Position numbers and translations under genes: made by a program. From Chryseobacterium phocaeense (GTDB lineage Bacteria; Bacteroidota; Bacteroidia; Flavobacteriales; Weeksellaceae), in contig NZ_LT827015.1 of NCBI RefSeq assembly GCF_900169075.1, forward strand, positions 2,062,158 to 2,126,157: DNA of 64,000 nucleotides. Reading direction: 5' to 3'. Positions 1 through 64,000 of this stretch are shown in pieces. How positions within the stretch are numbered: position 1 is the first letter of the stretch; every line of letters starts with the position of its first letter. The notes beneath the pieces are model-generated. The model was not told where the DNA came from and did not search any database. It was given only the letters and a program-made list of their open reading frames with translations.

Positions 1-345
1 TAATTTTCCTCCCGAAGATCAGACAGGTGAAGCAGAATTTTTAGGGTGGCAAATAAAAATCTTTGATTTTTTTAAAAACTTATGTGAACTTCTACATATT
101 CTAATATTAAACTTAAAATCACTAAAGTGTTCAAAAACTTTTGTCACTTTGTGGTTAATTTTCCTCTCGCAGATCGAACAGATAAAGCAGATTTTTTAGG
201 ATGGTAAATAAAAATCTTTGATTTTTTAAAAACTTATGTGAACTTCTACGCATTCTAATATTAAACTTAAAATCACTAAAGTGTTCAAAAACTTTTGTCC
301 CTTTTGTGGTTAATTTTTTCTCCCGTAGATGGCACAGATTTTCAC
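1..345. repeat. 155-bp tandem repeat, two copies plus a partial third
   Basis: Copies begin at 1, 156 and 311, each with TAATTTT then a C/T-rich stretch and GAAGATC- or GCAGATC-like sequence. Each copy contains the run around AAAAATCTTTGATTTTTTAA and ends with CAAAAACTTTTGTC. The third copy is cut after about 35 bp. Read on the other strand this is the same dispersed family as at 36470-36556 and within 47137-48478. No coding capacity is convincing; an 89-codon minus-strand frame over it is repeat-derived. Confidence 0.8.
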
Positions 346-658
346 AGATGATCTTGGAGATTATTAGTATTAGTAAGCATAAAATAATAAATTTTCTGTG
401 ATTCATAGATCTTTCTAATTTCATTTTCCCTTTTTCTTCTTTTTTACTCTTATTAAATACATAATGTTGCTACAATACGATTATTGATGGTGCTAATCCG
501 GCTATTGACGTATTATATTTTAGCAGGAGTATAAGATGAACTAATATTGCAGTGTCAAAAGAGATTTGTTGTAATTTTAGTAGAGCATTATTTGTATGAA
601 TAGTCTGTTTATCAGATATAACAAAAAATTTATACCTTAAATTAAAGTGAGCGTTAAA
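346..658. other. Intergenic, no gene seen
   Basis: AT-rich sequence between the left-edge repeats and the histidine kinase gene. No open frame with recognisable content. It should hold the promoter of the LytS/LytTR operon, but I could not fix a confident -33/-7 pair. Confidence 0.5.
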
Positions 659-1708
659 ATGTTAGAGTCGGTCAGAAAACAATGGAAACAAATATTGGTC
701 ATCTTTATGTTGTATACAGCATGGAATGTTGCGGTATTTCTGTTTCTGGTAAGACTTCAGGGGCTTGAGGTAACGCTCCGGCAGTTTGGTCCGGGCAACA
801 AAATTTATATCAATGCGGTTCATACGATTATTAAGGGAACACTTGTGTATTATCTTCTGATCTACCATGTCATGATCCCACTGACACGGAATAGAAAATG
901 GAGAACAACGATCCTTCAGTGCGCTGTATTTTTTATCCTGCTTACCGTGTATGAATATGTATGGAATTTTTTCATCGTAAAGCCGGATCCTTCATCAGCT
1001 ATTGATCACTCACTGAGAATATTTTTTATTACCACTGCCGTTCTGGATGTTCTTATTGCATTGATCGCCTATTTTGTTGCCACCTCAATTACTTCCAATG
1101 AAATGCGTAAACATAAGGAAGAACTGGAAAAAGAAAAGCTTAAAGCAGAACTTGCTGCAATTAAATACCAGATCAACCCTCATTTTCTGTTTAACTCGTT
1201 GAGCTTTATTTATACAAAAACCCTAAAAAGCAGTCCGGAAGCCGCCCATGCCGTACATCTCCTGTCCGAAATAATGAGCTATGCCCTTGATGACTGGGGA
1301 GAATTGGGTACCGTTCCCTTAGCGGTAGAAGCTGAACATATGAAAAAGGTAATTGAAATGAATCAGATCCGGTTCAGCCACAATCTCAAAATAAGGTATT
1401 ATGAAGATATTCAGGCGAATTATGCATCTATCCCTGTTCTGGCCTTCGTTACCCTTGTGGAGAATGCTTTTAAACATGGTGACCTTACCGATGAGAAAAA
1501 CCAGGTATCTATTGAACTGATCGCCACGAAAAGTAAAATATACTTCCTGGTGAGCAATAAGAAGAAAACCGGTCCGAAAGAACCTTCCAAAGGAATCGGC
1601 CTGAGCAATGTACAGCAGCGCCTTCAGCTGATGTACGGGATCAAGCATTCTTTTACCATTAAAGAAGATGACAATTATTATTTAAACGAAATAATCATTA
1701 ATCTGTAA
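659..1708 (+). CDS. LytS-like sensor histidine kinase
   Basis: Membrane sensor kinase of the LytS/YehU family (His_kinase plus HATPase_c), about 349 residues, partner of the LytTR regulator that starts 3 bp downstream. Visible: four hydrophobic segments in roughly the first 150 residues, a short charged coiled linker (KEELEKEKLKAEL), the phospho-acceptor motif YQINPHFLFNSL, the N-box VENAFKHG and the G-box GIGLSNVQQRL. There is no large extracellular domain, so the signal is probably sensed in or near the membrane. The ATG at 659 is preferred; an in-frame GTG at 647 would add four residues. The input signal cannot be read from the sequence. Confidence 0.92.
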   Translation: MLESVRKQWKQILVIFMLYTAWNVAVFLFLVRLQGLEVTLRQFGPGNKIYINAVHTIIKGTLVYYLLIYHVMIPLTRNRKWRTTILQCAVFFILLTVYEYVWNFFIVKPDPSSAIDHSLRIFFITTAVLDVLIALIAYFVATSITSNEMRKHKEELEKEKLKAELAAIKYQINPHFLFNSLSFIYTKTLKSSPEAAHAVHLLSEIMSYALDDWGELGTVPLAVEAEHMKKVIEMNQIRFSHNLKIRYYEDIQANYASIPVLAFVTLVENAFKHGDLTDEKNQVSIELIATKSKIYFLVSNKKKTGPKEPSKGIGLSNVQQRLQLMYGIKHSFTIKEDDNYYLNEIIINL

Positions 1709-1711
1709 ATT

Positions 1712-2461
1712 ATGATGAACTGTATTGTAGTAGACGATGAAGCCCACGCGATAGAGCTGTTGACCCTGCATATTGAGCAGACTCCGTTCCTGAAACTGGT
1801 AGGTACTGCCACCAATCCCGCGGAAGCATTACAACTGCTTAACAGCACGGACGTTGACCTTATTTTTCTGGATATCCAGATGCCGGGAATGTCCGGGATA
1901 GAATTACTGCAGGTCCTGAATGGCCGCTACAAAGTGATCCTGACCACCGCTTTCCGTGAATATGCGCTTGAAGGATTTGATCATCAGGTTGTGGATTATC
2001 TGCTGAAGCCTATCTTCTTTCCAAGATTCCTTATGGCGGTACAGCGTGCACAGGAAATGGTTTCGGCTCCTAAAAACGAAACGGAGGACTTTATCCTGGT
2101 GAAAACGGAATACAAAGGAAAGCTTGTGAAAATTAATACCCACGATATTATCTATATTGAAGGAAAGGGTAAATATGTTTGCTTTCATACCACAGAGGGT
2201 GAACAGATCATGGCCCTCCTGAATATCGGTGGACTTGAAGAAAAACTGCCGGCGGAACGTTTTATGCGCATCCATAAATCCTTTATCATCGCTGTTCCGT
2301 TTATCATTATGATTCAGGGAAACACTGTACAGCTCGAGTTTACAAAAAACCAAATCCCTGTCGGCCAGACCTACCGTGACTCATTTATGGCGCAAATGAT
2401 GGACAAAGTATTGACCAATAAAGGTAAAGAAAATCCCGGCGCCATTGAATCTGCACCATAA
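1712..2461 (+). CDS. LytTR-family response regulator
   Basis: Two-domain regulator, 249 residues. The N-terminal receiver has the acidic pair (VVDDEA), the phospho-acceptor Asp in FLDIQMPGMSG and the conserved Lys in LLKPIFF. The C-terminal LytTR DNA-binding domain (about residues 125-235) shows the typical order IIYIEGKGKYV, then RFMRIHKSFII, then the terminal IPVGQTYRDSF. It overlaps no other gene and follows the kinase by 3 bp, so the two are co-transcribed. Regulated genes are unknown; the lipoprotein gene 79 bp downstream is a simple candidate, but that is inference from position only. Confidence 0.93.
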   Translation: MMNCIVVDDEAHAIELLTLHIEQTPFLKLVGTATNPAEALQLLNSTDVDLIFLDIQMPGMSGIELLQVLNGRYKVILTTAFREYALEGFDHQVVDYLLKPIFFPRFLMAVQRAQEMVSAPKNETEDFILVKTEYKGKLVKINTHDIIYIEGKGKYVCFHTTEGEQIMALLNIGGLEEKLPAERFMRIHKSFIIAVPFIIMIQGNTVQLEFTKNQIPVGQTYRDSFMAQMMDKVLTNKGKENPGAIESAP

Positions 2462-2540
2462 ATAATAAGTAATAGGTAATAAGCAATAACTAATAATCAT
2501 CAACATAAAATCTAACAATTTAATTTACAATTCAGAAACA

Positions 2541-2939
2541 ATGAAAAAATTATTCATCCAGTCTATTGGAATTTTCGCGCTCTCTGCTGCTACATCGTGT
2601 GCACCGTCTTATTTCGGGAAAACCTATGCAGCCACTCAGCATGTAGACGTATACTTTGATGCCGCCGATATCAAAAGAGAACACGAAATAATGGGAACAA
2701 CGGATGTAGGCCAGGGATTCAGCTCTCTGAATGCCGTGCAGCAGAAAGTGATCGAGCTGGGTAAAGCACAGGGAGCAGACGGCGTAGTTATGAAACTGAC
2801 CGAAGAAGTTACCGGAAGCCAGAAAAGTGATTTCGGGAATATGAAAAACGGCAGCAAAAACAATACCTACACCGGAGGATCAATCACCACCAATATCAAA
2901 ACCAAAAAGGTACAGGCTACATTCGTTAAATACAAGTAA
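2541..2939 (+). CDS. Small predicted lipoprotein, unknown function
   Basis: 132 residues. A short Lys-Lys N-terminus, hydrophobic stretch and Cys20 (SAATSC) form a probable lipoprotein signal, so the product is likely anchored in an envelope membrane. The mature part contains a conserved-looking segment (GKAQGADGVVMKL) that recalls the bacterial YbjQ/heavy-metal-binding style 'ADGVV' turn, but I do not assign it. Downstream is a hairpin at 3144-3175. The 79-bp gap before it holds several TAATAA-type short repeats. Function unknown. Confidence 0.8.
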   Translation: MKKLFIQSIGIFALSAATSCAPSYFGKTYAATQHVDVYFDAADIKREHEIMGTTDVGQGFSSLNAVQQKVIELGKAQGADGVVMKLTEEVTGSQKSDFGNMKNGSKNNTYTGGSITTNIKTKKVQATFVKYK

Positions 2940-3143
2940 GCCATTACATCAGCAGATTCTCTTCTGTTGATTCCTCCTGCGATCATAGCAGGAACCCTTT
3001 GATACATTTCTCACACTTTATCTTCTCAAAATAGCCGTTGCAGCATACAGACGGACAGGTAAAACAGTGTCCGAATTGTACAGAATAACCTATTCATATC
3101 ATTAAAAATAGTCGTTTTATCCTTTTATATCCAATTGTTTTTT

Positions 3144-3175
3144 GACCCGGAGCCCAGGCTCCGGGTTTCTTTATA
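3144..3175 (+). terminator. Rho-independent terminator between convergent genes
   Basis: ACCCGGAGCC and GGCTCCGGGT form a GC-rich hairpin with a 2-nt loop, followed by TTTCTTTAT. It serves the plus-strand lipoprotein gene and could also stop the convergent protease gene. Confidence 0.75.
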
Positions 3176-3186
3176 TTTTGTTTTTA

Positions 3187-4062
3187 TCAGGGGCATAATA
3201 TCTGCTTCCCGTTTTTATCATAACAGCAGCTTTCATTTACAATGCACGGATGATAAGGGTAAATCTGCTTGAGAAATGACCGGTCCAAAGCAGACAGATC
3301 TGAATTCCAGGGAGTGGAATATCCTCCTACCGTTAAAAAGGCAGGAACCGCATAATGCATAATTGATTTAGGGTCATAGGCTGTATAATTGGTTGTGCTT
3401 ACGCTGTACCTGTAGAATATATTATAATCCACCATTTCTTTGGTCCAGGGAGGAGACTGGCTATTTTTGTAATATTCGTATACTTTTTCCTTATCCCAGG
3501 GAATAACCGCTCCGGGATGCTGATGTTCGTGCATAAATCCCAACGCATGCCCGAATTCATGAAGAACTACCTGCTTTATAGATTCCTCAGGTTCATTTTC
3601 ATTGATCCAGCCAAAAAACATGGTGGGCTTGTCCTGCGGTATCGTCTTACCGTCTGTTCCAATGTAAGAGGAAGAGCCACCTTCATGAAAGAAAATCCGG
3701 ATATCTGCAGTGTTTCCACTGGTAGTTACATCATAAGGAATAAACCGGAAATTAACTTTTTTCTTTGTATGGAATTTATATTCACTACCATCTGCAGAAG
3801 CTTCCACCCACAGTTTTGCATATTCCCTGACTTTATTTTTCTGAAATTCCGTTCCGTTTAAAAATTTCACAGTGATCTTCAACGGAAAATGAACTGAATG
3901 CGGCCAAAGACTTTTCTTCACAACAGCAGCCTTAGGCTGAATAGGTGACCAGTAAAAAGGATCGGAATAAAGTTCGGTACAAAGTCTTGACTGAGCTTCT
4001 GATTTTTTATCAGTACAGCTTAGAATGGCTAAAAATGCCAATAAAAGAATTGAAATTTTCAT
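3187..4062 (-). CDS. Astacin-like (M12A) zinc metalloprotease lipoprotein
   Basis: About 291 residues from the preferred ATG at 4062. A longer frame reaches 4110, but the signal peptide MKISILLLAFLAILSC begins at 4062, with lipobox Cys16. The catalytic zinc motif HEFGHALGFMHEHQHP fits the astacin pattern HExxHxxGxxHEH, and the downstream SIMHYAVPAF is the Met-turn with the family's Tyr. Established for the family: secreted or surface endopeptidase activity. No propeptide or T9SS tail is obvious. The C-terminal segment has several Cys residues (HPCIVNESCCYD). It stands alone on this strand, convergent with the upstream lipoprotein gene. Confidence 0.9.
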   Translation of the reverse strand: MKISILLLAFLAILSCTDKKSEAQSRLCTELYSDPFYWSPIQPKAAVVKKSLWPHSVHFPLKITVKFLNGTEFQKNKVREYAKLWVEASADGSEYKFHTKKKVNFRFIPYDVTTSGNTADIRIFFHEGGSSSYIGTDGKTIPQDKPTMFFGWINENEPEESIKQVVLHEFGHALGFMHEHQHPGAVIPWDKEKVYEYYKNSQSPPWTKEMVDYNIFYRYSVSTTNYTAYDPKSIMHYAVPAFLTVGGYSTPWNSDLSALDRSFLKQIYPYHPCIVNESCCYDKNGKQILCP

Positions 4063-4188
4063 GATTTTGAGTTTTTTGTTAATGATGATACGAAGTGCTT
4101 TCACAAACAAATCTAAGCCAAAACCACAAGCTTTTCAGGTACCCTTTTGGGTGATTTTATTCTGAAAATATTGGGTTAATTTGAATAT

Positions 4189-4226
4189 AAAAAAATAGCA
4201 GAGCAAGCTTTACGCCTGCTCTGCAT
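4189..4226 (-). terminator. Terminator of metE
   Basis: On the minus strand GCAGAGCA and TGCTCTGC form a stem with a 11-nt loop, followed by an AT-rich T tract. It begins about 35 bp past the metE stop codon. Confidence 0.75.
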
Positions 4227-4258
4227 CAGAATGTATGGAATATGGGTGAAAAATTAAA

Positions 4259-6577
4259 TTAATTACTTTCCGCCAATGCAAAAGCTGATTGTCTGGCAGC
4301 TTCCACCATCGCAATCAGGGCTTTTTCCGTTTCATCCCAGTGTCTTGTTTTCAGTCCGCAGTCAGGATTTACCCAAAGTTGTTCTGCCGGAATTACTTTT
4401 TGGGCTTTGATCAGCAGTTCGATCATTTCTTCTTTTGACGGAACCCGCGGCGAGTGGATGTCATAGACTCCCGGACCGATCTCATTCGGATATTTGAAAT
4501 CCGCAAATGCATTTAAAAGTTCCATCTGTGAGCGTGAACATTCAATGGTAATCACATCTGCATCCATATCTGCTATGTTTTTGATAATATCATTAAATTC
4601 GGAATAGCACATATGGGTATGGATCTGGGTTGCATCTTCCACTCCACTGGATGAAATCCTGAAGGCTTCTACGGCCCATTTCAGGTAATTCTGCCATTCG
4701 GATTTTCTTAAAGGAAGCCCTTCCCGGATAGCCGGTTCATCAATCTGGATAATTCTGATGCCTGCTCTTTCAAGATCCACCACCTCGTCACGGATGGCCA
4801 AAGCAATCTGTTTACACGTTTCCGAACGCGGCTGATCATCACGTACGAAAGACCATTGTAAAATCGTTACCGGGCCGGTTAGCATTCCTTTTACCCACTT
4901 TTCCGTCTGTGACTGTGCGTATTGAGACCAGTATACCGTCATTGGGTCAGGACGGGAAACGTCTCCAAAAATAACCGGAGGTTTTACGCAGCGGCTTCCA
5001 TAACTTTGAACCCAGCCGTTTTTCGTGAATACAAATCCTTTCAGCTGCTCTCCGAAATATTCAACCATATCATTACGTTCAAATTCTCCGTGAACCAGTA
5101 CATCAATTCCTATTTCTTCCTGCCAGCGGATCGTTCTTTGGGTTTCTTCTTTTAGTAAAGTATGATACTGTTCTGCAGTCAATTCTCCTTTTTTAAATTT
5201 TGCCCTCCAGCTTCTCACTTCTGCCGTCTGCGGGAATGAGCCAATGGTGGTGGTTGGGAACAATGGAAGCTGTAATACGTTCTGCTGTTCCTCTTTCCTT
5301 ATTTTGAAGGAGCTGTTTCTGCGGGAATCTGCTTCTGTCACGGCATCAGTCCTTTGTTTTACTGCATCATTATGAATCAGTGAAGATGTTTTTCTGCTTG
5401 CCACTGCCTTTTTATTGTCTTCAAAAGCGGTAAGAATAGTTTCGTCCGGAGTTCCGGCTGCCAGTTCTTTAAGCGTCACTATTTCCTTTACTTTCTGTTT
5501 GGCGAAGGCCAGCCAGTTTTTAATTTCAGGATTCAGATCCGTTTCAAAATCCAGATCGCAAGGTGAATGCAGTAATGAAGACGATGGAGCAATAAAGATC
5601 CTTTCAGCACCTAATTTTTCTATTGCTTTTTCAATAAATGTCAGGGATTTTTCAAAATCATTTTTCCAGATATTCCTTCCGTCTACCACGCCTAATGACA
5701 GACCTACATTTTCAGGAACTGCCTGAAGCACCTCATCCAGCTGTTCCGGATCTCTTACCAGATCAATATGCAGAACATCTACCGGAAGGGAAAGAGCAAG
5801 TGACCGGTTATCCTTTAATCCATCAAAATAGGTGGCCAGAATGAATTTCAGCTTTGGAAACTGCTTTCTGATCTTCTCATATACCCACTGGTATTTTTCT
5901 TTTGCTTTCTCAGTCAGGTCCAATGCTAAAAACGGTTCATCAAACTGGATCCATTCCGCTCCCTGCTCCTGAAGTCTGGATAAAATCTCAATATATACCG
6001 GAAGCAGATTTTCAGCAAGATCCAGCTTATCAAATCCCTCTTCTTTTTCTTTTCCTAAAAGCAGATAAGAAACAAGGCCGATAATTACCGGTTTTGCATT
6101 AATTCCGGCCTGTTTTGCTCCGGAAAATTCATTGAATATTTTATTTGAATTCAGCTTAAACTGCTGATTTTTATAAAATTCAGGGACGATATAATGGTAA
6201 TTGGTATCAAACCATTTCGTCATTTCCATCGCGGTGATATCCAACCCTTCCTTTTGATATCCTCTGGCCATGGCAAAATAAAGATCCAGCTCAGAGCTGT
6301 TATTTCTAAGAGCCACTTCATGATAACGCGCCGGAATGGCACCTACGATTAAGCTCATGTCCAGAACCTGATCGTAATACGAGAAATCATTGCAGGGAAT
6401 GAGGTCTATTCCTGCTTCTTTCTGAATATTCCAGTTTTGGCTGCAGATATTTCTTCCTGCTGTAAGAAGTTCTTCCAAAACAATTTTACCTGACCAATAC
6501 TGCTCGCAGGCTTTTTTGAGTTCTCTTTTGCTACCAATACGCGGATAGCCCAGAATGTGAGTTTGCATGTTTTTCAC
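4259..6577 (-). CDS. metE: Cobalamin-independent methionine synthase
   Basis: 772 residues, full length for MetE. The enzyme transfers the methyl group from 5-methyltetrahydrofolate to homocysteine without B12. The N-terminal half begins with the family signature HILGYPRIGSKRELKKA. The C-terminal catalytic barrel starts near LPLFPTTTIGSFPQT and holds the zinc ligands: His and Cys in IHTHMCYSEF, the acidic residue in ITIECSRS and the Cys in NPDCGLKTR. Folate-type motif IDEPAIREGLPLRK is present. It is a single-gene transcript preceded by a cobalamin riboswitch, which explains regulation: B12 present turns off the B12-independent enzyme. A metH gene is therefore expected elsewhere in the genome. 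Confidence 0.98.
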   Translation of the reverse strand: MKNMQTHILGYPRIGSKRELKKACEQYWSGKIVLEELLTAGRNICSQNWNIQKEAGIDLIPCNDFSYYDQVLDMSLIVGAIPARYHEVALRNNSSELDLYFAMARGYQKEGLDITAMEMTKWFDTNYHYIVPEFYKNQQFKLNSNKIFNEFSGAKQAGINAKPVIIGLVSYLLLGKEKEEGFDKLDLAENLLPVYIEILSRLQEQGAEWIQFDEPFLALDLTEKAKEKYQWVYEKIRKQFPKLKFILATYFDGLKDNRSLALSLPVDVLHIDLVRDPEQLDEVLQAVPENVGLSLGVVDGRNIWKNDFEKSLTFIEKAIEKLGAERIFIAPSSSLLHSPCDLDFETDLNPEIKNWLAFAKQKVKEIVTLKELAAGTPDETILTAFEDNKKAVASRKTSSLIHNDAVKQRTDAVTEADSRRNSSFKIRKEEQQNVLQLPLFPTTTIGSFPQTAEVRSWRAKFKKGELTAEQYHTLLKEETQRTIRWQEEIGIDVLVHGEFERNDMVEYFGEQLKGFVFTKNGWVQSYGSRCVKPPVIFGDVSRPDPMTVYWSQYAQSQTEKWVKGMLTGPVTILQWSFVRDDQPRSETCKQIALAIRDEVVDLERAGIRIIQIDEPAIREGLPLRKSEWQNYLKWAVEAFRISSSGVEDATQIHTHMCYSEFNDIIKNIADMDADVITIECSRSQMELLNAFADFKYPNEIGPGVYDIHSPRVPSKEEMIELLIKAQKVIPAEQLWVNPDCGLKTRHWDETEKALIAMVEAARQSAFALAESN

Positions 6578-6749
6578 TTTTAATTAAACTTAATTGAAAA
6601 GCCCTTGAAATGCTTCGTAATGCCTGAACGGGTAGAAAATCTGGAAAAATAATGACCAACCTGAACGCCATCCGGTTACGAAAAGCGTACAGATACATAT
6701 CATCTTGATGATCCAAAGCTTCATCCCGCGAAAGCATTGTCAATTCAGT

Positions 6750-6905
6750 AAAGGCAGGTCTCCTGACTTGTAACGGTTTCTGCCATCCTTCCCGCTTTCG
6801 GCAGTGGATCCACAAGGACAAAAACCTTTGGTGTGTTACTTACAGTTGCGCGACAGCTCGTGATTCTCACACGATTCCCTATTAATCTACCTTAAGTAAA
6901 ACCTT
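6750..6905 (-). promoter_or_regulatory. Cobalamin (B12) riboswitch upstream of metE
   Basis: Read on the minus strand the region carries, in order, TTAATAGGGAATCGTGTGA, a GAATCACGAGCTGTCGC segment, the near-invariant GCGCAACTGTAAGT, a CCACTG core followed by a GCGGGAAGG-type element, and AGTCAGGAGACCTGCC. These are the conserved blocks of the RF00174 cobalamin aptamer in the right order and spacing. About 170 nt separate its end from the metE start, leaving room for an expression platform. Boundaries are approximate. Confidence 0.93.
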
Positions 6906-7110
6906 TCCTGTTTGATGAAGTATATAAAGAACTGTATTTTATTACAAACCTGCATTTATTGCAGATTTTAATTTTGAGTAAAATTAATCATACAGAATAT
7001 ATAAATAATCAATGCTTATTAATTAAGCAAATTAATCCGCAATTAAAAATAAAAACCAAATTTTATTCTTTAAATTAGCATAATTCAAAAGTATTAAAGA
7101 ATATTATTCT

Positions 7111-7572
7111 ATGGACCATCTTGACGATAAGGATATTCAGCTGCTCAGGCTGCTTCAGAAAAACGCCAAACTGACTGTTAAAGAACTGGCTAAAGAAATC
7201 AATCTCTCCCCTTCGCCCGCTTTTGAAAGGATAAAAAGGCTGGAACAGGATGGATATGTCAAAAGATATTCCGCCGTTCTGGACGCTGAAAAACTGAACC
7301 GCGGGTTTACTGTTTTCTGCCAGATCAAATTAAAGATCCATGACCGGTCCGTAGGTTACGATTTTGTAAAGGAAATCCTGGAAATAGAAGAAGTGGCCGA
7401 ATGCTACAATATCTCAGGAGATTTTGATTTCCTGCTTAAAGTTCAGGTCCGGGATATGAAGCATTATCAGGATTTTGTCTTTAATAAACTGGGGTCCGTA
7501 GATTCCATCGGGAGTACACACAGTACATTTGTGATGGCTGAGGTAAAAAACAACCATGGACTGACCATCTAA
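7111..7572 (+). CDS. Lrp/AsnC-family transcriptional regulator
   Basis: 153 residues, the usual size for the family. The N-terminal winged helix-turn-helix is clear (DIQLLRLLQKNAKLTVKELA then LSPSPAFERIKRLEQDGYV), followed by the alpha/beta RAM/AsnC ligand domain (YNISGDFDFLLKVQVRDM). It is divergent from the metE riboswitch leader, separated by about 200 bp. Family members respond to amino acids; control of methionine genes would be plausible from position but is not shown. Confidence 0.93.
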   Translation: MDHLDDKDIQLLRLLQKNAKLTVKELAKEINLSPSPAFERIKRLEQDGYVKRYSAVLDAEKLNRGFTVFCQIKLKIHDRSVGYDFVKEILEIEEVAECYNISGDFDFLLKVQVRDMKHYQDFVFNKLGSVDSIGSTHSTFVMAEVKNNHGLTI

Positions 7573-7827
7573 GAGATCCGGCTGATCTTTTCACTTCTAT
7601 TCTTTCTGATTATTTTCAAAACAATGGTTCTATCCGCATGTTTTTATTTTTTACGAAACCTCATCGTTCGTAATTTAAAATAATTCTAAATTAAGCAACA
7701 ATAAAACACGCTTGAACTCTTTTATCCAAGGGACTTTTCAACAAAAAACAAATAAAAATTACGTAGAAATACTGAACATCCCGTACCACATTGTTTCTAA
7801 TTTTGAGTAAACAAAAACTGATAACAA
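7573..7827. other. Intergenic, no gene seen
   Basis: AT-rich spacer after the Lrp-type regulator. No recognisable feature apart from possible promoter elements for the decayed DNA that follows. Confidence 0.4.
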
Positions 7828-8170
7828 TGGATCGTTTAAACAACCACTTACCTTTCCTGAAAAAAGAGATGGGTTATGAAACTGTATCCCGGGTCCGGCA
7901 GGTCTAGCTCAATCGATACTGCGGTCTCCCAACCGGAGTTGAAGATACTTTAACCATCAAATTTTAAAGAAATGATCCGTTCTGATCAATAGGAAAAGCT
8001 CTGCCGGTAGAATGCAACGCAGCGTATCCTATGAAAGCCAATCCGAAAATGCAGATTTTGAATCTAATCCGCAATTGTATGACCTGAAGGAGCAGGCTAC
8101 CGGATTGATAAGCCAGCCGCTGAACGCCCAGCAGAATGCAGGACCTACTTTTGAATATCCAGTTAATTAA
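7828..8170 (+). pseudogene. Decayed coding DNA upstream of the nitrobindin-like gene
   Basis: An ATG at 7828 opens a frame (MDRLNNHLPFLKKEMGYETV...) that stops after about 26 codons. A second frame from ATG 8012 to the stop at 8168-8170 encodes 52 residues ending GPTFEYPVN, 21 bp before the next gene. Composition looks protein-like on both sides with stops and frame changes between them, as expected for an eroded gene. The 52-codon part could instead be a real small gene. I do not recognise the parent family. Confidence 0.35.
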
Positions 8171-8191
8171 TAACCATAAAAACTATACATC

Positions 8192-9724
8192 ATGCTTAAA
8201 CGAAAAAAACAAAGCCTCGAAAAAGGAAGTGAATTATTCCGTAAGAGTCAGGACCTCAGCCAGGGTACCCTTGCTCAAATAATGGACGGCTATTCAAAAC
8301 TTCTTATTGATGATCCTGTAACACCTTTCAAGGAAGAAAATTTGCAGGCCATAGCGGATAACGTGGATTACGGAGTCCTTGCAGCACTGGATGGAACATG
8401 GGTGAGCTATAACGCGAATTACAATAAAAATGTAACCCGTCCTTCGTTAGGCAGCGGAATTCACACGACCATCATGCCTTCCCCGGGAACCAATCCAGGA
8501 ACAATTCCCGGTAAATTCAGTTTTGACAGTGAAGAATATATTGAGAAGCTGACCTTTTCCCTGGTTCCCGGTGGTGTCCGTAACCGGGGCGGTGCCAGCG
8601 AATTGTTTTGCGGAGCCGTGAAATACGAGCAGACGATTAAGAGTGTCAACAAAGCAGAAGGCCAGCCTTCCCTGCAATACACCTCTATTCATGAGGAAAA
8701 CGGGATGTACCTTTGGCTGAGTGACGTTTACAATCATGCTGCCACCAAAGAGTCCATTGAAAAAGACCGTGGTATTCATGCTTTCTCTGATGAAGATTTT
8801 AAAAATTATGGCTATACCGGGAAATACAGGGATGAACCTCTGGTTCAGGTGTCAGCAGACGAGAAAAATAAAAAATATATCCTTTTAAGCCAGCTGGAGC
8901 CGGGACAGGAGTATTATGAAATCATTCCCGCTCAGGAAATAAAACCGGGGGACGGCATCACCGGGCCTTACTTTATTCCGGACTACTCTATTTCAAGAAG
9001 CGGTGTGATCCCGCATGGCAGCACCATTACCTTATTGGGGGATATTGCACCAAGCGGTAACAACTATTTAATTAACGGTTCCCCGCAATTCCCGTATGGT
9101 GATGCTGCCTGGCAGACGGATCATCTTGCCATTTCACAAACGATGGGAGGAGCCGGTGCAAGCGCTAAAAATCCTATTAATCTTGATGAGCCGGCACCGG
9201 CATGGGTTCACGAAAAGCTGACCGATGAGAATGACCCGGGTTCGAATAAAATTTATACCCAGCGCATTCTTGCCGATGATCTCTATCCTTATTCAGTAAG
9301 ACCAGATTTACGGCTGAGAGATACGTTAAGCGGTCAGGAGGTGGCTAATTACGTCCTTGTTCAGATGTCCTCAAAAATGAAGACCGGCGCTCAGGGCGGA
9401 ATTTTAAATGTTCCTTTTGTAAACCGATTTGTTCCTACCGTTGAAGTAGATTTCCGTTTATGGATTGAAACCGTGATTGAGGACGGAAAAGAAATTCTAC
9501 AGTTGCAGTATGAGCAGATTGTATTTTTTGAATTTGATTTCGGAAATGACGGCGGTACCACGAGCTGGCCTCATATCCAGGTAAATACGCTTCGTAAACT
9601 GGAGGATATCCCTGCGGATCAGAGAGCCATCATAGAGGAACAGTTTTTTGATAAAACACCTAAAATGAATGTTCCGGACAGTTCAGTGAATCCTCCTCCG
9701 GGGTGTCCTTATCATAAGGGATAA
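8192..9724 (+). CDS. Large protein with nitrobindin-like N-terminal region
   Basis: 510 residues, no signal peptide. Residues about 60-200 follow the layout of the nitrobindin/THAP4 heme-binding beta-barrel: LDGTWVSYN, then an acidic EYIEKLTFSLVPGG strand, an aromatic strand, and the HEENGMYLWL segment corresponding to the P-x-H-x-E-x-G-Y-x-R region. The C-terminal half is unassigned beta-rich sequence (FFEFDFGNDGGTTSWPHIQVNTLRKL) ending in CPYHKG. The assignment is inference from motif order; the protein is much longer than stand-alone nitrobindins (about 160 residues). Downstream is a terminator, upstream is eroded DNA, so it appears to be expressed alone. Confidence 0.6.
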   Translation: MLKRKKQSLEKGSELFRKSQDLSQGTLAQIMDGYSKLLIDDPVTPFKEENLQAIADNVDYGVLAALDGTWVSYNANYNKNVTRPSLGSGIHTTIMPSPGTNPGTIPGKFSFDSEEYIEKLTFSLVPGGVRNRGGASELFCGAVKYEQTIKSVNKAEGQPSLQYTSIHEENGMYLWLSDVYNHAATKESIEKDRGIHAFSDEDFKNYGYTGKYRDEPLVQVSADEKNKKYILLSQLEPGQEYYEIIPAQEIKPGDGITGPYFIPDYSISRSGVIPHGSTITLLGDIAPSGNNYLINGSPQFPYGDAAWQTDHLAISQTMGGAGASAKNPINLDEPAPAWVHEKLTDENDPGSNKIYTQRILADDLYPYSVRPDLRLRDTLSGQEVANYVLVQMSSKMKTGAQGGILNVPFVNRFVPTVEVDFRLWIETVIEDGKEILQLQYEQIVFFEFDFGNDGGTTSWPHIQVNTLRKLEDIPADQRAIIEEQFFDKTPKMNVPDSSVNPPPGCPYHKG

Positions 9725-9748
9725 AATAATCCGGAAAATATAAAACCT

Positions 9749-9782
9749 ACAAGGCTATCTCACAAGGATAGTCTTTTTTTGT
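9749..9782 (+). terminator. Terminator after the nitrobindin-like gene
   Basis: AGGCTATC pairs with GATAGTCT (one G-T pair) across a short CACAAG-type loop and is followed by seven T residues, about 25 bp after the stop codon. Confidence 0.75.
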
Positions 9783-10690
9783 GGCTGTTTTTTTAAACAT
9801 TAAGAGGAATTAAGGAGATAAGAATAGTTAAGGTAAAATCAAGATTTTTTTAAGCGAAACGTTTTAGAATTTCTCGCAGATTAAGCAGATGATGCAGATT
9901 TTATCTTTATGATCTGCTTAATCGGCGTAATCGGCGAGAGATCATAAAATCATCAGGTTTTGCCTTCTGCTGCTGTTTTTTTTAAACATTAAGAGGAATT
10001 AAGGAGATAAGAACAGTTAAGATAAAATCAAGATTTTTTTAAGCGAAACGTTTTAAAATTTCTCGCTGATTAAGCTGATGATGCAGATTTTATCTTTATG
10101 ATCTGCTTAATCGGCGTAATCGGCGAGAGATCATAAAATCATCAGGTTTTGCCTTCTGCTGCTGTTTTTTTTAAACATTAAGAGGAATTAAGGAGATAAG
10201 AACAGTTAAGATAAAATCAAGATTTTTTTAAGCGAAACGTTTTAAAATTTCTCGCTGATTAAGCTGATGATGCAGATTTTATCTTTATGATCTGCTTAAT
10301 CGGCGTAATCTACGAGAGATCATAAAATCATCAGGTTTTGCCTTCTGCTGCTGTTTTTTTAAACATTAAGAGGAATTAAGAAGGTAAGAATAATTAAGAA
10401 AAAATCAAGATTTTTTTTAAGCGAAACATTTTAGAATTTCTCGCTGATCAAGCAGATAATGCAGATTTTAGCCGTATTATCTGCTCAATCAGCTCCATCT
10501 GCGTGAGATCATAAACCATCAAATTTGGCCTTTCTTAAACATTAAGATTGATTAAGGAGATAAGAATAGTTAAAAAAATCAAGATTTTTTTTTAAGCAAA
10601 ACGTTTTAAAATTTCTCGCTGATCAAGCAGATAATGCAGATTTTATCCATATTATCGCTTAATCAGCGTCATCTGCATGATATTTTCTAA
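9783..10690. repeat. Five-copy tandem repeat, unit about 187 bp
   Basis: Units start near 9783, 9970, 10157, 10343 and 10525 at TTTTTAAACATTAAGA. Each contains an AGGAATTAAGGAGATAAGAA segment, AAATCAAGATTTTTTTAAGC, an imperfect palindrome built from CTCGC-GATTAAGC and GCTTAATCGGCG arms, and TCATCAGGTTTTGCC. Copies 1-3 are nearly identical; copies 4 and 5 diverge. No coding frame runs through it. Confidence 0.85.
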
Positions 10691-11052
10691 TAAATAGTTT
10701 GATTTTTCTTTATATCTTCTTTTGTCTTGAAATCAAAGATTCGACCTAGTCAAACAAAAGAAGCAAAAGTTCAAGACCGGGAAACTTCCGCTAAAAATAA
10801 ATCCTGTTCTCTAAAAATTCTAAAACTTGCGCGGATTTGCTATTTCTTCTTCGGATCAATCGCAGTGCCGTGCTTCGGACAGTAGAATTTTCTTAACGCT
10901 CACAGGGTTTATTTTTTAACGCCCATTTTCCTATGTCGGTTTTTATTGCAGTTGTAGAAAATAATTTTCTCAAAATAATCTGTGGAAATCTGTGTAAATC
11001 CGAGGTTAAAAAAATCTGCACGGTCTGCATAATCTGCGTGAGAAAAAAAGCA
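10691..11052. other. Intergenic sequence with repeat fragments
   Basis: No convincing gene. The right end (about 10975-11045) carries short pieces such as AATCTGTGGAAATCTGTG and ATCTGCACGGTCTGCATAAT that also occur in the repeats at 47.1-48.5 kb, and it runs to the TetR stop codon. Confidence 0.5.
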
Positions 11053-11682
11053 TCAGAGATTTTCGTAGGTCTGATCTACTAAAAAAGACACCGCTTTTTT
11101 AATTTCATCGCGTCCTTCAGGTGTACTAAGGTCTATTCCGCAAAAGACACTGCCATTCACCGCAGAATACATGTTCAGGTAATAAAGCCCGGAAATAATA
11201 ATCGCTGTTATGGCCCGGTAGCTCTGCGTCTTTTCACCGAAATGGGGCTCAATAATCAATTTAAAAAGATGCTCGCCGTTTTCTTCCTGCAGATTGGTCA
11301 TTTTTGTCAGGGATTTCCGGTATTCGGATAAACGCCAGATCAACAGCTTCTGCAGCTCTTTGTTTTTAGCTACGTAATCATATTGCTGATGGAGCATGGC
11401 CTCTGTGAGCAGTCTTCCTCCGTCATTTATTTCGGGCATTTCTCCTTCGGTTAATACATTGCTCCAGTAGTCCCTGGAACGGATATACTCGTCCATAAGG
11501 CCGTCCATACCGCCAAAATAGGTGTAGATCATTTTTTTATCCACTCCGGCAACGGCAGCGATATCATTGACCTTCAATGCGGCATATCCTTTTGTTTTCA
11601 GAATTTTTCCAACGGCATCCAAAAACTTTTTTTTACTTCGTTCTTTGTTGCGGATACTGCCGGCTACTGGTTTTCTTTCCAT
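11053..11682 (-). CDS. TetR/AcrR-family transcriptional regulator
   Basis: 209 residues. The N-terminal helix-turn-helix is typical: KFLDAVGKILKTKGYAALKVNDIAAVAGVDKKMIYTYFGGMDGLMDEYI. The C-terminal ligand/dimer domain is helical and family-variable. TetR repressors usually control a divergent neighbour; here the divergent sequence (11683-12025) holds only a possible gene remnant, so the natural target may have been lost or lie elsewhere. Confidence 0.92.
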   Translation of the reverse strand: MERKPVAGSIRNKERSKKKFLDAVGKILKTKGYAALKVNDIAAVAGVDKKMIYTYFGGMDGLMDEYIRSRDYWSNVLTEGEMPEINDGGRLLTEAMLHQQYDYVAKNKELQKLLIWRLSEYRKSLTKMTNLQEENGEHLFKLIIEPHFGEKTQSYRAITAIIISGLYYLNMYSAVNGSVFCGIDLSTPEGRDEIKKAVSFLVDQTYENL

Positions 11683-11799
11683 GATTTGAGATTCAATTAT
11701 ACAAGTTTAAGAAAAATTTTATTATTTTAAACACTACATAGTGTCTAATTGTGTATATTTGCACGAACTAAACCATTCAGCATATATAAAACACAATTT

Positions 11800-11938
11800 C
11801 GATTGAAAAAAGTACCATCAATTTTGATCAATCCCATATTTCGGACAGGGTCAATCAGAATATTCAGTTTAATCTAAATGATCCTCCCGTTAAATGGTTC
11901 CCAGAGTGTATTCCCTCAGTTAAAATGTTCATACCATA
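11800..11938 (+). pseudogene. Possible remnant of a small gene divergent from tetR
   Basis: A frame of about 45 codons without an ATG reads SIEKSTINFDQSHISDRVNQ, then NLNDPPVKWFPECIPSVKMF, before a stop. The amino-acid texture is protein-like, and the position opposite a TetR gene is where a regulated gene would be expected. Lack of a start codon and short length argue for erosion. Weak call. Confidence 0.3.
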
Positions 11939-12025
11939 ATGATGAAGCATTAGATGATAAAGTGATTAAATCCAATAAAAAAACAATTTCGAACACCAAT
12001 AACTAAGGTAAAAACACTAAATGTA

Positions 12026-12060
12026 AACAGCACCATTGAAATCTAATGGTGCTGTTTTTT
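12026..12060. terminator. Strong hairpin terminator
   Basis: AACAGCACCATT and AATGGTGCTGTT form a perfect 12-bp stem with a 9-nt loop and a following T6 on the plus strand. It lies 36 bp past the stop of the convergent RCC1-repeat gene and may work in both directions. Confidence 0.85.
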
Positions 12061-12095
12061 ATTTTGTAATAAAACCAGTTGTCACCGGGTCATCA

Positions 12096-13478
12096 TTATT
12101 TTTTGATTATCTTCTCCTGCAAATTATTTCCGTCAACAGTAACCGCATCTATAGTATATGTTCCAGGTAGCAATGTCGAAACATCCAATACATTAGTGTT
12201 TAAATCTGAAAAATATTCTATCAGCGCACCGGTTACACTGTAAATCCTGATGCTTTTGATTTCTTTAGAAAAATGAATCTTTTCTAACACTGGATTAGGA
12301 TAGATCTTTACCTGCTTTGCTGAAAAAAGCTTATTGTCAGCAGTTCCAAGCAAAGAACAAGGTCCCATAACCATAGTAGGAGTAAGTGTAAATGACGCTG
12401 AAATAGTTCCATTTCCAAGCTGCCCGGAATGATTTCCTCCCCACGACCATACGGAATTATCCTGTTTTATTGCTACGCATTGAAGGGCCCCACAGTCTAT
12501 ACTTTTCCAGTCGTAATCATTTCCAATCTGTATAGGAGAGGTTCGTTGTATGGTAGTTCCATCCCCCAATCCGCCATATTCATTTTTTCCCCACGCCCAT
12601 AAACTTCCATCGTTCTTAATTGCAAAACTTTTATCATAAGTAGCTGTAGTAATTATTTTCCAATCAAAGGAATTCCCAATACGTACCGGGGATCTCCGTT
12701 GGATTGTTGTCCCATCACCCAGTTCACCATGTTCATTCGCTCCCCAGGCCCACAAGCTTCCATCCGACTTCAGTGCCAGACTATAACCTCCTTTTGTAGA
12801 AACGGTTTTCCAATTGCTATCTGTTCCTATTTGCTGCGGGATAGAAAAATTACTTACTGTGCTATCTATACCTAGCTGCCCCACACCGTTGTTTCCCCAG
12901 GACCATAATGTTCCGTTGTTCTTCAGCCCAAGTGTATGGTGACTGCCTACGGCCAGAAACTGCCAGTCTGTATCCGGTCCAGCCTGTACAGGGACTAATG
13001 AAGGATCAGCCGGCATAGTTCCGTTTCCAAACTGACCTTCAATTCCCGTTCCCCAAACCCAGAGAGTTCCATCCATTTTAACACCGTAAACGGTAAAAAG
13101 CCCATTATAGATTGCTTTCCAATGATCCGTACCTATTTGTACAGGTAAATGAACCGGAGATGTAGATCCATTTCCAAGCTGATTCCCTTCTCCCCATCCC
13201 CAACGGGTTCCGTCATTCTTCAAGGCTACTGTCGACATATAGGAATGTGAAACGCTTTTCCAGTCACCTGATGTGGTAAGCTGGAAGGGCGTGCCTCTGT
13301 CTGTATAATCATTTGTCCCCAACTGCCCATAATGGTTGCTTCCCCACTCCCAGATATTTCCATCAGCACTTATCGCAGCTACCGTTTCAAATTGTGTATG
13401 AACTGTTTTCAAACATTGTCCTTTAGAAACCGCAGTCAAAGAAACAGCCAGTAATAAACCCATCATTTTTTTTCTCAT
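12096..13478 (-). CDS. Secreted RCC1-repeat protein with T9SS sorting domain
   Basis: 460 residues from the preferred ATG at 13478, where MRKKMMGLLLAVSLTA begins a signal peptide; a longer frame to 13505 lacks support. Six to seven repeats of the RCC1 type (lKnDGtLWaWGxNxxGQLGdGTt) should form a seven-bladed propeller. The last 75 residues (KIYPNPVLEKIHF ... LPGTYTIDAVTVDG ... KIIKK) are a type A C-terminal sorting domain, directing export by the type IX system and surface attachment or release. The binding partner is unknown. An expected RBS is not obvious, as is normal for the group. Confidence 0.92.
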   Translation of the reverse strand: MRKKMMGLLLAVSLTAVSKGQCLKTVHTQFETVAAISADGNIWEWGSNHYGQLGTNDYTDRGTPFQLTTSGDWKSVSHSYMSTVALKNDGTRWGWGEGNQLGNGSTSPVHLPVQIGTDHWKAIYNGLFTVYGVKMDGTLWVWGTGIEGQFGNGTMPADPSLVPVQAGPDTDWQFLAVGSHHTLGLKNNGTLWSWGNNGVGQLGIDSTVSNFSIPQQIGTDSNWKTVSTKGGYSLALKSDGSLWAWGANEHGELGDGTTIQRRSPVRIGNSFDWKIITTATYDKSFAIKNDGSLWAWGKNEYGGLGDGTTIQRTSPIQIGNDYDWKSIDCGALQCVAIKQDNSVWSWGGNHSGQLGNGTISASFTLTPTMVMGPCSLLGTADNKLFSAKQVKIYPNPVLEKIHFSKEIKSIRIYSVTGALIEYFSDLNTNVLDVSTLLPGTYTIDAVTVDGNNLQEKIIKK

Positions 13479-13724
13479 ATGGTTATTAATTAATAATTTC
13501 GACAAAAATAGTATTATTTTCAGAACCTGTTCCTCATATGGTATGTTAATGGAATTTCCTATCTGAATAATAAGTAACGTTTTTTCTGATGTAAAATAAT
13601 TAATGAATTACGCGATATTTCAATTAAATCTTATACTAATTCCTGAAAATTTAAAATTCACCTGCTGACACCCTCATGTCACACCTCTCTCCTATTTTTG
13701 CTGAGTAATTTAAAATATTCAACA

Positions 13725-14090
13725 ATGAATTTAGTATCCATCCGTATTATTACGGCCCATATTGAGACCCTGATCCCGTTTTATGAACAGATTACAGGCC
13801 TTCAGGCCATACAGTATACTCCTGATTTTGCCGAACTGAAAACGCCTGCAGCAACCCTTGCTATCGGAAGCACCAGGACTTTACAGTTTTTCGGGGGCGA
13901 AGCGGTGGCACAACCTGCTGAAAACCGTTCTGCAATTATAGAATTCAGGGTTGATGACGTAGAGAAAGAATTTGCAAGGCTAAAGGATTTCCTGGCTACT
14001 TATATTGTTCAGGAACCGACTACCATGCCATGGGGAAATAAGTCTTTATTATTCAGGGATCCTGATGGGAATCTGGTTGGCCCCTATTAA
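13725..14090 (+). CDS. VOC/glyoxalase-superfamily protein, 3' end altered
   Basis: About 121 residues from ATG 13725 (MNLVSIRIIT); a TTG-initiated frame from 13698 is less likely. One vicinal-oxygen-chelate module pair: LVSIRIITAHIETLIPFYEQITGL at the N-terminus and FRDPDGNLV at the C-terminus, with an Arg/Phe-rich middle. Enzyme class cannot be told. The protein stops at DPDGNLVGPY, whereas relatives normally continue with a short hydrophobic strand (such as N-L-F/I-N-F). The next bases encode the internal part of a different secreted protein, so a deletion appears to have replaced its last codons. Confidence 0.8.
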   Translation: MNLVSIRIITAHIETLIPFYEQITGLQAIQYTPDFAELKTPAATLAIGSTRTLQFFGGEAVAQPAENRSAIIEFRVDDVEKEFARLKDFLATYIVQEPTTMPWGNKSLLFRDPDGNLVGPY

Positions 14091-14091
14091 T

Positions 14092-14451
14092 ATGATCCAG
14101 TATAAAATCACCTGCAACAACGATGATAAAGACTGGATAGATGAGTATGACACCAAGATCAATTCAGATAAATTCCTGGTCATCATTGCTTCCCATGGGT
14201 TTACACAGCCGGTATATACGGTTAATTCAAACTGGATTACCCCTATGCATGAAATCTACGCATACAGCTCAAACGGTACATGGAAACTCAGAGCAGATTA
14301 TGTAGGATTTTCAACAGATGATGCGCTTCCGAATGGGATATGGACACTCAACCTATTAGTTTTTGACAGAACATACGCCAAGGAATTCAATATAGCACAG
14401 ACCGTAAACACCGCCGGAACAGGAGCCGCTTCTGCCCCATTAATCCAATAA
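14092..14451 (+). pseudogene. N-terminally truncated secreted-protein paralogue
   Basis: ATG 14092 opens a 119-residue frame one base after the VOC stop. Its segment QYKITCNNDDKDWIDEYDTK with KINSDKFLVIIASHGF aligns with the middle of the gene at 15106 (TISGVPSTGIIDYDTKIDA, RFLVVVHNYSF), and SSNGTWKLRADY matches its RSNGTWHIRANF. Signal peptide and the V-G-I-x-T motif of its two neighbours are missing. I infer a 5'-truncated first member of a three-gene array, now joined to the VOC gene; it could still be translated. Confidence 0.65.
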
Positions 14452-14463
14452 CAAAAAAATAAT

Positions 14464-15099
14464 ATGAAAAAAATAACCACGCTCTTATTTATTGCAGGTG
14501 CTTATCTGAATATGAGCTCACAGGTCGGGATCAATACAAAAAACCCGCAGGGAACCCTGGATGTTTCGGGAGGATCTTTAATAGAATCCTACGTGATTGA
14601 TACCGTGAATTCCTATGCAACGGGAAATTATTATCTTCTTACGCGCTCAAAGGATAGCACACCGGTAGGGAAAGTAAAGCTGCTCGATATTGCCCTGCGG
14701 AATGTAGCCCCTGTCAACACCTACAATATTACGCTCAAAAATGTTAGTCAGGATGATGTGGTAAGCCTTAATACGGGGCTGGAAACCGCTAAATATATCG
14801 TGGCCATCACCGGAGCTGTTTTTACAGATGCAACCCCGGGTGTGAACACAACGACGCAAATTAAATCATTTGGTGCGTACTCCACGGAAGTAACTTTCGT
14901 AACCAACGGCGGCAAAACCTATAATGCTGTGAATTTAAGCTTTCAGGGAGCCGGTACAGCATCCGCCCAAAACGGAACCTGGTCACTCACCCTGTGTGTT
15001 TATGAAAGAGCACTGGTGAAGGACTGGGGAACCTATACCGGAACCATCAATAATTCATTTACCGGAGTTTCAACCAATACCCCGATAGGACTTCAATAA
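14464..15099 (+). CDS. Secreted cell-surface protein, unknown function
   Basis: 211 residues. A signal peptide (MKKITTLLFIAGAYLNMSSQ) is followed at once by VGINTKNPQGTLDVSG, a motif that opens many exported Bacteroidota surface proteins. The rest is Thr/Asn/Val-rich, probably beta-sandwich, with a late SAQNGTWSLTLCVYER segment shared with both neighbours. No T9SS tail is seen. It is 12 bp after the truncated paralogue and 6 bp before the next gene, so the three form one transcription unit. Function unknown. Confidence 0.75.
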   Translation: MKKITTLLFIAGAYLNMSSQVGINTKNPQGTLDVSGGSLIESYVIDTVNSYATGNYYLLTRSKDSTPVGKVKLLDIALRNVAPVNTYNITLKNVSQDDVVSLNTGLETAKYIVAITGAVFTDATPGVNTTTQIKSFGAYSTEVTFVTNGGKTYNAVNLSFQGAGTASAQNGTWSLTLCVYERALVKDWGTYTGTINNSFTGVSTNTPIGLQ

Positions 15100-15105
15100 A
15101 CCATT

Positions 15106-15768
15106 ATGAGAATAAAAATATATGCTGTACTTATTGTATGTACAGGACTCTTCATTCATGCCCAAAATGCAAAAGTAGGTATCAAGACTGCCAATCCTAC
15201 AGAAACACTGGATGTAAACGGCCCGAGCTACACCAACTCGTTATACCTCAGAAATCCCGGTGAACCGAATAAAACAGGCGGCCACTTTCTTGCCACTTCC
15301 AAAAATAAACTGGATCTCTATGATCCTGCATTGGAAAGCAGCGGATTATTCAATTATATCAAGCTTACCATTTCAGGTGTTCCTTCCACAGGCATTATTG
15401 ATTATGATACCAAAATAGATGCGACAAGGTTTTTAGTGGTGGTGCATAATTATTCCTTCAAGCTCAACAATGGTTCCACGCAGGTTGCCCTTGACTACGG
15501 CGCTAACGGCATCAATGATAATAAGCAGGGATCTCCCAATGTGAATACCTTCAGAAGCAACGGGACCTGGCATATCCGGGCTAATTTTACCAACAGCACC
15601 TTACAGCGATACAGCAATCCGGATGGTACGTACAATAATTTTAAAGTGGATTTGTATTTAATGGCTTATAAATACCTGATCACCAAACAAAATATAGAGG
15701 ATAATATCCAAAATCTTGGAGGAACCAATGGGTCTAACAAGGCATTGAGTAAGCCGTCTGGGTTTTAG
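15106..15768 (+). CDS. Secreted cell-surface protein, paralogue of its upstream neighbour
   Basis: 220 residues with signal peptide MRIKIYAVLIVCTGLFIHAQ, then KVGIKTANPTETLDVNGPSY. The region YIKLTISGVPSTGIIDYDTK and FRSNGTWHIRANF has counterparts in the fragment at 14092 and partly in the gene at 14464. Probable beta-rich extracellular protein. Ends just before a repeat with inverted arms. Function unknown. Confidence 0.75.
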   Translation: MRIKIYAVLIVCTGLFIHAQNAKVGIKTANPTETLDVNGPSYTNSLYLRNPGEPNKTGGHFLATSKNKLDLYDPALESSGLFNYIKLTISGVPSTGIIDYDTKIDATRFLVVVHNYSFKLNNGSTQVALDYGANGINDNKQGSPNVNTFRSNGTWHIRANFTNSTLQRYSNPDGTYNNFKVDLYLMAYKYLITKQNIEDNIQNLGGTNGSNKALSKPSGF

Positions 15769-15769
15769 T

Positions 15770-15955
15770 TGCTTTTGAGCTGGAAGATGGAAGCCAGAAG
15801 AGGGAAGTTATCCCGGTTATAATTTTCAACAATTCTCACGAATCTGATGAAGGTTATCTTAAAAATTAACAAACCCAACCATAGTTCTGCTTACGGGTTT
15901 CATTAACTTCCCTCTTCCAGCTTCAAACTCCAAGCCTCATTCTCTCCAATTTCCC
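15770..15955. repeat. Intergenic inverted-repeat element
   Basis: The left arm contains GAGCTGGAAGATGGAAG and GAAGAGGGAAGTT; the right arm AACTTCCCTCTTCCAGCTTC. About 100 bp of unrelated sequence lies between. A related arm pair is at 57650-57725. It sits between convergent genes and may help to stop both. Confidence 0.6.
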
Positions 15956-15958
15956 CCA

Positions 15959-17770
15959 TCAGTTTCCAAAATTCACAAAGTGAGGGATATCGGTACCAAA
16001 GCTATTCATTGGCAGAAGATTATTGCGGTTGCTGTTAAAATCAAAAACCGAATTATTGTCGAAAGGCACCCGTGGATAATAAGTGAAAGAAATCTGAATC
16101 CTGTTGAAAACCAGAAACGGATTATTAATTAACACCCCGATCCCGATTTTTGTGTTTGTGTTCGTCTTAAAAAGCTTGTCATCAGGCATACCCAGCCAAC
16201 CGACTGCCGCAGTTAAATAGGGGCTGAAGTGGAAATTCTTCCAGGTTTTATTGATAAATAGCTGAAGCTGATACCTCAGAACCAGTTTTTTGGTTCCTAT
16301 ATAATCTGCATCGTATACGGGAAACTCGTCTGTAGAAGTAAGATTGATCCTGTCTTTGTAAGAATAGTTGTGCTGTGGGTTTCCTAAAGCCAGCGTAGGA
16401 GAAAAGAAATGTCTTGCTTTTGCAAATTTCCAATCCATCAGGTCTGTAAAATAGGTTCCTTCCAGGCGGAAAGATTCCCGGTTACGGCTGTCTTCATTAA
16501 AAAACCTTCCGAACTGGGCTTTCAGATTGAAATACCCTCCCTTTATAAATTTACCGTACGAGGCGGAAAGGCCCAGATAGGGCATCACGTCATTACTTCT
16601 TGATAAAGCTCCGGCCGTAATGCTCGCCGAATTACCGTAAGCAATATCCTCCGGCAGATCATATTGAAAAATATTCTTCTGAACGGAGAAATTCCGTTGA
16701 ATATAGCCTACAGACATCAGAAAACTGCTGTAAGAGCTGAAGTACTGATATTGATCTATTCCGGGGCTGTCTTTATACTGATAGTTCTGAAACCTTCCTA
16801 TTAATGCAATATTGGTATTCACTTTTTCAGAGGCACCTGATGAAATGGGAATCTGGTAACCTCCCCATAAATCCTGGCTGTAGACTTTAATCTGAACTTC
16901 CGGAAAGCGGTTTTCTGTACCTGTGTCTGTTTCAACAGGAAGAAATACATTCCGCATAAAATATTCAAAAGTAAAACCTCCCGCCCATTTGGTCAGCGGC
17001 GAGAAAAAATCTCTTTTGACATTGAAATTGATCCTTTCATTTTTCAGAAAATCACGTTCTCCCAAAAGCTGGGCATTGATATAAGTTCCCCAAAGGTTGT
17101 AGGCTGTATAACTTCCCAAAAGATAATCCTGCTTTTCTTTGGAATCGTTTCTGTACAACAGATTCAGTTCATGCCCCAATCCCAATACATTTTCTTCGGT
17201 AACTCCAAGGCCAATCTTGCTTCCGGAATAACTTAGTCTCGGCTTCAGGCTCCAGGAATCGAGCACCTTGACCACCACGTCAATGGAATCCTTGCCGGAA
17301 GTACTGTCCGAAACGCTGATATTCACCCTATTGATAAAAGGCATCGCCCTCAGCAAACGTTCGGATTCGTAAAGCTTCTGGGCATTATATTCTTCCCCTT
17401 TCTTAAAAAGCAGATAATTATTAACGGTTGAATTTCTTGTATTGGCATGAAGATGATTGGTGAACCAGTCATACCAGTTGGATTTTTCTTTTTTCTCTTC
17501 CGAACCGTATCCAAACGGGTCAATGGTTTCTATCCTGATATTTCTGATGTGTTTCCCATGATGAGTTTCCTGCGAAAGCTTCTCCGTTGTTGTCCTGACA
17601 GACGCAGAATCCGCCTCCCGCCGGAATATGAAGCGGTGGATGAATTTGGTCACTTTCCTTTTATCTGAAAAATTTTCAATTTTATAATACAGTGAGTCTT
17701 TTCTTTCCTGTGCTTTTATGAGGAATAAGCCATTTAAAAACAACATTAAAATTACAAGCAGTCTGGTCAT
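15959..17770 (-). CDS. POTRA-containing outer-membrane beta-barrel (Omp85-like)
   Basis: 603 residues from ATG 17770 (MTRLLVILMLFLNGLFLIKAQ signal peptide); a frame up to 17794 adds eight residues without support. After a Lys/Arg-rich linker comes a POTRA-like unit (YESERLLRAMPFINRVNISV ... DSIDVVVKVLDSWSLKPRLS), then about 400 residues of alternating aromatic beta-strands (LNLLYRNDSKEKQDYLLGSY ... RIQISFTYYPRVPFDN). This resembles Bacteroidota BamA/TamA-type or two-partner-secretion-type barrels. No partner cargo gene is adjacent. The substrate is unknown. Confidence 0.75.
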   Translation of the reverse strand: MTRLLVILMLFLNGLFLIKAQERKDSLYYKIENFSDKRKVTKFIHRFIFRREADSASVRTTTEKLSQETHHGKHIRNIRIETIDPFGYGSEEKKEKSNWYDWFTNHLHANTRNSTVNNYLLFKKGEEYNAQKLYESERLLRAMPFINRVNISVSDSTSGKDSIDVVVKVLDSWSLKPRLSYSGSKIGLGVTEENVLGLGHELNLLYRNDSKEKQDYLLGSYTAYNLWGTYINAQLLGERDFLKNERINFNVKRDFFSPLTKWAGGFTFEYFMRNVFLPVETDTGTENRFPEVQIKVYSQDLWGGYQIPISSGASEKVNTNIALIGRFQNYQYKDSPGIDQYQYFSSYSSFLMSVGYIQRNFSVQKNIFQYDLPEDIAYGNSASITAGALSRSNDVMPYLGLSASYGKFIKGGYFNLKAQFGRFFNEDSRNRESFRLEGTYFTDLMDWKFAKARHFFSPTLALGNPQHNYSYKDRINLTSTDEFPVYDADYIGTKKLVLRYQLQLFINKTWKNFHFSPYLTAAVGWLGMPDDKLFKTNTNTKIGIGVLINNPFLVFNRIQISFTYYPRVPFDNNSVFDFNSNRNNLLPMNSFGTDIPHFVNFGN

Positions 17771-17851
17771 GGATGGTTGAGAAATATGATACATCTTCTG
17801 ACATCAATTTATAAGCCAATAGCGCCAAAAACTGAGTATTTAACGGAAAAA

Positions 17852-17893
17852 AATAGCCCTGTCAAGGTTTAAAACCTTGACAGGGCTATTTAG
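17852..17893. terminator. Long perfect hairpin between two minus-strand genes
   Basis: AATAGCCCTGTCAAGGTTT and AAACCTTGACAGGGCTATT are perfect inverted arms with almost no loop. It lies downstream of the peptidoglycan hydrolase gene (minus strand) and upstream of the Omp85-like gene, so it can end the former's transcript. The TGTCAAGGTTTAAAACCTTGACA core also looks like a mobile palindromic repeat. Confidence 0.7.
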
Positions 17894-17935
17894 TAACATC
17901 CGGCCGGCCGGATTGCAGCCACTCAGATTCATCCA

Positions 17936-19297
17936 TTACAAGGCCGAAGCAAGCAGGTAGTATTCGTAAACCAGTTCGCCGTAATATTTTCCGGCATCAT
18001 TCCGGTATCCCTGCTTAAAGCCTTTGGTGATATCGGCCGTACCTTTATTGTACGCAATGGCCACATAGATCTGTTCTGTAATGGTAAGTGTGGTTTTGCC
18101 CCGGTAGGAAGGAATCCTGTTTTGTGCCGCTTTTAATTCATTCACGGCCATTTCAATGACTTTATCAATGTTTCCCCATTCTTTATTGAGGAAAAAACCG
18201 GGGTTCGTTTTAAAGAACTGCAGGTCGTACTGAAAAATACCATAGCCATGGCAAAATTTATCAGGTTTGGTATCGTAAAGCTTTTTGTAGGCAGCTTCCC
18301 AGCGTCCTACATTTTTCAGAGCTTCCCGGGCAATCAGGAACATTTTATCCCCGTCCTGATGGGCTATCAAAGCAGCTTTATCCGTGGGAAAAGCGCTTCT
18401 GTTGGGTGCATCAAGGGTGTCTCCGGTACAGCACATCAGTAAATCGTCTACTGTAGTTTTGCCTATCATCTTACTCCAGACATAGCCGGTTTCCTGATAG
18501 GCAATGGCCATCATGAGATAGAGATCGAAAGGAGTTCCTGCCAGTTTTGCTTTTATTTTGGCTTCAAAATTTTGTTTGAACCAGAGCATGTTTTTTTCAA
18601 TGGACGTATACTGCCGCACCTGAAGGGACTTCAGAGTATCTTTGCCCAATACACCATCTACCACAAGCCCTTTTATATTCTGATAATTGGCTACGGCTTT
18701 GGCGGTTTCCTCATCATATATATCATTGATAACCCCATGATATAAATTAAGTCTGGAAAGTCTTTTTTTGGTATCCTCAACAATAGCATGCTTCATGAGT
18801 GGTGATTTGACATAAAAATTCAATGGCGGAATATGATAATCAGCAACCAGTTTTGAATTGGTTTCATAATCCACTCCATTAATCAAAAGACCATATTCCC
18901 ATGCCCTGCCATCAATGGTACTTTCGCATACTCCTTCCCTTGCGCTTTTAGCTTCTACCGTCCCGCCTTTGCCGTCACTGAATGCAATATGCCCTATTTT
19001 TATTCCTTTGTAGCCGGGTGACCGGAATACAATAGCACCATAAGTTTGAGAAGCTTCGTTAACTGTTATTTTTCTGCAGAAAGCTGCTGCATCTTTAGCC
19101 CAGTATCCTGTATAGGCTTCCAGTCCTCTTATTCCTATTTTAATTCCTGTCACCTGGTATACAATCCAGGAAATAAATTCCGCACAATCCCAGGGACCTT
19201 TGTAACCTGCATTTTCAAAAGGTACAATGGCGCCGAAAACATATTTTTCTCCAATATGTTTCCCGGCTGTTTCTAATAGTTGTTTTCCGGTATTCAT
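17936..19297 (-). CDS. Leaderless multidomain peptidoglycan hydrolase
   Basis: 453 residues. N-terminal NlpC/P60- or CHAP-like papain-fold domain: Cys in GPWDCAEFISWIVY, His in IKIGHIAFSDG. Residues about 165-220 form a PG_binding_1 domain (DTKKRLSRLNLYHGVINDIYDEETAKAV ... GVLGKDTLKSL). The C-terminal half reads like a lysozyme/transglycosylase helical domain, with a Glu in IAYQETGYVWSK and a late AYNKGTADITKG. There is no signal peptide or membrane segment, unusual for a housekeeping wall enzyme and more typical of endolysins or injected effectors. It is followed downstream only by a hairpin; upstream genes on the same strand encode a membrane protein and an amidase fragment. Confidence 0.75.
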   Translation of the reverse strand: MNTGKQLLETAGKHIGEKYVFGAIVPFENAGYKGPWDCAEFISWIVYQVTGIKIGIRGLEAYTGYWAKDAAAFCRKITVNEASQTYGAIVFRSPGYKGIKIGHIAFSDGKGGTVEAKSAREGVCESTIDGRAWEYGLLINGVDYETNSKLVADYHIPPLNFYVKSPLMKHAIVEDTKKRLSRLNLYHGVINDIYDEETAKAVANYQNIKGLVVDGVLGKDTLKSLQVRQYTSIEKNMLWFKQNFEAKIKAKLAGTPFDLYLMMAIAYQETGYVWSKMIGKTTVDDLLMCCTGDTLDAPNRSAFPTDKAALIAHQDGDKMFLIAREALKNVGRWEAAYKKLYDTKPDKFCHGYGIFQYDLQFFKTNPGFFLNKEWGNIDKVIEMAVNELKAAQNRIPSYRGKTTLTITEQIYVAIAYNKGTADITKGFKQGYRNDAGKYYGELVYEYYLLASAL

Positions 19298-19601
19298 GGT
19301 TGTTTTATAAAAAAAATTAATATTACAAAGTAATGGTACTATAATTTTGCAGGAATAAAAACCGATTATCCCGGCCTATTTTTTCTTTCAAATATCACCT
19401 GCAAGGTTTTACATTAATAACCTCTGTAAGTTGTCTGTCCCTTTTATTGAGGTTTAAACGTTACATTAACTGCTACTCTTTCGTTAATCAGGGGTAAAGC
19501 ATAAATGGAATCACACTGAATACCGTCTAAAGCAACATCACCTGAACATTAGAAATAATGCGTAAAAATTGAAAATCAATCAGCTCTGCAGCCGATCGGC
19601 T
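19298..19601. other. Intergenic, no gene seen
   Basis: About 300 bp of AT-rich DNA between two minus-strand genes. It should contain the promoter of the hydrolase gene. Nothing else recognised. Confidence 0.4.
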
Positions 19602-20624
19602 CTATTGTTCCGAAAGAATTTTTCTCTCATCTACCAGCTTTGTTGCCAGCTTTAAAAAATTGTCAGACAGACCTTTGAACTCTTCTGAAGAATTCTGTAA
19701 GCTATTTATACCATTCGTTGCTCTAAGTGCATTAGGATTTATGTTATGCTTTTTAAGCACTTCCCTTACCGCTTCCACTTCACGCTCATCTTTTGTTTCC
19801 TTACCATTCTCACCTAACTTAAAGCCTAAATATCCTGCTGCACTTGCCCCCAATAAGGTAAGCTGCCAGGTTTCAAACTCAAGAAACGGAAATATTTCTG
19901 CGATCACATTATCTCTGAATGTAAACACAAAAGCAATCCCGAAAACAAGGTTGAAAACCAGGCACTGAAACCTGTGAATACTGACGCCTCCTTCATCGGA
20001 AAGTATATCCGTAAGCCATCCTTCCGTATCTTTTATGTCCTGATGCCGAAGACGAACAGGATTAGTGTTGTCTTTCATCTGTGCCTTATTCATGGTATCT
20101 CCGAGAACAGAAACCCCAAGGCCTCCTGCCAATAAAATAACGGCGCTTGGAGTAAGTGCTACCAAAAACCCGGTGTAAATATAGAATGACAGGTAACAGG
20201 ATAAAATAATCATAGTCCACCAAAACACCTGCATTCTCGCAAAACTGTAGGGTCTTTCTGTTACCGGTTTTAAACCGTTTCCTTCAGGTGAATAACTCAA
20301 ATCCCGGCATAATGCTGTTTTCATCAGAAGGGCAATTCCTGCAATCCAGATCAATAAAAATGAGATCCAGAATGAAGCCTCAAAGCTCTTACCTTTCTTC
20401 TCATAAAGAATTTTCGGATTTTTCTTCTGGTATTCATAAGCGGTCATCAAGGTGGGGTCAGGCTGAGGTTTCTGTACCTCTTTTTTAGGAGGTGCATCCT
20501 GAGGCTTTGCAGTAGTCTGATTCGTTTGCTGATCCACAGAATCAATAACAGGAGGAATAGCTGCATACAAATCATTTGAAAAGCTTAAAAAGCTCAACAG
20601 CAATAGGGTAATAAACGTTTTCAT
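19602..20624 (-). CDS. Membrane protein with duplicated R-x-Q-x-F/W transmembrane units
   Basis: 340 residues. A signal peptide (MKTFITLLLLSFLSFSNDLYA), a Pro/Gln/Lys-rich linker, then five to six transmembrane segments. Two similar halves are visible: SFARMQVFWWTMIILSCYLS followed by a small-residue helix (LLAGGLGVSVLG), and SIHRFQCLVFNLVFGIAFVF followed by LLGASAAGYLGFK. The C-terminal tail is charged and cytoplasmic or periplasmic. I do not recognise a named family. The neighbours are wall-degrading enzymes, which suggests a link to envelope lysis or transport but proves nothing. Confidence 0.7.
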   Translation of the reverse strand: MKTFITLLLLSFLSFSNDLYAAIPPVIDSVDQQTNQTTAKPQDAPPKKEVQKPQPDPTLMTAYEYQKKNPKILYEKKGKSFEASFWISFLLIWIAGIALLMKTALCRDLSYSPEGNGLKPVTERPYSFARMQVFWWTMIILSCYLSFYIYTGFLVALTPSAVILLAGGLGVSVLGDTMNKAQMKDNTNPVRLRHQDIKDTEGWLTDILSDEGGVSIHRFQCLVFNLVFGIAFVFTFRDNVIAEIFPFLEFETWQLTLLGASAAGYLGFKLGENGKETKDEREVEAVREVLKKHNINPNALRATNGINSLQNSSEEFKGLSDNFLKLATKLVDERKILSEQ

Positions 20625-20907
20625 GGTTAGAATTTTAAGTTTAATTAGTTTTTTTCTATGATTGAGAATAAAGAATTCTTACATTTCAACTTCTTTCATC
20701 TTCCCACGTGTTTCTGCAGATATTCATTCTCAGGGATTATATCATCACAAATTTTGGAATTATATGCGGTCCTGTCAATTACCCGTTTGGGTAATATTAA
20801 TGTTGGGCATACATTACAGCCCGAAAAACTTCAGTCTTTCAGATGATTTAAGGCCACAGCCGTTATTATGATTTTTTAATCAGTTAAGATATTGCAATTT
20901 GTGATCG
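20625..20907. other. Intergenic, no gene seen
   Basis: Short plus-strand frames exist but have no protein-like features. No repeats or hairpins recognised. Confidence 0.35.
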
Positions 20908-21147
20908 TCAACCCAACGGATCGTTATTGTACCTGACTTTACTGGTAAATAATACATTGTAAGTATCCCCTATAAAAATTTCGTGATGTATTAATAGTTT
21001 CAGTTGATCAGCAAGAAAAATACTGATTTCAGGAGTGAAGCTGTTTTGAAGATCTCCCAAGGCAGAAGCCCTCTGATGTACATCGGAGCCGCCCACATAT
21101 TGCATACCACCATACCCCGGATCTATAGTAATGATTCCAGTTTTCAT
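20908..21147 (-). pseudogene. N-acetylmuramoyl-L-alanine amidase fragment (Amidase_3-like)
   Basis: 79 residues. The start GIITIDPGYGGMQYVGGSD matches the first strand of Amidase_3, where IDPGHGG carries the first zinc-ligand His; here it is Tyr. The following FTPEISIFLADQLKLLI fits the ePxltLxiAxxLxxxL helix. The protein ends after the first third of the domain, without the later Glu and His ligands. It is therefore a truncated, catalytically dead relic, or a small protein reusing the fold start. Confidence 0.55.
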
Positions 21148-21301
21148 GATATAAGTTTTCTTAAATTTAGGGAATTTAATTGAATATCGTAAAAAAATAT
21201 GTGATGTTGAAATAAATATCGTCCCGAATTTGGGACATATTTAAAATAGAATGGCCAAAGAGCAATACCGACAGATGGTCATACTCAAAATATTTTGTAT
21301 A

Positions 21302-21331
21302 AAAAAAGATCCTCAAGTGAGGATTTTTTCA
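21302..21331. terminator. Hairpin terminator
   Basis: GATCCTCA and TGAGGATT arms with flanking A-runs on the left and T6 on the right. It lies about 20 bp past the stop of the minus-strand hydrolase gene and can act in both directions. Confidence 0.75.
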
Positions 21332-21348
21332 TACTTACAGATAAGGAT

Positions 21349-22380
21349 CTATTTTTTCTTTCCAACCTTTTCAGCCAGTAAATTAATCTCTTTATTTATA
21401 ATATCAGCGTTCTTTTTTTCCGTAATGATACTACCATGATTTGCATCCATAATAATTTGTTTTCCATTAGAAGACAGCTCTTTCAGTTCTTTTTGCATAT
21501 CAAACCATAAGTGAACCTGTTTCTCAGGATCAATTCCTTGTTTTCGGTATTTTTCTTTTTGGAATTGATTATACTGTTCGGTAGCAGTAAATACCAGGAC
21601 CGGCAATGAATCTAAGTTCTTTGCTTTACCAGCCCGCATCAGGACTTTATTCGTTAATTCATTCTCTCTTAAAAACATCCGGTACACATCTCCGGAATTA
21701 AAAGTCAAAGCTCGTGAACGGCTATACAGTTCTTTGGGTAAACCGTCACCCTGATATACCGGCTTACCAAGTGTTTTATCATAAATGCCCAAAATACCAA
21801 GATCTGCAAGCAGAGATCCTACTTTTAATAATTTTGCCTGCCCGTCAGGGACCAGTTCTTTTTGAGCTAACCGCTTCCACTGTTCAGGATGGCTGGAATC
21901 TATAAAAACGATTCCTTCAACTTCGTTTGGATAAAGATCCATAAATATCCTACTATAAGGCCCTCCCATAGAATGCCCTACCAAAATGTAAGGTGGTTTT
22001 TCGCCAATTTTTTCTAATAATTCATGCAGCTGATGAGCATAAAATTCAGGGGATAAATTATCATTATTACCCGATTCGCTGAACCATTTTCCTTGCCTGT
22101 CATACCGTATAACCCTGGTATTATTTTTTAAACCTTCCGCTATCCAATGTAACATATCTGTATTACTCTGCGCACCGGCTTCAATAATAATTGTAGGTAA
22201 AGATTTCTTTTCACCCTCTACCCTTACATGAATATCGGTGCCATTAACGTTGACTAATTTACCGGGAGGAAACGGTTTTGGACTAAACAGCCGGTATCCT
22301 AAGCCTAAGAACAGTATTAATATCAGAACTGCTGCTATAAGTTTACCAACAAACTTAAATATTTTTAAAACTAATTTCAT
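21349..22380 (-). CDS. Membrane-anchored alpha/beta hydrolase
   Basis: 343 residues. One N-terminal transmembrane anchor (LIAAVLILILFLGLGYRLF) and an alpha/beta hydrolase fold. The nucleophile elbow is GHSMGGPYSR; the oxyanion strand region is PTIIIEAGAQ; Asp candidate in VFIDSSHPEQW, His in MDANHGSIIT near the C-terminus. The substrate is unknown. It has its own terminator (21302-21331) and is followed upstream by unrelated small genes, so it is probably monocistronic. Confidence 0.88.
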   Translation of the reverse strand: MKLVLKIFKFVGKLIAAVLILILFLGLGYRLFSPKPFPPGKLVNVNGTDIHVRVEGEKKSLPTIIIEAGAQSNTDMLHWIAEGLKNNTRVIRYDRQGKWFSESGNNDNLSPEFYAHQLHELLEKIGEKPPYILVGHSMGGPYSRIFMDLYPNEVEGIVFIDSSHPEQWKRLAQKELVPDGQAKLLKVGSLLADLGILGIYDKTLGKPVYQGDGLPKELYSRSRALTFNSGDVYRMFLRENELTNKVLMRAGKAKNLDSLPVLVFTATEQYNQFQKEKYRKQGIDPEKQVHLWFDMQKELKELSSNGKQIIMDANHGSIITEKKNADIINKEINLLAEKVGKKK

Positions 22381-22522
22381 AGTGACTTTTAAACTTCATA
22401 TCAGCAATGAGGGAAATTCCGAATACATAGTAACTTTTAATTCAACCCTACTCAACAGATAATCCGGCCATATTTTTAAACAGTGATTGCAGTGCTTTGA
22501 AATGAAATGGTATTAATATCTA

Positions 22523-22553
22523 AAAAAACACCCTTTAGTCAGGGTGTTTATTT
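22523..22553 (-). terminator. Terminator of the bacteriocin-like peptide gene
   Basis: On the minus strand AACACCCTG and AGGGTGTT arms surround a short ACTAA-type loop and are followed by seven T. It begins right after the stop codon at 22554. Confidence 0.75.
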
Positions 22554-22724
22554 TTATGATCCAAATGGTATGCAAGAACATACACAGTCGTAAATGCCCT
22601 GGTCCGGATCACAAACGTATATAGACTCGCATTTCAGATAGTGTTTTGCCGGGCACACCATTGGAGTACCAGATCCTTTAATTGTTTTTAAATTCTCTCT
22701 TGAAATTTTTTTGAAATTTTTCAT
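22554..22724 (-). CDS. Bacteriocin-like peptide precursor, Cys-rich
   Basis: 56 residues, ATG at 22724 and stop at 22554-22556. The leader MKNFKKISRENLKTIKGSG is the Bacteroidota bacteriocin-like type (lysine-rich, K-K-[IL]-S-R-E-x-L-K-x-I-x-G), ending in a G-S-G site. The tail has six Cys residues (VCPAKHYLKCESIYVC and YDCVCSCIPFGS). A clean terminator follows. No maturase or exporter is adjacent; the C39 exporter at 39.4 kb is the only such transporter in the window. The peptide may be exported by a shared system. Activity is unknown. Confidence 0.7.
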   Translation of the reverse strand: MKNFKKISRENLKTIKGSGTPMVCPAKHYLKCESIYVCDPDQGIYDCVCSCIPFGS

Positions 22725-23148
22725 GCTTAAATTTTAATTTTTTCAAGTCTAAATATACATAAATTCTTCATTGTGTGAAAAATAAATTGTGCACTTTATA
22801 ATTCACAAATGTTTGATTTTATTTTAAAGCATAATTTTCCTTCTATTGGGCATTTATTCGTTATTGTAAATTTTAATTAATAAAAATTTTTCGGAACTGA
22901 ATTAACAAAATTCTGAGCAGCTTACATGTACAATAGCGATGACCCTTTGAAGGTCATTTAAATCAAAATGATCGCTCTATCAGTCATGGCATGGCATTAT
23001 TTCCCCAATCACATTTATTATTAGCCTGTTCAGTGATTATGTAGGAATATACGAGGCTAATAATAATGGTGGATGGTATAATTTAGGTTACATCTTAGGA
23101 TGCGGAATGATTTTCGGGAGCGGCTCATCTGCTTCTTCAAAAAAATAA
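22725..23148 (+). pseudogene. Intergenic with possible small-gene remnant
   Basis: From about 22971 a plus-strand frame without a clear ATG reads GIISPITFIISLFSDYVGI, then YEANNNGGWYNLGYILGCGM, and ends GSGSSASSKK at the stop 23146-23148. The Gly-rich hydrophobic end resembles a small secreted or bacteriocin-like peptide. The start is missing. The section 22853-22925 is a diverged copy of 26281-26345. Confidence 0.3.
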
Positions 23149-23164
23149 TTTAAAAGCCTAACAC

Positions 23165-23422
23165 ATGGAAAACTTTAATTTTTACAACTTCCTTACTGAA
23201 AAAGGTTACGAAAAAGATACAATCCGTGATGCATCTGGAAAAACTTTCTGCACCAACTACCAGAAAGAACTTACGGAGAATATTTGGAACTCTCTGACGG
23301 TCCACAAGGACAAAACAATAACGGGTGCATCACCCAAGACTGGAATAATATTTAAACAGATTGTTCAGCCTTCTACAAAACAGGACGCAGAGGTCATTCT
23401 TTGTAGAATTGAAATAACGTAA
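23165..23422 (+). CDS. Hypothetical 85-residue protein
   Basis: No signal peptide or membrane segment. N-terminus MENFNFYNFLTEKGYEKDTI is amphipathic, and the C-terminal part changes character (ITGASPKTGIIFKQIVQPST), so a frameshift or gene end replacement cannot be excluded. It starts 16 bp after the remnant above and is convergent with the AbiC-like gene. Function unknown. Confidence 0.45.
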   Translation: MENFNFYNFLTEKGYEKDTIRDASGKTFCTNYQKELTENIWNSLTVHKDKTITGASPKTGIIFKQIVQPSTKQDAEVILCRIEIT

Positions 23423-23443
23423 TATTTTTAATCAACGTTACAA

Positions 23444-24307
23444 TTATCGTGAATACAGATTTGTGGTCTCATTTGCTAATTGGTGCGAAATTGAATCGTT
23501 TATGATTAGGCTATCATCAATATCAACAAACAAATCGTATTGAATTGCTAAGGTCAAGAAATCGTCAACTTCCTTTGTCTGAAATGACTTATAAAGAAAA
23601 ATGACCTTTTCAGATTTTGAAAGCATTGAACTGATTATGGAAACGTAAAATCTTTTGTCAATATTATCTGTAGAATGAATTAACTTTAGTATGTGGAAAA
23701 AGGAATTAAAATAATGATAGATATAATTTTTGTATCTAAAATCTATTCTGTTAAATTCATGCATAATTTCTTCAAATTGAAGTACATCCTTATATCTATG
23801 TCGGTCTAATAGCTCCCTTCTTTCTTTTAAGCTATCCGAATGGGCCTTGTTAGAGCAATATGCATGAAATTGTCTAAGCACAAAATCTATGGCCTCTCGC
23901 CCTTCATATATTAAGCCACTTTCATTAATTTTTGTTTGGTTCGTTATATTTTGGAATAATGTTATCATTTGAAAGTATGTATTTTCAAATTGCTGTTTAC
24001 TCAAAGTACTATTTTGAGTAATAAACTCTTCTCTAGTTAGCTGCATTTCTTCACGTGTAAGTTTTAGCTCGTTTCGTTGCATTTTAAGCTCTTCCCTTTG
24101 CATTAAAATAGTTAGGATAATTCCGGCTAATGCAAAACCCGAAAACAAAGCGTTCACTGCCCCAAAAGAATCACCTATTAGATTGCCGTTTTCTACTATA
24201 AAGCCTAAAACAAGCAAAGAAATTATCCATATAACAATGATTATAATCCCGACATTTTTTGCCAATTTTATTAAATCTAATTCTTTGTCTTCCTGACCGT
24301 GATTCAT
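23444..24307 (-). CDS. Putative phage abortive-infection protein (putAbiC-like)
   Basis: 287 residues. Two N-terminal membrane segments (GIIIIVIWIISLLVLGFIV and ALFSGFALAGIILTILM) flank GDSFGAVNALFSG, a hallmark of the putAbiC family. A coiled-coil of repeated QREELKMQRNELKLTREEMQ follows, then a soluble helical domain containing FENTYFQMITLFQNI and DFRYKNYIYHYFNSFFHIL. Family members are annotated as membrane-bound abortive infection proteins from lactococcal AbiC; the mechanism is not established here. It is a lone gene in the accessory patch, which fits a transferable defence gene. Confidence 0.75.
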   Translation of the reverse strand: MNHGQEDKELDLIKLAKNVGIIIIVIWIISLLVLGFIVENGNLIGDSFGAVNALFSGFALAGIILTILMQREELKMQRNELKLTREEMQLTREEFITQNSTLSKQQFENTYFQMITLFQNITNQTKINESGLIYEGREAIDFVLRQFHAYCSNKAHSDSLKERRELLDRHRYKDVLQFEEIMHEFNRIDFRYKNYIYHYFNSFFHILKLIHSTDNIDKRFYVSIISSMLSKSEKVIFLYKSFQTKEVDDFLTLAIQYDLFVDIDDSLIINDSISHQLANETTNLYSR

Positions 24308-24375
24308 AATTATTACGTTTTGGCAAATATATTAAACTATTTCCTAGTTGAAGGAAAAGAGTTAGCACTTAAGAA

Positions 24376-24409
24376 ATAATAAAGCCCCAATTAAGGGGCT
24401 TTATTATGA
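24376..24409. terminator. Bidirectional hairpin terminator
   Basis: AATAAAGCCCC and GGGGCTTTATT arms with an AATTAA loop, flanked by A/T runs. It overlaps the stop of the 81-residue minus-strand gene and lies upstream of the AbiC-like gene. Confidence 0.8.
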
Positions 24410-24649
24410 TAGTTTTTTAAAAATATTCTGCGCAATATTAATTTTATCTTCTGGGATTCCAGTGCTTTTCAATTTTGCATTATTGTTTTGCATATCTATT
24501 TCTACATGTAAATGCAGACCTTTTAAATCTTCGATATCTAAGATTTTCCATATTCTTTGCTTTATTTCTCCTTCTGCTCTTTCCCAAGCTGCTTTTTCAA
24601 AATCATTTTCATATGGCTTTGGGTTGATAATAGTAAATTCTATATACAT
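24404..24649 (-). CDS. Hypothetical 81-residue protein
   Basis: The preferred ATG is at 24649 (MYIEFTIINPKPYENDFEKA); a longer frame to 24703 has no support. Acidic, soluble, with an alpha/beta feel (LKGLHLHVEIDMQNNNAKL). No family recognised. It ends inside a terminator hairpin, and the neighbour at 24744 on the same strand is 94 bp upstream. Confidence 0.55.
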   Translation of the reverse strand: MYIEFTIINPKPYENDFEKAAWERAEGEIKQRIWKILDIEDLKGLHLHVEIDMQNNNAKLKSTGIPEDKINIAQNIFKKLS

Positions 24650-24743
24650 AATTATTAATTTTTGATTCTCACATATATAACATAAAGCATTCTTAAAAAC
24701 CACAACACCACTTAGTGCTCCAAAATATCAGTACTTTAATTGT

Positions 24744-25046
24744 TTAGTACAATAAACCCTCTACTTCTTTATCGTAATACATTAAAAAGTTATCGTATAT
24801 TTCTTGAAAATCTATATTTGAAAAAAAACCTTCTATTGTTTCATCGTAGGTTCCATCTTGAAGTGTTAAAAAAATCTTCTCTAAATCAGAATTAAGCATT
24901 TTGCGGAATGATTTAGACATTTCTTTAATTTTATCTTTATCTGTTCCAATTTTAATGTTAAGATTTACTCTTTTGATGTATTCTTGTGTTTCTAAATACC
25001 CTTTTAATGTTAACTCTTGGAAAATCAAAATAGGTTCATTATTCAT
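24744..25046 (-). CDS. Hypothetical 100-residue acidic protein
   Basis: Starts MNNEPILIFQELTLKGYLET. Soluble, helix-rich and acidic at the end (FSNIDFQEIYDNFLMYYDKE). The size and lack of signals would suit an antitoxin or immunity protein, but there is no toxin partner in view. Function unknown. Confidence 0.55.
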   Translation of the reverse strand: MNNEPILIFQELTLKGYLETQEYIKRVNLNIKIGTDKDKIKEMSKSFRKMLNSDLEKIFLTLQDGTYDETIEGFFSNIDFQEIYDNFLMYYDKEVEGLLY

Positions 25047-25129
25047 AATATAAGTTTTTTTTCAAATATAGGAAAAGTACGACTTCTAAGTATGATGATT
25101 GATAATTAATTTCTTCCAAGAAATAAGAC

Positions 25130-25346
25130 TTACTTTTTCAAATCTACACTTGCATCTTTCTTAATTTCAAAATTGACTTCCTCTTGCACCTTATCCACGT
25201 CCTTGATCCAAGCTTTCTTCACTGTCTATCAACTTAGACTAACATATTTAAGGAAACTTCCCCACTTTGTAAGCTCCGGATCCAGGCAGACTTTCTCTCT
25301 CCAGAAATCGTAATTTTCTTTTTGATATTGCTCATCGTTTTCCCGG
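25130..25346 (-). pseudogene. Gene remnants, two short frames
   Basis: Minus-strand frames read VRENDEQYQKENYDFWREKV with CLDPELTKWGSFLKYVSL, then, after a stop, VKKAWIKDVDKVQEEVNFEI to a stop at 25131. Both look protein-like but are broken. The end region (25111-25139) is repeated at 26241-26269. They may be pieces of the same locus as the 81-codon frame just upstream. Confidence 0.4.
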
Positions 25347-25347
25347 A

Positions 25348-25593
25348 CTATAGGTTCTTTAGGTAAATAAGGAGATTGGCAAAGCCATCAGATAAACCCG
25401 GATATTCTATGCTGTCTATTTCTTTGTACAGTCTTTCAATACGGAAGGATAGTTTTTGGTATAGATGTGAAGTGTAGTTGTCATTGTAGAAGTGATAGCA
25501 GTAATGCCGGAGATCCTCAATTTCTTCACCAAATATTACATCTTCACAGTAACCCATAAACAAGGGTGTTAGAGCTATAAAGTGTAGCTCCAT
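25348..25593 (-). CDS. Hypothetical 81-residue protein, possibly a fragment
   Basis: Starts MELHFIALTPLFMGYCEDVI. The reading frame continues upstream of this ATG for about 15 sense codons (ISKYDPLTHE), suggesting a lost N-terminus. At the 3' end a different frame continues protein-like (PKEPIVRENDEQY), which suggests a frameshift. Probably the surviving middle of a larger gene. Family unknown. Confidence 0.45.
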   Translation of the reverse strand: MELHFIALTPLFMGYCEDVIFGEEIEDLRHYCYHFYNDNYTSHLYQKLSFRIERLYKEIDSIEYPGLSDGFANLLIYLKNL

Positions 25594-25645
25594 TTCATGG
25601 GTAAGAGGATCGTATTTCGATATACTCAGAGGCAGTCATGCAAAA

Positions 25646-26176
25646 TTAATTTTCACGCTTTTCAACTTCTGTTAAAATTCTACTTTTTATATGTTTGAGA
25701 TGCTCATAGTTTAAATTCCTACCACAGCTACAGATGAAGTCCCCGTATCCATATTTAGACATCATAATAGGCGATGGATTACAGTTAGAACAGTACGGTG
25801 TTAACTTATCAAAAATGTACTCTTCATCTAAAACCGACAATTTGAACTTAATCAAAAATCTATCTCCCGTATCAAAGTTGGCTTCATGATATTTTGGAAA
25901 AACTTTGATCGCTTTGAGCATTTTTCTTTCTTGCTTTGAATTTTTAGATGCAAATGACTTATAGATTCTGGATATCAAATATGCTATTCCAAAACATATT
26001 ATAATTTGCCACAAAGATAGTTGTCTACTGAAAAAATTGATAAAGCTGTTCGTATTGTCAGAAAACCAGTTTGTCAATGATTTAATGTTCTCATCTATCT
26101 TTAAATATGCTGCAAGTATTATAAGAAATGTCGCAAAAAAATAAGGCTTAAAAACCTCATCTAAAAATTTTTTCAT
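25646..26176 (-). CDS. Membrane protein with zinc-ribbon-like tail
   Basis: 176 residues. Two N-terminal hydrophobic segments (PYFFATFLIILAAYLKI and LSLWQIIICFGIAYLIS), then a soluble part with CSNCNPSPIMMSKYGYGDFICSCG, a C-x2-C ... C-x-C cluster that may bind zinc. No family recognised. Part of the small-gene patch beside tRNA-Arg. Confidence 0.6.
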   Translation of the reverse strand: MKKFLDEVFKPYFFATFLIILAAYLKIDENIKSLTNWFSDNTNSFINFFSRQLSLWQIIICFGIAYLISRIYKSFASKNSKQERKMLKAIKVFPKYHEANFDTGDRFLIKFKLSVLDEEYIFDKLTPYCSNCNPSPIMMSKYGYGDFICSCGRNLNYEHLKHIKSRILTEVEKREN

Positions 26177-26393
26177 GTGTTTATTAGTTTATGGTATTCA
26201 CAAAATTAAAATATTAAAACTATTACACAAAATTTTTGTTTTCTTCAAAGAAATAAGGTTTACTTTTTCTTCTCTCCAGCATTTCTCTGTTATTGTAAAT
26301 CCATTAATTAAATTTTCCAGAACTAAAAAAATTCTAAGAAGCTTCCGAGGCGAGGTTCTAGCCGTTGTTTATTTACTATAAGTTTGGAAAAAC
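26177..26393. repeat. Non-coding strip carrying diverged direct repeats
   Basis: 26241-26269 repeats 25111-25139 (29 nt, three mismatches, core AAGAAATAAG..TTACTTTTTC). 26281-26345 resembles 22853-22925 (both contain TTATTGTAAAT, TTAATTAA, GAACTAA/GAACTGAA, AAAATTCT and AGCTT in order). No intact gene. Confidence 0.5.
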
Positions 26394-26424
26394 AAAACAA
26401 CCCACTGAAAACAGCAGGTTGTCC
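26394..26424 (-). terminator. Hairpin downstream of tRNA-Arg
   Basis: On the minus strand ACAACCTGCTG and CAGTGGGTTGT arms are followed by TTTTGTTTTT. It lies 11-42 bp past the tRNA 3' end. Confidence 0.65.
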
Positions 26425-26435
26425 ATTAAGCATTG

Positions 26436-26507
26436 TGACCGCAGAAGGATTCGAACCCTCACTGTCGGAGCCGAAATCCGAAGTTCTATCCATTAAACTA
26501 TGCAGCC
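26436..26507 (-). tRNA. tRNA-Arg, anticodon UCG
   Basis: A full cloverleaf folds on the minus strand: acceptor GGCTGCA/TGCGGTC with two G-T pairs, D stem GTTT/GAAC, anticodon stem TCGGA/TCCGA around loop TTTCGGC, T stem GAGGG/CCTTC around TTCGAAT, discriminator A. The anticodon (positions 34-36) is UCG at 26472-26474. The CCA end is not encoded. It stands at the right edge of the accessory patch; I did not find a duplicated tRNA 3' end. Confidence 0.95.
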
Positions 26508-26744
26508 GGCTTTTTGGGTTTTAGAGTTAGAGAGTATATGAGTTATAAAAACGATATACTTAAGCTCTAAAACGCATTTAAGACTGCGAAAATACTGATT
26601 TTTTTACAATTTATCGAGTCTATAAAAGCTTAATTCTAAAAATATCTGCAAAGAAAAGCTTATTTAATGATTTTGCTTAATACAAATAATTAAAGATCAA
26701 GGTTTTAATATAAGTATTTTTCAGGTCATTAATTCACTGCATAA
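26508..26744. other. Promoter region of tRNA-Arg, no gene
   Basis: AT-rich spacer upstream of the tRNA (minus strand). No other feature recognised. Confidence 0.4.
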
Positions 26745-26785
26745 AATAAAAAAACCTCACACCGGAATGTAAGGTTTATATTTTT
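26745..26785 (-). terminator. Terminator of the TPR/outer-membrane operon
   Basis: On the minus strand AACCTTACA and TGTGAGGTT arms surround TTCCGG and are followed by T7. It lies 14 bp past the stop codon of the barrel gene. Confidence 0.75.
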
Positions 26786-26798
26786 TATAGATTTTTAC

Positions 26799-28568
26799 CT
26801 AGAACGTAATCTTCACACCTCCCAGAACCTGCGCTCCCAGGACTTTATAGCCTTTGTAGGTCTGATAATTGGAGTTCAGAAGATTGTTTCCGATGGCAAA
26901 CACACTGAAGTTCTTATGGAATTTGTATTCCGCAGAAAGATTTAGATCTGCATAGCCTCCTACTTTATCATTCCTGTTTTCTGTAGACTGGTACACCAGA
27001 TCCGGATTTGCTACCCCTTCGAGGGCAAAAGAATTCGTGGTTCTGTCGCTGGCAAAAATTCCTTTGAAACCTAACAATAGCTTTTTGTCAAGCATGGTAT
27101 ATTTTGCGCCGATACTGGCGTTCACCAAAGGAACGTTGTAAATATCCTCGTAATTTTTAAGATCGTATTTTGTAAACCTTACCTCTCCGTCTAAAACTAA
27201 ATTTTCAAGCGGGAAATACTGTACGCTCCCTTTGATATCACTTACATTTCCGTCATCATATACTGCTGAGAATGTATTGGCAAAGTTATAGGCAGAACGG
27301 TTCAGGGTGTAGGTATTATCAAACAGGTTGTTTCCCTGGAAGAACATAATATTGTTCACCTTTCCGTAACCGGCAGAGAAATCGTATTTGAAGGTTTCAT
27401 CAATGTCACCTCTCAAACCTATATAAAAGTGATATTTGGTTTCGGTAGGCTTTAAAAACTGGTCAGACAGGATGAATGGATTGGCCTGCAGAAGATCACC
27501 GTATGTATTCAGCTTCAGACCTCCGTCTACCCCACCGTAGAACTTAAATTCCTTAGCGGCAGCAAACTGGAATTCCGCCTGCGGGAACCAGTAAGTCTTA
27601 TTGTTTTTCACCTCCCCGCCTATCACATCGCTTGAATTTTTAGCATTCAGGAAAGAAAATGTAGATCCCAGCATTAAGTATGAATCCCCTTTTCTGAACG
27701 TTACTTTAGGGTCAAGAGTGGTATTAAAAAAGTTGGATGAATTTTTATCCCTGATCGCAAATTCTGATTTCACAGCTTCCAATCCAACGCCTAAGTCTGC
27801 ATTTAAATTGATCCCCGATTTTCCGATCTCTACCGCATGCTTGGAAAGATTCGCCAAAATGGACACCTGGTTTTCCTGTGCATCAAAATGATCTTTCAGG
27901 AACGATGATTTTACCCTCACATCATTTAAAATCTCATTGGAATAGAAATCATAGTACCCGTTTACCTTGAACTGATTCACCCGCTGCTTCAGATCAACAT
28001 CTGCAGATGGCTCCAGCGCATAAATCCCGTAATATCTGTTATTATCCAGTCCGTACTGCGCATTCAGGTTAAATTTTCCTTTTTCACCGTATGAATTCAA
28101 GTAGGCTCCGATGGCCGTAGAACTCTGCTTGGAATCCCATGCATACTCTTTTTTCAGACCTAATGTAGAAAGGAAATGGAAATCTGCCCCTACTTCCAGC
28201 TTGTTCTCAAGCGTTTTAGAAATATTGGCATCCGCAAGGATCTTGCCGAAATTACCCATTCCGAACTGCAGATAATTATTCTGAGCCGTTCCGTCAAATT
28301 TCGGAGTTACATCCTGCCCCTGAATGGTAGACGTTTTAAAATCCGAAACCGCAGGCACATCCGTAATGGTATACTTTACAGGATTCTGGGATTTCTCTTC
28401 CGGCGGATAATTCTTAATGGTTTCCACAGAAGTCTTCTTCTTCTCAATCTTCCTCACTTCAGGCTCCCGCTTCTTGTTAAGAATCAGCTTTTCCTCCTTG
28501 ATCTGGGAAAACGCAAACTGCGAAAACCCTAAAAATAATATGGATAATAATTGAATTTTTCTGTTCAT
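26799..28568 (-). CDS. Outer-membrane beta-barrel protein
   Basis: 589 residues. Signal peptide MNRKIQLLSILFLGFSQFAFS, then a Lys/Glu/Pro-rich periplasmic linker (KKREPEVRKIEKKKTSVETI), then about 480 residues of alternating aromatic strands typical of TonB-receptor-like barrels, ending NLLNSNYQTYKGYKVLGAQV and LGGVKITF. No plug domain is seen. It lies 99 bp downstream of the giant TPR gene on the same strand and is probably co-transcribed. The pair could form an envelope scaffold, since the periplasmic TPR protein and basic linker could interact, but the role is unproven. Confidence 0.75.
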   Translation of the reverse strand: MNRKIQLLSILFLGFSQFAFSQIKEEKLILNKKREPEVRKIEKKKTSVETIKNYPPEEKSQNPVKYTITDVPAVSDFKTSTIQGQDVTPKFDGTAQNNYLQFGMGNFGKILADANISKTLENKLEVGADFHFLSTLGLKKEYAWDSKQSSTAIGAYLNSYGEKGKFNLNAQYGLDNNRYYGIYALEPSADVDLKQRVNQFKVNGYYDFYSNEILNDVRVKSSFLKDHFDAQENQVSILANLSKHAVEIGKSGINLNADLGVGLEAVKSEFAIRDKNSSNFFNTTLDPKVTFRKGDSYLMLGSTFSFLNAKNSSDVIGGEVKNNKTYWFPQAEFQFAAAKEFKFYGGVDGGLKLNTYGDLLQANPFILSDQFLKPTETKYHFYIGLRGDIDETFKYDFSAGYGKVNNIMFFQGNNLFDNTYTLNRSAYNFANTFSAVYDDGNVSDIKGSVQYFPLENLVLDGEVRFTKYDLKNYEDIYNVPLVNASIGAKYTMLDKKLLLGFKGIFASDRTTNSFALEGVANPDLVYQSTENRNDKVGGYADLNLSAEYKFHKNFSVFAIGNNLLNSNYQTYKGYKVLGAQVLGGVKITF

Positions 28569-28667
28569 TGTTCAATATTTGTATTAATGTATAATGTCGG
28601 ATGTATAATGTATTTACTGAACGTTGTAGATTTTACATGGTACATTTTACATTATACTTTATACACT

Positions 28668-31631
28668 TTACTTTTTAATCTGCTTTTTAACCTCTTTTGC
28701 TTCTGCTACGATCTCCGGGAAGTCTTTGTAGTTCTCGATGATCTGATCGCAGGTATAACTCGCCTGGTAATTATCTTTTAGCCCTACATAGTTTTTCGCC
28801 ATCAGCACCAGCGCTTTTGCACCCCAGTAATCTTCGGAGGCATAATTGTTGGCCAGTTTAAAGATCGTTTCATTGGAAGACTTGAAGGCCTTTCCTTTAT
28901 TCTGATAATAGGCTTTGGCATAAAGAGCTTCCGCCGCTACAGCGGTATTGGACGATTTCTCCAGAGAAGTATAGGCAGACTGTGCATCTTTATCCTTCCC
29001 GGAATTCATCAGGCTTCTTGCTTTGATCACTTTCGCCGTTTCAATAACAGCTGAAGAGTTTTTCGTATTGGCGATCACTGCATCAGCCAGCTTTTCTGCC
29101 TGCGAGAAGTTTTTCTCGTTCGCATATAGCTTCATCAACTCTACATTCGCGTAGTTTCTGATGTTGATATCCGAAGAGTTTCTGATGTTCTCAAGATACT
29201 TTTTCGCTTCCGCTGTATTCCCCTGTGTTGTAAAGATTTGAGCCAGACGGGTCTGGGCATCATCCTGATAATCATTCTGTACAGCGGCTACCTCCTGAAG
29301 TACAAGAAGTGCTTTTGTAGCATTATTGGTCTGGTAGTAACTTTCCCCCAACTCGTATTTAGCCTGGTAAAGGCCTTCTCCGGTAGGATTCTGTGTTAAA
29401 TATTTCTCGTAGTAAGAAATGGCATTTTTGTAATCTTTCTTCGTGAAATATTGTTTTCCGGTGGAAAGGTTGATTTCATCTATCTCCGCTGCATCCACAT
29501 TCACCCCGATATTTTTTGCGAAGCTTTCATACCCGGATACATCGCCGTTTTTCGTGAAAATAGGTTTTGCCGCCTGAACGATCTTTTCTGCGTATGCGGT
29601 ATTTTTATACTGCTCACCTAAAGATTTAAGCTCAGAAAGTGCTTTATCACTCTGGTTCTGGTCAATATAATTCTGTGCCCTGTAAATGGAAGCATTTGCG
29701 ATAAGATCTTTATCAGAAGATGTTTTAATCACTTTTGCAAAAGCATCATTGGAGTTGGCAAAATCATCCTGAGCCGCATAAGCCGTACCCATTTCATACT
29801 GGGCATCGTCATAGTACTCGGAGGAAGGATATTTGGATAAAAGATTTTTTAAATTGTTGATTTTGGCCTGAGTATCACCTTTAAATCCTAAAGCCATTGC
29901 TTTCTGGTATAAAGTATAATCCGTAGCATCTTCATTCTTATCATAAATGGCAATTGCTTCATTCAGGTCATTGTTGGCATAATGAATATCTGCCAGACGA
30001 AGCTCCGCATCATTTTTGAATTCAGGTTTCGGATTGGTCAGGTACTGTTTGAAATAGGTCTGTGCCTGATCGAATTTTTTGGCTTTGAAATAAGCATACC
30101 CTAAATCGTAAGGCAGCTGCTGTTTCTCAGGGAAGGTTTCGTTGAGAAGTTTCTCATAACGGGCAATCGCGGAAGGATAATTTCCTTTCTGGTAATATAC
30201 CTGTCCTAACCAGTATAAAGCCCTGTTATAAAATTCTTTGTTGATATTAAATCCTAAACTTCTGAGGAAGTAGGTTTCCGCTTCATCATAATTTCCTTTA
30301 TTGAATTCCTCTGTTCCTAATAAGTAAGAAACCTCCTGATCTACTTTATTGATCTCAGGTGTTGAATTCTGCAGCCTGTCGATTGCGTTCAGGGTTTCCT
30401 TATAGTTTCCGGAATACAGATAGGATTTCACAAGAAGTGATCTCATTTCCGGAGCATTGGCATCATTCTGATTGTCATTGATATAACTCTGGATCACCGC
30501 AGACGGGTTTTCAAACGGATTCCCAATATCATACCCCAGTTTTGCATACTGCTCGTGGGCCAGTTTTTTAACCTTCGCATCATAATCCATCTGGTAAGAA
30601 GAACGGAATGCCGAAAGGGCTTCCTGCTTTTTATCTACCGCCAGATAAGCATTTCCTAATTGGTAGTAAGCATTCTGAGCCAGCGCGGAATTGCTGTTGA
30701 TAAGCTGGTTGTAATAAGAAACCGCTTCATCATATTTTTTAAGCTGTGCAGCCACAAATCCCATTTCATACAAATCATTCTCAGAAGGATTCTGCTGTAC
30801 ATTCAGATAATCTTTTAAATGCGGATAAGCCGAATTATAATCATTCTTCATGAAATAACTCTCCCCGATGATCTTGTGGACTTCCGCTTTATAGGCATCG
30901 GAAATATCTTCGTTCAGAAGAGCGGTTCCTTCCGTAATCGCCTGGTCGTAGTTCTTGTCGTTGTAATACATCTGTACATAATACGGACGTACCAGTTTGG
31001 AGAATTTCGGCTGGTCTTTCACAGAATCAAAGTACTGGAAAGCCTTATCACTCTGTCTGTTCGAGTAATACAGGTGGCCCAGCATATAGGCAATATCTCC
31101 TTTCTGAGATTCGTCTGCTGTTTTATAGGCTTCTTCCAGGGCATCGGTTGCACCTTTGGTATCCCCCATCATGAATTTGGCGTACCCTAGCTTCAGAATA
31201 TACTGTGTATTTTCTTCTTTCGAAAGCTGATACTGATTTACTTTTTTCAAAGTCTCCAGAGCTTTTTCAAAATCTTTTTTCGCTAAATAATAGTCCGCCA
31301 ACGGAAGATTAGCCTGGGCAAAATAGGCCGAATTAGGATATTCTTTCATGAAGGCTGTCAGTCCTTCCTCCGCATGGTTCTTCTGCAGAATGACCCCGAT
31401 CACATTATCAAAAAATTGTGCCGCTTCCTTTCTCGATTTAGACAAATTCTGGTTATAGAAATACTGTCTGGCATATTCGAACTGGGAAGCGTTGTATATT
31501 TTGGTCTGATAAAGATTTTCTGCGAGATTGAACCTGTAATTTTCTTTTTGTGTAAAGTACTGCGACTGTTGCGCTTCGGAAACTCCGAAATAAAGCACGG
31601 CAGCTGAGAGAAGGATTTTTTTTGAATTCAT
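28668..31631 (-). CDS. Large periplasmic TPR-repeat protein
   Basis: 987 residues. Signal peptide MNSKKILLSAAVLYFGVSEA, then at least twenty tetratricopeptide-type helical hairpins along the whole length, for example AFQYFDSVKDQPKFS, EAETYFLRSLGFNI, AQTYFKQYLTNPKPEFKNDA and ALWLV-type YbgF-like units (DAQYEMGTAYAAQDDFANS). No catalytic domain. Such proteins act as scaffolds in cell-envelope complexes. First gene of a two-gene unit with the barrel protein. Confidence 0.9.
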   Translation of the reverse strand: MNSKKILLSAAVLYFGVSEAQQSQYFTQKENYRFNLAENLYQTKIYNASQFEYARQYFYNQNLSKSRKEAAQFFDNVIGVILQKNHAEEGLTAFMKEYPNSAYFAQANLPLADYYLAKKDFEKALETLKKVNQYQLSKEENTQYILKLGYAKFMMGDTKGATDALEEAYKTADESQKGDIAYMLGHLYYSNRQSDKAFQYFDSVKDQPKFSKLVRPYYVQMYYNDKNYDQAITEGTALLNEDISDAYKAEVHKIIGESYFMKNDYNSAYPHLKDYLNVQQNPSENDLYEMGFVAAQLKKYDEAVSYYNQLINSNSALAQNAYYQLGNAYLAVDKKQEALSAFRSSYQMDYDAKVKKLAHEQYAKLGYDIGNPFENPSAVIQSYINDNQNDANAPEMRSLLVKSYLYSGNYKETLNAIDRLQNSTPEINKVDQEVSYLLGTEEFNKGNYDEAETYFLRSLGFNINKEFYNRALYWLGQVYYQKGNYPSAIARYEKLLNETFPEKQQLPYDLGYAYFKAKKFDQAQTYFKQYLTNPKPEFKNDAELRLADIHYANNDLNEAIAIYDKNEDATDYTLYQKAMALGFKGDTQAKINNLKNLLSKYPSSEYYDDAQYEMGTAYAAQDDFANSNDAFAKVIKTSSDKDLIANASIYRAQNYIDQNQSDKALSELKSLGEQYKNTAYAEKIVQAAKPIFTKNGDVSGYESFAKNIGVNVDAAEIDEINLSTGKQYFTKKDYKNAISYYEKYLTQNPTGEGLYQAKYELGESYYQTNNATKALLVLQEVAAVQNDYQDDAQTRLAQIFTTQGNTAEAKKYLENIRNSSDINIRNYANVELMKLYANEKNFSQAEKLADAVIANTKNSSAVIETAKVIKARSLMNSGKDKDAQSAYTSLEKSSNTAVAAEALYAKAYYQNKGKAFKSSNETIFKLANNYASEDYWGAKALVLMAKNYVGLKDNYQASYTCDQIIENYKDFPEIVAEAKEVKKQIKK

Positions 31632-31866
31632 TCTTTTTTGAATAAAAAAATTAGTCTATATAAGTTAACGAAAATATTAAAAACTTATTGTTTAAGCAAG
31701 TTTTAAAAGGTTTATTCATCTAAAATACCCATTTAAGACATTTCACTATTTCATGATAAAAATTGATTACTTTAGCATATTAAAAATTGAAATCGCATCA
31801 ATCTCGAATTATCATAAAATATTTTGAATTAATCCTCATTCTACACAGCTAAAAACATACCATATC

Positions 31867-34107
31867 ATGAAAATTAAGATACTTTTAGCATTAATATTTG
31901 TCAATCTGATGCATGCGCAGAAGTTTTACTTTCCTAAAACAGCCGTTACGGATTCTGCCGTGCTGGAAAAACAGATGCCGCTGCTTGCTTCTAAACTGAT
32001 GACCCAGCCCCAGATGCTGAAACTGAAAAAAATAAACCGCACCGTCTTTACAGACAATTTATACCGCCTGCAGATTGTTGCCGGAGACTATAAAAAATCT
32101 GTCGCCACGCTTGCCGATCACCGGAAGGCATTTGCAGATCACAATATGGCCGGTAATAAACTCATTGTCCACGAATTTTACAGCCTGGCCAAACTGAATG
32201 AACAAAAAGATAAAACCTCATTTCACGATGCCCTTGAAAAAGCATTTAATAAAAAATACGGAAGTCTTTCGGATAAGCTGATTACCAAAGTAGGTATTGG
32301 TGTGGATGGGGATGTCCGGGATTCAAAAAGGATCATGACCGAAGCGCTCAACAAGCAGAAAGATAAGGACAGTATAGATTACGCTTCTGCCCTGGCTTTA
32401 TGTAAAAGCTATCTGAACTATAAGACGTATTCCAGCCTCAAACCTCAGATTATGGAGTTAATTGCGGCTAAGGACCGGGAAAAGTTCATTATTGAGACTA
32501 AAGATCTCAAAACAAAAGCCGGAAATACACTGACAATCACCATAGTCCGAAAAAAAGAAAATATGTCCCCGCTTCCGGTGATTCTTACCAATAATATCTA
32601 CGCCGGTGCATTCGATCCTTTTTTCGGGAAAAGAGCTGCGGTTTACAATTATGTAGGCGCTGTAGTAAATACCCGCGGGAAACGGAACAGCAATGATGAG
32701 AACAACCCTTTTGAACATGAATCCCAGGATATTTATGAAGTCATCGACTGGGTGAGCAAGCAGCCATGGAGTAACGGATCTGTCGGGATGATCGGCGGAA
32801 GCTACCTTGGGTTCAGCCAGTGGGCAGCGGTGAAAAAATTACATCCGGCCCTTAAGACCATTGTTCCGCAGGTAGCCGTAGGAATCGGTATAGACTACCC
32901 TGCCCAGAATAATATCTTTATGAGCTATATGCTGCAGTGGATTCAATATGTAACGAACAACAAACTTACTGATGAGGCAGATTTCAATAATTTCACCAAA
33001 TGGGAATCTGTATTCTCCGAATGGTACAAAAGCGGAAAATCATTCAGAGCTCTGGATACCATCAGCGGCAAGCCCAGCAAAATATTCCAGAGATGGCTGG
33101 ATCACCCTGCATACGATGACTACTGGCACAAAATGGTTCCGTATAAAGAAGATTTCGCCAATATCAATATTCCGATCCTGACGACTACCGGATATTATGA
33201 TGACGACCAAATCGGGGCCTTATCGTATTTTAAAGCGCATCATCAGTATAACAAAAATGCCAATCACTATCTGGTTATCGGCCCGTACAATCATGGAGGC
33301 GCCCAAAGCTACGGCTTTACTTCTGTAAATGGTACTACCATAGATCCGGTAGCGAGAATAAGTATTGATGACCTTGCTTTTTCCTGGTTCGATTATATTC
33401 TGAAAAATGGTAAAAAGCCTGCTCTTTTAAGAGACAGGATTAATTTCCAGGTGATGAGTACGAATACATGGAAACATGCTCCTACCCTTGAAAAAATGCA
33501 TACTTCATCTATCAATTTTTATCTGCAGGATCATAAAAATAAGACATCAGTTTTTAAACAGCCTGCCGGGAAAAGCTTTACTACACAAATTGTTGACTTT
33601 AAAAAACGTGATGAGAAAGAAACCTATCATAAAGTAAGCAAAACAGACAGCGTAAAAACCACCAACTCGGTTTATTTTGAGAGTGAGGTACTGGACAAAG
33701 ACATGATCATCAGCGGAAATCCGGGTGGATTCTTCAATGTTTCCATCAATAAAAAGGATTTTGATACGGATATGTCTTTGTATCAGATACAGCCGGACGG
33801 CAAAACTTTTTTACTGTCTACCCACATGGTTAGAGCCAGTTATGCAAAAAACAATGAAGTGCGGCAGCTTCTTACCCCGGGAAAAACTGAGCAGATTCCT
33901 ATTATAAATTCAATGTTTATGAGCAAAAAAATCGTCAAGGGAAGCAAGCTTGTTCTGCTTGTCGGCGTTAATAAAAACCCGAACTGGCAGATCAATTACG
34001 GTTCAGGAAAGGATGTGAGTGACGAGACGATAAAAGATTCCGGCGAGCCGCTGGAAATCAAGTGGTACAATGACAGTTATGTGGAAATACCTATTTATCA
34101 AGAATAA
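31867..34107 (+). CDS. Secreted CocE/NonD-family (S15) hydrolase
   Basis: 746 residues with signal peptide MKIKILLALIFVNLMHAQ. An N-terminal helical region of about 190 residues precedes the alpha/beta hydrolase core of the X-Pro dipeptidyl peptidase/cocaine esterase family: VVNTRGKRNSNDENNPFEHE, nucleophile GGSYLGFSQW, acid near TTTGYYDDDQIGALSYF, His in IGPYNHGGAQS. The C-terminal jelly-roll (SKTDSVKTTNSVYFESEVL) is typical. Enzymes of this family act on acyl esters or amides; substrate unknown. Divergent from the TPR gene across 235 bp. Confidence 0.92.
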   Translation: MKIKILLALIFVNLMHAQKFYFPKTAVTDSAVLEKQMPLLASKLMTQPQMLKLKKINRTVFTDNLYRLQIVAGDYKKSVATLADHRKAFADHNMAGNKLIVHEFYSLAKLNEQKDKTSFHDALEKAFNKKYGSLSDKLITKVGIGVDGDVRDSKRIMTEALNKQKDKDSIDYASALALCKSYLNYKTYSSLKPQIMELIAAKDREKFIIETKDLKTKAGNTLTITIVRKKENMSPLPVILTNNIYAGAFDPFFGKRAAVYNYVGAVVNTRGKRNSNDENNPFEHESQDIYEVIDWVSKQPWSNGSVGMIGGSYLGFSQWAAVKKLHPALKTIVPQVAVGIGIDYPAQNNIFMSYMLQWIQYVTNNKLTDEADFNNFTKWESVFSEWYKSGKSFRALDTISGKPSKIFQRWLDHPAYDDYWHKMVPYKEDFANINIPILTTTGYYDDDQIGALSYFKAHHQYNKNANHYLVIGPYNHGGAQSYGFTSVNGTTIDPVARISIDDLAFSWFDYILKNGKKPALLRDRINFQVMSTNTWKHAPTLEKMHTSSINFYLQDHKNKTSVFKQPAGKSFTTQIVDFKKRDEKETYHKVSKTDSVKTTNSVYFESEVLDKDMIISGNPGGFFNVSINKKDFDTDMSLYQIQPDGKTFLLSTHMVRASYAKNNEVRQLLTPGKTEQIPIINSMFMSKKIVKGSKLVLLVGVNKNPNWQINYGSGKDVSDETIKDSGEPLEIKWYNDSYVEIPIYQE

Positions 34108-34219
34108 AGGCAATTAACCTGTCTGGGTTCAGTATTTTTAACTAAAATTACGATGACGGACAGCATCAAAATAAAAAATCATTACATTTGTTTTTTTTCA
34201 AACTCAAATAAAATATTGA

Positions 34220-35890
34220 ATGAATCAACTTTTCAGAAGGAAAAACTATTCAGAAACAGATACATCTACTAGTCTTTTACGGGTTTTAGGTGTTTGGGAT
34301 ATCGTTTTTTTTGGTATTGCGGCCATTATTGGAGCAGGAAGTTTCAGCAGTTTAGGCGAAGCAGTTTTCAGAGGCGGCCCGGGAGTGATTCTTCTGTATT
34401 TGATTTGCGGTTTTGCATGCGGTTTCACAGCATTATGCTACGCTGAATTCGCCAGCAGGATTCCTACCGCCGGTTCTGCCTACACGTATGCTTATGCCAG
34501 TTTTGGGGAATTAATTGCCTGGGTAATAGGATGGGCGTTGATTATGGAATATTCTTTCGGGAATATTTATGTAGCCTTTTCGTGGTCCGATTATTTCACC
34601 AGCTTTTTAGGGCGGCTGGGCATGCATATTCCGGATTATCTCACCTGCAGTTATACAGAAGCCAGAAAAGCTTTCCAGTATGGTTCAGAGAACAAAGAAC
34701 TGTTAAATGCCTGGAAAACGGCACCTTTGATTGGAAGTTTAAAGTTCATTGTGGATGTTCCTGCGCTGGTGATCAACGGTCTTATTACGTGGCTTTGTTA
34801 TGTAGGCGTTAAGGAAAGTAAAAACTTCAATAATTCTTTAGTAATTTTAAAATTAGCGGTGATTGTCCTGGTTATTCTTGTAGGCTTTGCATACATCAAC
34901 ACAGACAACTGGACCCCTGTGAATCCTGAGACCCAGGTGGCTTCTTTCATGCCTAACGGGTTTGCAGGCGTAATGAGTGCCGTGTCCGGAGTTTTCTTTG
35001 CATACATCGGGTTTGACGCCCTGAGTGTGCTTTCAGAGGAAACTAAAGACCCTCAGAAAACACTTCCGAAAGGAATGATCATATCCCTTGTACTGTGTAC
35101 ATTTATCTATATTGCACTCACCCTTGTTCTTACAGGAATGGTAGATTACAGAAAATTTGACGGTGTGGGCGACCCGCTTTCATTTATATTCGAAAAAACC
35201 AACGCCAATGTAGCCTGGATGGAGCTTGTGGTTTCGTTTGTAGCCATTGTGGCTATCACCACAGTATTGCTGGTTTTCCAGATGGGACAGCCAAGAATCT
35301 GGTACGCCATGAGCCGCGACGGGCTGATGCCTCAAAGGTTTCAAAAGGTTCACCCAAAATACAAAACACCTTCTTATGCTACCATTATTACAGGAATCGC
35401 CGTAGGTGTTCCTATTCTGTTTACGGATAAAACTTTTATCCTTGATTTTACAAGTATCGGAACCATTTTCGCTTTCGTACTGGTCTGTGCAGGAGTTTTA
35501 ATGCTTCCCGCCAAAGAAAAGATCAAAGGCAGGTTCCATCTTCCCTATATCAACGGAAAGATCATATTTCCTGTTATTTTTATCGGCGGACTGATCGGTT
35601 TTTACCTTTGGCAGCCGGAATTTTTCACCACGATCATGGACTGGAATGATCCTAAGGAAGGTGAATTCAGAGCCTCGATATTTGTTTTTATCGTGATCAA
35701 TCTTATCCTGTGTATTTTCGCATTTATTAAAAATTTCTCTTTAATTCCTTTAATAGGTTTAAGCTCCTGTTTGTATCTTCTTACAGGAATGAGCCATGAA
35801 AACTGGTTCTGGTTCGGGCTTTGGTTTGCCCTGGGGCTGGTAATCTACTTCTGTTATGGGTATAGGAATAGTAAGCTGAGGAAAGGTTAA
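34220..35890 (+). CDS. APC-superfamily amino acid permease
   Basis: 556 residues, about 12-14 transmembrane helices. The family signature is clear in TM1 (FFGIAAIIGAGSFSSLGEAV), followed by YAEFASRIPTAGSAYTYAYA, and the TM6 region FFAYIGFDALSVLSEETKDPQ. An insertion between TM3 and TM4 carries MHIPDYLTCSYTEARKAFQY. Cationic or general amino acid uptake is likely, but specificity cannot be read. Probably monocistronic; a short repeat-rich spacer follows. Confidence 0.93.
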   Translation: MNQLFRRKNYSETDTSTSLLRVLGVWDIVFFGIAAIIGAGSFSSLGEAVFRGGPGVILLYLICGFACGFTALCYAEFASRIPTAGSAYTYAYASFGELIAWVIGWALIMEYSFGNIYVAFSWSDYFTSFLGRLGMHIPDYLTCSYTEARKAFQYGSENKELLNAWKTAPLIGSLKFIVDVPALVINGLITWLCYVGVKESKNFNNSLVILKLAVIVLVILVGFAYINTDNWTPVNPETQVASFMPNGFAGVMSAVSGVFFAYIGFDALSVLSEETKDPQKTLPKGMIISLVLCTFIYIALTLVLTGMVDYRKFDGVGDPLSFIFEKTNANVAWMELVVSFVAIVAITTVLLVFQMGQPRIWYAMSRDGLMPQRFQKVHPKYKTPSYATIITGIAVGVPILFTDKTFILDFTSIGTIFAFVLVCAGVLMLPAKEKIKGRFHLPYINGKIIFPVIFIGGLIGFYLWQPEFFTTIMDWNDPKEGEFRASIFVFIVINLILCIFAFIKNFSLIPLIGLSSCLYLLTGMSHENWFWFGLWFALGLVIYFCYGYRNSKLRKG

Positions 35891-36096
35891 AGGCGAAAAG
35901 GTAAAACAGCGAAATCGCGAAAGGGCAAAAGGGCTAATGAACAAGGTTAATCAGTTACCTGCATAAAATATATTTACAGTAAAAGGCAAATTCGCAGATC
36001 AGCAAATTTGCCTTTTTGCTTTTTAGCCTTTTTGCATCTTATAAATCGGCCGAATTATTGCATAGGTCTCAACAGAAACTATCAACTAATACCGCC

Positions 36097-36453
36097 ATGT
36101 CAGAAAGAATAAAAACTTACGGGGAATTTTATCAGTTCTATCTTACCGAACACAGCAAAACAGGAACCAGGATCTTTCATTTTATAGGAACCCTGCTGGT
36201 TTTTGTAGTGATCTGGTACGTGATCAGTTCAGGAAAGGAAAGGTTTCTGTGGTATATTCCGATTTTTGGTTACGGCTTTGCCTGGTTCAGCCATGCTGTG
36301 ATTGAAAAAAATAAGCCGGCTACCTTCAAATATCCGCTGTGGTCACTGATTTCAGATTTCAGACTGTTCTTTGAGCTGCTGATTGGAAAGCAGAAATTCA
36401 GAGGGATAGCTGTGAAACCACAGGAGACTGAGGATTCTAAGGATTTACATTAA
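36097..36453 (+). CDS. Mpo1-like (DUF962) membrane protein
   Basis: 118 residues from ATG 36097 (MSERIKTYGEFYQFYLTEHS); a frame from 36016 has no support. The motif order fits the DUF962/Mpo1 family: FYLTEHSKTGTRIFHFIGT, a hydrophobic hairpin, FAWFSHAVIEKNKPATF, and PLWSLISDFRLFFELL. The yeast member is a 2-hydroxy fatty acid dioxygenase with conserved His residues; His in THRIFHF-like and FSHAVIEKNKP positions are present here. Bacterial function unproven. Confidence 0.85.
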   Translation: MSERIKTYGEFYQFYLTEHSKTGTRIFHFIGTLLVFVVIWYVISSGKERFLWYIPIFGYGFAWFSHAVIEKNKPATFKYPLWSLISDFRLFFELLIGKQKFRGIAVKPQETEDSKDLH

Positions 36454-36469
36454 TTTATTACAAAAGTTT

Positions 36470-36556
36470 TTTTAACACTTAAGTTATTTTAAGTTTAAAA
36501 TTTGACGTAAAAAAGTTCACTTAAGTTTTTGAAAAATCAAAGATTTTTATTTGCTG
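36470..36556. repeat. Single copy of the dispersed AAAATCAAAGATTTTTAT repeat
   Basis: CAAAAGTTTTTTTAACAC, a TTTAAAATTTGACG piece, AAAAGTTCACTTAAGTTTTTG and AAAATCAAAGATTTTTATTT occur in the same order as in each unit at 47137-48478 and, reversed, at 1-310. Confidence 0.7.
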
Positions 36557-36563
36557 TTATATG

Positions 36564-36610
36564 ATTATATTAGGTTTCGGCGGCCTCCGGCCGCCGAAAC
36601 CTAATATAAT
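36564..36610. repeat. Perfect 22-bp-arm palindrome
   Basis: Arms ATTATATTAGGTTTCGGCGG(CC) and (GG)CCGCCGAAACCTAATATAAT are exact inverted repeats with a 3-nt TCC loop. It lies between convergent genes. No T tract follows, so it is not a classic terminator, though an RNA hairpin this stable could still act as one. Confidence 0.8.
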
Positions 36611-36648
36611 AAACTTTAAGCTCAAAACCAGGAACTTTAAACCCTAAA

Positions 36649-38670
36649 CTATTTAAACCGCTTCTTAAAATTAAATTTCAGCCTATTCATCAGTCCCGGC
36701 TCGATAATATCAATTCCCAGCCCGAAATTGCTGTCTGCCACCTTATGATGATCTTCCCTGAACGCTTCAAACTGATCCTGGGGAACTTCCAGATTGACTA
36801 ACGGATTGTATTCTATGGTGACCGTAGCACCGTTCTTATTAATCTTTTTACGGCTTTTATAATCAAAATAAGGATTGCTGATGGTACTTTCCTGAACGGT
36901 ATATTTTTCTTCAGTATCGATCTTCTGGTCTGTATTCAGGCTGATTTCATACTTTTCACTGTCGAAATTATGCCAGAAAGGAAGATCTTTATGCATAAAA
37001 TCCCGGGCGCTTGCCTTGATCACATTCCTGTCAAAATACATCAGGAAACGGTTGTTTTGTGGATCAGTATAATATGGATTTTCTACGGTAGAGGAATATT
37101 GGATTTTAAATTCATTCAGTTTTTTATCATCGCTTATAATGTCAATCGAAGCATCTTTGAAAATATTCCTGACATCTGTTCCGTTCCTGTCATTGGAATA
37201 ATTCAGACCGTAAAAAAGGAAACTGTTCCAGCTATCTATAATCTCACGTTTGTTGGTATTTTTAAAATACCGTCTCATGGAATTGGCACGGTTGCCTTTA
37301 TATATTGTGGTCAGCTTCAGTCTTCCGGTGGTATTTTGAGCGTTGAATTCCACTTTTTCATCGATACAGTAATACGGGAATTTGTGTGATTTTCTTTCCT
37401 GCAGCACCTGATCTGGTTTTACTTCCAGATAATGCATAAAATAGATAAATCCGCGGTTTTCTATCAGTCCGAACTCATCTCGGATAGTGGCATCTATGAA
37501 ATATTCCTCTCCTTTATAACTGATTTTTACCACCACATGATTAAAACTCAGCAATGACGGAAGATAATATTTGATGTAATAATCCGTATGGAAATTAACC
37601 AGAACCACGGTGGAATCTACCCCGATATAATCTAAAATCACTTTCAGCAGAACGCATTTTGCTTTACAGTCACCCTGTTTATTCTCATAAGTAACAGAGG
37701 GTTCCTGCGGCTTGTGACCATTCATTTCATCTGCATTAAAAATATAGTAGATATGGTTCTGTACATATTCAATAGCAAACTGGAGCTTTTCCTCCTGCCC
37801 GTTCACAGCATCTAACTTTTCAGCGAGATCAGGAGCAAAATCTTTCAGCGTATACCGGCTGAAAATATCATCATAGATCGGGGCAATATAATTTGAAAGG
37901 TCTTTCCATTCTGCTTCCGTTGCAAAATCTATAAAAGGGAAAATTTCACGACCAGCATCTACCGGATTGATATAATTTTCTTCTTCTATCACAAATCTTT
38001 CTCCCTTTTTTAAACTGTGGGTACTCGGTTGCAGAACATTACCCTGTTCATCTCTGAAGAATGTTTTTTTGTAGGCAATAGTCTGGTCACGCTCATTGAT
38101 AAATGTAAATTTAAAACTTCCGTAGGCCCAGTAATTATCCGGACTCACCCAAACGTATTTTGAAAATTCCTTTCTCAGGAAATCCCGGTCGGTAAACGCT
38201 TTAAACCTTGAATCCTCCAGAATCAGTACATCATACAGCCTGAGGTCTTTAATGGTAATATTAATCTTTTTATTACTGCTCAGTATACCACCACTGCTTT
38301 GGCTTTCACTGTCCAGTACTTTAATTTTCGTATCCGGAATCTTATCAATCAGGACCCCGTCTCTCAGAACACTGATCCTGTGAATACTGTACACTTCATT
38401 TTCTTCCACAATAACATCTGAAACGGAAGCCCGTTCAAGGTTTCCCGGCTCATTCAGCGTATAAGCCATACAGACATATTCGCTGTTCTCTCTGTTGCTT
38501 GTATAATATTTTTTATCCAGGAAATAGCAGTAATCCTTTCCTTCGTCAATCTGTCTTCTTGAGAATTCAGAATCCTTAATTTTATCAATCAGCTCCTGAT
38601 CACTAATATTTCCTGCCCAGATTTCAGGTTTTTGAATTTTGTAATTTTCAAATTGAATTGAATTTTCCAT
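36649..38670 (-). CDS. DUF3857/transglutaminase-like protein
   Basis: 673 residues. No clear signal peptide from this ATG. The N-terminal half matches the DUF3857 layout; the centre is a transglutaminase-like core with Cys in QGDCKAKCVLLKVIL, His in FNHVVVKISYKGEE and Asp in YFIDATIRDEFG, the full catalytic triad. The C-terminal part is beta-rich (KLTTIYKGNRANSMRRYF). Proteins of this type are common in Bacteroidota and generally of unknown role. Stands alone; its start is divergent from the DUF4377 gene. Confidence 0.85.
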   Translation of the reverse strand: MENSIQFENYKIQKPEIWAGNISDQELIDKIKDSEFSRRQIDEGKDYCYFLDKKYYTSNRENSEYVCMAYTLNEPGNLERASVSDVIVEENEVYSIHRISVLRDGVLIDKIPDTKIKVLDSESQSSGGILSSNKKINITIKDLRLYDVLILEDSRFKAFTDRDFLRKEFSKYVWVSPDNYWAYGSFKFTFINERDQTIAYKKTFFRDEQGNVLQPSTHSLKKGERFVIEEENYINPVDAGREIFPFIDFATEAEWKDLSNYIAPIYDDIFSRYTLKDFAPDLAEKLDAVNGQEEKLQFAIEYVQNHIYYIFNADEMNGHKPQEPSVTYENKQGDCKAKCVLLKVILDYIGVDSTVVLVNFHTDYYIKYYLPSLLSFNHVVVKISYKGEEYFIDATIRDEFGLIENRGFIYFMHYLEVKPDQVLQERKSHKFPYYCIDEKVEFNAQNTTGRLKLTTIYKGNRANSMRRYFKNTNKREIIDSWNSFLFYGLNYSNDRNGTDVRNIFKDASIDIISDDKKLNEFKIQYSSTVENPYYTDPQNNRFLMYFDRNVIKASARDFMHKDLPFWHNFDSEKYEISLNTDQKIDTEEKYTVQESTISNPYFDYKSRKKINKNGATVTIEYNPLVNLEVPQDQFEAFREDHHKVADSNFGLGIDIIEPGLMNRLKFNFKKRFK

Positions 38671-38809
38671 ATGATATTTGGGTGTTTGTGCTCTTTGATT
38701 ATATTTTTACAGGCGCTCAAATTAAATAATTAAAAACTAAAAAACAATAGAAGAATTACGGTAAAAACTTCGGCACAGTAATTGCGAACTAAGCTTTAAA
38801 ATAAAGTTT

Positions 38810-39157
38810 ATGAAAATTATAGCAACAATTCTAAAAGGAGCTGTTCCTGCAGTAGCACTATTTGCAATGACCCAATGTACCACAACGGCCAATACTGCCG
38901 GAGCGGATGAAAAAACGTTCATCGTAGGACCTGAAACTGCAGACTGTACCGGCGTAGCCCCTATGAAATGTCTGCAGGTAAAAGAAAAAGCTTCAGAAAA
39001 CTGGACAAACTTCTACACAAACATTGAAGGATTTACCTATGAACCGGGATATGAATATGTTCTGAAAGTAAAAACAGAAAAAATTGCCAATCCTCCGGCT
39101 GACGGGTCTTCCATCAAATACACCCTGATTAAAGAGGTTTCCAAAACCAAAAAATAA
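38810..39157 (+). CDS. DUF4377-type lipoprotein
   Basis: 115 residues. Hydrophobic leader ending FAMTQC makes Cys23 a lipoprotein site. The mature part matches the DUF4377 pattern: FIVGPETADCTGVAPMKCLQ, then ENWTNFYTNIEGFTYEPGY and the VLKVKTEKIANPPADGSSIK strand. Members occur alone or next to META domains; function is unknown. A terminator follows. Confidence 0.85.
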   Translation: MKIIATILKGAVPAVALFAMTQCTTTANTAGADEKTFIVGPETADCTGVAPMKCLQVKEKASENWTNFYTNIEGFTYEPGYEYVLKVKTEKIANPPADGSSIKYTLIKEVSKTKK

Positions 39158-39162
39158 AAACC

Positions 39163-39192
39163 AAGCTCCTGAATTTCCGGGAGCTTTTTTAT
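39163..39192 (+). terminator. Terminator of the DUF4377 gene
   Basis: AAGCTCC and GGAGCTT arms with a TGAATTTCCG-type loop, followed by T6, begin 6 bp past the stop. Confidence 0.8.
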
Positions 39193-39314
39193 ACCCTATT
39201 CCGGGCTGTACAGCTTTACAGAAACTTCTTTTAACAACTTAAAAAAAACTTTTTACTCACAATCTTCAGAATTAATTCCTCAAGCATTCATAAAATCATA
39301 TTATTTTTTTAAAT

Positions 39315-39346
39315 TGCAACTAAATTGCATTAGTAACAAAGTTGCA
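39315..39346 (+). promoter_or_regulatory. Two tandem Fur-type operators before the lanthipeptide biosynthesis operon
   Basis: Site 1 at 39315-39329 is TGCAACT-A-AATTGCA (outer 5-bp arms perfect). Site 2 at 39332-39346 is AGTAACA-A-AGTTGCA, with one intact half and identical centre. Both have the 7-1-7 geometry of Fur-family boxes. They end 49 bp before the exporter ATG. The same 15-bp element occurs at 48843, 53971, 54009, 54814 and 54852. Confidence 0.75.
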
Positions 39347-39394
39347 TTTTTAAAATTTATGGTTAACATCGAAATCTACGTTGCGTGATTGCCC

Positions 39395-41614
39395 ATGGAG
39401 AATAAAATACTGAGAAAAATTAGCCGTTTCTTCACAAGAAAACAATATCCTTTTTTCCGCCAGCTGGATACCATGGATTGCGGGCCCACCTGTCTGAAGA
39501 TGCTCGCAGCATTCTACGGAAGGCAATTATCCCTGAATCATCTGCGTGAACTCTGTGATGTGCACAGTCAGGGAACTTCTGTATCGGGTTTAACCCATGC
39601 TTCTGAAAATCTTGGTTTTAAAACCCTGGCTGCAGAATTAAGCCTTGAGGTATTATTAGAAAAAGCCCCGCTACCGTGTATCCTTCACTGGGATCACAAT
39701 CACTTTGTTGTATTATGGAATCTAAGCGGGACACATGCTTATGTCGGAAATCCTGCGCTGGGAAAGAATATGCGGTATACGATTCAGGATTTTAAGGAAC
39801 ACTGGAATGTACCCGGGCAGGAAGGTAAAGGTATAGCCCTCTTTGTGGAGCCTACGGAGGCTTTTAACCATATTCAGGATCAGCCGGATCCACCTGTCAG
39901 TCTAATTTCTTTGCTAAAACGGATAGACGACCGCAGGAATATTACGCTTGTCATTGCAGCGCTTCTGGCCGCTACCCTTCTCACATTGGCCATTCCCCTG
40001 TTAACACAGGCAGTTGTTGATCAGGCGGTTTCCAGAAAAGACATCGGACTTCTTTCCATTATCTGTGCAGGACAGCTTGTGCTCTTTAGCGGAAGAATTT
40101 TAACTGATTTTTTTCGCAGCCGGATTCTTTTTAAACTGGGAATGAATATCAGTATAAAACTGATCTATGAATTTGTAGACAAGCTTATGCAGCTGAAACT
40201 TTCCTTCTTTGATTACAGGAGCAGCGGAGACAATCTTCAAAGAATCTACGACAACCAACGGGTAGAGGAATTTCTTACGAAAAACTGTGTAAGCGCCGGA
40301 CTTTCCGTTATTATTCTTATGGTCAACGGCGGATTGCTGTGTTATTATAACTGGAAGCTTTTTATCCTGTTTCTGGCCGCCAGTACCATCAGTGTACTCT
40401 GGACCAATCTTTTTGAGGAAAAAAGAAGACGCCTCGACCAGCGTACCTTCAGCCTGCTGGCCAATGCCCAACGCCATCAGATAGAAACATTCGAAGCCAT
40501 GACCGAAATAAGGCTGACCGGTGCTGAACAGGAAAAAAACCAGCTGTGGAAAACCATGCAGGAGGAAACCTACCAGGTGAAAATGGAAAACCTGAAACTG
40601 GATCAGCGGATACAGGGCGTTGCTCTTTTTATCAACGAAACCACAGGGGTATTAACGACTTTTCTAACCGCATCTCTCGTGATCAACGGAAACCTGACCC
40701 TTGGCGCAATGCTTGCCATCACGTATATGTATGGTGCTCTGAACGGAACAGTCAACCAGTTATCAGACTTCATCCGTTCCATGCAGACCGCAAAATTCAG
40801 CCTGCAGCGCATCTCCGAAGTGGAAGTGGAAGAAACAGAAGATGCACACGCAACGCTGGCATTACCAAAAGGAAACTCCGGTTCCATCGAACTGGCAGAT
40901 GTGAGTTTCCGCTATGGAAAATTATCATCTGATGTTCTAAAGCACATATCACTGACCATTCCCGCCGGAAAAGTGACGGCTATTGTAGGTATGAGCGGAA
41001 GCGGAAAAACCACCCTTTTGAAACTGCTGCTTAAATTCTTCCATCCCACACAGGGAACCATCACGTTCTGCGGACAGGATCTGAAGCTGATCAATGCCAA
41101 AAGCCTTCGCAGACAATGTGGAGCGGTCATGCAGGATTCTTTCCTATTTACCGATACCATAGCCGGAAATATCTGGGTAGGAAGCCTGGAAAAAGATCTT
41201 AACAGGGTAAGAAATGCCTGTAAAATGGTCAATATGCAGGATTTTATTGAAAGCCTCCCCTTTTCCTATGATACCCAGATTGGCAGTGAAGGAACCGGCC
41301 TCAGCGAAGGCCAGAAACAGCGTCTTCTCATTGCAAGGCTCATCTACCGTGAACCTGATTACATATTTCTGGATGAAGCCACCAATTCCCTGGATGCTCA
41401 TAATGAAAAACTGATCGTAGAAAACCTGAACCGTTTTTTCCTGGGCAGAACGGTCGTTATCGTGGCGCACCGTCTGAGTACCGTAGTGCATGCTGACAAC
41501 ATTATAGTCCTGGACAAAGGAAATATTGTTGAACAGGGTAATCATGAATCTCTGACAAAATCAAAAGGAGCCTATTATCATTTAGTTAAAAATCAACTTG
41601 AACTTGGAAAATAA
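39395..41614 (+). CDS. Peptidase-containing ABC exporter for a lanthipeptide (LanT-type)
   Basis: About 739 residues from ATG 39395; a TTG two codons earlier is less likely. Domains: C39 peptidase (residues about 15-140; Cys in LDTMDCGPTCLKMLAAFYG, His in HWDHNHFVVLW), six-helix ABC transmembrane domain, and nucleotide-binding domain with Walker A GMSGSGKTT, signature LSEGQKQR and Walker B IFLDEAT. Role: cut the precursor after its Gly-Gly leader and export it. The usual catalytic Asp of the peptidase (D-P-A) is Asn in YVGNPALGKN. First gene of an operon; the LanB gene starts 11 bp after its stop. Controlled by the operators at 39315-39346. Confidence 0.93.
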   Translation: MENKILRKISRFFTRKQYPFFRQLDTMDCGPTCLKMLAAFYGRQLSLNHLRELCDVHSQGTSVSGLTHASENLGFKTLAAELSLEVLLEKAPLPCILHWDHNHFVVLWNLSGTHAYVGNPALGKNMRYTIQDFKEHWNVPGQEGKGIALFVEPTEAFNHIQDQPDPPVSLISLLKRIDDRRNITLVIAALLAATLLTLAIPLLTQAVVDQAVSRKDIGLLSIICAGQLVLFSGRILTDFFRSRILFKLGMNISIKLIYEFVDKLMQLKLSFFDYRSSGDNLQRIYDNQRVEEFLTKNCVSAGLSVIILMVNGGLLCYYNWKLFILFLAASTISVLWTNLFEEKRRRLDQRTFSLLANAQRHQIETFEAMTEIRLTGAEQEKNQLWKTMQEETYQVKMENLKLDQRIQGVALFINETTGVLTTFLTASLVINGNLTLGAMLAITYMYGALNGTVNQLSDFIRSMQTAKFSLQRISEVEVEETEDAHATLALPKGNSGSIELADVSFRYGKLSSDVLKHISLTIPAGKVTAIVGMSGSGKTTLLKLLLKFFHPTQGTITFCGQDLKLINAKSLRRQCGAVMQDSFLFTDTIAGNIWVGSLEKDLNRVRNACKMVNMQDFIESLPFSYDTQIGSEGTGLSEGQKQRLLIARLIYREPDYIFLDEATNSLDAHNEKLIVENLNRFFLGRTVVIVAHRLSTVVHADNIIVLDKGNIVEQGNHESLTKSKGAYYHLVKNQLELGK

Positions 41615-41625
41615 ACTTTGGAACA

Positions 41626-44274
41626 ATGAACCTGAATATCTTACCCTATATTTTCACCCGGTATGCAGCTTTACCCGTAAAGAGCTTACAAAAATTATCT
41701 TATTCAAACATTGAAGATCAATTAAATCAATGGGAAACTATGACGGAATATGTTCAATCCTGCAATGAAAAGCTGTGTGATCAATTGTACACTTTGATAC
41801 AGCAATCTTCCGATGATCAGGAAAGAAAACTTCTGCTGAATCTGAAGCGGTCGGTATTTAACAAACGGCAGAATGCAAGGGACTTAGCGGAAAAGATTCC
41901 TTCTGAGACGTTTGATTCCATTAAAAATTCATGGAACGAATGGCTGAATGCAGACCAAAAATATAAAGAGTTTGAGCAGCTTTGGGAAAAGGATTTCCAT
42001 AACCGGTTATGGTCGCACAGAAAAAATATTCAGGAGCTGGCCGGAGAGTATCCTTTTAAAAACGGAGTTCTTTTGTCCAGCAAAGATCTCTATGAACAGC
42101 TTGAAAATTTCAGGGATGCTGATGTACAGTCGTTGAGCAAAGACCAGGAACGCATGGAATTCAGTGTCCTGCGCTATCTTACCCGGATGGCTTATAAAAC
42201 CTCTCCTTTCAGCAGTTTCACCTATTTAGGGCTTACCGAAATAACCTCTGAAACGAGCCCAAAGGTTCATGATCCTGACACTCCAAACTGCAACATACGA
42301 CTGAATAATAAGCTTCTGAAACGCATAAAAAAACTCATGGAAAGACATCCGGATCTGCAGGGCTTATTGTTTGTGAACACCAACAGCAGCATCCTGGAAA
42401 CAGATAACCGTTTTAGTTTTCTCATGAACTGTGCCAATATTGAGGTCTTCCAGGAAATTCAGGCAGGAGGTGTGAACCGGTATATCAAAGAGCTTATCCA
42501 TGATGCTCAGGAGAATATTTCGCTGATATCACTTATTGAGCAGCTTTCAACACAAATTGAAGCGGATTTTTCGGAACTGAAACATTATGTTTTAAAACTG
42601 GTGGATTCAGGATTTCTGGAACTGACATTAGAATGTTCCGAGATCGATCCGGATTGGGACCGTCATCTTTTATCTTTCCTGGCCGGACACAAAAACGGCA
42701 ATAAAGCTGCAGAACAGCTCTGGCAGCTTGTTTCGAATCTCCGGGAAGCTAAAAATGCATTTGGAACGGCAGGAATAGCCCAACGGGAAATTCTTTTAAA
42801 GGAAAGCTCATCCCTGTTTGACCGGACTATTTCAGACCTTGAAAATCAGGCCGGAATCATTAAGCTTCCCAAAGATGAAATCCAGAATGTACTGGACTAC
42901 ATCCTCAATAAATACAGAAACGGAGAAGGTTTTGAAAAACTGCCTTACATTCCCGTTGATTACCGCCAGGAAGGATTTATCTACGAAGATACCTACACCA
43001 ACCAGATCAGTACCATCGATGAGAACACAGTGAACGGATTAGGACAACTATTATCAGATCTCTGCAACCGTTTATCTGCTTTTGATATACGTGCCGGGGG
43101 AAAAAACAGCGTCAAAAACTTTTTTACCACTACATACAGCAAGGATCAGCTGGTTCCTCTTATCACTTTCTACCATGAATATTACCGTTATAAAAATAAA
43201 TCCGATCTGGAAAATGAGCAGATTCAGGAAAATGTATGGTCAGATCTGTTCTGGAAAGACCTTCAACAGGAAGAACATCCGCTTGGTGAGATAAGGATTC
43301 GAATGAAGCATTTAAATGGTCTTCCCTCTTCAAATCAATCATGTCCGGCATGTTCTGCTTTTCTCCAGCTTTTTGACCAGTCATCTGTTACCGGAACAAA
43401 AGCCGTCGTGAATGGACTGATGCAGGGAATGGGCAAGATGAGCGGCAGGTTTCTTCACCTGTTTGATCCTGAAATCTCTGAAATACACCGGGAATATAAT
43501 AAACGCTTGTTTCCTGACCATCTGCTTCTGGAATTGAATGATGATTCCAGCTTTAATGCCAATATTCATCCGCCTTTACTGGATTATGAAGTGAAAATGC
43601 CGGCATCCAATACCCAAATGAAAAGATCCCAGCAGATCCCTTTGGAACGGATATCCGTTGCTTATAACGCTGATCAGGATAAGGTTTATTTGATAGATAC
43701 TGTCCTGAAAAAAGAAATCTATGCTTTTGACCTCTGCCTGGAAACCATTACCAACAGATCAAATCTTTATCAGCTGATGTCCCTGTTCAACCCCTGCACG
43801 TATGTCAGTTATCACCCTTTGATACAGGTTATCGACCGTAATTACGCTAAAGAATTAAGCCATGAAGCCATCCGGATGTTCCCAAGAATTATTTTTGAAG
43901 AAAAGCTGATCCTCCGCCGAAAAGGCTGGCTGATTGATCTCCAGGCCATTCCCCGCCAATCTAAAGAGGAAAACAGCAGTATTTATTTTCTTCGTTTCCA
44001 TCAGTGGCTGGCAAAAATTGATTTATCTACTTCAGTCTTTCTTTATCTGCAATCGTCTTATATTCCTGAAGATTCTTCCGCGGATAAAACTGCCGGAACC
44101 CGTGACGATTATAAGCCTCAGTATATTGATTTTAAGCAGCCTTTGTTATTTAACCTTTTCATTAAGCTGCTGAACCGGGCCGGATCCTTTATTTATACAG
44201 AAGAAGCTTTACCTTCCGTTGATCATGATCAAGAAAGAGTGGCAGAACACCTGATCCAATGGTATAATTTCTAA
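41626..44274 (+). CDS. Lanthipeptide dehydratase, glutamylation part (LanB N-terminal)
   Basis: 882 residues, a stand-alone Lant_dehydr_N protein. Role: tRNA-dependent glutamylation of Ser and Thr in the precursor, the first half of dehydration. Evidence: N-terminus PYIFTRYAALPVKSLQ resembles the family's RtPllP start; YLTRMAYKTSPFSSFTYLGL replaces the RaatRPTPFGLFAG signature; a long helical middle and a C-terminal PLERISVAYNADQDKVYLID beta region. The elimination domain is encoded by the next gene, 4 bp downstream, so the dehydratase is split, as known for pinensin- and thiopeptide-type systems. Confidence 0.88.
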   Translation: MNLNILPYIFTRYAALPVKSLQKLSYSNIEDQLNQWETMTEYVQSCNEKLCDQLYTLIQQSSDDQERKLLLNLKRSVFNKRQNARDLAEKIPSETFDSIKNSWNEWLNADQKYKEFEQLWEKDFHNRLWSHRKNIQELAGEYPFKNGVLLSSKDLYEQLENFRDADVQSLSKDQERMEFSVLRYLTRMAYKTSPFSSFTYLGLTEITSETSPKVHDPDTPNCNIRLNNKLLKRIKKLMERHPDLQGLLFVNTNSSILETDNRFSFLMNCANIEVFQEIQAGGVNRYIKELIHDAQENISLISLIEQLSTQIEADFSELKHYVLKLVDSGFLELTLECSEIDPDWDRHLLSFLAGHKNGNKAAEQLWQLVSNLREAKNAFGTAGIAQREILLKESSSLFDRTISDLENQAGIIKLPKDEIQNVLDYILNKYRNGEGFEKLPYIPVDYRQEGFIYEDTYTNQISTIDENTVNGLGQLLSDLCNRLSAFDIRAGGKNSVKNFFTTTYSKDQLVPLITFYHEYYRYKNKSDLENEQIQENVWSDLFWKDLQQEEHPLGEIRIRMKHLNGLPSSNQSCPACSAFLQLFDQSSVTGTKAVVNGLMQGMGKMSGRFLHLFDPEISEIHREYNKRLFPDHLLLELNDDSSFNANIHPPLLDYEVKMPASNTQMKRSQQIPLERISVAYNADQDKVYLIDTVLKKEIYAFDLCLETITNRSNLYQLMSLFNPCTYVSYHPLIQVIDRNYAKELSHEAIRMFPRIIFEEKLILRRKGWLIDLQAIPRQSKEENSSIYFLRFHQWLAKIDLSTSVFLYLQSSYIPEDSSADKTAGTRDDYKPQYIDFKQPLLFNLFIKLLNRAGSFIYTEEALPSVDHDQERVAEHLIQWYNF

Positions 44275-44278
44275 CCTT

Positions 44279-45145
44279 ATGGAAAAAATCTGGAAAACTT
44301 ACTATCTGTTTCACGAAAATCATGCAGACCCTGTACTGACTGGAGTTGTACATCCATTGATCCAAAATATTGAGAAAAAGCTGGAAAGAGAAGTCAAATT
44401 CTTCTTTATCCGTTATTTTGAAGGCGGTTATCACATCCGGCTGCGGCTGCTTCTGAATGCTGAGGAATGTATTATTTTCCTTTCTTTGCTGAAAGAGCAA
44501 ATCTCAGTTTATGAGGAGCTCAGCAAAAGCAGTTTGGTATTAAAGGAAGCTCAATACATCCCGGAAACAGACCGTTACGGTAATACGGAAACGATTACTT
44601 ATGCCGAAGACCAGTTTTATGCATCATCCCGTTTTATTCTGCATCATCTGGTTGAAAACAGCCCGTTATCAGCTTCTGAACGGTATCTTTTTGCTTTGAA
44701 AACGCATCTTGCTTTTTTTAAAGGCATGGAATTGTCTCAAAACCATATTCTGCAGCTGTGCGACCAGTTCGTGCAAAGCTGGCTTCCGGTACCGTTTTCA
44801 GAGAATCCCGATGAACAGGAACAAAACAGGAAAGATGTATTGGATGCTTTTCAAAATCAGTTTAATGCCTATCAGACCTTATTGGCTGAAAATCTTACAG
44901 AATTCTGGAATTCAACAGAGATGAGTGAAGATTTCTATTTGCAGCAATTTCTCACTTCAAACAGGAATGTTTTTGCAAACTATTCTCAATCCCGGCTGCC
45001 TCCTGAAGCCTTAGACGAAGCTTTACTCAGTTGTATCCATATGGCGAATAACCGTTTGGGAATAGTGAATGCCGAAGAATCCTATATCCTTTTTCTCATC
45101 ATGCGTATCATTCCTTTAATCAAAAACTATGGCGACAAATCCTGA
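44279..45145 (+). CDS. Lanthipeptide dehydratase, elimination part (SpaB_C/thiopeptide-type)
   Basis: 288 residues. The start IWKTYYLFHENHADPVL and the motif VKFFFIRYFEGGYHIRLRLLL are those of the SpaB_C / 'thiopeptide-type bacteriocin biosynthesis' domain, which eliminates glutamate from glutamyl-Ser/Thr to give dehydroamino acids. It lies 4 bp after the glutamylation gene and overlaps the LanC gene by 17 bp, which argues for translational coupling and a complex of the three. Confidence 0.9.
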   Translation: MEKIWKTYYLFHENHADPVLTGVVHPLIQNIEKKLEREVKFFFIRYFEGGYHIRLRLLLNAEECIIFLSLLKEQISVYEELSKSSLVLKEAQYIPETDRYGNTETITYAEDQFYASSRFILHHLVENSPLSASERYLFALKTHLAFFKGMELSQNHILQLCDQFVQSWLPVPFSENPDEQEQNRKDVLDAFQNQFNAYQTLLAENLTEFWNSTEMSEDFYLQQFLTSNRNVFANYSQSRLPPEALDEALLSCIHMANNRLGIVNAEESYILFLIMRIIPLIKNYGDKS

Positions 45146-47018
45146 ACTTCACGAGCTGCAATCCGGGCTGAATGAAATCAGTGAATTCCTTCTTTCCAGA
45201 ATGAAAAAAGATGATTACGGATTCTATTGGGATACCATTTCTCTTGATGATAACGGAGATTTTTCGTATCATTTCAATCCCTCTTTATGGAATGGTACGG
45301 GAGGAATTGCCTGGTTTTTTCTGATCCTTTACGAAAACTATGGGAACGAAAACGACCTTACAACCGCAGAAAGATCATTTGCAAAAATCTATCAGCATTC
45401 GATAGAAGATACGATATCCAATCCAAGCCTTTATGATGGGATAACCGGTGTCGTTTATCTGGGGTTGAAGCTATTCCGCGTCACAGGAAAAAATTTATAT
45501 CTTGACCAAGCTTTGAACCTTTACCGGAAGTACCGGGAAAGAATACTTGCAGAACAAACCGAAGATCTGCTGATTGGAATTTCAGGAATTCTGATGTCCG
45601 TTTGTATGCTCTATCATTATACAGAAGACCGGGAAACTGGTGAGGATATTGTGACTTTAACCACTAGCCTTTTAGAAAAATCCCAGGTAGCAGAATCGGG
45701 AATTAAATGGGGAAAAAACCATCTATCCATGGATTCCCTCTGCGGATTTTCGCATGGCAATGCAGGAATTGGCTTCTGCCTGTTGCAATTGGGAAAATAT
45801 TTTGACCATCCCGAATTGATCTGGTTTGCTGAACAGGCATTCCGTTACGAAGACCTTTATTATGATCCTTTCAAGAATAACTGGATGGATCTAAGGTGGG
45901 AAGCCTCCAAAAACGATCTACCCGATTTATTTGACTGGAACAAAAACACTTTTCTTCCGGAAGATTTCGATCTGAATGCATGGGCACACGGTGCCTGTGG
46001 TATAGGAAATGCAAGGATTTCCGCATTCCGGATGACAGCTGATCCATCCTATAAAAAAGACTGTGAAAAAATATTTGAGCGGTGCAAAAATGATATCCTG
46101 ACAAGATCTAAACGGAATCATATTCTGTTTAGCGGTTATGGCGGCCTGTCTGATTTTATGCTGCAGTATCACCAGGCTTTTGATGACCAGGAGGCTTTAC
46201 AACTTGCTGCTGAAATTACTCTGGAAGGCTTAAAAAAAAGCAAATCGCATCAACATTCGGGATGGGGCGTTCAAAATTCTGAAGACCTCGGTCTTATGAC
46301 GGGGACTGCAGGTATAGGATTTTCGATATTACAGATGATAAAGAGTAAATCTTTTAACTCTATTCTTCATCCTGAACTTCCCGAAACAAAACGTAGCACT
46401 TTATTTAAAGGCTTCCGGTTCAAAAAACAGTTTTTTGACCGGCATTATCCCGAAACCCTGAAACTTCTGAAAACATTTACCCCGGTGAAGGATTCCTCGT
46501 ATCATTCCGATACTATTGAAGAATTTGGCTGTGCTTTGCTGGAAAACATTATGTGTTTACCCGAAAATGAAGCAGATTATTTATCAGATCTCCATCAGCT
46601 TGAAAAGTTTAAAATCGGTATCCAAATGAAACATAAAGGTTCTCTATGCTTTCAAACCCGGTTAGCTATCCTAAAAAAGGAACTGGCTGACCATTCAAAT
46701 GATAAAAAAAAACGTTTTATCCGTACCCCGTTTATTAGCCTGTACGAATCCAAATGGAACTGGAAGGCAGAAAACAGCAAAGAATCTGGTCCCGGAAAAT
46801 ATATGAATATTTTTTACAGCACGGATCAGGATGTTTTCCATCTTATGCTGAATCCTTTTCCATCGGCAGTTCTTCAGCTGTTGGAAACACCTTTAAGCAT
46901 TGAAGAAATGACAGAACATTTTCAGTATTATGAAATTGAAAAGGAATATATTCAAGAGAAATTACTGGAACAGATCGAGGAGTTACTCACGAATTATTTT
47001 GTAAGAATTATAAAATAA
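45129..47018 (+). CDS. LanC-like cyclase lacking zinc ligands, with C-terminal extension
   Basis: 629 residues against about 400-430 for LanC. Residues 1-410 show the seven Gly-rich LanC repeats (WNGTGGIAWF, YDGITGVVYLGL, LIGISGIL, FSHGNAGIGF, WAHGACGIG, FSGYGGLSDF, MTGTAGIGFS). The conserved His209 is kept. The three zinc ligands of NisC-type enzymes (Cys in W-C-x-G, and C-H-G) align with Ala286, Phe334 and Ser335, so the canonical site is gone. The last 210 residues are extra; their end (VLQLLETPLSIEEMTEHFQY ... LLEQIEELLTNYFV) looks like a PqqD/RRE winged helix. Expected role: thioether ring closure or precursor binding. Last gene of the operon. Confidence 0.87.
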   Translation: MATNPELHELQSGLNEISEFLLSRMKKDDYGFYWDTISLDDNGDFSYHFNPSLWNGTGGIAWFFLILYENYGNENDLTTAERSFAKIYQHSIEDTISNPSLYDGITGVVYLGLKLFRVTGKNLYLDQALNLYRKYRERILAEQTEDLLIGISGILMSVCMLYHYTEDRETGEDIVTLTTSLLEKSQVAESGIKWGKNHLSMDSLCGFSHGNAGIGFCLLQLGKYFDHPELIWFAEQAFRYEDLYYDPFKNNWMDLRWEASKNDLPDLFDWNKNTFLPEDFDLNAWAHGACGIGNARISAFRMTADPSYKKDCEKIFERCKNDILTRSKRNHILFSGYGGLSDFMLQYHQAFDDQEALQLAAEITLEGLKKSKSHQHSGWGVQNSEDLGLMTGTAGIGFSILQMIKSKSFNSILHPELPETKRSTLFKGFRFKKQFFDRHYPETLKLLKTFTPVKDSSYHSDTIEEFGCALLENIMCLPENEADYLSDLHQLEKFKIGIQMKHKGSLCFQTRLAILKKELADHSNDKKKRFIRTPFISLYESKWNWKAENSKESGPGKYMNIFYSTDQDVFHLMLNPFPSAVLQLLETPLSIEEMTEHFQYYEIEKEYIQEKLLEQIEELLTNYFVRIIK

Positions 47019-47040
47019 AACTGTTATGAAGAATCAGAGA

Positions 47041-47126
47041 GGCTTCGACTCCGCTCAGCCTGACAATGAAATAGCCTCACACATAGTAGGAACGCTGTCA
47101 GGCTGAGCGGAGTCGAAGCCTTTTTT
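47041..47126. terminator. Long inverted repeat ending the lanthipeptide operon
   Basis: GGCTTCGACTCCGCTCAGCC(TGACA) at 47041-47065 is perfectly inverted at 47096-47120, followed by T6. It starts 22 bp past the cyclase stop codon. The arm sequence is a widespread intergenic palindrome in bacteria of this kind, so it may be a mobile element now serving as a terminator. Confidence 0.8.
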
Positions 47127-47136
47127 AATTATCTAC

Positions 47137-48478
47137 CCGCAATAATCCTTGAAAATCTGAGAAATCTGAGGGAGACAAAATATGAAACACAAAAGGGACA
47201 AAAGTTTTTAAACACTTCAGTAATTTGACGTTTAATTTTAGAATGCATAAAAGTTCACATAAGCTTTTTATTTATCATTCTACAAAATCTGCTGAATCTG
47301 TTTGATCCGCGAGAGATAAAAAATTGAACCATTAAGATGAAATTAAGGTTTTAAGAATATTAAGTTTAAGCTTCGCTTTAAGGAGTATCACTTAAAAATC
47401 TTTTAGATTTAACTTAACTAATCTTATCTCCTTCATTGATCTTAATGTTTCAAAAATATCCGCAATCATTTGTAGAAATCTGTGAAACCCGACGGAAATT
47501 AAATATTAACCACAAAAGGGACAAAAGTTTTTAAACACTTTAGTAATTTGAAGTTTAATATTAGAATGCATAAAAGTACACAGAAGCTTTAGAAAAAATC
47601 AAAGATTTTTATTCATTATCCTAAAAAATCTGCTCTATCTGTTTAATCTGCGAGAGATAAAAAATTTGAACCATTAAGATGAAATTAAGGTTTTAAGAAT
47701 ATTAAGTTTAAGCTTCGCTTTAAGGAGTATCATTTAAAAAATCTTTAGATTTCCCTTAACTAATCTTATCTCCTTCATTGATCTTAATGTTTCAAAAATA
47801 TCCGCAATCATTTGTGGAACCTGTGAAATCCGAGGGAAATAAAATATTAACCACAAAAGGGACAAAAGTTTTTAATCACTTTAATAATTGAAGTTTAATA
47901 TTAGAATGCATAAAAGTTAACAGAAGCTTTAGAAAAAATCAAAGATTTTTATTCAGCATTCTACAAAATCTGCTGAATCTCCTTGATCCGCGAGAGATAA
48001 AAAATTGAACAATTAAGATGAAATTAAGGTTTTAAGAATATTAAGTTTAGGCTTCGCTTTAAGGAGTATCACTTAAAAAATCTTTTAGATTTCCCTTAAC
48101 TAATCTTATCCCCTTCATTGATCTTAATGTTTCAAAAATATCCGCAATCATTTGTAGAAATCTGTGAAACCCGAGGGAAATTAAATATTAACCACAAAAG
48201 GGACAAAAGTTTAAACACTTTAGTAATTTGAAGTTTAATTTTAGAATGCATAAAAGTTAACAGAAGCTTTAGAAAAAATCAAAGATTTTTATTCATTATC
48301 CTAAAAAATCTGCTGAATCTCCCTGATCCGCGAGATATAAAAAATTGAACCATTAAGATGACATTAAGGTTTTAAGAATATTAAGTTTAAGCTTCGCTTT
48401 AAGGAGTATCACTTAAAAATCTTTTAGATTTAACTTAACTAATCTTATCTCCTTCATTGATCTTAATGTTTCAAAAAA
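47137..48478. repeat. Four-copy tandem repeat, unit about 340 bp
   Basis: Units start at 47137, 47460, 47802 and 48142, at CCGCAATMAT. Each contains ACCACAAAAGGGACAAAAG, a GAATGCATAAAAGTTMACA piece, AAAATCAAAGATTTTTATTC, CTGMTCCGCGAGAGATAAAA, and a pair of imperfect inverted arms (CCATTAAGATGAAATTAAGG ... TTCATTGATCTTAATG). No coding frame. It fills the gap between the biosynthesis operon and the precursor gene. Confidence 0.88.
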
Positions 48479-48521
48479 AGTATATTTTACTAAACATTTT
48501 TAACTCTCCTGTTCATCACAT

Positions 48522-48553
48522 AAAAAAGGCCGCTTTACGAATAAAGCAGCCCC
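48522..48553 (-). terminator. Terminator of the lanthipeptide precursor gene
   Basis: On the minus strand GGCTGCTTTA-TTCG-TAAAGCGGCC forms a 10-bp stem (one G-T pair) with a TTCG tetraloop followed by T6. It starts 21 bp after the precursor stop codon. Confidence 0.88.
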
Positions 48554-48573
48554 TAATGAGTCTCTTCCTATAA

Positions 48574-48768
48574 TTAGCACTGAACAGTTCCGCAAACGTG
48601 AAGTCTGTCCTGAGTTTTTATAGTGTGAGTCGGGTGATCATGGTCTCCTGCAGGAGAAATTCCCAAACCACCTTGTAATTTTTTGGACAGATCTTTGTCC
48701 AGTGCTGTTACGAAGCTTTCGATTTTAAGATCCTCGATGTTTAGCTTCATTTTTTTGTTGTTTTCCAT
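48574..48768 (-). CDS. Class I lanthipeptide precursor with His/Asp/Cys-rich core
   Basis: 64 residues from ATG 48768; an upstream extension of the frame to 48858 runs through the operator and is not coding. The leader MENNKKMKLNIEDLKIESFV with the SFVTALD block is the Bacteroidota class I lanthipeptide type (consensus L-N-[LI]-x-x-L-K-[VI]-x-S-F-V-T-x-L-D). Cleavage is expected after Gly33-Gly34. The 30-residue core holds Thr47, Thr49, Thr52, Thr61 and Ser38 as dehydration sites, Cys59 and Cys64 for two rings, and a DHDHPTH stretch plus His57. It has its own operator and terminator, and lies downstream of the TonB receptor gene. Confidence 0.92.
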   Translation of the reverse strand: MENNKKMKLNIEDLKIESFVTALDKDLSKKLQGGLGISPAGDHDHPTHTIKTQDRLHVCGTVQC

Positions 48769-48824
48769 AATAAAACATTTTTTAATTGGGCCTACTCTAT
48801 AAGGTTTTCGGCTTTCCCTTGTTG

Positions 48825-48857
48825 TAAAGATACGTATTTTATTGCAACAAAGTTGCA
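48825..48857 (-). promoter_or_regulatory. Fur-type operator and probable promoter of the precursor gene
   Basis: 48843-48857 is TGCAACA-A-AGTTGCA, six of seven arm positions paired, the best copy in the locus. Downstream on the minus strand TATCTTTA (48825-48832) fits the Bacteroidota -7 element TAnnTTTG with one change, and a TTTG lies inside the operator about 15 nt upstream of it. A repressor bound here would cover the -33 region. The operator is 75 nt upstream of the precursor ATG. Confidence 0.75.
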
Positions 48858-48865
48858 TTTAAATG

Positions 48866-51052
48866 TTAAAATTTCACTCCTATTTGAAATTTAAAATTGA
48901 AAGGGTTACTTTCCTTATACATCCAGGATTCTCCTACCACAGCAGACCAATCGGCATTGTATCTCGCCTGTACATTTCCGTCTGTGATATAACGTTTATT
49001 GGTCAGGTTATCAAAGATTCCGCGGACAAACCATTTTTTGTACTGATACATAATGCTGGCATCCAGCTTTATAAAATCCGGGATACGAACCCCGGGAACA
49101 TCGGTTTCACGAACCATTGCAGCGGCCTCTCCTAAAGCCAGGGAAAGTCCGTTCAGTTTTCCTTTCTGGAATTTGTACATTACCCAGGCATTAAGCTGAT
49201 GTCTTGGAACACTTGAAAACCTTTGCCCTACAAGTTCAGACGCATAAGGATCTTTGGAGTATACAGAATTGATGTAGGAATAGTTTGCCGTTAAAGTAAT
49301 ATTCGGATAAATAGAACCGATCACATCAATTTCTATCCCTTGATTTCTCACCTGATTGAGCTGGGTCATCAGACCTGTTGCCGGATTTTGTGAGAACGAG
49401 TTATTCCTGATAATCCTGTACGCACTTACCGAAGTTGACAAAATACCATCAAACCAGTCCTTTTTCAATCCGAATTCCGTATTGTAGCTTTCCAGCGGTT
49501 TCCATTCTTTTCCCTGCGGATCCGTTCCAGCCATAGGATCAAAACTTTGGTCGTAGGAAAAGTAAGCTGCAAAATCTTTTTGGATCAGATAAGTGACCCC
49601 AACCCTTGGATTAAAGGCATGGTGTCTGTATATTTTGCTATCTCCGTCGGGAGAATAAGGACCTTTAAGATAACGTTCCCGCCTGTTTTCACTGTAACGG
49701 AACCCCGCATCAACAATTAAACGGTTCCAGAATCTGAATGTATTATAAACATAGCCGCCTATTGTTTTGTCCTGTGAAGTCGTATAATCAATCTGGTCAT
49801 CAGCTTCAGGCTGGGTCAGAAGGTCACGGTCAATTCCATAATTCAGTTCATTTCGGTTAAAAACAAACTTGTTAATCCCCTGGATATGTTCCGTATCGCT
49901 TTTACTGCTGTTAAAATCTATTCCGGCCAGCACGGTATGCACAATCTTCGGACTTATACTATATTTTCCACTGACAAACAGCTGGGTATTGTATGTAAGG
50001 TATTTCTGCTTATTTCTGAGGCTTGAACGGAGTGCATTCCCTGCATCATCAAATATAGGCGGAGTGTAGCCCGTTTCCCCGAGAATACTCCACTGGTCCA
50101 ATGGTGTACTTTTAATGGAAGACTGGGAAATTATTTTCCATTGATCATTCAGCTGATGCTGGAACACCAATCTTCCGTAATGTTCGTCAAGTTTTGAAGT
50201 GGGCAAATTGGGATCCCCCTGGTAATTGGCATTCCAGGGATGCTTCTGAACCCTGTTTTCAGTTTCATACTGGATAAAATTACTTGATTCCATGGCTCTG
50301 CCTAAAATCATGTTCCATTCTGCAAGCAGGAATGTGTTTTTACTGATATTATACTGAACAACGGGTGCTACCACGAACTTCCTGCGTTTGGCATATTCAG
50401 CATGATAGCCCTGGGATTCATAAGCAGCATTGAACCGGAAAGAAAACCCTTTCTCCTTCACTGCACTTCCAAGGTCTACAGCAGCCCTGTAAAATCCAAA
50501 ACTTCCCGCAGTAATAGTAGCTTCTCCGATTCTGTGATTCCGGGGTGCCTTGGTATTGATATTTAAAGATCCTCCTCCTGTTCCCATGGAATTAACGAAA
50601 CCTGCTGGACCCTTGATGACATCCACCTGCTCTATCAGCGAAACATCCTCCTGTGAAAGACCTCCTGCAAATGAAGGAAGCCCATTCCTGAATGTACTCA
50701 CCGGACTGAATCCCCGCAACTGGGCATTGAAAGTGCCTGCAAAAACATTTCCTGCACCTGTAGCATCGCTGATGTAAATTCCGCTGACATTCCGTAACGC
50801 GTCCTGAGCATCGAAAGCTCCCTGAAGATTAAGCAGATTGCTTTTGATGCTGACAATATTCTGGGGAATTTCCAGCAGCTTATCATTCCGTTTCAGGTTT
50901 TCGGAAAGGCTGTCTGTTTTGATCTGCTTCATAGCCGTGAGGATGACCTCATCTATTTTCTCCGCAGCAACAGAGTCTTTTTTCTCCTGAGCATCCGTTA
51001 AAGAAAACATTCCCAAAAGGACAGCCGCCACCAGGACGTAGTTCTTCTTCAT
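48866..51052 (-). CDS. TonB-dependent siderophore-type receptor
   Basis: 728 residues. Signal peptide MKKNYVLVAAVLLGMFSLTDA, a TonB-box-like IDEVILTA, a plug domain (DALRNVSGIYISDATGAGNV ... QLRGF ... LIEQVDVIKGPAGFVNSMG), then a 22-strand barrel ending NPFNFKFQIGVKF. The plug pattern is that of siderophore receptors. Established role of the family: energised uptake of metal chelates across the outer membrane. It starts 11 bp after the second permease gene and ends 97 bp before the lanthipeptide precursor, so it belongs to the operator-controlled leftward operon. The ligand is unknown; the locus peptide is the obvious candidate. Confidence 0.93.
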   Translation of the reverse strand: MKKNYVLVAAVLLGMFSLTDAQEKKDSVAAEKIDEVILTAMKQIKTDSLSENLKRNDKLLEIPQNIVSIKSNLLNLQGAFDAQDALRNVSGIYISDATGAGNVFAGTFNAQLRGFSPVSTFRNGLPSFAGGLSQEDVSLIEQVDVIKGPAGFVNSMGTGGGSLNINTKAPRNHRIGEATITAGSFGFYRAAVDLGSAVKEKGFSFRFNAAYESQGYHAEYAKRRKFVVAPVVQYNISKNTFLLAEWNMILGRAMESSNFIQYETENRVQKHPWNANYQGDPNLPTSKLDEHYGRLVFQHQLNDQWKIISQSSIKSTPLDQWSILGETGYTPPIFDDAGNALRSSLRNKQKYLTYNTQLFVSGKYSISPKIVHTVLAGIDFNSSKSDTEHIQGINKFVFNRNELNYGIDRDLLTQPEADDQIDYTTSQDKTIGGYVYNTFRFWNRLIVDAGFRYSENRRERYLKGPYSPDGDSKIYRHHAFNPRVGVTYLIQKDFAAYFSYDQSFDPMAGTDPQGKEWKPLESYNTEFGLKKDWFDGILSTSVSAYRIIRNNSFSQNPATGLMTQLNQVRNQGIEIDVIGSIYPNITLTANYSYINSVYSKDPYASELVGQRFSSVPRHQLNAWVMYKFQKGKLNGLSLALGEAAAMVRETDVPGVRIPDFIKLDASIMYQYKKWFVRGIFDNLTNKRYITDGNVQARYNADWSAVVGESWMYKESNPFNFKFQIGVKF

Positions 51053-51063
51053 TTTTTCAATAT

Positions 51064-52512
51064 TTATTGTTTAAATTTTCTGATGAATACCAATCCTCCG
51101 GTGAAGCATATCACACTAACGATCCATACAGCCAAAATCCCGTATACGAAATCTGAGATGCTGATGCTGTGATACTTCAAGGTGAACGAAGGAAGTGTTT
51201 TAAGTTCATCCGGCGAGAATCCGGAAAGGGTTCTTTTACCATTCTTTACGGAAAAGACCTTATCAAAAAAACGGGTCTGCCATACCTTCTGAAAATCTTT
51301 TACATCCTGTTTGTACCTGGAATAATCAGCTCTGCTTGTACGCGCCAAAAGGGTAAAAAGATGTTCCGTACTCTGAACGGGATTGTATTTTATAAGCCTG
51401 AGTGCCATCTGATTGGCATTGTTATCACCTTTCCACAGAGAATCAATGACGGCTTTCATCCGTTTCTGCTTGATGTAATAATAGCCTGCAAAAAAAGCAT
51501 CGTTCTGATTATCAATTGTGTCTGAAGGAGTATACACGGAAGCATACTCCGGGAAGTTCCTGTAAAAACTGTCCACAACCATTTTAGGTTTCATCGCCCA
51601 GACCTCATCACTGATCTGCCTGTCCTTTTCCTCAAGGTCCAGAAGTTTAAGATCCGACGGATACTTCATCTGTGCAGTTTTGTTGATGAGCAAAGGAAGC
51701 AGGAACAAAAAGAAAATCCAGAATGCCATACATGAGAATAAATTGAATACACTGTTCCTATCCATTGAAATAATAAGAAAACACAGTGCAAACCATAACA
51801 CAGTATATGAAAAAACCAAAAAGCACCACATAAAGGCATCCTGGAATGAGGGAGCACCTGACGGAGACAAGAGCATCCCTGAAATATTAATCAGCAAGGC
51901 GGCTGAAAAAACAATAATCAGCCGGGACAGTAATTTCCCAAACAGAACCCGTTTCAGGGTGCCGCCCTGAACAATCAGCAGACTGCTGATCCCTTTTTCT
52001 TTTTCGGAAGAAATCACATTGTATACCAGTACAATAATCAATAACGGAATCAGATAAAGGTTAACATACACCAGATCCAGCCGTCCTTCAAAAAGTATGG
52101 CTGGGTTAGTCATTTCCCTATCTACAGAAGCATAATCCGTATAATAATTTACTTTTTCCGAAACCGGGGTAATGTCTTTTATTCCGGTGGCAAGACCGGT
52201 AAGAGGATAGGGATTGTCATAAGCAATGCGGGGAAATCTGTAATCTATGACGTATGGATTTCCTGCATTCTCTGCCTGCTGTTTTTTCTCAACACTTGCC
52301 GTATCTGTAAAAGCAAGCAGTGTATTGCGGTAGTCCTTGAGCGATTCTTTTTTAGCCTCCTGGATGGCATTCAGTTTCTTTTGAGTAAGTACATTCCCTG
52401 AATACACAGCATATCCTCCAATCACAAAGAAGAAAAAAAACAGGGTCCACACTGCCGGCTGCCGGAAAATATGCTTCCACTCGTATAAGAAAAGCACCAT
52501 CTTATCCTTCAT
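51064..52512 (-). CDS. ABC-2 type permease subunit (second)
   Basis: 482 residues. One N-terminal helix (FFFFFVIGGYAVYSGNVL), a large periplasmic domain, then a block of helices beginning with ISSEKEKGISSLLIVQGGTL, the cytoplasmic coupling loop of NosY-type ABC-2 permeases, and a last helix near the C-terminus. Its start overlaps the end of the first permease gene by 11 bp. Together with the ATPase at 54093 it makes an ABC transporter of the LanFEG or Nos type. Direction of transport cannot be read. Confidence 0.88.
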   Translation of the reverse strand: MKDKMVLFLYEWKHIFRQPAVWTLFFFFFVIGGYAVYSGNVLTQKKLNAIQEAKKESLKDYRNTLLAFTDTASVEKKQQAENAGNPYVIDYRFPRIAYDNPYPLTGLATGIKDITPVSEKVNYYTDYASVDREMTNPAILFEGRLDLVYVNLYLIPLLIIVLVYNVISSEKEKGISSLLIVQGGTLKRVLFGKLLSRLIIVFSAALLINISGMLLSPSGAPSFQDAFMWCFLVFSYTVLWFALCFLIISMDRNSVFNLFSCMAFWIFFLFLLPLLINKTAQMKYPSDLKLLDLEEKDRQISDEVWAMKPKMVVDSFYRNFPEYASVYTPSDTIDNQNDAFFAGYYYIKQKRMKAVIDSLWKGDNNANQMALRLIKYNPVQSTEHLFTLLARTSRADYSRYKQDVKDFQKVWQTRFFDKVFSVKNGKRTLSGFSPDELKTLPSFTLKYHSISISDFVYGILAVWIVSVICFTGGLVFIRKFKQ

Positions 52513-53932
52513 AGCTTACATAATTTCGTTTGATAATGATCATGAATGAAAAGATTAATGCTCCCATCCAAAGCAACAATGAAAAAACTGCTGCTGTATG
52601 ATCTTTAATAACAGCTCCCACAGAAGGAAATTCGTACCTGAATTCAGGAAGGCTGCTGTAAAAATCTTTATTGCTCAACCGGCCTTTTTCAGATATGGCA
52701 AGTTCCAGTTCCCGCTGATTAAGCCGGTCCATGGTTGCATTTCTGTATAATTCGGCCTTATTGAAAAAATCAATATGATGGGAAACGTCAGTTCCTGCAA
52801 AAGCCATAGAAAGCTGCTGCACGGCAATAAACGGATTCAGAATTCCCATAGCATCTATAAACGTCTGCTGCTGCTCAAATTTCGCTTCCACCTTTTTGGA
52901 ATAGTATCGGTTCACTCTGTTTTCATAGGCTTCTGCCTGGATAAGGTCCAGGGCAAATCTGATCTTCTCGGGCAATTGGCTGATGCTGTCTGCATGAAAC
53001 TGTTTCAGGTGTTTTTTGAGATAGGTCTCAGACCGTGTTGTGTATTCACCATCATTTCCAAGTCCTTTATCGAAACCGGTTTTAATCTGATGTTCAAATT
53101 CATGGTAGGACGGCAGCGGATATTTTCCATCAGCCGCAGAGCTGCTGAACTTTGGAATCAGAAGAACACATAAGATCCACACGGTAATACAGGCCATCAG
53201 TGAAGACCATGAGGAACGGCTGAATGCTGAAATCAAAAGCACCACCCCGGAAATAAGAAAGAAATAAACCGCATATAAGCTGATCCAGCACAAAGCCCTG
53301 ACCAGATGATTTAAAGGTTCATTTTCATAAATCAAGCCTCCGATCATTATTAAAAAAGGAGGAATCGTGAATAAAAGAACTGCCAGATAAAGCGCTATGA
53401 ATTTTCCGGTAACCAGATGTCCCAGTGATGCGCCCTGAACGGATAAAAGCTTTAAGAAACCTTTTTCACGTTCGGACGAGATAGACGAAAATCCCAAACC
53501 AATGATGAATAACGGCATCAGCCACTGAAAAAAAAATGCAGTATTAAGGTCCGGCCTCCTCATAAAAGCCTGAAGATCCGGCAGTCTGTATGAATGTAAT
53601 TGCGGACGCTTGTGGGCTTCCACTCTGTAATAATTTTCTGAATAAATGCCTGTTCCCGATTCCAGAAGGGAGAGATAATTCACCGGTTTAAAAAGGAAAG
53701 TTCCCCAGTGTGCTGCGCTGTGATTTTCCCGGTTCTGTTCTTTCCATTCTTTATCGATAGCCTCTTTTGCCTGGTTATTTTTGAACGAAGCGGTCCGCAG
53801 CTGTGCATAATTGCTTCCCCAGACTCCCAGCAAAATCAGAATATAAAACACGACGAATATTTTCAGTCCGTTTTCACGAAATGCCCTGAATTCCTGCTGA
53901 GCTACGAAAGTTATAATTTTTAGGTTCGTCAT
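52502..53932 (-). CDS. ABC-2 type permease subunit (first)
   Basis: 476 residues, same architecture as its neighbour: N-terminal helix (FVVFYILILLGVWG), long periplasmic loop, coupling loop ISSEREKGFLKLLSVQGASL, several helices, a second soluble loop and a C-terminal helix. A paralogue of the second permease. First gene of the operon perm1-perm2-TonB receptor. Two Fur-type operators lie 39-91 bp upstream of its start. Confidence 0.88.
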   Translation of the reverse strand: MTNLKIITFVAQQEFRAFRENGLKIFVVFYILILLGVWGSNYAQLRTASFKNNQAKEAIDKEWKEQNRENHSAAHWGTFLFKPVNYLSLLESGTGIYSENYYRVEAHKRPQLHSYRLPDLQAFMRRPDLNTAFFFQWLMPLFIIGLGFSSISSEREKGFLKLLSVQGASLGHLVTGKFIALYLAVLLFTIPPFLIMIGGLIYENEPLNHLVRALCWISLYAVYFFLISGVVLLISAFSRSSWSSLMACITVWILCVLLIPKFSSSAADGKYPLPSYHEFEHQIKTGFDKGLGNDGEYTTRSETYLKKHLKQFHADSISQLPEKIRFALDLIQAEAYENRVNRYYSKKVEAKFEQQQTFIDAMGILNPFIAVQQLSMAFAGTDVSHHIDFFNKAELYRNATMDRLNQRELELAISEKGRLSNKDFYSSLPEFRYEFPSVGAVIKDHTAAVFSLLLWMGALIFSFMIIIKRNYVSYEG

Positions 53933-53970
53933 TTATTATATTCAAAAATGCTGAGTAAGTCAATTACTAT

Positions 53971-54023
53971 TGCAACATTGTAGCAAAAATAAACATTATT
54001 TTAAATAACGCAACATTATTGCA
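53971..54023 (-). promoter_or_regulatory. Pair of Fur-type operators before the permease/receptor operon
   Basis: TGCAACA-T-TGTAGCA at 53971-53985 and CGCAACA-T-TATTGCA at 54009-54023, each with one outer mismatch from the inverted-repeat consensus. The two start points are 38 bp apart, the same distance as in the pair at 54814/54852. Confidence 0.72.
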
Positions 54024-54092
54024 ATAAATAATTGTAATTTTCCTCTGTCTATATTGTATCAGTACTTCTGGTAATGCCCAATGGAAGCTGAA

Positions 54093-54794
54093 TCAGCCAT
54101 GCATATAATCCAGGTATATTTTTTCAAGCTCGCCGGCTGTTACGCCTTCTGTATTCATTTCTTTAACCAAAATCCCGTTTTTGAGAATTCCGATACGGCT
54201 GCAGGTTTCCCTGACCCTGAAAATATCATGGGATGCCATTAAAATAGCAGCTCCTTCATCGGCCAATTTTTTAAGCAAAGCAGAAAGTTCATTGCTTGCC
54301 ATAGGATCCAGGCCGCTTGCAGGTTCATCCAACAGGTATACTTTAGCTTTTTTTGCATAGGCAATGGCAATACCAACCTTCTGTCTCATTCCTTTAGAAT
54401 AGGCACCTGTCTTTTTATGATGAGCATCCTTTTGGAGCCCGCAATCCGAAAGAATACCGGAAAGTTCTTCTGTCGTATAGTCCCTGCCTGCCAGCTTACA
54501 GAAATAGTAAAGGTTTTCGATTCCTGTTAAATAGGGGTAGAGGTTTACATTTTCAGGAATATATCCGATCATTTCCCTCGCTTTTCCGGCATCGGTGCTT
54601 GTATTGACATAATTGATCGTAATGGTCCCGGTATCCGGCTTTAAGAAGCCCAGCAGCATATTCAGTGTGGTGGATTTACCGGCTCCGTTCGGGCCAAGAA
54701 GTCCGTAGATTTCTCCTTCTTTCACAGCCAGGGAGAGCTCTGTTACAGCCCTTTTACCATTATAGGATTTGCTTGTATTATCTATTTTAATCAT
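54093..54794 (-). CDS. ABC transporter ATP-binding protein
   Basis: 233 residues. Walker A GPNGAGKST, signature YSKGMRQKVG, Walker B VYLLDEPASGLDP, switch His in ASHD. Sequence style is that of NosF/LanF-type ATPases working with ABC-2 permeases. It lies 160 bp upstream of the first permease gene with an operator pair between them, so it may have its own transcript, and it shares a divergent promoter region with the Fur-family gene. Probable motor for the two permeases. Confidence 0.93.
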   Translation of the reverse strand: MIKIDNTSKSYNGKRAVTELSLAVKEGEIYGLLGPNGAGKSTTLNMLLGFLKPDTGTITINYVNTSTDAGKAREMIGYIPENVNLYPYLTGIENLYYFCKLAGRDYTTEELSGILSDCGLQKDAHHKKTGAYSKGMRQKVGIAIAYAKKAKVYLLDEPASGLDPMASNELSALLKKLADEGAAILMASHDIFRVRETCSRIGILKNGILVKEMNTEGVTAGELEKIYLDYMHG

Positions 54795-54813
54795 AGTTTA
54801 ATAATTCCGTTAA

Positions 54814-54866
54814 TGCAATATTGTTTCAAAAATAAAGATTATATTTGTTACTGCAACAATATGGCA
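54814..54866. promoter_or_regulatory. Pair of Fur-type operators in the ATPase/regulator divergent promoter
   Basis: TGCAATA-T-TGTTTCA at 54814-54828 and TGCAACA-A-TATGGCA at 54852-54866, each with one or two departures from TGCAACA-W-TGTTGCA. Start points are 38 bp apart. Location between the ATPase gene and the regulator gene indicates autoregulation and control of the ATPase. Confidence 0.72.
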
Positions 54867-54895
54867 TTAATTATATTGAAATTTATTCAGAAAAC

Positions 54896-55276
54896 ATGAA
54901 ACAGTCGAGAAATACAATAGCTAGAAAAGAGATCACAAGGCTCATCCACGAATCCGGGATAGCATTGTCTCATGCGGAGTTGCAGGTTCTATTGGATGGG
55001 CTCTGCGACCGTGTTACCACCTACAGGGTGCTGGAGAGATTAATGGATGAAGGGGTTATCCATAAAGTAGTGGATATAGACGGAACCCTTAAGTATGCCG
55101 AATGTCATACCTGTACCACAGAAATTCACCATCATGATCATCTGCATTTCAGCTGTGAGCAATGCAAGACGGTGACCTGTGTGGAGGATGTGGAACCTAA
55201 AATTAAATTACCGGTAAACTATAAGGTTCATAAGATTAACCTGACGGTTTCCGGAATCTGCCCTAACTGCCAGTAA
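54896..55276 (+). CDS. Fur-family metalloregulator (Zur-like by inference)
   Basis: 126 residues from ATG 54896; the open frame reaches back to 54845 through an operator and is not coding. N-terminal winged helix (LSHAELQVLLDGLCDRVTTY, recognition helix in RVTTYRVLERLMDEGVIHKV), then the metal/dimer domain: HHHDHLHFSCEQC with Cys87/Cys90 and the terminal CPNC with Cys122/Cys125, the structural zinc site. The His cluster at 78-84 is the usual regulatory metal region. Whether it senses zinc, iron, copper or peroxide cannot be fixed from sequence; size and Cys pairs fit Zur well. It sits in the lanthipeptide locus, and its box is in all promoters of the locus. Confidence 0.88.
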   Translation: MKQSRNTIARKEITRLIHESGIALSHAELQVLLDGLCDRVTTYRVLERLMDEGVIHKVVDIDGTLKYAECHTCTTEIHHHDHLHFSCEQCKTVTCVEDVEPKIKLPVNYKVHKINLTVSGICPNCQ

Positions 55277-55299
55277 AAAGGATTTTATACGAAATCTAA

Positions 55300-55425
55300 G
55301 TTTTTAACCATTAAGATCATTGAAGAAATTAAGAATATTAAGATGAGCTTTGCTTTATTAAAAATCTTTATGATTTTTCTTAACTTACCTTCACTTCTTC
55401 AATGATCTTAATGGTTTAATCCAAA
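55300..55425. repeat. Inverted-repeat element, about 120 bp
   Basis: AACCATTAAGATCATTGAAG and CTTCAATGATCTTAATGGTT are perfect 20-bp ends. AAATTAAGAATATTAAG and CTTAACTT-type inner arms and GAGCTTTGCTTT follow. The interior matches the second half of the 340-bp units at 47.1-48.5 kb. It lies between convergent regulator and dGTPase genes. Confidence 0.8.
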
Positions 55426-55460
55426 TAAGTGTTGCGATAAAATAGAGCTGATGCTATGAA

Positions 55461-56816
55461 TTATACAGTCATTCCGATATCAATTCCTTTAATCTTCCTG
55501 TAAAGATCCGTTGCAAAATTATCCGTCATCCCTGAGACAAAATCTATAACCCCAAGGACTTTCTGATAGTCTGTTCCTTCTTCGTAGACAAACTGTCTCG
55601 GAAGCAGCTTCAGGGCTTTTTTGTCGTAAGATTTCCTTTCATCTTCAGGTTTAAGAATGGAGGGAATAAAATGATCCAGAAGCTCGTACATTACGTTGTA
55701 GCCTGCATTTTCAATTTCCACGACCGCTTTATGGTTGTAGATTTTTTCAATGGAGAAAGCTTCAATATCCTGAAGTGCACGGTTTTCGGATTTATAAATA
55801 TCCAGCAGCCCGTTATCCAGATTACCCCGGAGAATATTTTCAAAATTATGCTTATAAATTTCTAAAGATTTATTGATCAAAGCATTGATCGCTTTTGCCC
55901 GCAGATAAGAGATTTTCTCATTTTCATTGGAAATAGAGGCCAGTTTATTTTTCACGCGGTCCGTATCGCCGCTTTCGGATCTGATCAGCTCAAAAAACAG
56001 GTTTTCACAATCTGACGTGGATACAATGCCCAGCCTGTGCGCATCTTCCATGTCTATAATATTATAACAGATATCATCCGCAGCCTCTACAAGCCATACG
56101 AACGGATGTCTCTTGAATATGTAAGGTTCTTCGTTTTCAAGGATAAGATTGGTCTCTCTTGCAATATCAAGGAAAATATCTTTTTCATTCTGGAAAAACC
56201 CGAATTTCTTTCTGTGGATAATTCCTTTTTTCTTCGCCACCGCTTCACACGGATATTTTGCAATACTGGCCAGCGTAGAAAAAGTAAGCTGGATTCCGCC
56301 GTCATCTTTTCCCTGCTGTTGCTGAGCCAGAACTCTTATGGCATTGGCATTTCCTTCAAAATTTACCAGATCTGCCCATTCTTTTTCATTGAATTTCAGC
56401 TTCAGGTCTTTTTCATTTCTTTCAAAATAACTCGCAATGGCATCTTCTCCTGAATGTCCGAAAGCCGGATTCCCCACATCATGGCATAAACAGGCTGCCG
56501 CAATAACGTTTCCTAAATTATGCAGATAGAAATTCTTAGAATCTTCCGTAAGGTCACTCTTATAAGCATCAAAGATGAATTCCCCGATGATACTTCCCAA
56601 ACTCCGGCCTACTGATGAAACTTCCAGTGAGTGGGTCAGCCTGTTGTGGACAAAAACACTTCCCGGAAGCGGAAAAACCTGGGTTTTATTCTGAAGTCTT
56701 CTGAATGCAGAAGAGAAGATAATCCGGTCGAAATCTCTCTGAAAATCAGTTCTTGAAGCTTTGGTGTGCGGATTGTTTCCTGTACGCTGATTCGTGAAAA
56801 TCTGGTTTAAATTCAT
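55461..56816 (-). CDS. dgt: dGTP triphosphohydrolase (dGTPase)
   Basis: 451 residues from the second of two adjacent ATGs (56816; 56819 also possible). HD-domain nucleotide hydrolase that cuts dGTP to deoxyguanosine and triphosphate. Motifs: FRRLQNKTQVFPLPG, HNRLTHSLEVSSVGRSLG, the HD pair CHDVGNPAFGHSGE, and a later VEAADDICYNIIDMEDA. Full length. It is divergent from the glycosylase gene across about 70 bp. Confidence 0.93.
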   Translation of the reverse strand: MNLNQIFTNQRTGNNPHTKASRTDFQRDFDRIIFSSAFRRLQNKTQVFPLPGSVFVHNRLTHSLEVSSVGRSLGSIIGEFIFDAYKSDLTEDSKNFYLHNLGNVIAAACLCHDVGNPAFGHSGEDAIASYFERNEKDLKLKFNEKEWADLVNFEGNANAIRVLAQQQQGKDDGGIQLTFSTLASIAKYPCEAVAKKKGIIHRKKFGFFQNEKDIFLDIARETNLILENEEPYIFKRHPFVWLVEAADDICYNIIDMEDAHRLGIVSTSDCENLFFELIRSESGDTDRVKNKLASISNENEKISYLRAKAINALINKSLEIYKHNFENILRGNLDNGLLDIYKSENRALQDIEAFSIEKIYNHKAVVEIENAGYNVMYELLDHFIPSILKPEDERKSYDKKALKLLPRQFVYEEGTDYQKVLGVIDFVSGMTDNFATDLYRKIKGIDIGMTV

Positions 56817-56886
56817 CATTTTTCAAAATTACTCCAAATTTTATTTTTACGGAATAGTATTTGAACTTTTATTGAAAAGCAAAGCC

Positions 56887-57621
56887 ATGCCTGAAGGACC
56901 GTCCATACTTTTAATGAAAGAAAGCCTGCTGCCGTTTGTCGGAAAAACAGTGACAGAAGCATTAGGTAATGCCCAATTCGACAAAGAGCCATTAATTGGC
57001 CAGACTTTACAGGAGATCCGTACTTTCGGAAAACAGACGTATCTGGTTTTTGACAGTATGGCTGTCCGGATTCATCTTTTAATGTTTGGCTCGTACGGTA
57101 TTGATGAACAGACCAAGCCGGACAAACGCCTGCGTCTGTCACTCCATTTCAAATCCGGCAGCATGTATTTTTACACCTGCTCGGTAAAATCTGTGGATCT
57201 GGAGTTCCTTTCCACCATAGATTGGGAAGCTGATATTATGAGTGATGCATGGAATCCCGGAAAAGCGGAAAAGAAACTGAAAGCCAGACCGGAAATGATG
57301 GTCTGCGATGCCTTGATGGATCAGGATATTTTTTCGGGTGTGGGAAATATTATTAAGAATGAAGTCCTGTTCCGGATTGGGGTACAGCCTGAAAGTTTAA
57401 TCGGGCATCTGCCTCCGAAAAAGCTCAAAGAACTGATAGCTGAAGCCAGAAATTACAGTTTTGATTTCCTGGAATGGAAACGGGAATTTGTCCTGAAGAA
57501 ACATTGGCTGGCCCACACAAAAACCATATGTCCGAAATGCGGACAGAAACTCATTAAAAAACAGACAGGACGAGGAAAAAGAAGGAGTTTTTACTGCGAA
57601 AAAGATCAGAAGCTGTATTAA
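56887..57621 (+). CDS. Fpg/Nei-family DNA glycosylase
   Basis: 244 residues from ATG 56887; an upstream extension to 56794 is not real because MPEGP, with the catalytic Pro2 and Glu3, must be the N-terminus. Removes oxidised bases and nicks the site. Also seen: the helix-two-turn-helix region with DQDIFSGVGNIIKNEVLFR, and a C-terminal zinc finger (TICPKCGQKL ... FYCEKDQKLY). The fourth Cys of the finger (C-x2-C-Q) is Asp here. Closer to Nei-like enzymes of Bacteroidota than to MutM. Confidence 0.9.
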   Translation: MPEGPSILLMKESLLPFVGKTVTEALGNAQFDKEPLIGQTLQEIRTFGKQTYLVFDSMAVRIHLLMFGSYGIDEQTKPDKRLRLSLHFKSGSMYFYTCSVKSVDLEFLSTIDWEADIMSDAWNPGKAEKKLKARPEMMVCDALMDQDIFSGVGNIIKNEVLFRIGVQPESLIGHLPPKKLKELIAEARNYSFDFLEWKREFVLKKHWLAHTKTICPKCGQKLIKKQTGRGKRRSFYCEKDQKLY

Positions 57622-57649
57622 ACGGACGAACTCAAAAGTAGAAATTTAG

Positions 57650-57725
57650 ACCGGAGATTGGAAGATGGAAGTTTTTTCGTAGTCGATAACTCCCCTCTTC
57701 CATCCTCAAGCTTCCTGACCTCGGA
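57650..57725. repeat. Intergenic inverted repeat, same family as 15770-15955
   Basis: GATTGGAAGATGGAAG on the left and CTCTTCCATCCTCAAGCTTCC on the right, with AACTCCCCTCTTCC matching the right arm at 15.9 kb. Sits downstream of the glycosylase gene and may end its transcript. The next 160 bp to 57889 hold no gene. Confidence 0.5.
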
Positions 57726-57889
57726 GTGTCCATTTAAATTCATACTCATTATTCTTATTTACAAAATCTATTTTGACCAGTGTTTTTTCCATTCGGTGAA
57801 GCAGGTGGAAAGTCTTTATATTTGGTGTTTAAAACTAAAGTACATCCCTACCGGATGATGCTACCCAACCCAATTTAATTTTTCAGAAA

Positions 57890-58516
57890 ATGACAGACCA
57901 CAATTGGCTCGACAGATGGAACGACCGCTACAGCAGCCAGGAATTCGCTTACGGAACTGAACCCAACAACTACTTAAAAGAACAGCTTGAAAAACTGGAG
58001 CCGGGCTCTATTCTTTTTCCCGCAGAAGGAGAAGGACGAAACGCTGTTTTTGCAGCTACAAAAGGATGGAATGTATCTGCCTTTGACATCAGCAGCGAAG
58101 GAAAAAACAAAGCTTTACAGCTGGCTGAGCAGCATCAGGTCACCATAGATTATCAGGTAGGAGAATTGCAGACCCTTGATTTCCAGACAGAGCAGTTTGA
58201 TGCAATTGCACTGATTTACGCTCATTTTCCGGCGGATATCAAATCTTCTATTCATCAGATGCTGGACCGGTATCTCCGCAAGGGAGGTTTTATTATTTTT
58301 GAAGCCTTCAGTAAAAGTCATCTGGAGTATGTGACCAAAAATGAAAAAGTAGGCGGACCAAAAGATATAGGTTCCTTGTTTTCAGTGGATGAGATCAAAG
58401 CTGATTTTCCGGATTATAAAGTGATACAGCTTGAAGAGATGGAAATACAGCTTAATGAAGGATTATTTCACAATGGTACCGGCTCTGTGATTCGCTTCAC
58501 TGGACAAAAGCTGTAA
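57890..58516 (+). CDS. Class I SAM-dependent methyltransferase
   Basis: 208 residues. Starts [20 protein letters not shown], followed by [16 protein letters not shown], the pattern of TehB/thiopurine-type small-molecule methyltransferases. SAM motif I is [20 protein letters not shown], acidic residue of motif II in [10 protein letters not shown], motif [14 protein letters not shown]. Substrate unknown. Monocistronic in appearance. Confidence 0.9.
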
Positions 58517-58518
58517 GT

Positions 58519-59089
58519 TTAGTCCTGATTCAGAAACCCACCGGTATATTTTGTGAAAAAATCGGCTCTGTATACTTCCCCGATGGGAATTTCAGCTTCC
58601 TCAATATAGATATTATGATTGTCGGATGGCTTGCTGCTTAATGTCCTGCTTCCTCAAAAAGTACTGATCCGAAAGAATATTTCTTCCAATGGCAGGCTTT
58701 CCTTAGGGAGTGAAATGGACAATACTTCTTTTTATATCTACAGAAGCAGCAGAACGTATGAGTTCCGGCAACTGGAAATCAATTCGGGGGCTATTTATGA
58801 GCATAATTTTTGTCTTTACTTTGTTGGAAAAACGCAATGGCGCAAGGGTTTTAAATAAGTGAATGTTTTAAAGGCGCGAGAAAATCAAAGATTTTCAGCA
58901 AGGCTTATGATGATGAGTAAGAGATTTGCTTATTATTCTTCATGATCGTGCTGTACAATTGTATTCAAAAATAATCCTTGCGTCTTAAAAACATGAAGAA
59001 ATAAAATTTAAAGGCTAAAATTCCTTAATTTTTTAATCCTTTAATCTTTTAATTTTAAATTTTTCAATCTTTCAATCTTTCAATCAAAA
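58519..59089. pseudogene. Eroded DNA with a LytTR-like C-terminal remnant
   Basis: On the minus strand about 58519-58650 reads DNHNIYIEEAEIPIGEVYRA then DFFTKYTGGFLNQD and a stop, resembling the end of a LytTR domain (compare IPVGQTYRDSF at 2.4 kb). Upstream frames are broken. A 79-codon plus-strand frame at 58619-58858 overlaps it and shows no family. The rest, to 59089, contains copies of AAAATCAAAGATTTTC-type repeat pieces and T/A-rich repeats (TTTAATCTTTTAA). Confidence 0.3.
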
Positions 59090-59090
59090 T

Positions 59091-59426
59091 TCAATGCGTT
59101 CCCATCTTTGAAAACACATTAATAACCACCACCCCGATCACAATAAGCGCAATGCCTATTAATGCCGGAAGGTCCGGAACCTGCTTAAATGCCACTACCC
59201 CGATAAGTGTGATAAAAATAATCCCGACTCCCGACCATATGGCATACGTAATTCCCACAGGGATCTGCCGAAGGGTAAGGCTGAGACAATAAAACGCAGC
59301 AGCATAGCCCACAACTGTTATTACAGAAGGCAACAGCTTTGAAAATTCTTCGGATTTTTTCAGGAAAGTGGTGGCGATGATCTCAAAGATGATGGCTAAG
59401 GCCAGAAATATATAACTGCGTCCCAT
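59091..59426 (-). CDS. SMR-family multidrug efflux protein
   Basis: 111 residues and four transmembrane helices. The SMR fingerprint is intact: Glu14 in LALAIIFEIIATTFLKKSEE, YAAAFYCLSLTLRQIPVGIT, YAIWSGVGIIFITLIGVVAF. Works as a proton-coupled dimer that exports cationic compounds or guanidinium. Promoter side faces a long AT-rich gap. Confidence 0.93.
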   Translation of the reverse strand: MGRSYIFLALAIIFEIIATTFLKKSEEFSKLLPSVITVVGYAAAFYCLSLTLRQIPVGITYAIWSGVGIIFITLIGVVAFKQVPDLPALIGIALIVIGVVVINVFSKMGTH

Positions 59427-60135
59427 TTGGATTGTTTTTCACAAAAATACTGAAAAGCTTCTTCTTTCTGATCCTGATTTTCTGAAAAACCTCCTGATTT
59501 TTCAATCCCTGATCTTAATCAAATCTCTGAACTTTTCTGAATCCTACCTGAGCATCCTTATTATGGTATTTACTCCTGAAAAAACAATAACATAAGCTTT
59601 ATTTTTTTGTCATACTATTTCAATATATATAAGGACTGTAAAAAAATTTTAATAAAAAAGTCTGACAGCAGATGTTTCATATGTGTCAGTATTTCCATGA
59701 CATGTGACAAAATTTTCAAATTGATGTCAAAATACATAACATTATTCCAGAGCATGTGAAAAAATTTCTATCCGAAAAATAAGTTTTCTTAACATAATAT
59801 TTCTTTCATTTCATAAAATCTGATGTTTTAAAACGGTCTCAAAAGCCGGTATTATGCATCGCATTTCTTCTTTTTTGTTTTATCAAGTCCAATATAGAAG
59901 CAGTAAAACGTTTGTTGATTTAATAATTTTTTACTGATAACACAATAAATGTATTAATAATTTCATAAAAATACATTAATTTTTTGTAAACATTAAGTTA
60001 ATAAAAACCTAAAGATAAACCACATAACACACTGATAAACATCATAATAATTTAATTTGGCATGTGATTTGAAAGCTGTAATATTGCAATTAGAAAATTG
60101 ATAAAATAAAGTCAAATAATTAAAAATAAAACAAA
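59427..60135. other. Long AT-rich gap, no clear gene
   Basis: About 700 bp. No ORF with protein-like content. It contains repeated TGTCA/TGACA-type short palindromes near 59660-59720 (GTGTCAGTATTTCCATGACATGTGACA), and the promoter and leader of the micro-ORF at 60136. A small RNA cannot be excluded. Confidence 0.35.
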
Positions 60136-60219
60136 ATGGTAACTTACATTGGTATCGCAACATGTTTAGTAGTGTTTTCATCTTACTTTGCAACTGTAAA
60201 AAGAGAAGAAAGAAACTAA
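60136..60219 (+). CDS. 27-residue membrane micro-protein
   Basis: ATG at 60136, stop at 60217-60219. One hydrophobic helix (YIGIATCLVVFSSYFATV) with a charged C-terminus KREERN, the shape of CydX-, KdpF- or CcoQ-type single-pass micro-proteins. No partner complex gene is next to it. A hairpin terminator at 60384 follows 165 bp downstream. Shortness makes the call uncertain, but the membrane topology pattern is distinct from random AT-rich sequence. Confidence 0.5.
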   Translation: MVTYIGIATCLVVFSSYFATVKREERN

Positions 60220-60383
60220 GTTCTATAAAGCAGACGAGCCTATAGAACATCTATATTAATTGTATTGTTTATGTTTTTAATCTGAATACTCAGATTCTGC
60301 TCTTTTACTCAATGGAGTAAAAGGGCCCAAAAACATAACCTCAAATTGGACTTCATAGCAAATTTTATATATCCAAATAGTCA

Positions 60384-60412
60384 AGTCGTGCTTTTGCACG
60401 GCTTTTCTTGTA
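60384..60412 (+). terminator. Hairpin terminator
   Basis: GTCGTGC and GCACGGC arms with a TTTT loop, followed by TTTTCTTGT. A second smaller hairpin (CTTTTACTC/GAGTAAAAG) lies near 60300-60325. Either could end the micro-ORF transcript. Confidence 0.65.
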
Positions 60413-60468
60413 TTTAAAGGAGTCTCAAAGCTGATAAAAACTTTGTATGATGTTAAACGGATCTTGTT

Positions 60469-61284
60469 TTATTGCAGAAACGGATACGTAAAAAAGATAA
60501 TATGGATGAGATTAAACAGAAAATGAGCCAGGATGTTCAGGAAGATGTTTTGCGACCGATGGTACATCCACCCATACATGATCCCTGCTACTGCAGCATA
60601 AGATACATAAGCAGCTCCCCCCTGCCAGTGCAGAAGACCAAAGCCTAAACCAGCCACCACAATAGCTATAACACCTGAATATCTGATCTTCAGTACTGAC
60701 AGATGTCTTTGCAGAAATCCCCTGAACAGAACCTCCTCCGCCATACATACAATGAAAAGATTATTGATTCCCCAAATAAGAAAATAGGAACGAAGCTTAA
60801 AATCAAATCTTACAAAATGAAACAGTGTTGCCAGGCTGAGAAGAAGAACAATGGTCATCAGAAAAAGCGGCCAGATTTTCTTCACCCCTTCCCGGAAATT
60901 TGTTTTTAAAGGAATAATAAATAGCAGAAGGATCAGTCCGGCCAACAGCTTATCCACATTAAAGTACATGGTAAAAGGAACCGCATCTTCGGAAACTTTG
61001 ATCTTATCAAAATACAAGACATTGTTAAATCCAGGAATGATATGCTGATACACGGCAAAACAAACCCCAAGAATCAACACTGCAAGGCCATGGTAAAGAA
61101 AACGGGGATACTTTGTATTTCTTTCTAATGAAGAATAAATCTGAGCCATACCTGCCAGTATTACAACCGCCAGCATATCGGTCCACTCAATAAGCCCGAG
61201 AAAAAATACAGCAATCACAATGGAGAATATCAATCCAAACTGTATCAGGCTCTGTTTTCCGGTGTATTCTTTTATAATATTCAT
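60469..61284 (-). CDS. CPBP-family intramembrane metalloprotease
   Basis: 271 residues with about eight transmembrane helices. Catalytic motifs of the CAAX-protease/bacteriocin-processing family: EEVLFRGFLQRHL (Glu-Glu-x3-Arg), FGLLHW (His), and NIFLNILAHFLFNLIHI (His/Asn). Family members process prenylated or other membrane proteins and can give bacteriocin self-immunity. No bacteriocin gene is adjacent. Single gene. Confidence 0.92.
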   Translation of the reverse strand: MNIIKEYTGKQSLIQFGLIFSIVIAVFFLGLIEWTDMLAVVILAGMAQIYSSLERNTKYPRFLYHGLAVLILGVCFAVYQHIIPGFNNVLYFDKIKVSEDAVPFTMYFNVDKLLAGLILLLFIIPLKTNFREGVKKIWPLFLMTIVLLLSLATLFHFVRFDFKLRSYFLIWGINNLFIVCMAEEVLFRGFLQRHLSVLKIRYSGVIAIVVAGLGFGLLHWQGGAAYVSYAAVAGIMYGWMYHRSQNIFLNILAHFLFNLIHIIFFTYPFLQ

Positions 61285-61532
61285 AAGTAACTTATATTCA
61301 GATTAAGCAAAAATCTGCTGATGCAAAAGTAAAATATTTACTGATGATCTTTATAACAATAACCTCGTCATTTATCCGGTTAAAGCCCTTCCCCACTCAT
61401 TTTAAAGTATATTACCACCGCCTTCATATCTTTGGCCTCATCAGTCTGGACTACCATTTAATTCACTTTCAGGCTCTCCCCATCATCCAATAAAGCTTTA
61501 TCTTTGTGTGATAAATTATTTTTTAATTGAGC

Positions 61533-62252
61533 ATGAATCTGTATAATCTCATCATTCAGGATAAAGAGGAAGTTACCCTCAACGATGTATTTCTCGGCAA
61601 CAGCAACAGAGACCAACTGGTGCAGCTTATCAAGGAACACACTTACGTTAAAGAATTACAGGAATACGGACTTCCGGTGAATAACAAGATCCTGCTGCAG
61701 GGAAATTCAGGATGCGGAAAAACCATGACAGCGAAGGCGGTGGCCAATGCATTGGGTAAAAATATCCTGATTCTTAACCTGAGCAATATTGTTTCTTCCC
61801 GTATTGGAGAGACTTCCCAGAATATTAAAATGATTTTTGACAAAGCCGCAAGGGAAAGGTCGGTTTTATTTCTGGATGAACTGGACCAGATCGGAAAAGC
61901 AAGAGGCAGTGATGACAAAGATGTAGGCGAGATGAGAAGACTGGTGAATACGCTGATCCAGCTGATTGATTATTATCCGGAAAATGCCCTGCTGCTCTGT
62001 GCAACCAATCATGCAGAAATCATTGACACAGCCCTGTTAAGACGCTTTCAGCTAAAAATCAATTATGAAATGCCTTCCGCAGAGTTCCTGGATACTTTTT
62101 ATGATGAACTTCTTTCTAAGTTCCCGGAAGATCTCAGAAATATTGAGCGCAAGTACAACGTTTCGTTTGCCGAAGCGAAAGACCATACGTTTACTGCCGT
62201 AAAATCGGCTCTGATCAGAAAACTGGAATCCCGGGAAATTACACAGCCATGA
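61533..62252 (+). CDS. Small AAA-type ATPase
   Basis: About 239 residues from ATG 61533 (a TTG at 61527 adds two). One AAA module: Walker A LLQGNSGCGKTMTAKAVA, Walker B VLFLDELDQIGKARG, sensor/Arg-finger region CATNHAEIIDTALLRRFQLK. A short N-terminal region (QDKEEVTLNDVFLGNSNRDQ) replaces the usual substrate domain. Its stop overlaps the ATG of the YggS-type gene (ATGA), so the two are translationally coupled. Client unknown. Confidence 0.88.
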   Translation: MNLYNLIIQDKEEVTLNDVFLGNSNRDQLVQLIKEHTYVKELQEYGLPVNNKILLQGNSGCGKTMTAKAVANALGKNILILNLSNIVSSRIGETSQNIKMIFDKAARERSVLFLDELDQIGKARGSDDKDVGEMRRLVNTLIQLIDYYPENALLLCATNHAEIIDTALLRRFQLKINYEMPSAEFLDTFYDELLSKFPEDLRNIERKYNVSFAEAKDHTFTAVKSALIRKLESREITQP

Positions 62253-62986
62253 AAGAAAATATCCTCCTGAACCTTGAGACTATCTGCCAAAGAATACAAA
62301 AAGCGTGTGAAAAGACCGGCAGACATCCTGACGACGTAAAACTCCTGCTCGCTACGAAGACTGTTTCTGCAGAACATATTAAAACAGCATTAGAGAACGG
62401 AACAACTTTAATTGCCGAAAATAAAGTTCAGGAGCTGAAGGAAAAATATGACGACCTGAAAGATACTCCGCATGAAAATCATTTCATTGGGCATTTACAG
62501 ACGAATAAAATTAAGGACATTCTGAAATATGATGTGGTTTGTGTACAGTCCCTGGATCGCCTGGATCTGGCAGAAAAGCTTCACCAAAGACTTTTATCTG
62601 AAGGAAAAACCATAGAAGTTCTGATTCAGGTGAATACTTCCCAGGAAGAAAGCAAATTCGGGGCACATCCTGATGAGGCTGTTGAACTTACCCGAAAAGT
62701 GTCTGAATTCAGCACACTGAAGATCAAAGGCCTGATGACCATCGGTCTTTTCAGTGCGGAAACAGAAAAAGTAAGAACTTGCTTTAAAATCCTAAAAAAC
62801 CTTCAGCAGGAAATTATCCTCCAGAATATCCCCAACGTAGAAATGAAAGAGCTTTCCATGGGCATGAGCGGTGATCTGGAAACCGCTATTGAGGAGGGTG
62901 CTACTATTGTGAGAGTGGGAACTGCGGTGTTTGGGGCGAGAATTTATCCGGATAGCTTTTACTGGAATGAAGGGAAAGGGGAGTGA
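62249..62986 (+). CDS. YggS-family pyridoxal-phosphate-binding protein (PLPBP)
   Basis: 245 residues. Lys of the PLP site in VKLLLATKTVSAEHIK; other family blocks are IAENKVQELKEKYDDL, HFIGHLQTNKIKDIL, VLIQVNTSQEESKFG, GLMTIGLF and SMGMSGDLETAIEEGATIVR with the glycine-rich phosphate site. Role: PLP homeostasis and amino-acid balance. Overlaps the AAA gene by 4 bp. Confidence 0.94.
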   Translation: MKENILLNLETICQRIQKACEKTGRHPDDVKLLLATKTVSAEHIKTALENGTTLIAENKVQELKEKYDDLKDTPHENHFIGHLQTNKIKDILKYDVVCVQSLDRLDLAEKLHQRLLSEGKTIEVLIQVNTSQEESKFGAHPDEAVELTRKVSEFSTLKIKGLMTIGLFSAETEKVRTCFKILKNLQQEIILQNIPNVEMKELSMGMSGDLETAIEEGATIVRVGTAVFGARIYPDSFYWNEGKGE

Positions 62987-63295
62987 GTGTTTGAGAGTGT
63001 CTGTGTTTGAGGGTGTGAGCGCGTGAGTGAAACCGCTTAAGATTCAATTTTTAAAATTAATTTATTTTGTTTCGTGAATTCTTCTTACGAGATTAAAAGG
63101 TTACTCAAAGTCAGGAGACTTTGTATGGCTGCAAATCTCTTCGAGTGTATTTTAATTTCCTGACAGAGCAATTTTTATTCTAATTTATTGATTTGTCCAT
63201 ATAATTATAAAAATCTTACGTTAAAAAAGTTAATCTTTTCATTGATAGCATTTTAGGCCGGTTTTATTTATAGATTTACACGACACAAAAAATCT
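62987..63295. other. Intergenic with GT-rich low-complexity stretch
   Basis: Right after the PLPBP stop, 62980-63030 is a run of GAGTGT/GTGTTTGAGG/GTGAGCGCGTGAGTG units on the plus strand, odd for this AT-rich DNA. The rest is AT-rich with no gene. Confidence 0.5.
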
Positions 63296-63490
63296 ATGAT
63301 GAAACACAATAATTTTAGTTCTGTTCAGAAAATCTTCTTTCTATTCTTACTTTTATTAATCAGCTATTCCTTTACTTCAGCGAGTAATGAAAGTGAAGCC
63401 ATAAAAATGACTTTTCTGGTGACCTGCATCACCATCACTACCATTTTCATTATTTTCTATATCTCAAAAAAGATGAAGGGGAAAAATTAA
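63296..63490 (+). CDS. Small membrane protein, unknown function
   Basis: 64 residues (two adjacent ATGs, 63296 and 63299). Two hydrophobic segments, SVQKIFFLFLLLLISYSF and TFLVTCITITTIFIIFYI, joined by ASNESEAIKM, and a basic tail KKMKGKN. No family recognised. Confidence 0.55.
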   Translation: MMKHNNFSSVQKIFFLFLLLLISYSFTSASNESEAIKMTFLVTCITITTIFIIFYISKKMKGKN

Positions 63491-63665
63491 AATAAAACAC
63501 CATTTGTAGTGTAAAGCTAAATTAAAATTGCTTTTCAGTGGATATTTATTTATTTTTAGACCATCTAATTTTCGATTGATATGTTACCCGAAGTACCGGC
63601 CACAGCAGGAAAAACACGTGAAATGTAATATTTCAAGCATATGAGATGTCCTATCCTAATAAATT

Positions 63666-64000
63666 ATGTCCATGAAACATGTAAAAGCCGTAATAATTAC
63701 TTCTTTATTTGCCTTAATTACCCAATCAGCTTATGCCCAAAGCTGTGATTGCACCAAAAACTACAATTGGGTAAAAAAAACGTTTGAAGAAAACGATGCC
63801 GGTTTTGAATACGCATTAAAGCAGAAAGACAGCCAGGCTTACGAAGCACATAATAAAGCCACCTCAGAAAAAGTAAAGTCTGCGAAAACATTTAGTGAAT
63901 GCGGTCCTCTTCTCTATGAATGGCTTAGCTTTTTCCGTTCGGGACATATTGCGATACGTCCGATCAAAAAGGAATCATCCCAACCGTCTGCAAACGAAAA
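63666..64000 (+). CDS. Secreted protein, likely S41-peptidase family, cut by window end
   Basis: The first 111 residues are visible. Signal peptide up to SAYAQ, then CDCTKNYNWVKKTFEENDAG with FEYALKQKDSQAYEAHN, the N-terminal pattern of Bacteroidota S41/C-terminal-processing-protease-like proteins. The catalytic region lies beyond the edge, so the class is inferred. Start at 63666 or at the second ATG 63672. Confidence 0.65.
   Translation, partial: MSMKHVKAVIITSLFALITQSAYAQSCDCTKNYNWVKKTFEENDAGFEYALKQKDSQAYEAHNKATSEKVKSAKTFSECGPLLYEWLSFFRSGHIAIRPIKKESSQPSANE

What the first reader, a model, noticed from the sequence alone, without database searches (positions are those of the whole stretch)
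39315..55276. One Fur-type operator marks all promoters of a lanthipeptide locus
Seven copies of a 15-bp 7-1-7 inverted repeat, consensus TGCAACA-W-TGTTGCA, lie at 39315, 39332, 48843, 53971, 54009, 54814 and 54852. They fall only in the promoter regions of the LanT-LanB-LanC operon, the precursor gene, the permease/TonB receptor operon and the divergent ATPase/Fur-family regulator. Geometry is the one known for Fur-family boxes. I infer that the regulator at 54896 represses the whole locus when its metal is plentiful. A metal-starvation-induced class I lanthipeptide system is, to my knowledge, not a standard entry in RiPP classification.
Basis: partly seen in the sequence, partly recalled or inferred. 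Interest (0 to 1): 0.95.

Follow-up and report, generated by a model that had tools for sequence, protein, structure and literature searches.

The report
Zinc-switched lanthipeptide with zinc-free cyclase
In a Chryseobacterium-type bacterium the switches of a peptide-making gene cluster carry the same DNA mark as metal genes that are likely zinc genes in relatives, and its ring-forming enzyme has lost the amino acids that normally hold zinc, so the peptide is likely made when zinc runs short and is predicted to fetch zinc for the cell.

Summary
The seven boxes are real and lie where stated. A matrix trained only on boxes outside lanthipeptide clusters ranks them 1 to 7 in the 64 kb. They recur at the LanT, precursor and permease promoters of all 16 clusters I read, those of the 16 receptor-bearing genomes among 320 of the family. 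The same box, often in 36-40 bp pairs, stands before MerC / COG0523-GTPase genes beside orthologous regulators, in the same register to the -7 element as at the ATPase and permease promoters. The regulator has a Zur-like Cys/His site. A Zur-type switch is well supported; zinc itself, DNA binding and repression were not tested at the bench. The precursor core is nearly invariant and His/Cys-rich, the receptor's closest solved relatives are pyochelin and pseudopaline receptors, and the LanC of all 16 clusters has lost the zinc triad (Cys-Cys-His to Ala-Phe-Ser), as metal-free class III cyclases have. Best reading: a zinc-starvation-induced pinensin-family lanthipeptide, likely a zinc scavenger, made by a cyclase that would need no zinc. 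Ten searches of an open library showed no such system. New variant of a known kind.

The parts
39315..39329 (.). operator box 1 of the LanT promoter
   Evidence: a box in 17 of 17 aligned LanT promoters
39332..39346 (.). operator box 2 of the LanT promoter, 17 bp from box 1
   Evidence: second box within 3 mismatches in 11 of 17
39395..41614 (+). LanT: C39 peptidase / ABC exporter
   Evidence: Pfam PF03412, PF00664, PF00005
41626..44274 (+). LanB glutamylation part (split dehydratase)
   Evidence: PF04738 E 1.6e-36; PDB 6ec7
44279..45145 (+). LanB elimination part
   Evidence: PF14028, TIGR03891
45129..47018 (+). LanC-like cyclase, zinc triad replaced by A286, F334, S335; about 200-residue C-terminal extension
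48574..48768 (-). LanA precursor, 64 aa, pinensin leader, GG site, core with HDHPTH and HVCGTVQC
   Evidence: NF038180 43.8 bits, cut-off 24
48825..48832 (-). -7-like element TATCTTTA of the LanA promoter (one base off TAnnTTTG)
48843..48857 (.). operator box of the LanA promoter
   Evidence: 16 of 16 orthologous promoters
48866..51052 (-). TonB-dependent receptor, siderophore type
   Evidence: TIGR01783 226.8 bits, cut-off 223.5; PDB relatives 3qlb, 6i96/6i97, 6z8a
51064..52512 (-). ABC-2 permease 2
   Evidence: PF12679
52502..53932 (-). ABC-2 permease 1, DUF3526
   Evidence: PF12040, PF12679
53971..53985 (.). operator box of the permease promoter, start side
53984..53991 (-). -7 element TATTTTTG of the permease promoter
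   Evidence: TAnnTTTG consensus in PMC9723704
54009..54023 (.). operator box of the permease promoter, upstream side, 38 bp from its partner
54093..54794 (-). ABC ATPase
   Evidence: PF00005 E 2.9e-31
54814..54828 (.). operator box between ATPase and regulator
54827..54834 (-). -7 element TATTTTTG of the ATPase promoter
54840..54847 (+). -7 element TATATTTG of the regulator promoter
54852..54866 (.). operator box between ATPase and regulator, 38 bp from its partner
54896..55276 (+). Fur-family regulator, Zur-like ligand set (H56, C70, H78, H82, H84, C95; CxxC at 87/90 and 122/125)
   Evidence: PF01475

Best explanation
The promoters of this lanthipeptide locus carry the same operator as MerC/COG0523-GTPase operons of relatives, so a Zur-type regulator likely represses the locus while zinc is plentiful, and when zinc is scarce the secreted peptide is predicted to capture zinc and return through the TonB receptor of the locus. 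Steps: (1) zinc-loaded regulator would sit on boxes over the upstream element and the start region of the promoters and block them (geometry shown, binding inferred). (2) Zinc loss would open five promoters together: LanT-LanB-LanC, precursor, permease/receptor, ATPase, regulator (inferred). (3) The split LanB would dehydrate Thr/Ser of the core, and a LanC without zinc ligands would close the thioether rings without metal, in the way of class III cyclases, so that the pathway runs in zinc-starved cells (triad loss shown, activity inferred). (4) LanT would cut after Gly-Gly and export the peptide (inferred from family). (5) The His/Cys-rich core would bind zinc and be taken up by the receptor; the ABC-2 ATPase and permeases would serve uptake, release or self-protection (inferred, least certain).
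For: Operators. Conservation: boxes at the LanT, LanA and permease promoters in 16 of 16 clusters, and at the ATPase promoter in 15 of 16 at 3 or fewer mismatches; in G022, where the LanT-B-C operon stands on the other side of the regulator, its promoter has both boxes (L143). Register: the -7 element lies +25 and -13 bp from the two box centres in 14 of 15 ATPase promoters; in 16 of 16 permease promoters it lies -13 from the near box with the upstream box at +25 to +27; and +23 to +27 and -13 in 10 of 11 promoters of MerC, a non-homologous gene. Zinc link: of 15 related-regulator loci read, 9 have MerC, 6 a COG0523 GTPase, 8 an alkaline phosphatase nearby (Pfam); COG0523 and Zur are linked in PMC2770081. 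Own genome: the MerC / alkaline-phosphatase promoter has the same 15-mer as the precursor. Regulator swap: 12 of 12 genomes with the first-group regulator show no second-group one, 4 of 4 cluster genomes without an intact local regulator have a second-group one, beside MerC and COG0523 in two. Sensor site: C70 aligns with Cys88 of E. coli Zur, the most conserved site-B residue among Zurs (PMC4219657). Peptide: 16 of 16 cores keep H45, H48, H57, C59, C64; dN 0.02 in 4 of 4 pairs against 0.17-0.29 for LanC in 3. LanC triad lost in 16 of 16 clusters, one clade, while full-length LanCs in six box-free places keep it: two in this genome, G084, G405, G748, G790. Receptor relatives include pseudopaline receptor CntO. 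Secretion: a pinensin-family peptide was reported in culture supernatant of C. herbae (PMC10459008); the matching genome G062 has one NF038180 hit, this precursor.
Against: No binding, metal or expression data. The genome encodes a second short Fur-family protein with a similar ligand set (L023), so the sensor is not unique. 8 of 22 second-group regulators lack a box within 120 bp, and 2 of 11 more distant paralogs have one. The promoters of second-group regulators themselves use another register (8 of 8); the LanA promoter has only a near-consensus -7 element and none was found for LanT. NCBIfam's Zur model scores 35.8 bits against a cut-off of 167, and the Pfam FUR match is just above cut-off and below it. 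No classical zinc importer or zinc-free ribosomal paralogue was seen beside the 15 genomic sites whose neighbours I opened. The receptor model is named for siderophores, so iron is possible. The ATPase also resembles lantibiotic-protection ATPases. The lan-free ATPase-permease-receptor set of L070 has no box before its receptor gene. Zinc-free LanCs occur in Chitinophaga, where I could not see whether the clusters carry boxes. One box-free control locus holds, besides its full LanC, a partial LanC-like protein without the triad region (L090).
Confidence: 0.58

Rival explanations
1. The peptide is an antimicrobial or antifungal weapon released under zinc starvation to hit competitors; ATPase and permeases are self-protection, and the receptor imports something else.
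For: The leader is of the pinensin family, whose founder is antifungal; the ATPase matches TIGR03740 lantibiotic protection at 165.6 bits, below its cut-off of 309.75. C. herbae showed weak inhibition of a fungus (PMC10459008).
Against: The core hardly varies across two genera (dN 0.02), unlike a weapon in an arms race. The precursor gene directly follows a siderophore-type receptor. A related ATPase-permease-receptor set (25-52% identity) occurs without lan genes near regulators of the family and an alkaline phosphatase (L070).
Confidence: 0.2
2. The same circuit senses another metal (iron, manganese or copper), and the peptide chelates that metal.
For: The receptor model is named for ferric siderophores; the regulator also scores on Fur and PerR models, and PerR 6dk4 ties with Zur 3mwm in structure; two second-group regulators of another family neighbour an Nramp transporter (L073 by Pfam, L086 by likeness).
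Against: MerC and COG0523 neighbours, a Cys in the sensor site, the His/Cys core and a cyclase without zinc ligands point to zinc.
Confidence: 0.17
3. The LanC-like protein is no longer a cyclase; the product keeps free Cys thiols and binds metal through Cys and His like a zinc-finger peptide.
For: All three zinc ligands are gone in 16 of 16 clusters; PMC3091789 gives CHG in 98% and WCYG in 95% of type 1 LanCs.
Against: In metal-free ThurKC the residues there are Ser, Phe, Asp, and the Phe is needed for cyclization (PMC10604976); here the same position is Phe. LanC is under purifying selection (dN/dS 0.11-0.14 in the two pairs where dS could be estimated) and has a confident LanC fold.
Confidence: 0.25
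4. The boxes are chance or belong to an unrelated factor.
For: At 3 mismatches the genome holds 130 matches, 35 for the reversed pattern.
Confidence: 0.02

Closest known systems
Zur (zinc uptake regulator) regulons
   Same: Fur-family regulator with Cys-containing sensor site, inverted-repeat operator, boxes at its own promoter, COG0523 GTPase and TonB receptor among predicted targets
   Different: operator TGCAAC-N3-GTTGCA, paired boxes flanking the -7 element, and a lanthipeptide pathway among the targets
Pinensin family class I lanthipeptides (Chitinophaga, Bacteroidota)
   Same: leader model NF038180, Gly-Gly site, split LanB, LanM-like LanC, C39 exporter (the split LanB and LanM-like LanC of pinensins by PMC7268733 passages)
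   Different: His-rich invariant core, metal-type operators, receptor in the locus, zinc-free LanC (the core and LanC of pinensin itself were not seen)
Class III LanKC cyclases (ThurKC)
   Same: LanC fold without the zinc triad, Phe at the second ligand position
   Different: separate protein of a class I pathway with LanB; Ala-Phe-Ser instead of Ser-Phe-Asp
RiPP metallophores (methanobactin, bufferin)
   Same: ribosomal modified peptide predicted to bind metal (the named families by recall and PMC12636315 passages)
   Different: no MNIO enzyme among the ten proteins scanned; thioether chemistry; zinc rather than copper predicted
Opine zincophores (pseudopaline, staphylopine)
   Same: metal-starvation-induced synthesis, export and, for pseudopaline, a TonB receptor (recalled); CntO is among the closest solved receptors
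   Different: ribosomal peptide in place of a nicotianamine-like opine

Membership tests
Zur subfamily of Fur | FUR domain and fold | tested here: met
Zur subfamily of Fur | structural CxxC...CxxC site | tested here: met
   C87, C90, C122, C125 invariant in 24 of 24 rows; C87 lost in one of 23 rows
Zur subfamily of Fur | Cys in the sensor site (E. coli Cys88) | tested here: met
   C70 invariant in 23 of 23 and 24 of 24 rows, aligned; PMC4219657 passages
Zur subfamily of Fur | curated Zur model NF008646 | tested here: inconclusive
   best of four hits at 35.8 bits, cut-off 167; the other three, Fur and PerR models, are also far below cut-off
Zur subfamily of Fur | zinc-dependent operator binding | not testable with these tools
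   needs a gel shift
Class I lanthipeptide cluster | LanB-type dehydratase and LanC-type cyclase | tested here: met
   PF04738, PF14028, PF05147
Class I lanthipeptide cluster | zinc triad in LanC (usual, not used to define the class) | tested here: not met
   Ala, Phe, Ser in 16 of 16 clusters
Class I lanthipeptide cluster | lanthionine rings in the product | not testable with these tools
   needs mass spectrometry
Pinensin family | pinensin leader | tested here: met
   NF038180 43.8 bits, cut-off 24
Pinensin family | antifungal activity | not tested
   weak inhibition reported for C. herbae (PMC10459008)
Metallophore system | export plus TonB receptor under the same metal-type operator as synthesis | tested here: met
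Metallophore system | product binds metal and feeds it to the cell | not testable with these tools
   needs binding and uptake assays
Lantibiotic immunity LanFEG | curated LanF model TIGR03740 above cut-off | tested here: not met
   165.6 bits, cut-off 309.75; the two permeases hit no LanE/LanG model
MNIO metallophores | MNIO enzyme in the locus | tested here: not met
   none among the ten proteins scanned

The most novel reading that the evidence does not exclude
A lanthipeptide zincophore: a ribosomal peptide scavenges zinc under Zur control, and its class I cyclase has shed its own zinc site, turning metal-free, so that the rings can be closed exactly when zinc is missing. It would be both a first lanthipeptide with a zinc-uptake role and a first zinc-free class I LanC.
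Probability: 0.42. Interest if true: 0.93.

Novelty: new variant of a known kind. Interest (0 to 1): 0.82.

Why it matters
Lanthipeptides are known mainly as antibiotics and signals (recalled). A metal-regulated one with its own receptor would give the class a nutritional role. The zinc-free LanC clade (34 of 111 rows; 33 in the tree) gives a natural test of how lanthionine rings form without metal; the passages I saw name only class III for this. The operator also gives a matrix for finding zinc regulons in Flavobacteriales; my two searches for one showed none.

Tried and rejected
Chance or unrelated motif: rejected. G022 as a receptor-only cheater: rejected, its LanT-B-C operon lies on the other side of the regulator. 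LanFEG immunity: curated model below cut-off. Chitinophaga test: a phylum sample (3 of 395 genomes matched, this one included) and a search of the family of G405 (3 of 79 matched) did not reach Chitinophaga; the three other LanCs found, in G405, G748 and G790, keep Cys-Cys-His and have no box at 3 mismatches in the few kb held. I could not name the family of G405. NF038180 in the phylum sample: 4 of 395 genomes, this one included. Tree of regulators: the two groups are clades, their order is unresolved. In the structure look-ups only Fur-family and LanC matches that cover most of a domain were used; the C-terminal extension of LanC (about 430-629) was barely tested. Papers: none of the listings of ten searches (only the top 15-40 of each were listed) showed a lanthipeptide under zinc control; the library lacks most subscription papers and all bioRxiv-only preprints, and I did not see the original pinensin paper.
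Full report
Observation. The locus is as described, with LanB in two genes: LanT 39395, LanB 41626 and 44279, LanC 45129, precursor 48768 (minus), receptor, two permeases, ATPase and the regulator 54896. The precursor matches the pinensin leader model NF038180.

More than chance. A 21-bp matrix trained on 34 boxes (27 distinct) next to regulator genes outside lanthipeptide clusters puts the seven sites at ranks 1 to 7 of the window with 15.6 to 27.7 bits; the next scores 5.8. In 200 simulated 64-kb sequences there are 0.065 sites on average at the weakest score, and the best single site reached 22.9 bits. In the whole genome the 15-bp pattern has 130 places at 3 mismatches (35 for the reversed control pattern) but only 4 at one mismatch; a 21-bp pattern has three perfect hits, two in this locus and one at the MerC / alkaline-phosphatase promoter, and 24 at up to two mismatches (control 5), all seven boxes among them. 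I looked at the neighbours of six sites and of nine and saw no classical zinc importer. The two other lanthipeptide loci of this genome (37 kb) have no box at 3 mismatches and best scores of 9.2 and 7.2.

Conservation. The receptor is present at 82% or more in 16 of 320 family genomes, and I read the cluster in all 16. The LanA promoter has its box in 16 of 16 and the permease promoter its boxes in 16 of 16. A LanT promoter box is there in 17 of 17, the seventeenth being the remnant of a deleted cluster in G004, with two boxes within 3 mismatches in 11. The ATPase/regulator region keeps boxes at 3 mismatches in 15 of 16; in G213 they have drifted further. In G022 the LanT operon stands on the other side of the regulator with its two boxes. 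The twelve loci found in the named collection belong to Chryseobacterium (11) and Elizabethkingia miricola (1).

Same switch as likely zinc genes. The regulator has orthologs at 48-61% in much of the genus. Of 15 related-regulator loci read (14 at 50-61%, L085 at 39%), 9 have MerC, 6 a COG0523 GTPase and 8 an alkaline phosphatase within about 4.5 kb (Pfam). A box lies within 120 bp upstream of 15 of 15 first-group regulators, 14 of 22 second-group and 2 of 11 distant paralogs; downstream 0 of 15, 1 of 22, 5 of 11. The -7 element (TAnnTTTG, PMC9723704 passages) lies +25/-13 from the two box centres in 14 of 15 ATPase promoters; -13 from the near box, with the upstream box at +25 to +27, in 16 of 16 permease promoters; and +23 to +27/-13 in 10 of 11 MerC promoters, the eleventh, in this genome, having one box at +27. 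First-group regulator promoters have +19/-19 in 15 of 15, but second-group regulator promoters have another register in 8 of 8. The LanA promoter has a near-consensus TATCTTTA, and no -7 element was found for LanT.

Regulator exchange. In one search none of the 12 genomes with a first-group regulator appears among the listed second-group rows. Four cluster genomes lack an intact first-group gene: G213, G220, G258, and G257 with a stop-bearing remnant; all four have a second-group one elsewhere, beside MerC and COG0523 in G213 and G220, while neither showed in the about 1.5 kb on either side in G257 and G258. G047 and G067 keep the first-group regulator with its boxes but show no cluster in the 18 kb read. 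The two regulators thus seem interchangeable, which ties the cluster to the MerC/COG0523 regulon. This is inference.

Sensor. By alignment to E. coli Zur, H56, C70 and C87/C90/C122/C125 match His77, Cys88 and the structural cysteines named in PMC4219657 (passages). C70, H82 and H84 are invariant in 23 of 23 rows. The model (pLDDT 86.2) matches Zur and PerR alike, so the fold does not decide the metal. A second short paralog in this genome has a similar site.

The peptide. In 16 of 16 precursors HPTH, HVC and the last Cys are kept, and a further His in 15 of 16. Its dN is 0.02 in four pairs that have dS 0.14 to 1.6, against 0.06-0.11 for the receptor in the same four and 0.17-0.29 for LanC in three. 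Contig region 7.1 of C. herbae in PMC10459008 coincides with locus L180; that paper reports a pinensin-family peptide in the supernatant, and the genome with that contig length (G062) has one NF038180 hit, so it is likely this precursor. The passages I saw do not state the metal content of the medium.

The cyclase. Against LicM2 and the two other full-length LanCs of the genome the triad Cys, Cys, His is Ala286, Phe334, Ser335, in 16 of 16 clusters. Among 111 LanC rows (109 found, the window and G084) the triad is CCH in 69, CCC in 6, AFS in 27, ACS in 5, ACN in 2, MAT in 1 and not aligned in 1. Nine rows were dropped for the tree; the 33 zinc-less rows left form one side of a branch with support 100. 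The box-free pinensin-type cluster of G084, which keeps CCH, has four precursors with few His; three further LanCs outside the family keep CCH. One box-free locus here (L090) also holds a partial LanC-like protein, matching only positions 8-97 of the 350-position profile, without the triad region. In ThurKC the residues are Ser, Phe, Asp, and replacing the Phe or the Asp stops cyclization (PMC10604976 passages), so the Phe here speaks for a working metal-free cyclase. PMC10604976 calls the ligands otherwise strictly conserved. Zinc-free ribosomal paralogues are a common part of Zur regulons (PMC5912738 passages). The association of triad loss and boxes rests on one evolutionary event, and the Chitinophaga branch was not tested.

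Verdict. A metal switch of the Zur type over a whole lanthipeptide locus is strongly supported by sequence. Zinc as the metal is likely. The zincophore role and the metal-free cyclase are predictions with direct tests.

Papers: PMC9723704, PMC11960050, PMC7268733, PMC2770081, PMC10459008, PMC4219657, PMC12328550, PMC10604976, PMC11251773, PMC3091789, PMC9248904, PMC12636315 and PMC5912738 were seen as passages only; all others as search listings.

Noticed in passing
window 47171-48477: Direct repeats, four copies about 340 bp apart, between LanC and the precursor gene; similar-looking sequence follows the regulator near 55300-55420 (by eye).
   Followed up: partly
window 47039-47122: Two complementary arms of about 27 bp followed by a run of T after LanC, terminator-like, seen by eye; the repeat tool with a 40-bp minimum did not list it.
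   Followed up: no
L063 (G004): The cluster is deleted from mid LanT to the start of permease 1 while ATPase, regulator and boxes remain.
   Followed up: no
L148 (G220, Chryseobacterium sp. CH21): LanC reading frame is interrupted although the rest of the cluster looks intact.
   Followed up: no
L112 (own genome C4:2268458): A one-mismatch site of the 21-bp pattern lies about 50 bp upstream of a secreted protein that looks like a chitin-binding LPMO (recalled).
   Followed up: no
L083 and L084 (other families of the order): Related regulators stand near paired boxes beside a receptor-like gene and His-motif lipoproteins (DUF4625 by Pfam in L083), perhaps another zinc uptake set.
   Followed up: partly
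L070 (G040): ATPase, two permeases and a receptor related to those of the locus (25-52%) occur without lan genes, between two regulators of the same family and next to an alkaline phosphatase; no box before the receptor gene.
   Followed up: partly
L001 (own genome C4:1324126): A one-mismatch box about 45 bp before a long secreted peptidase-like gene.
   Followed up: no
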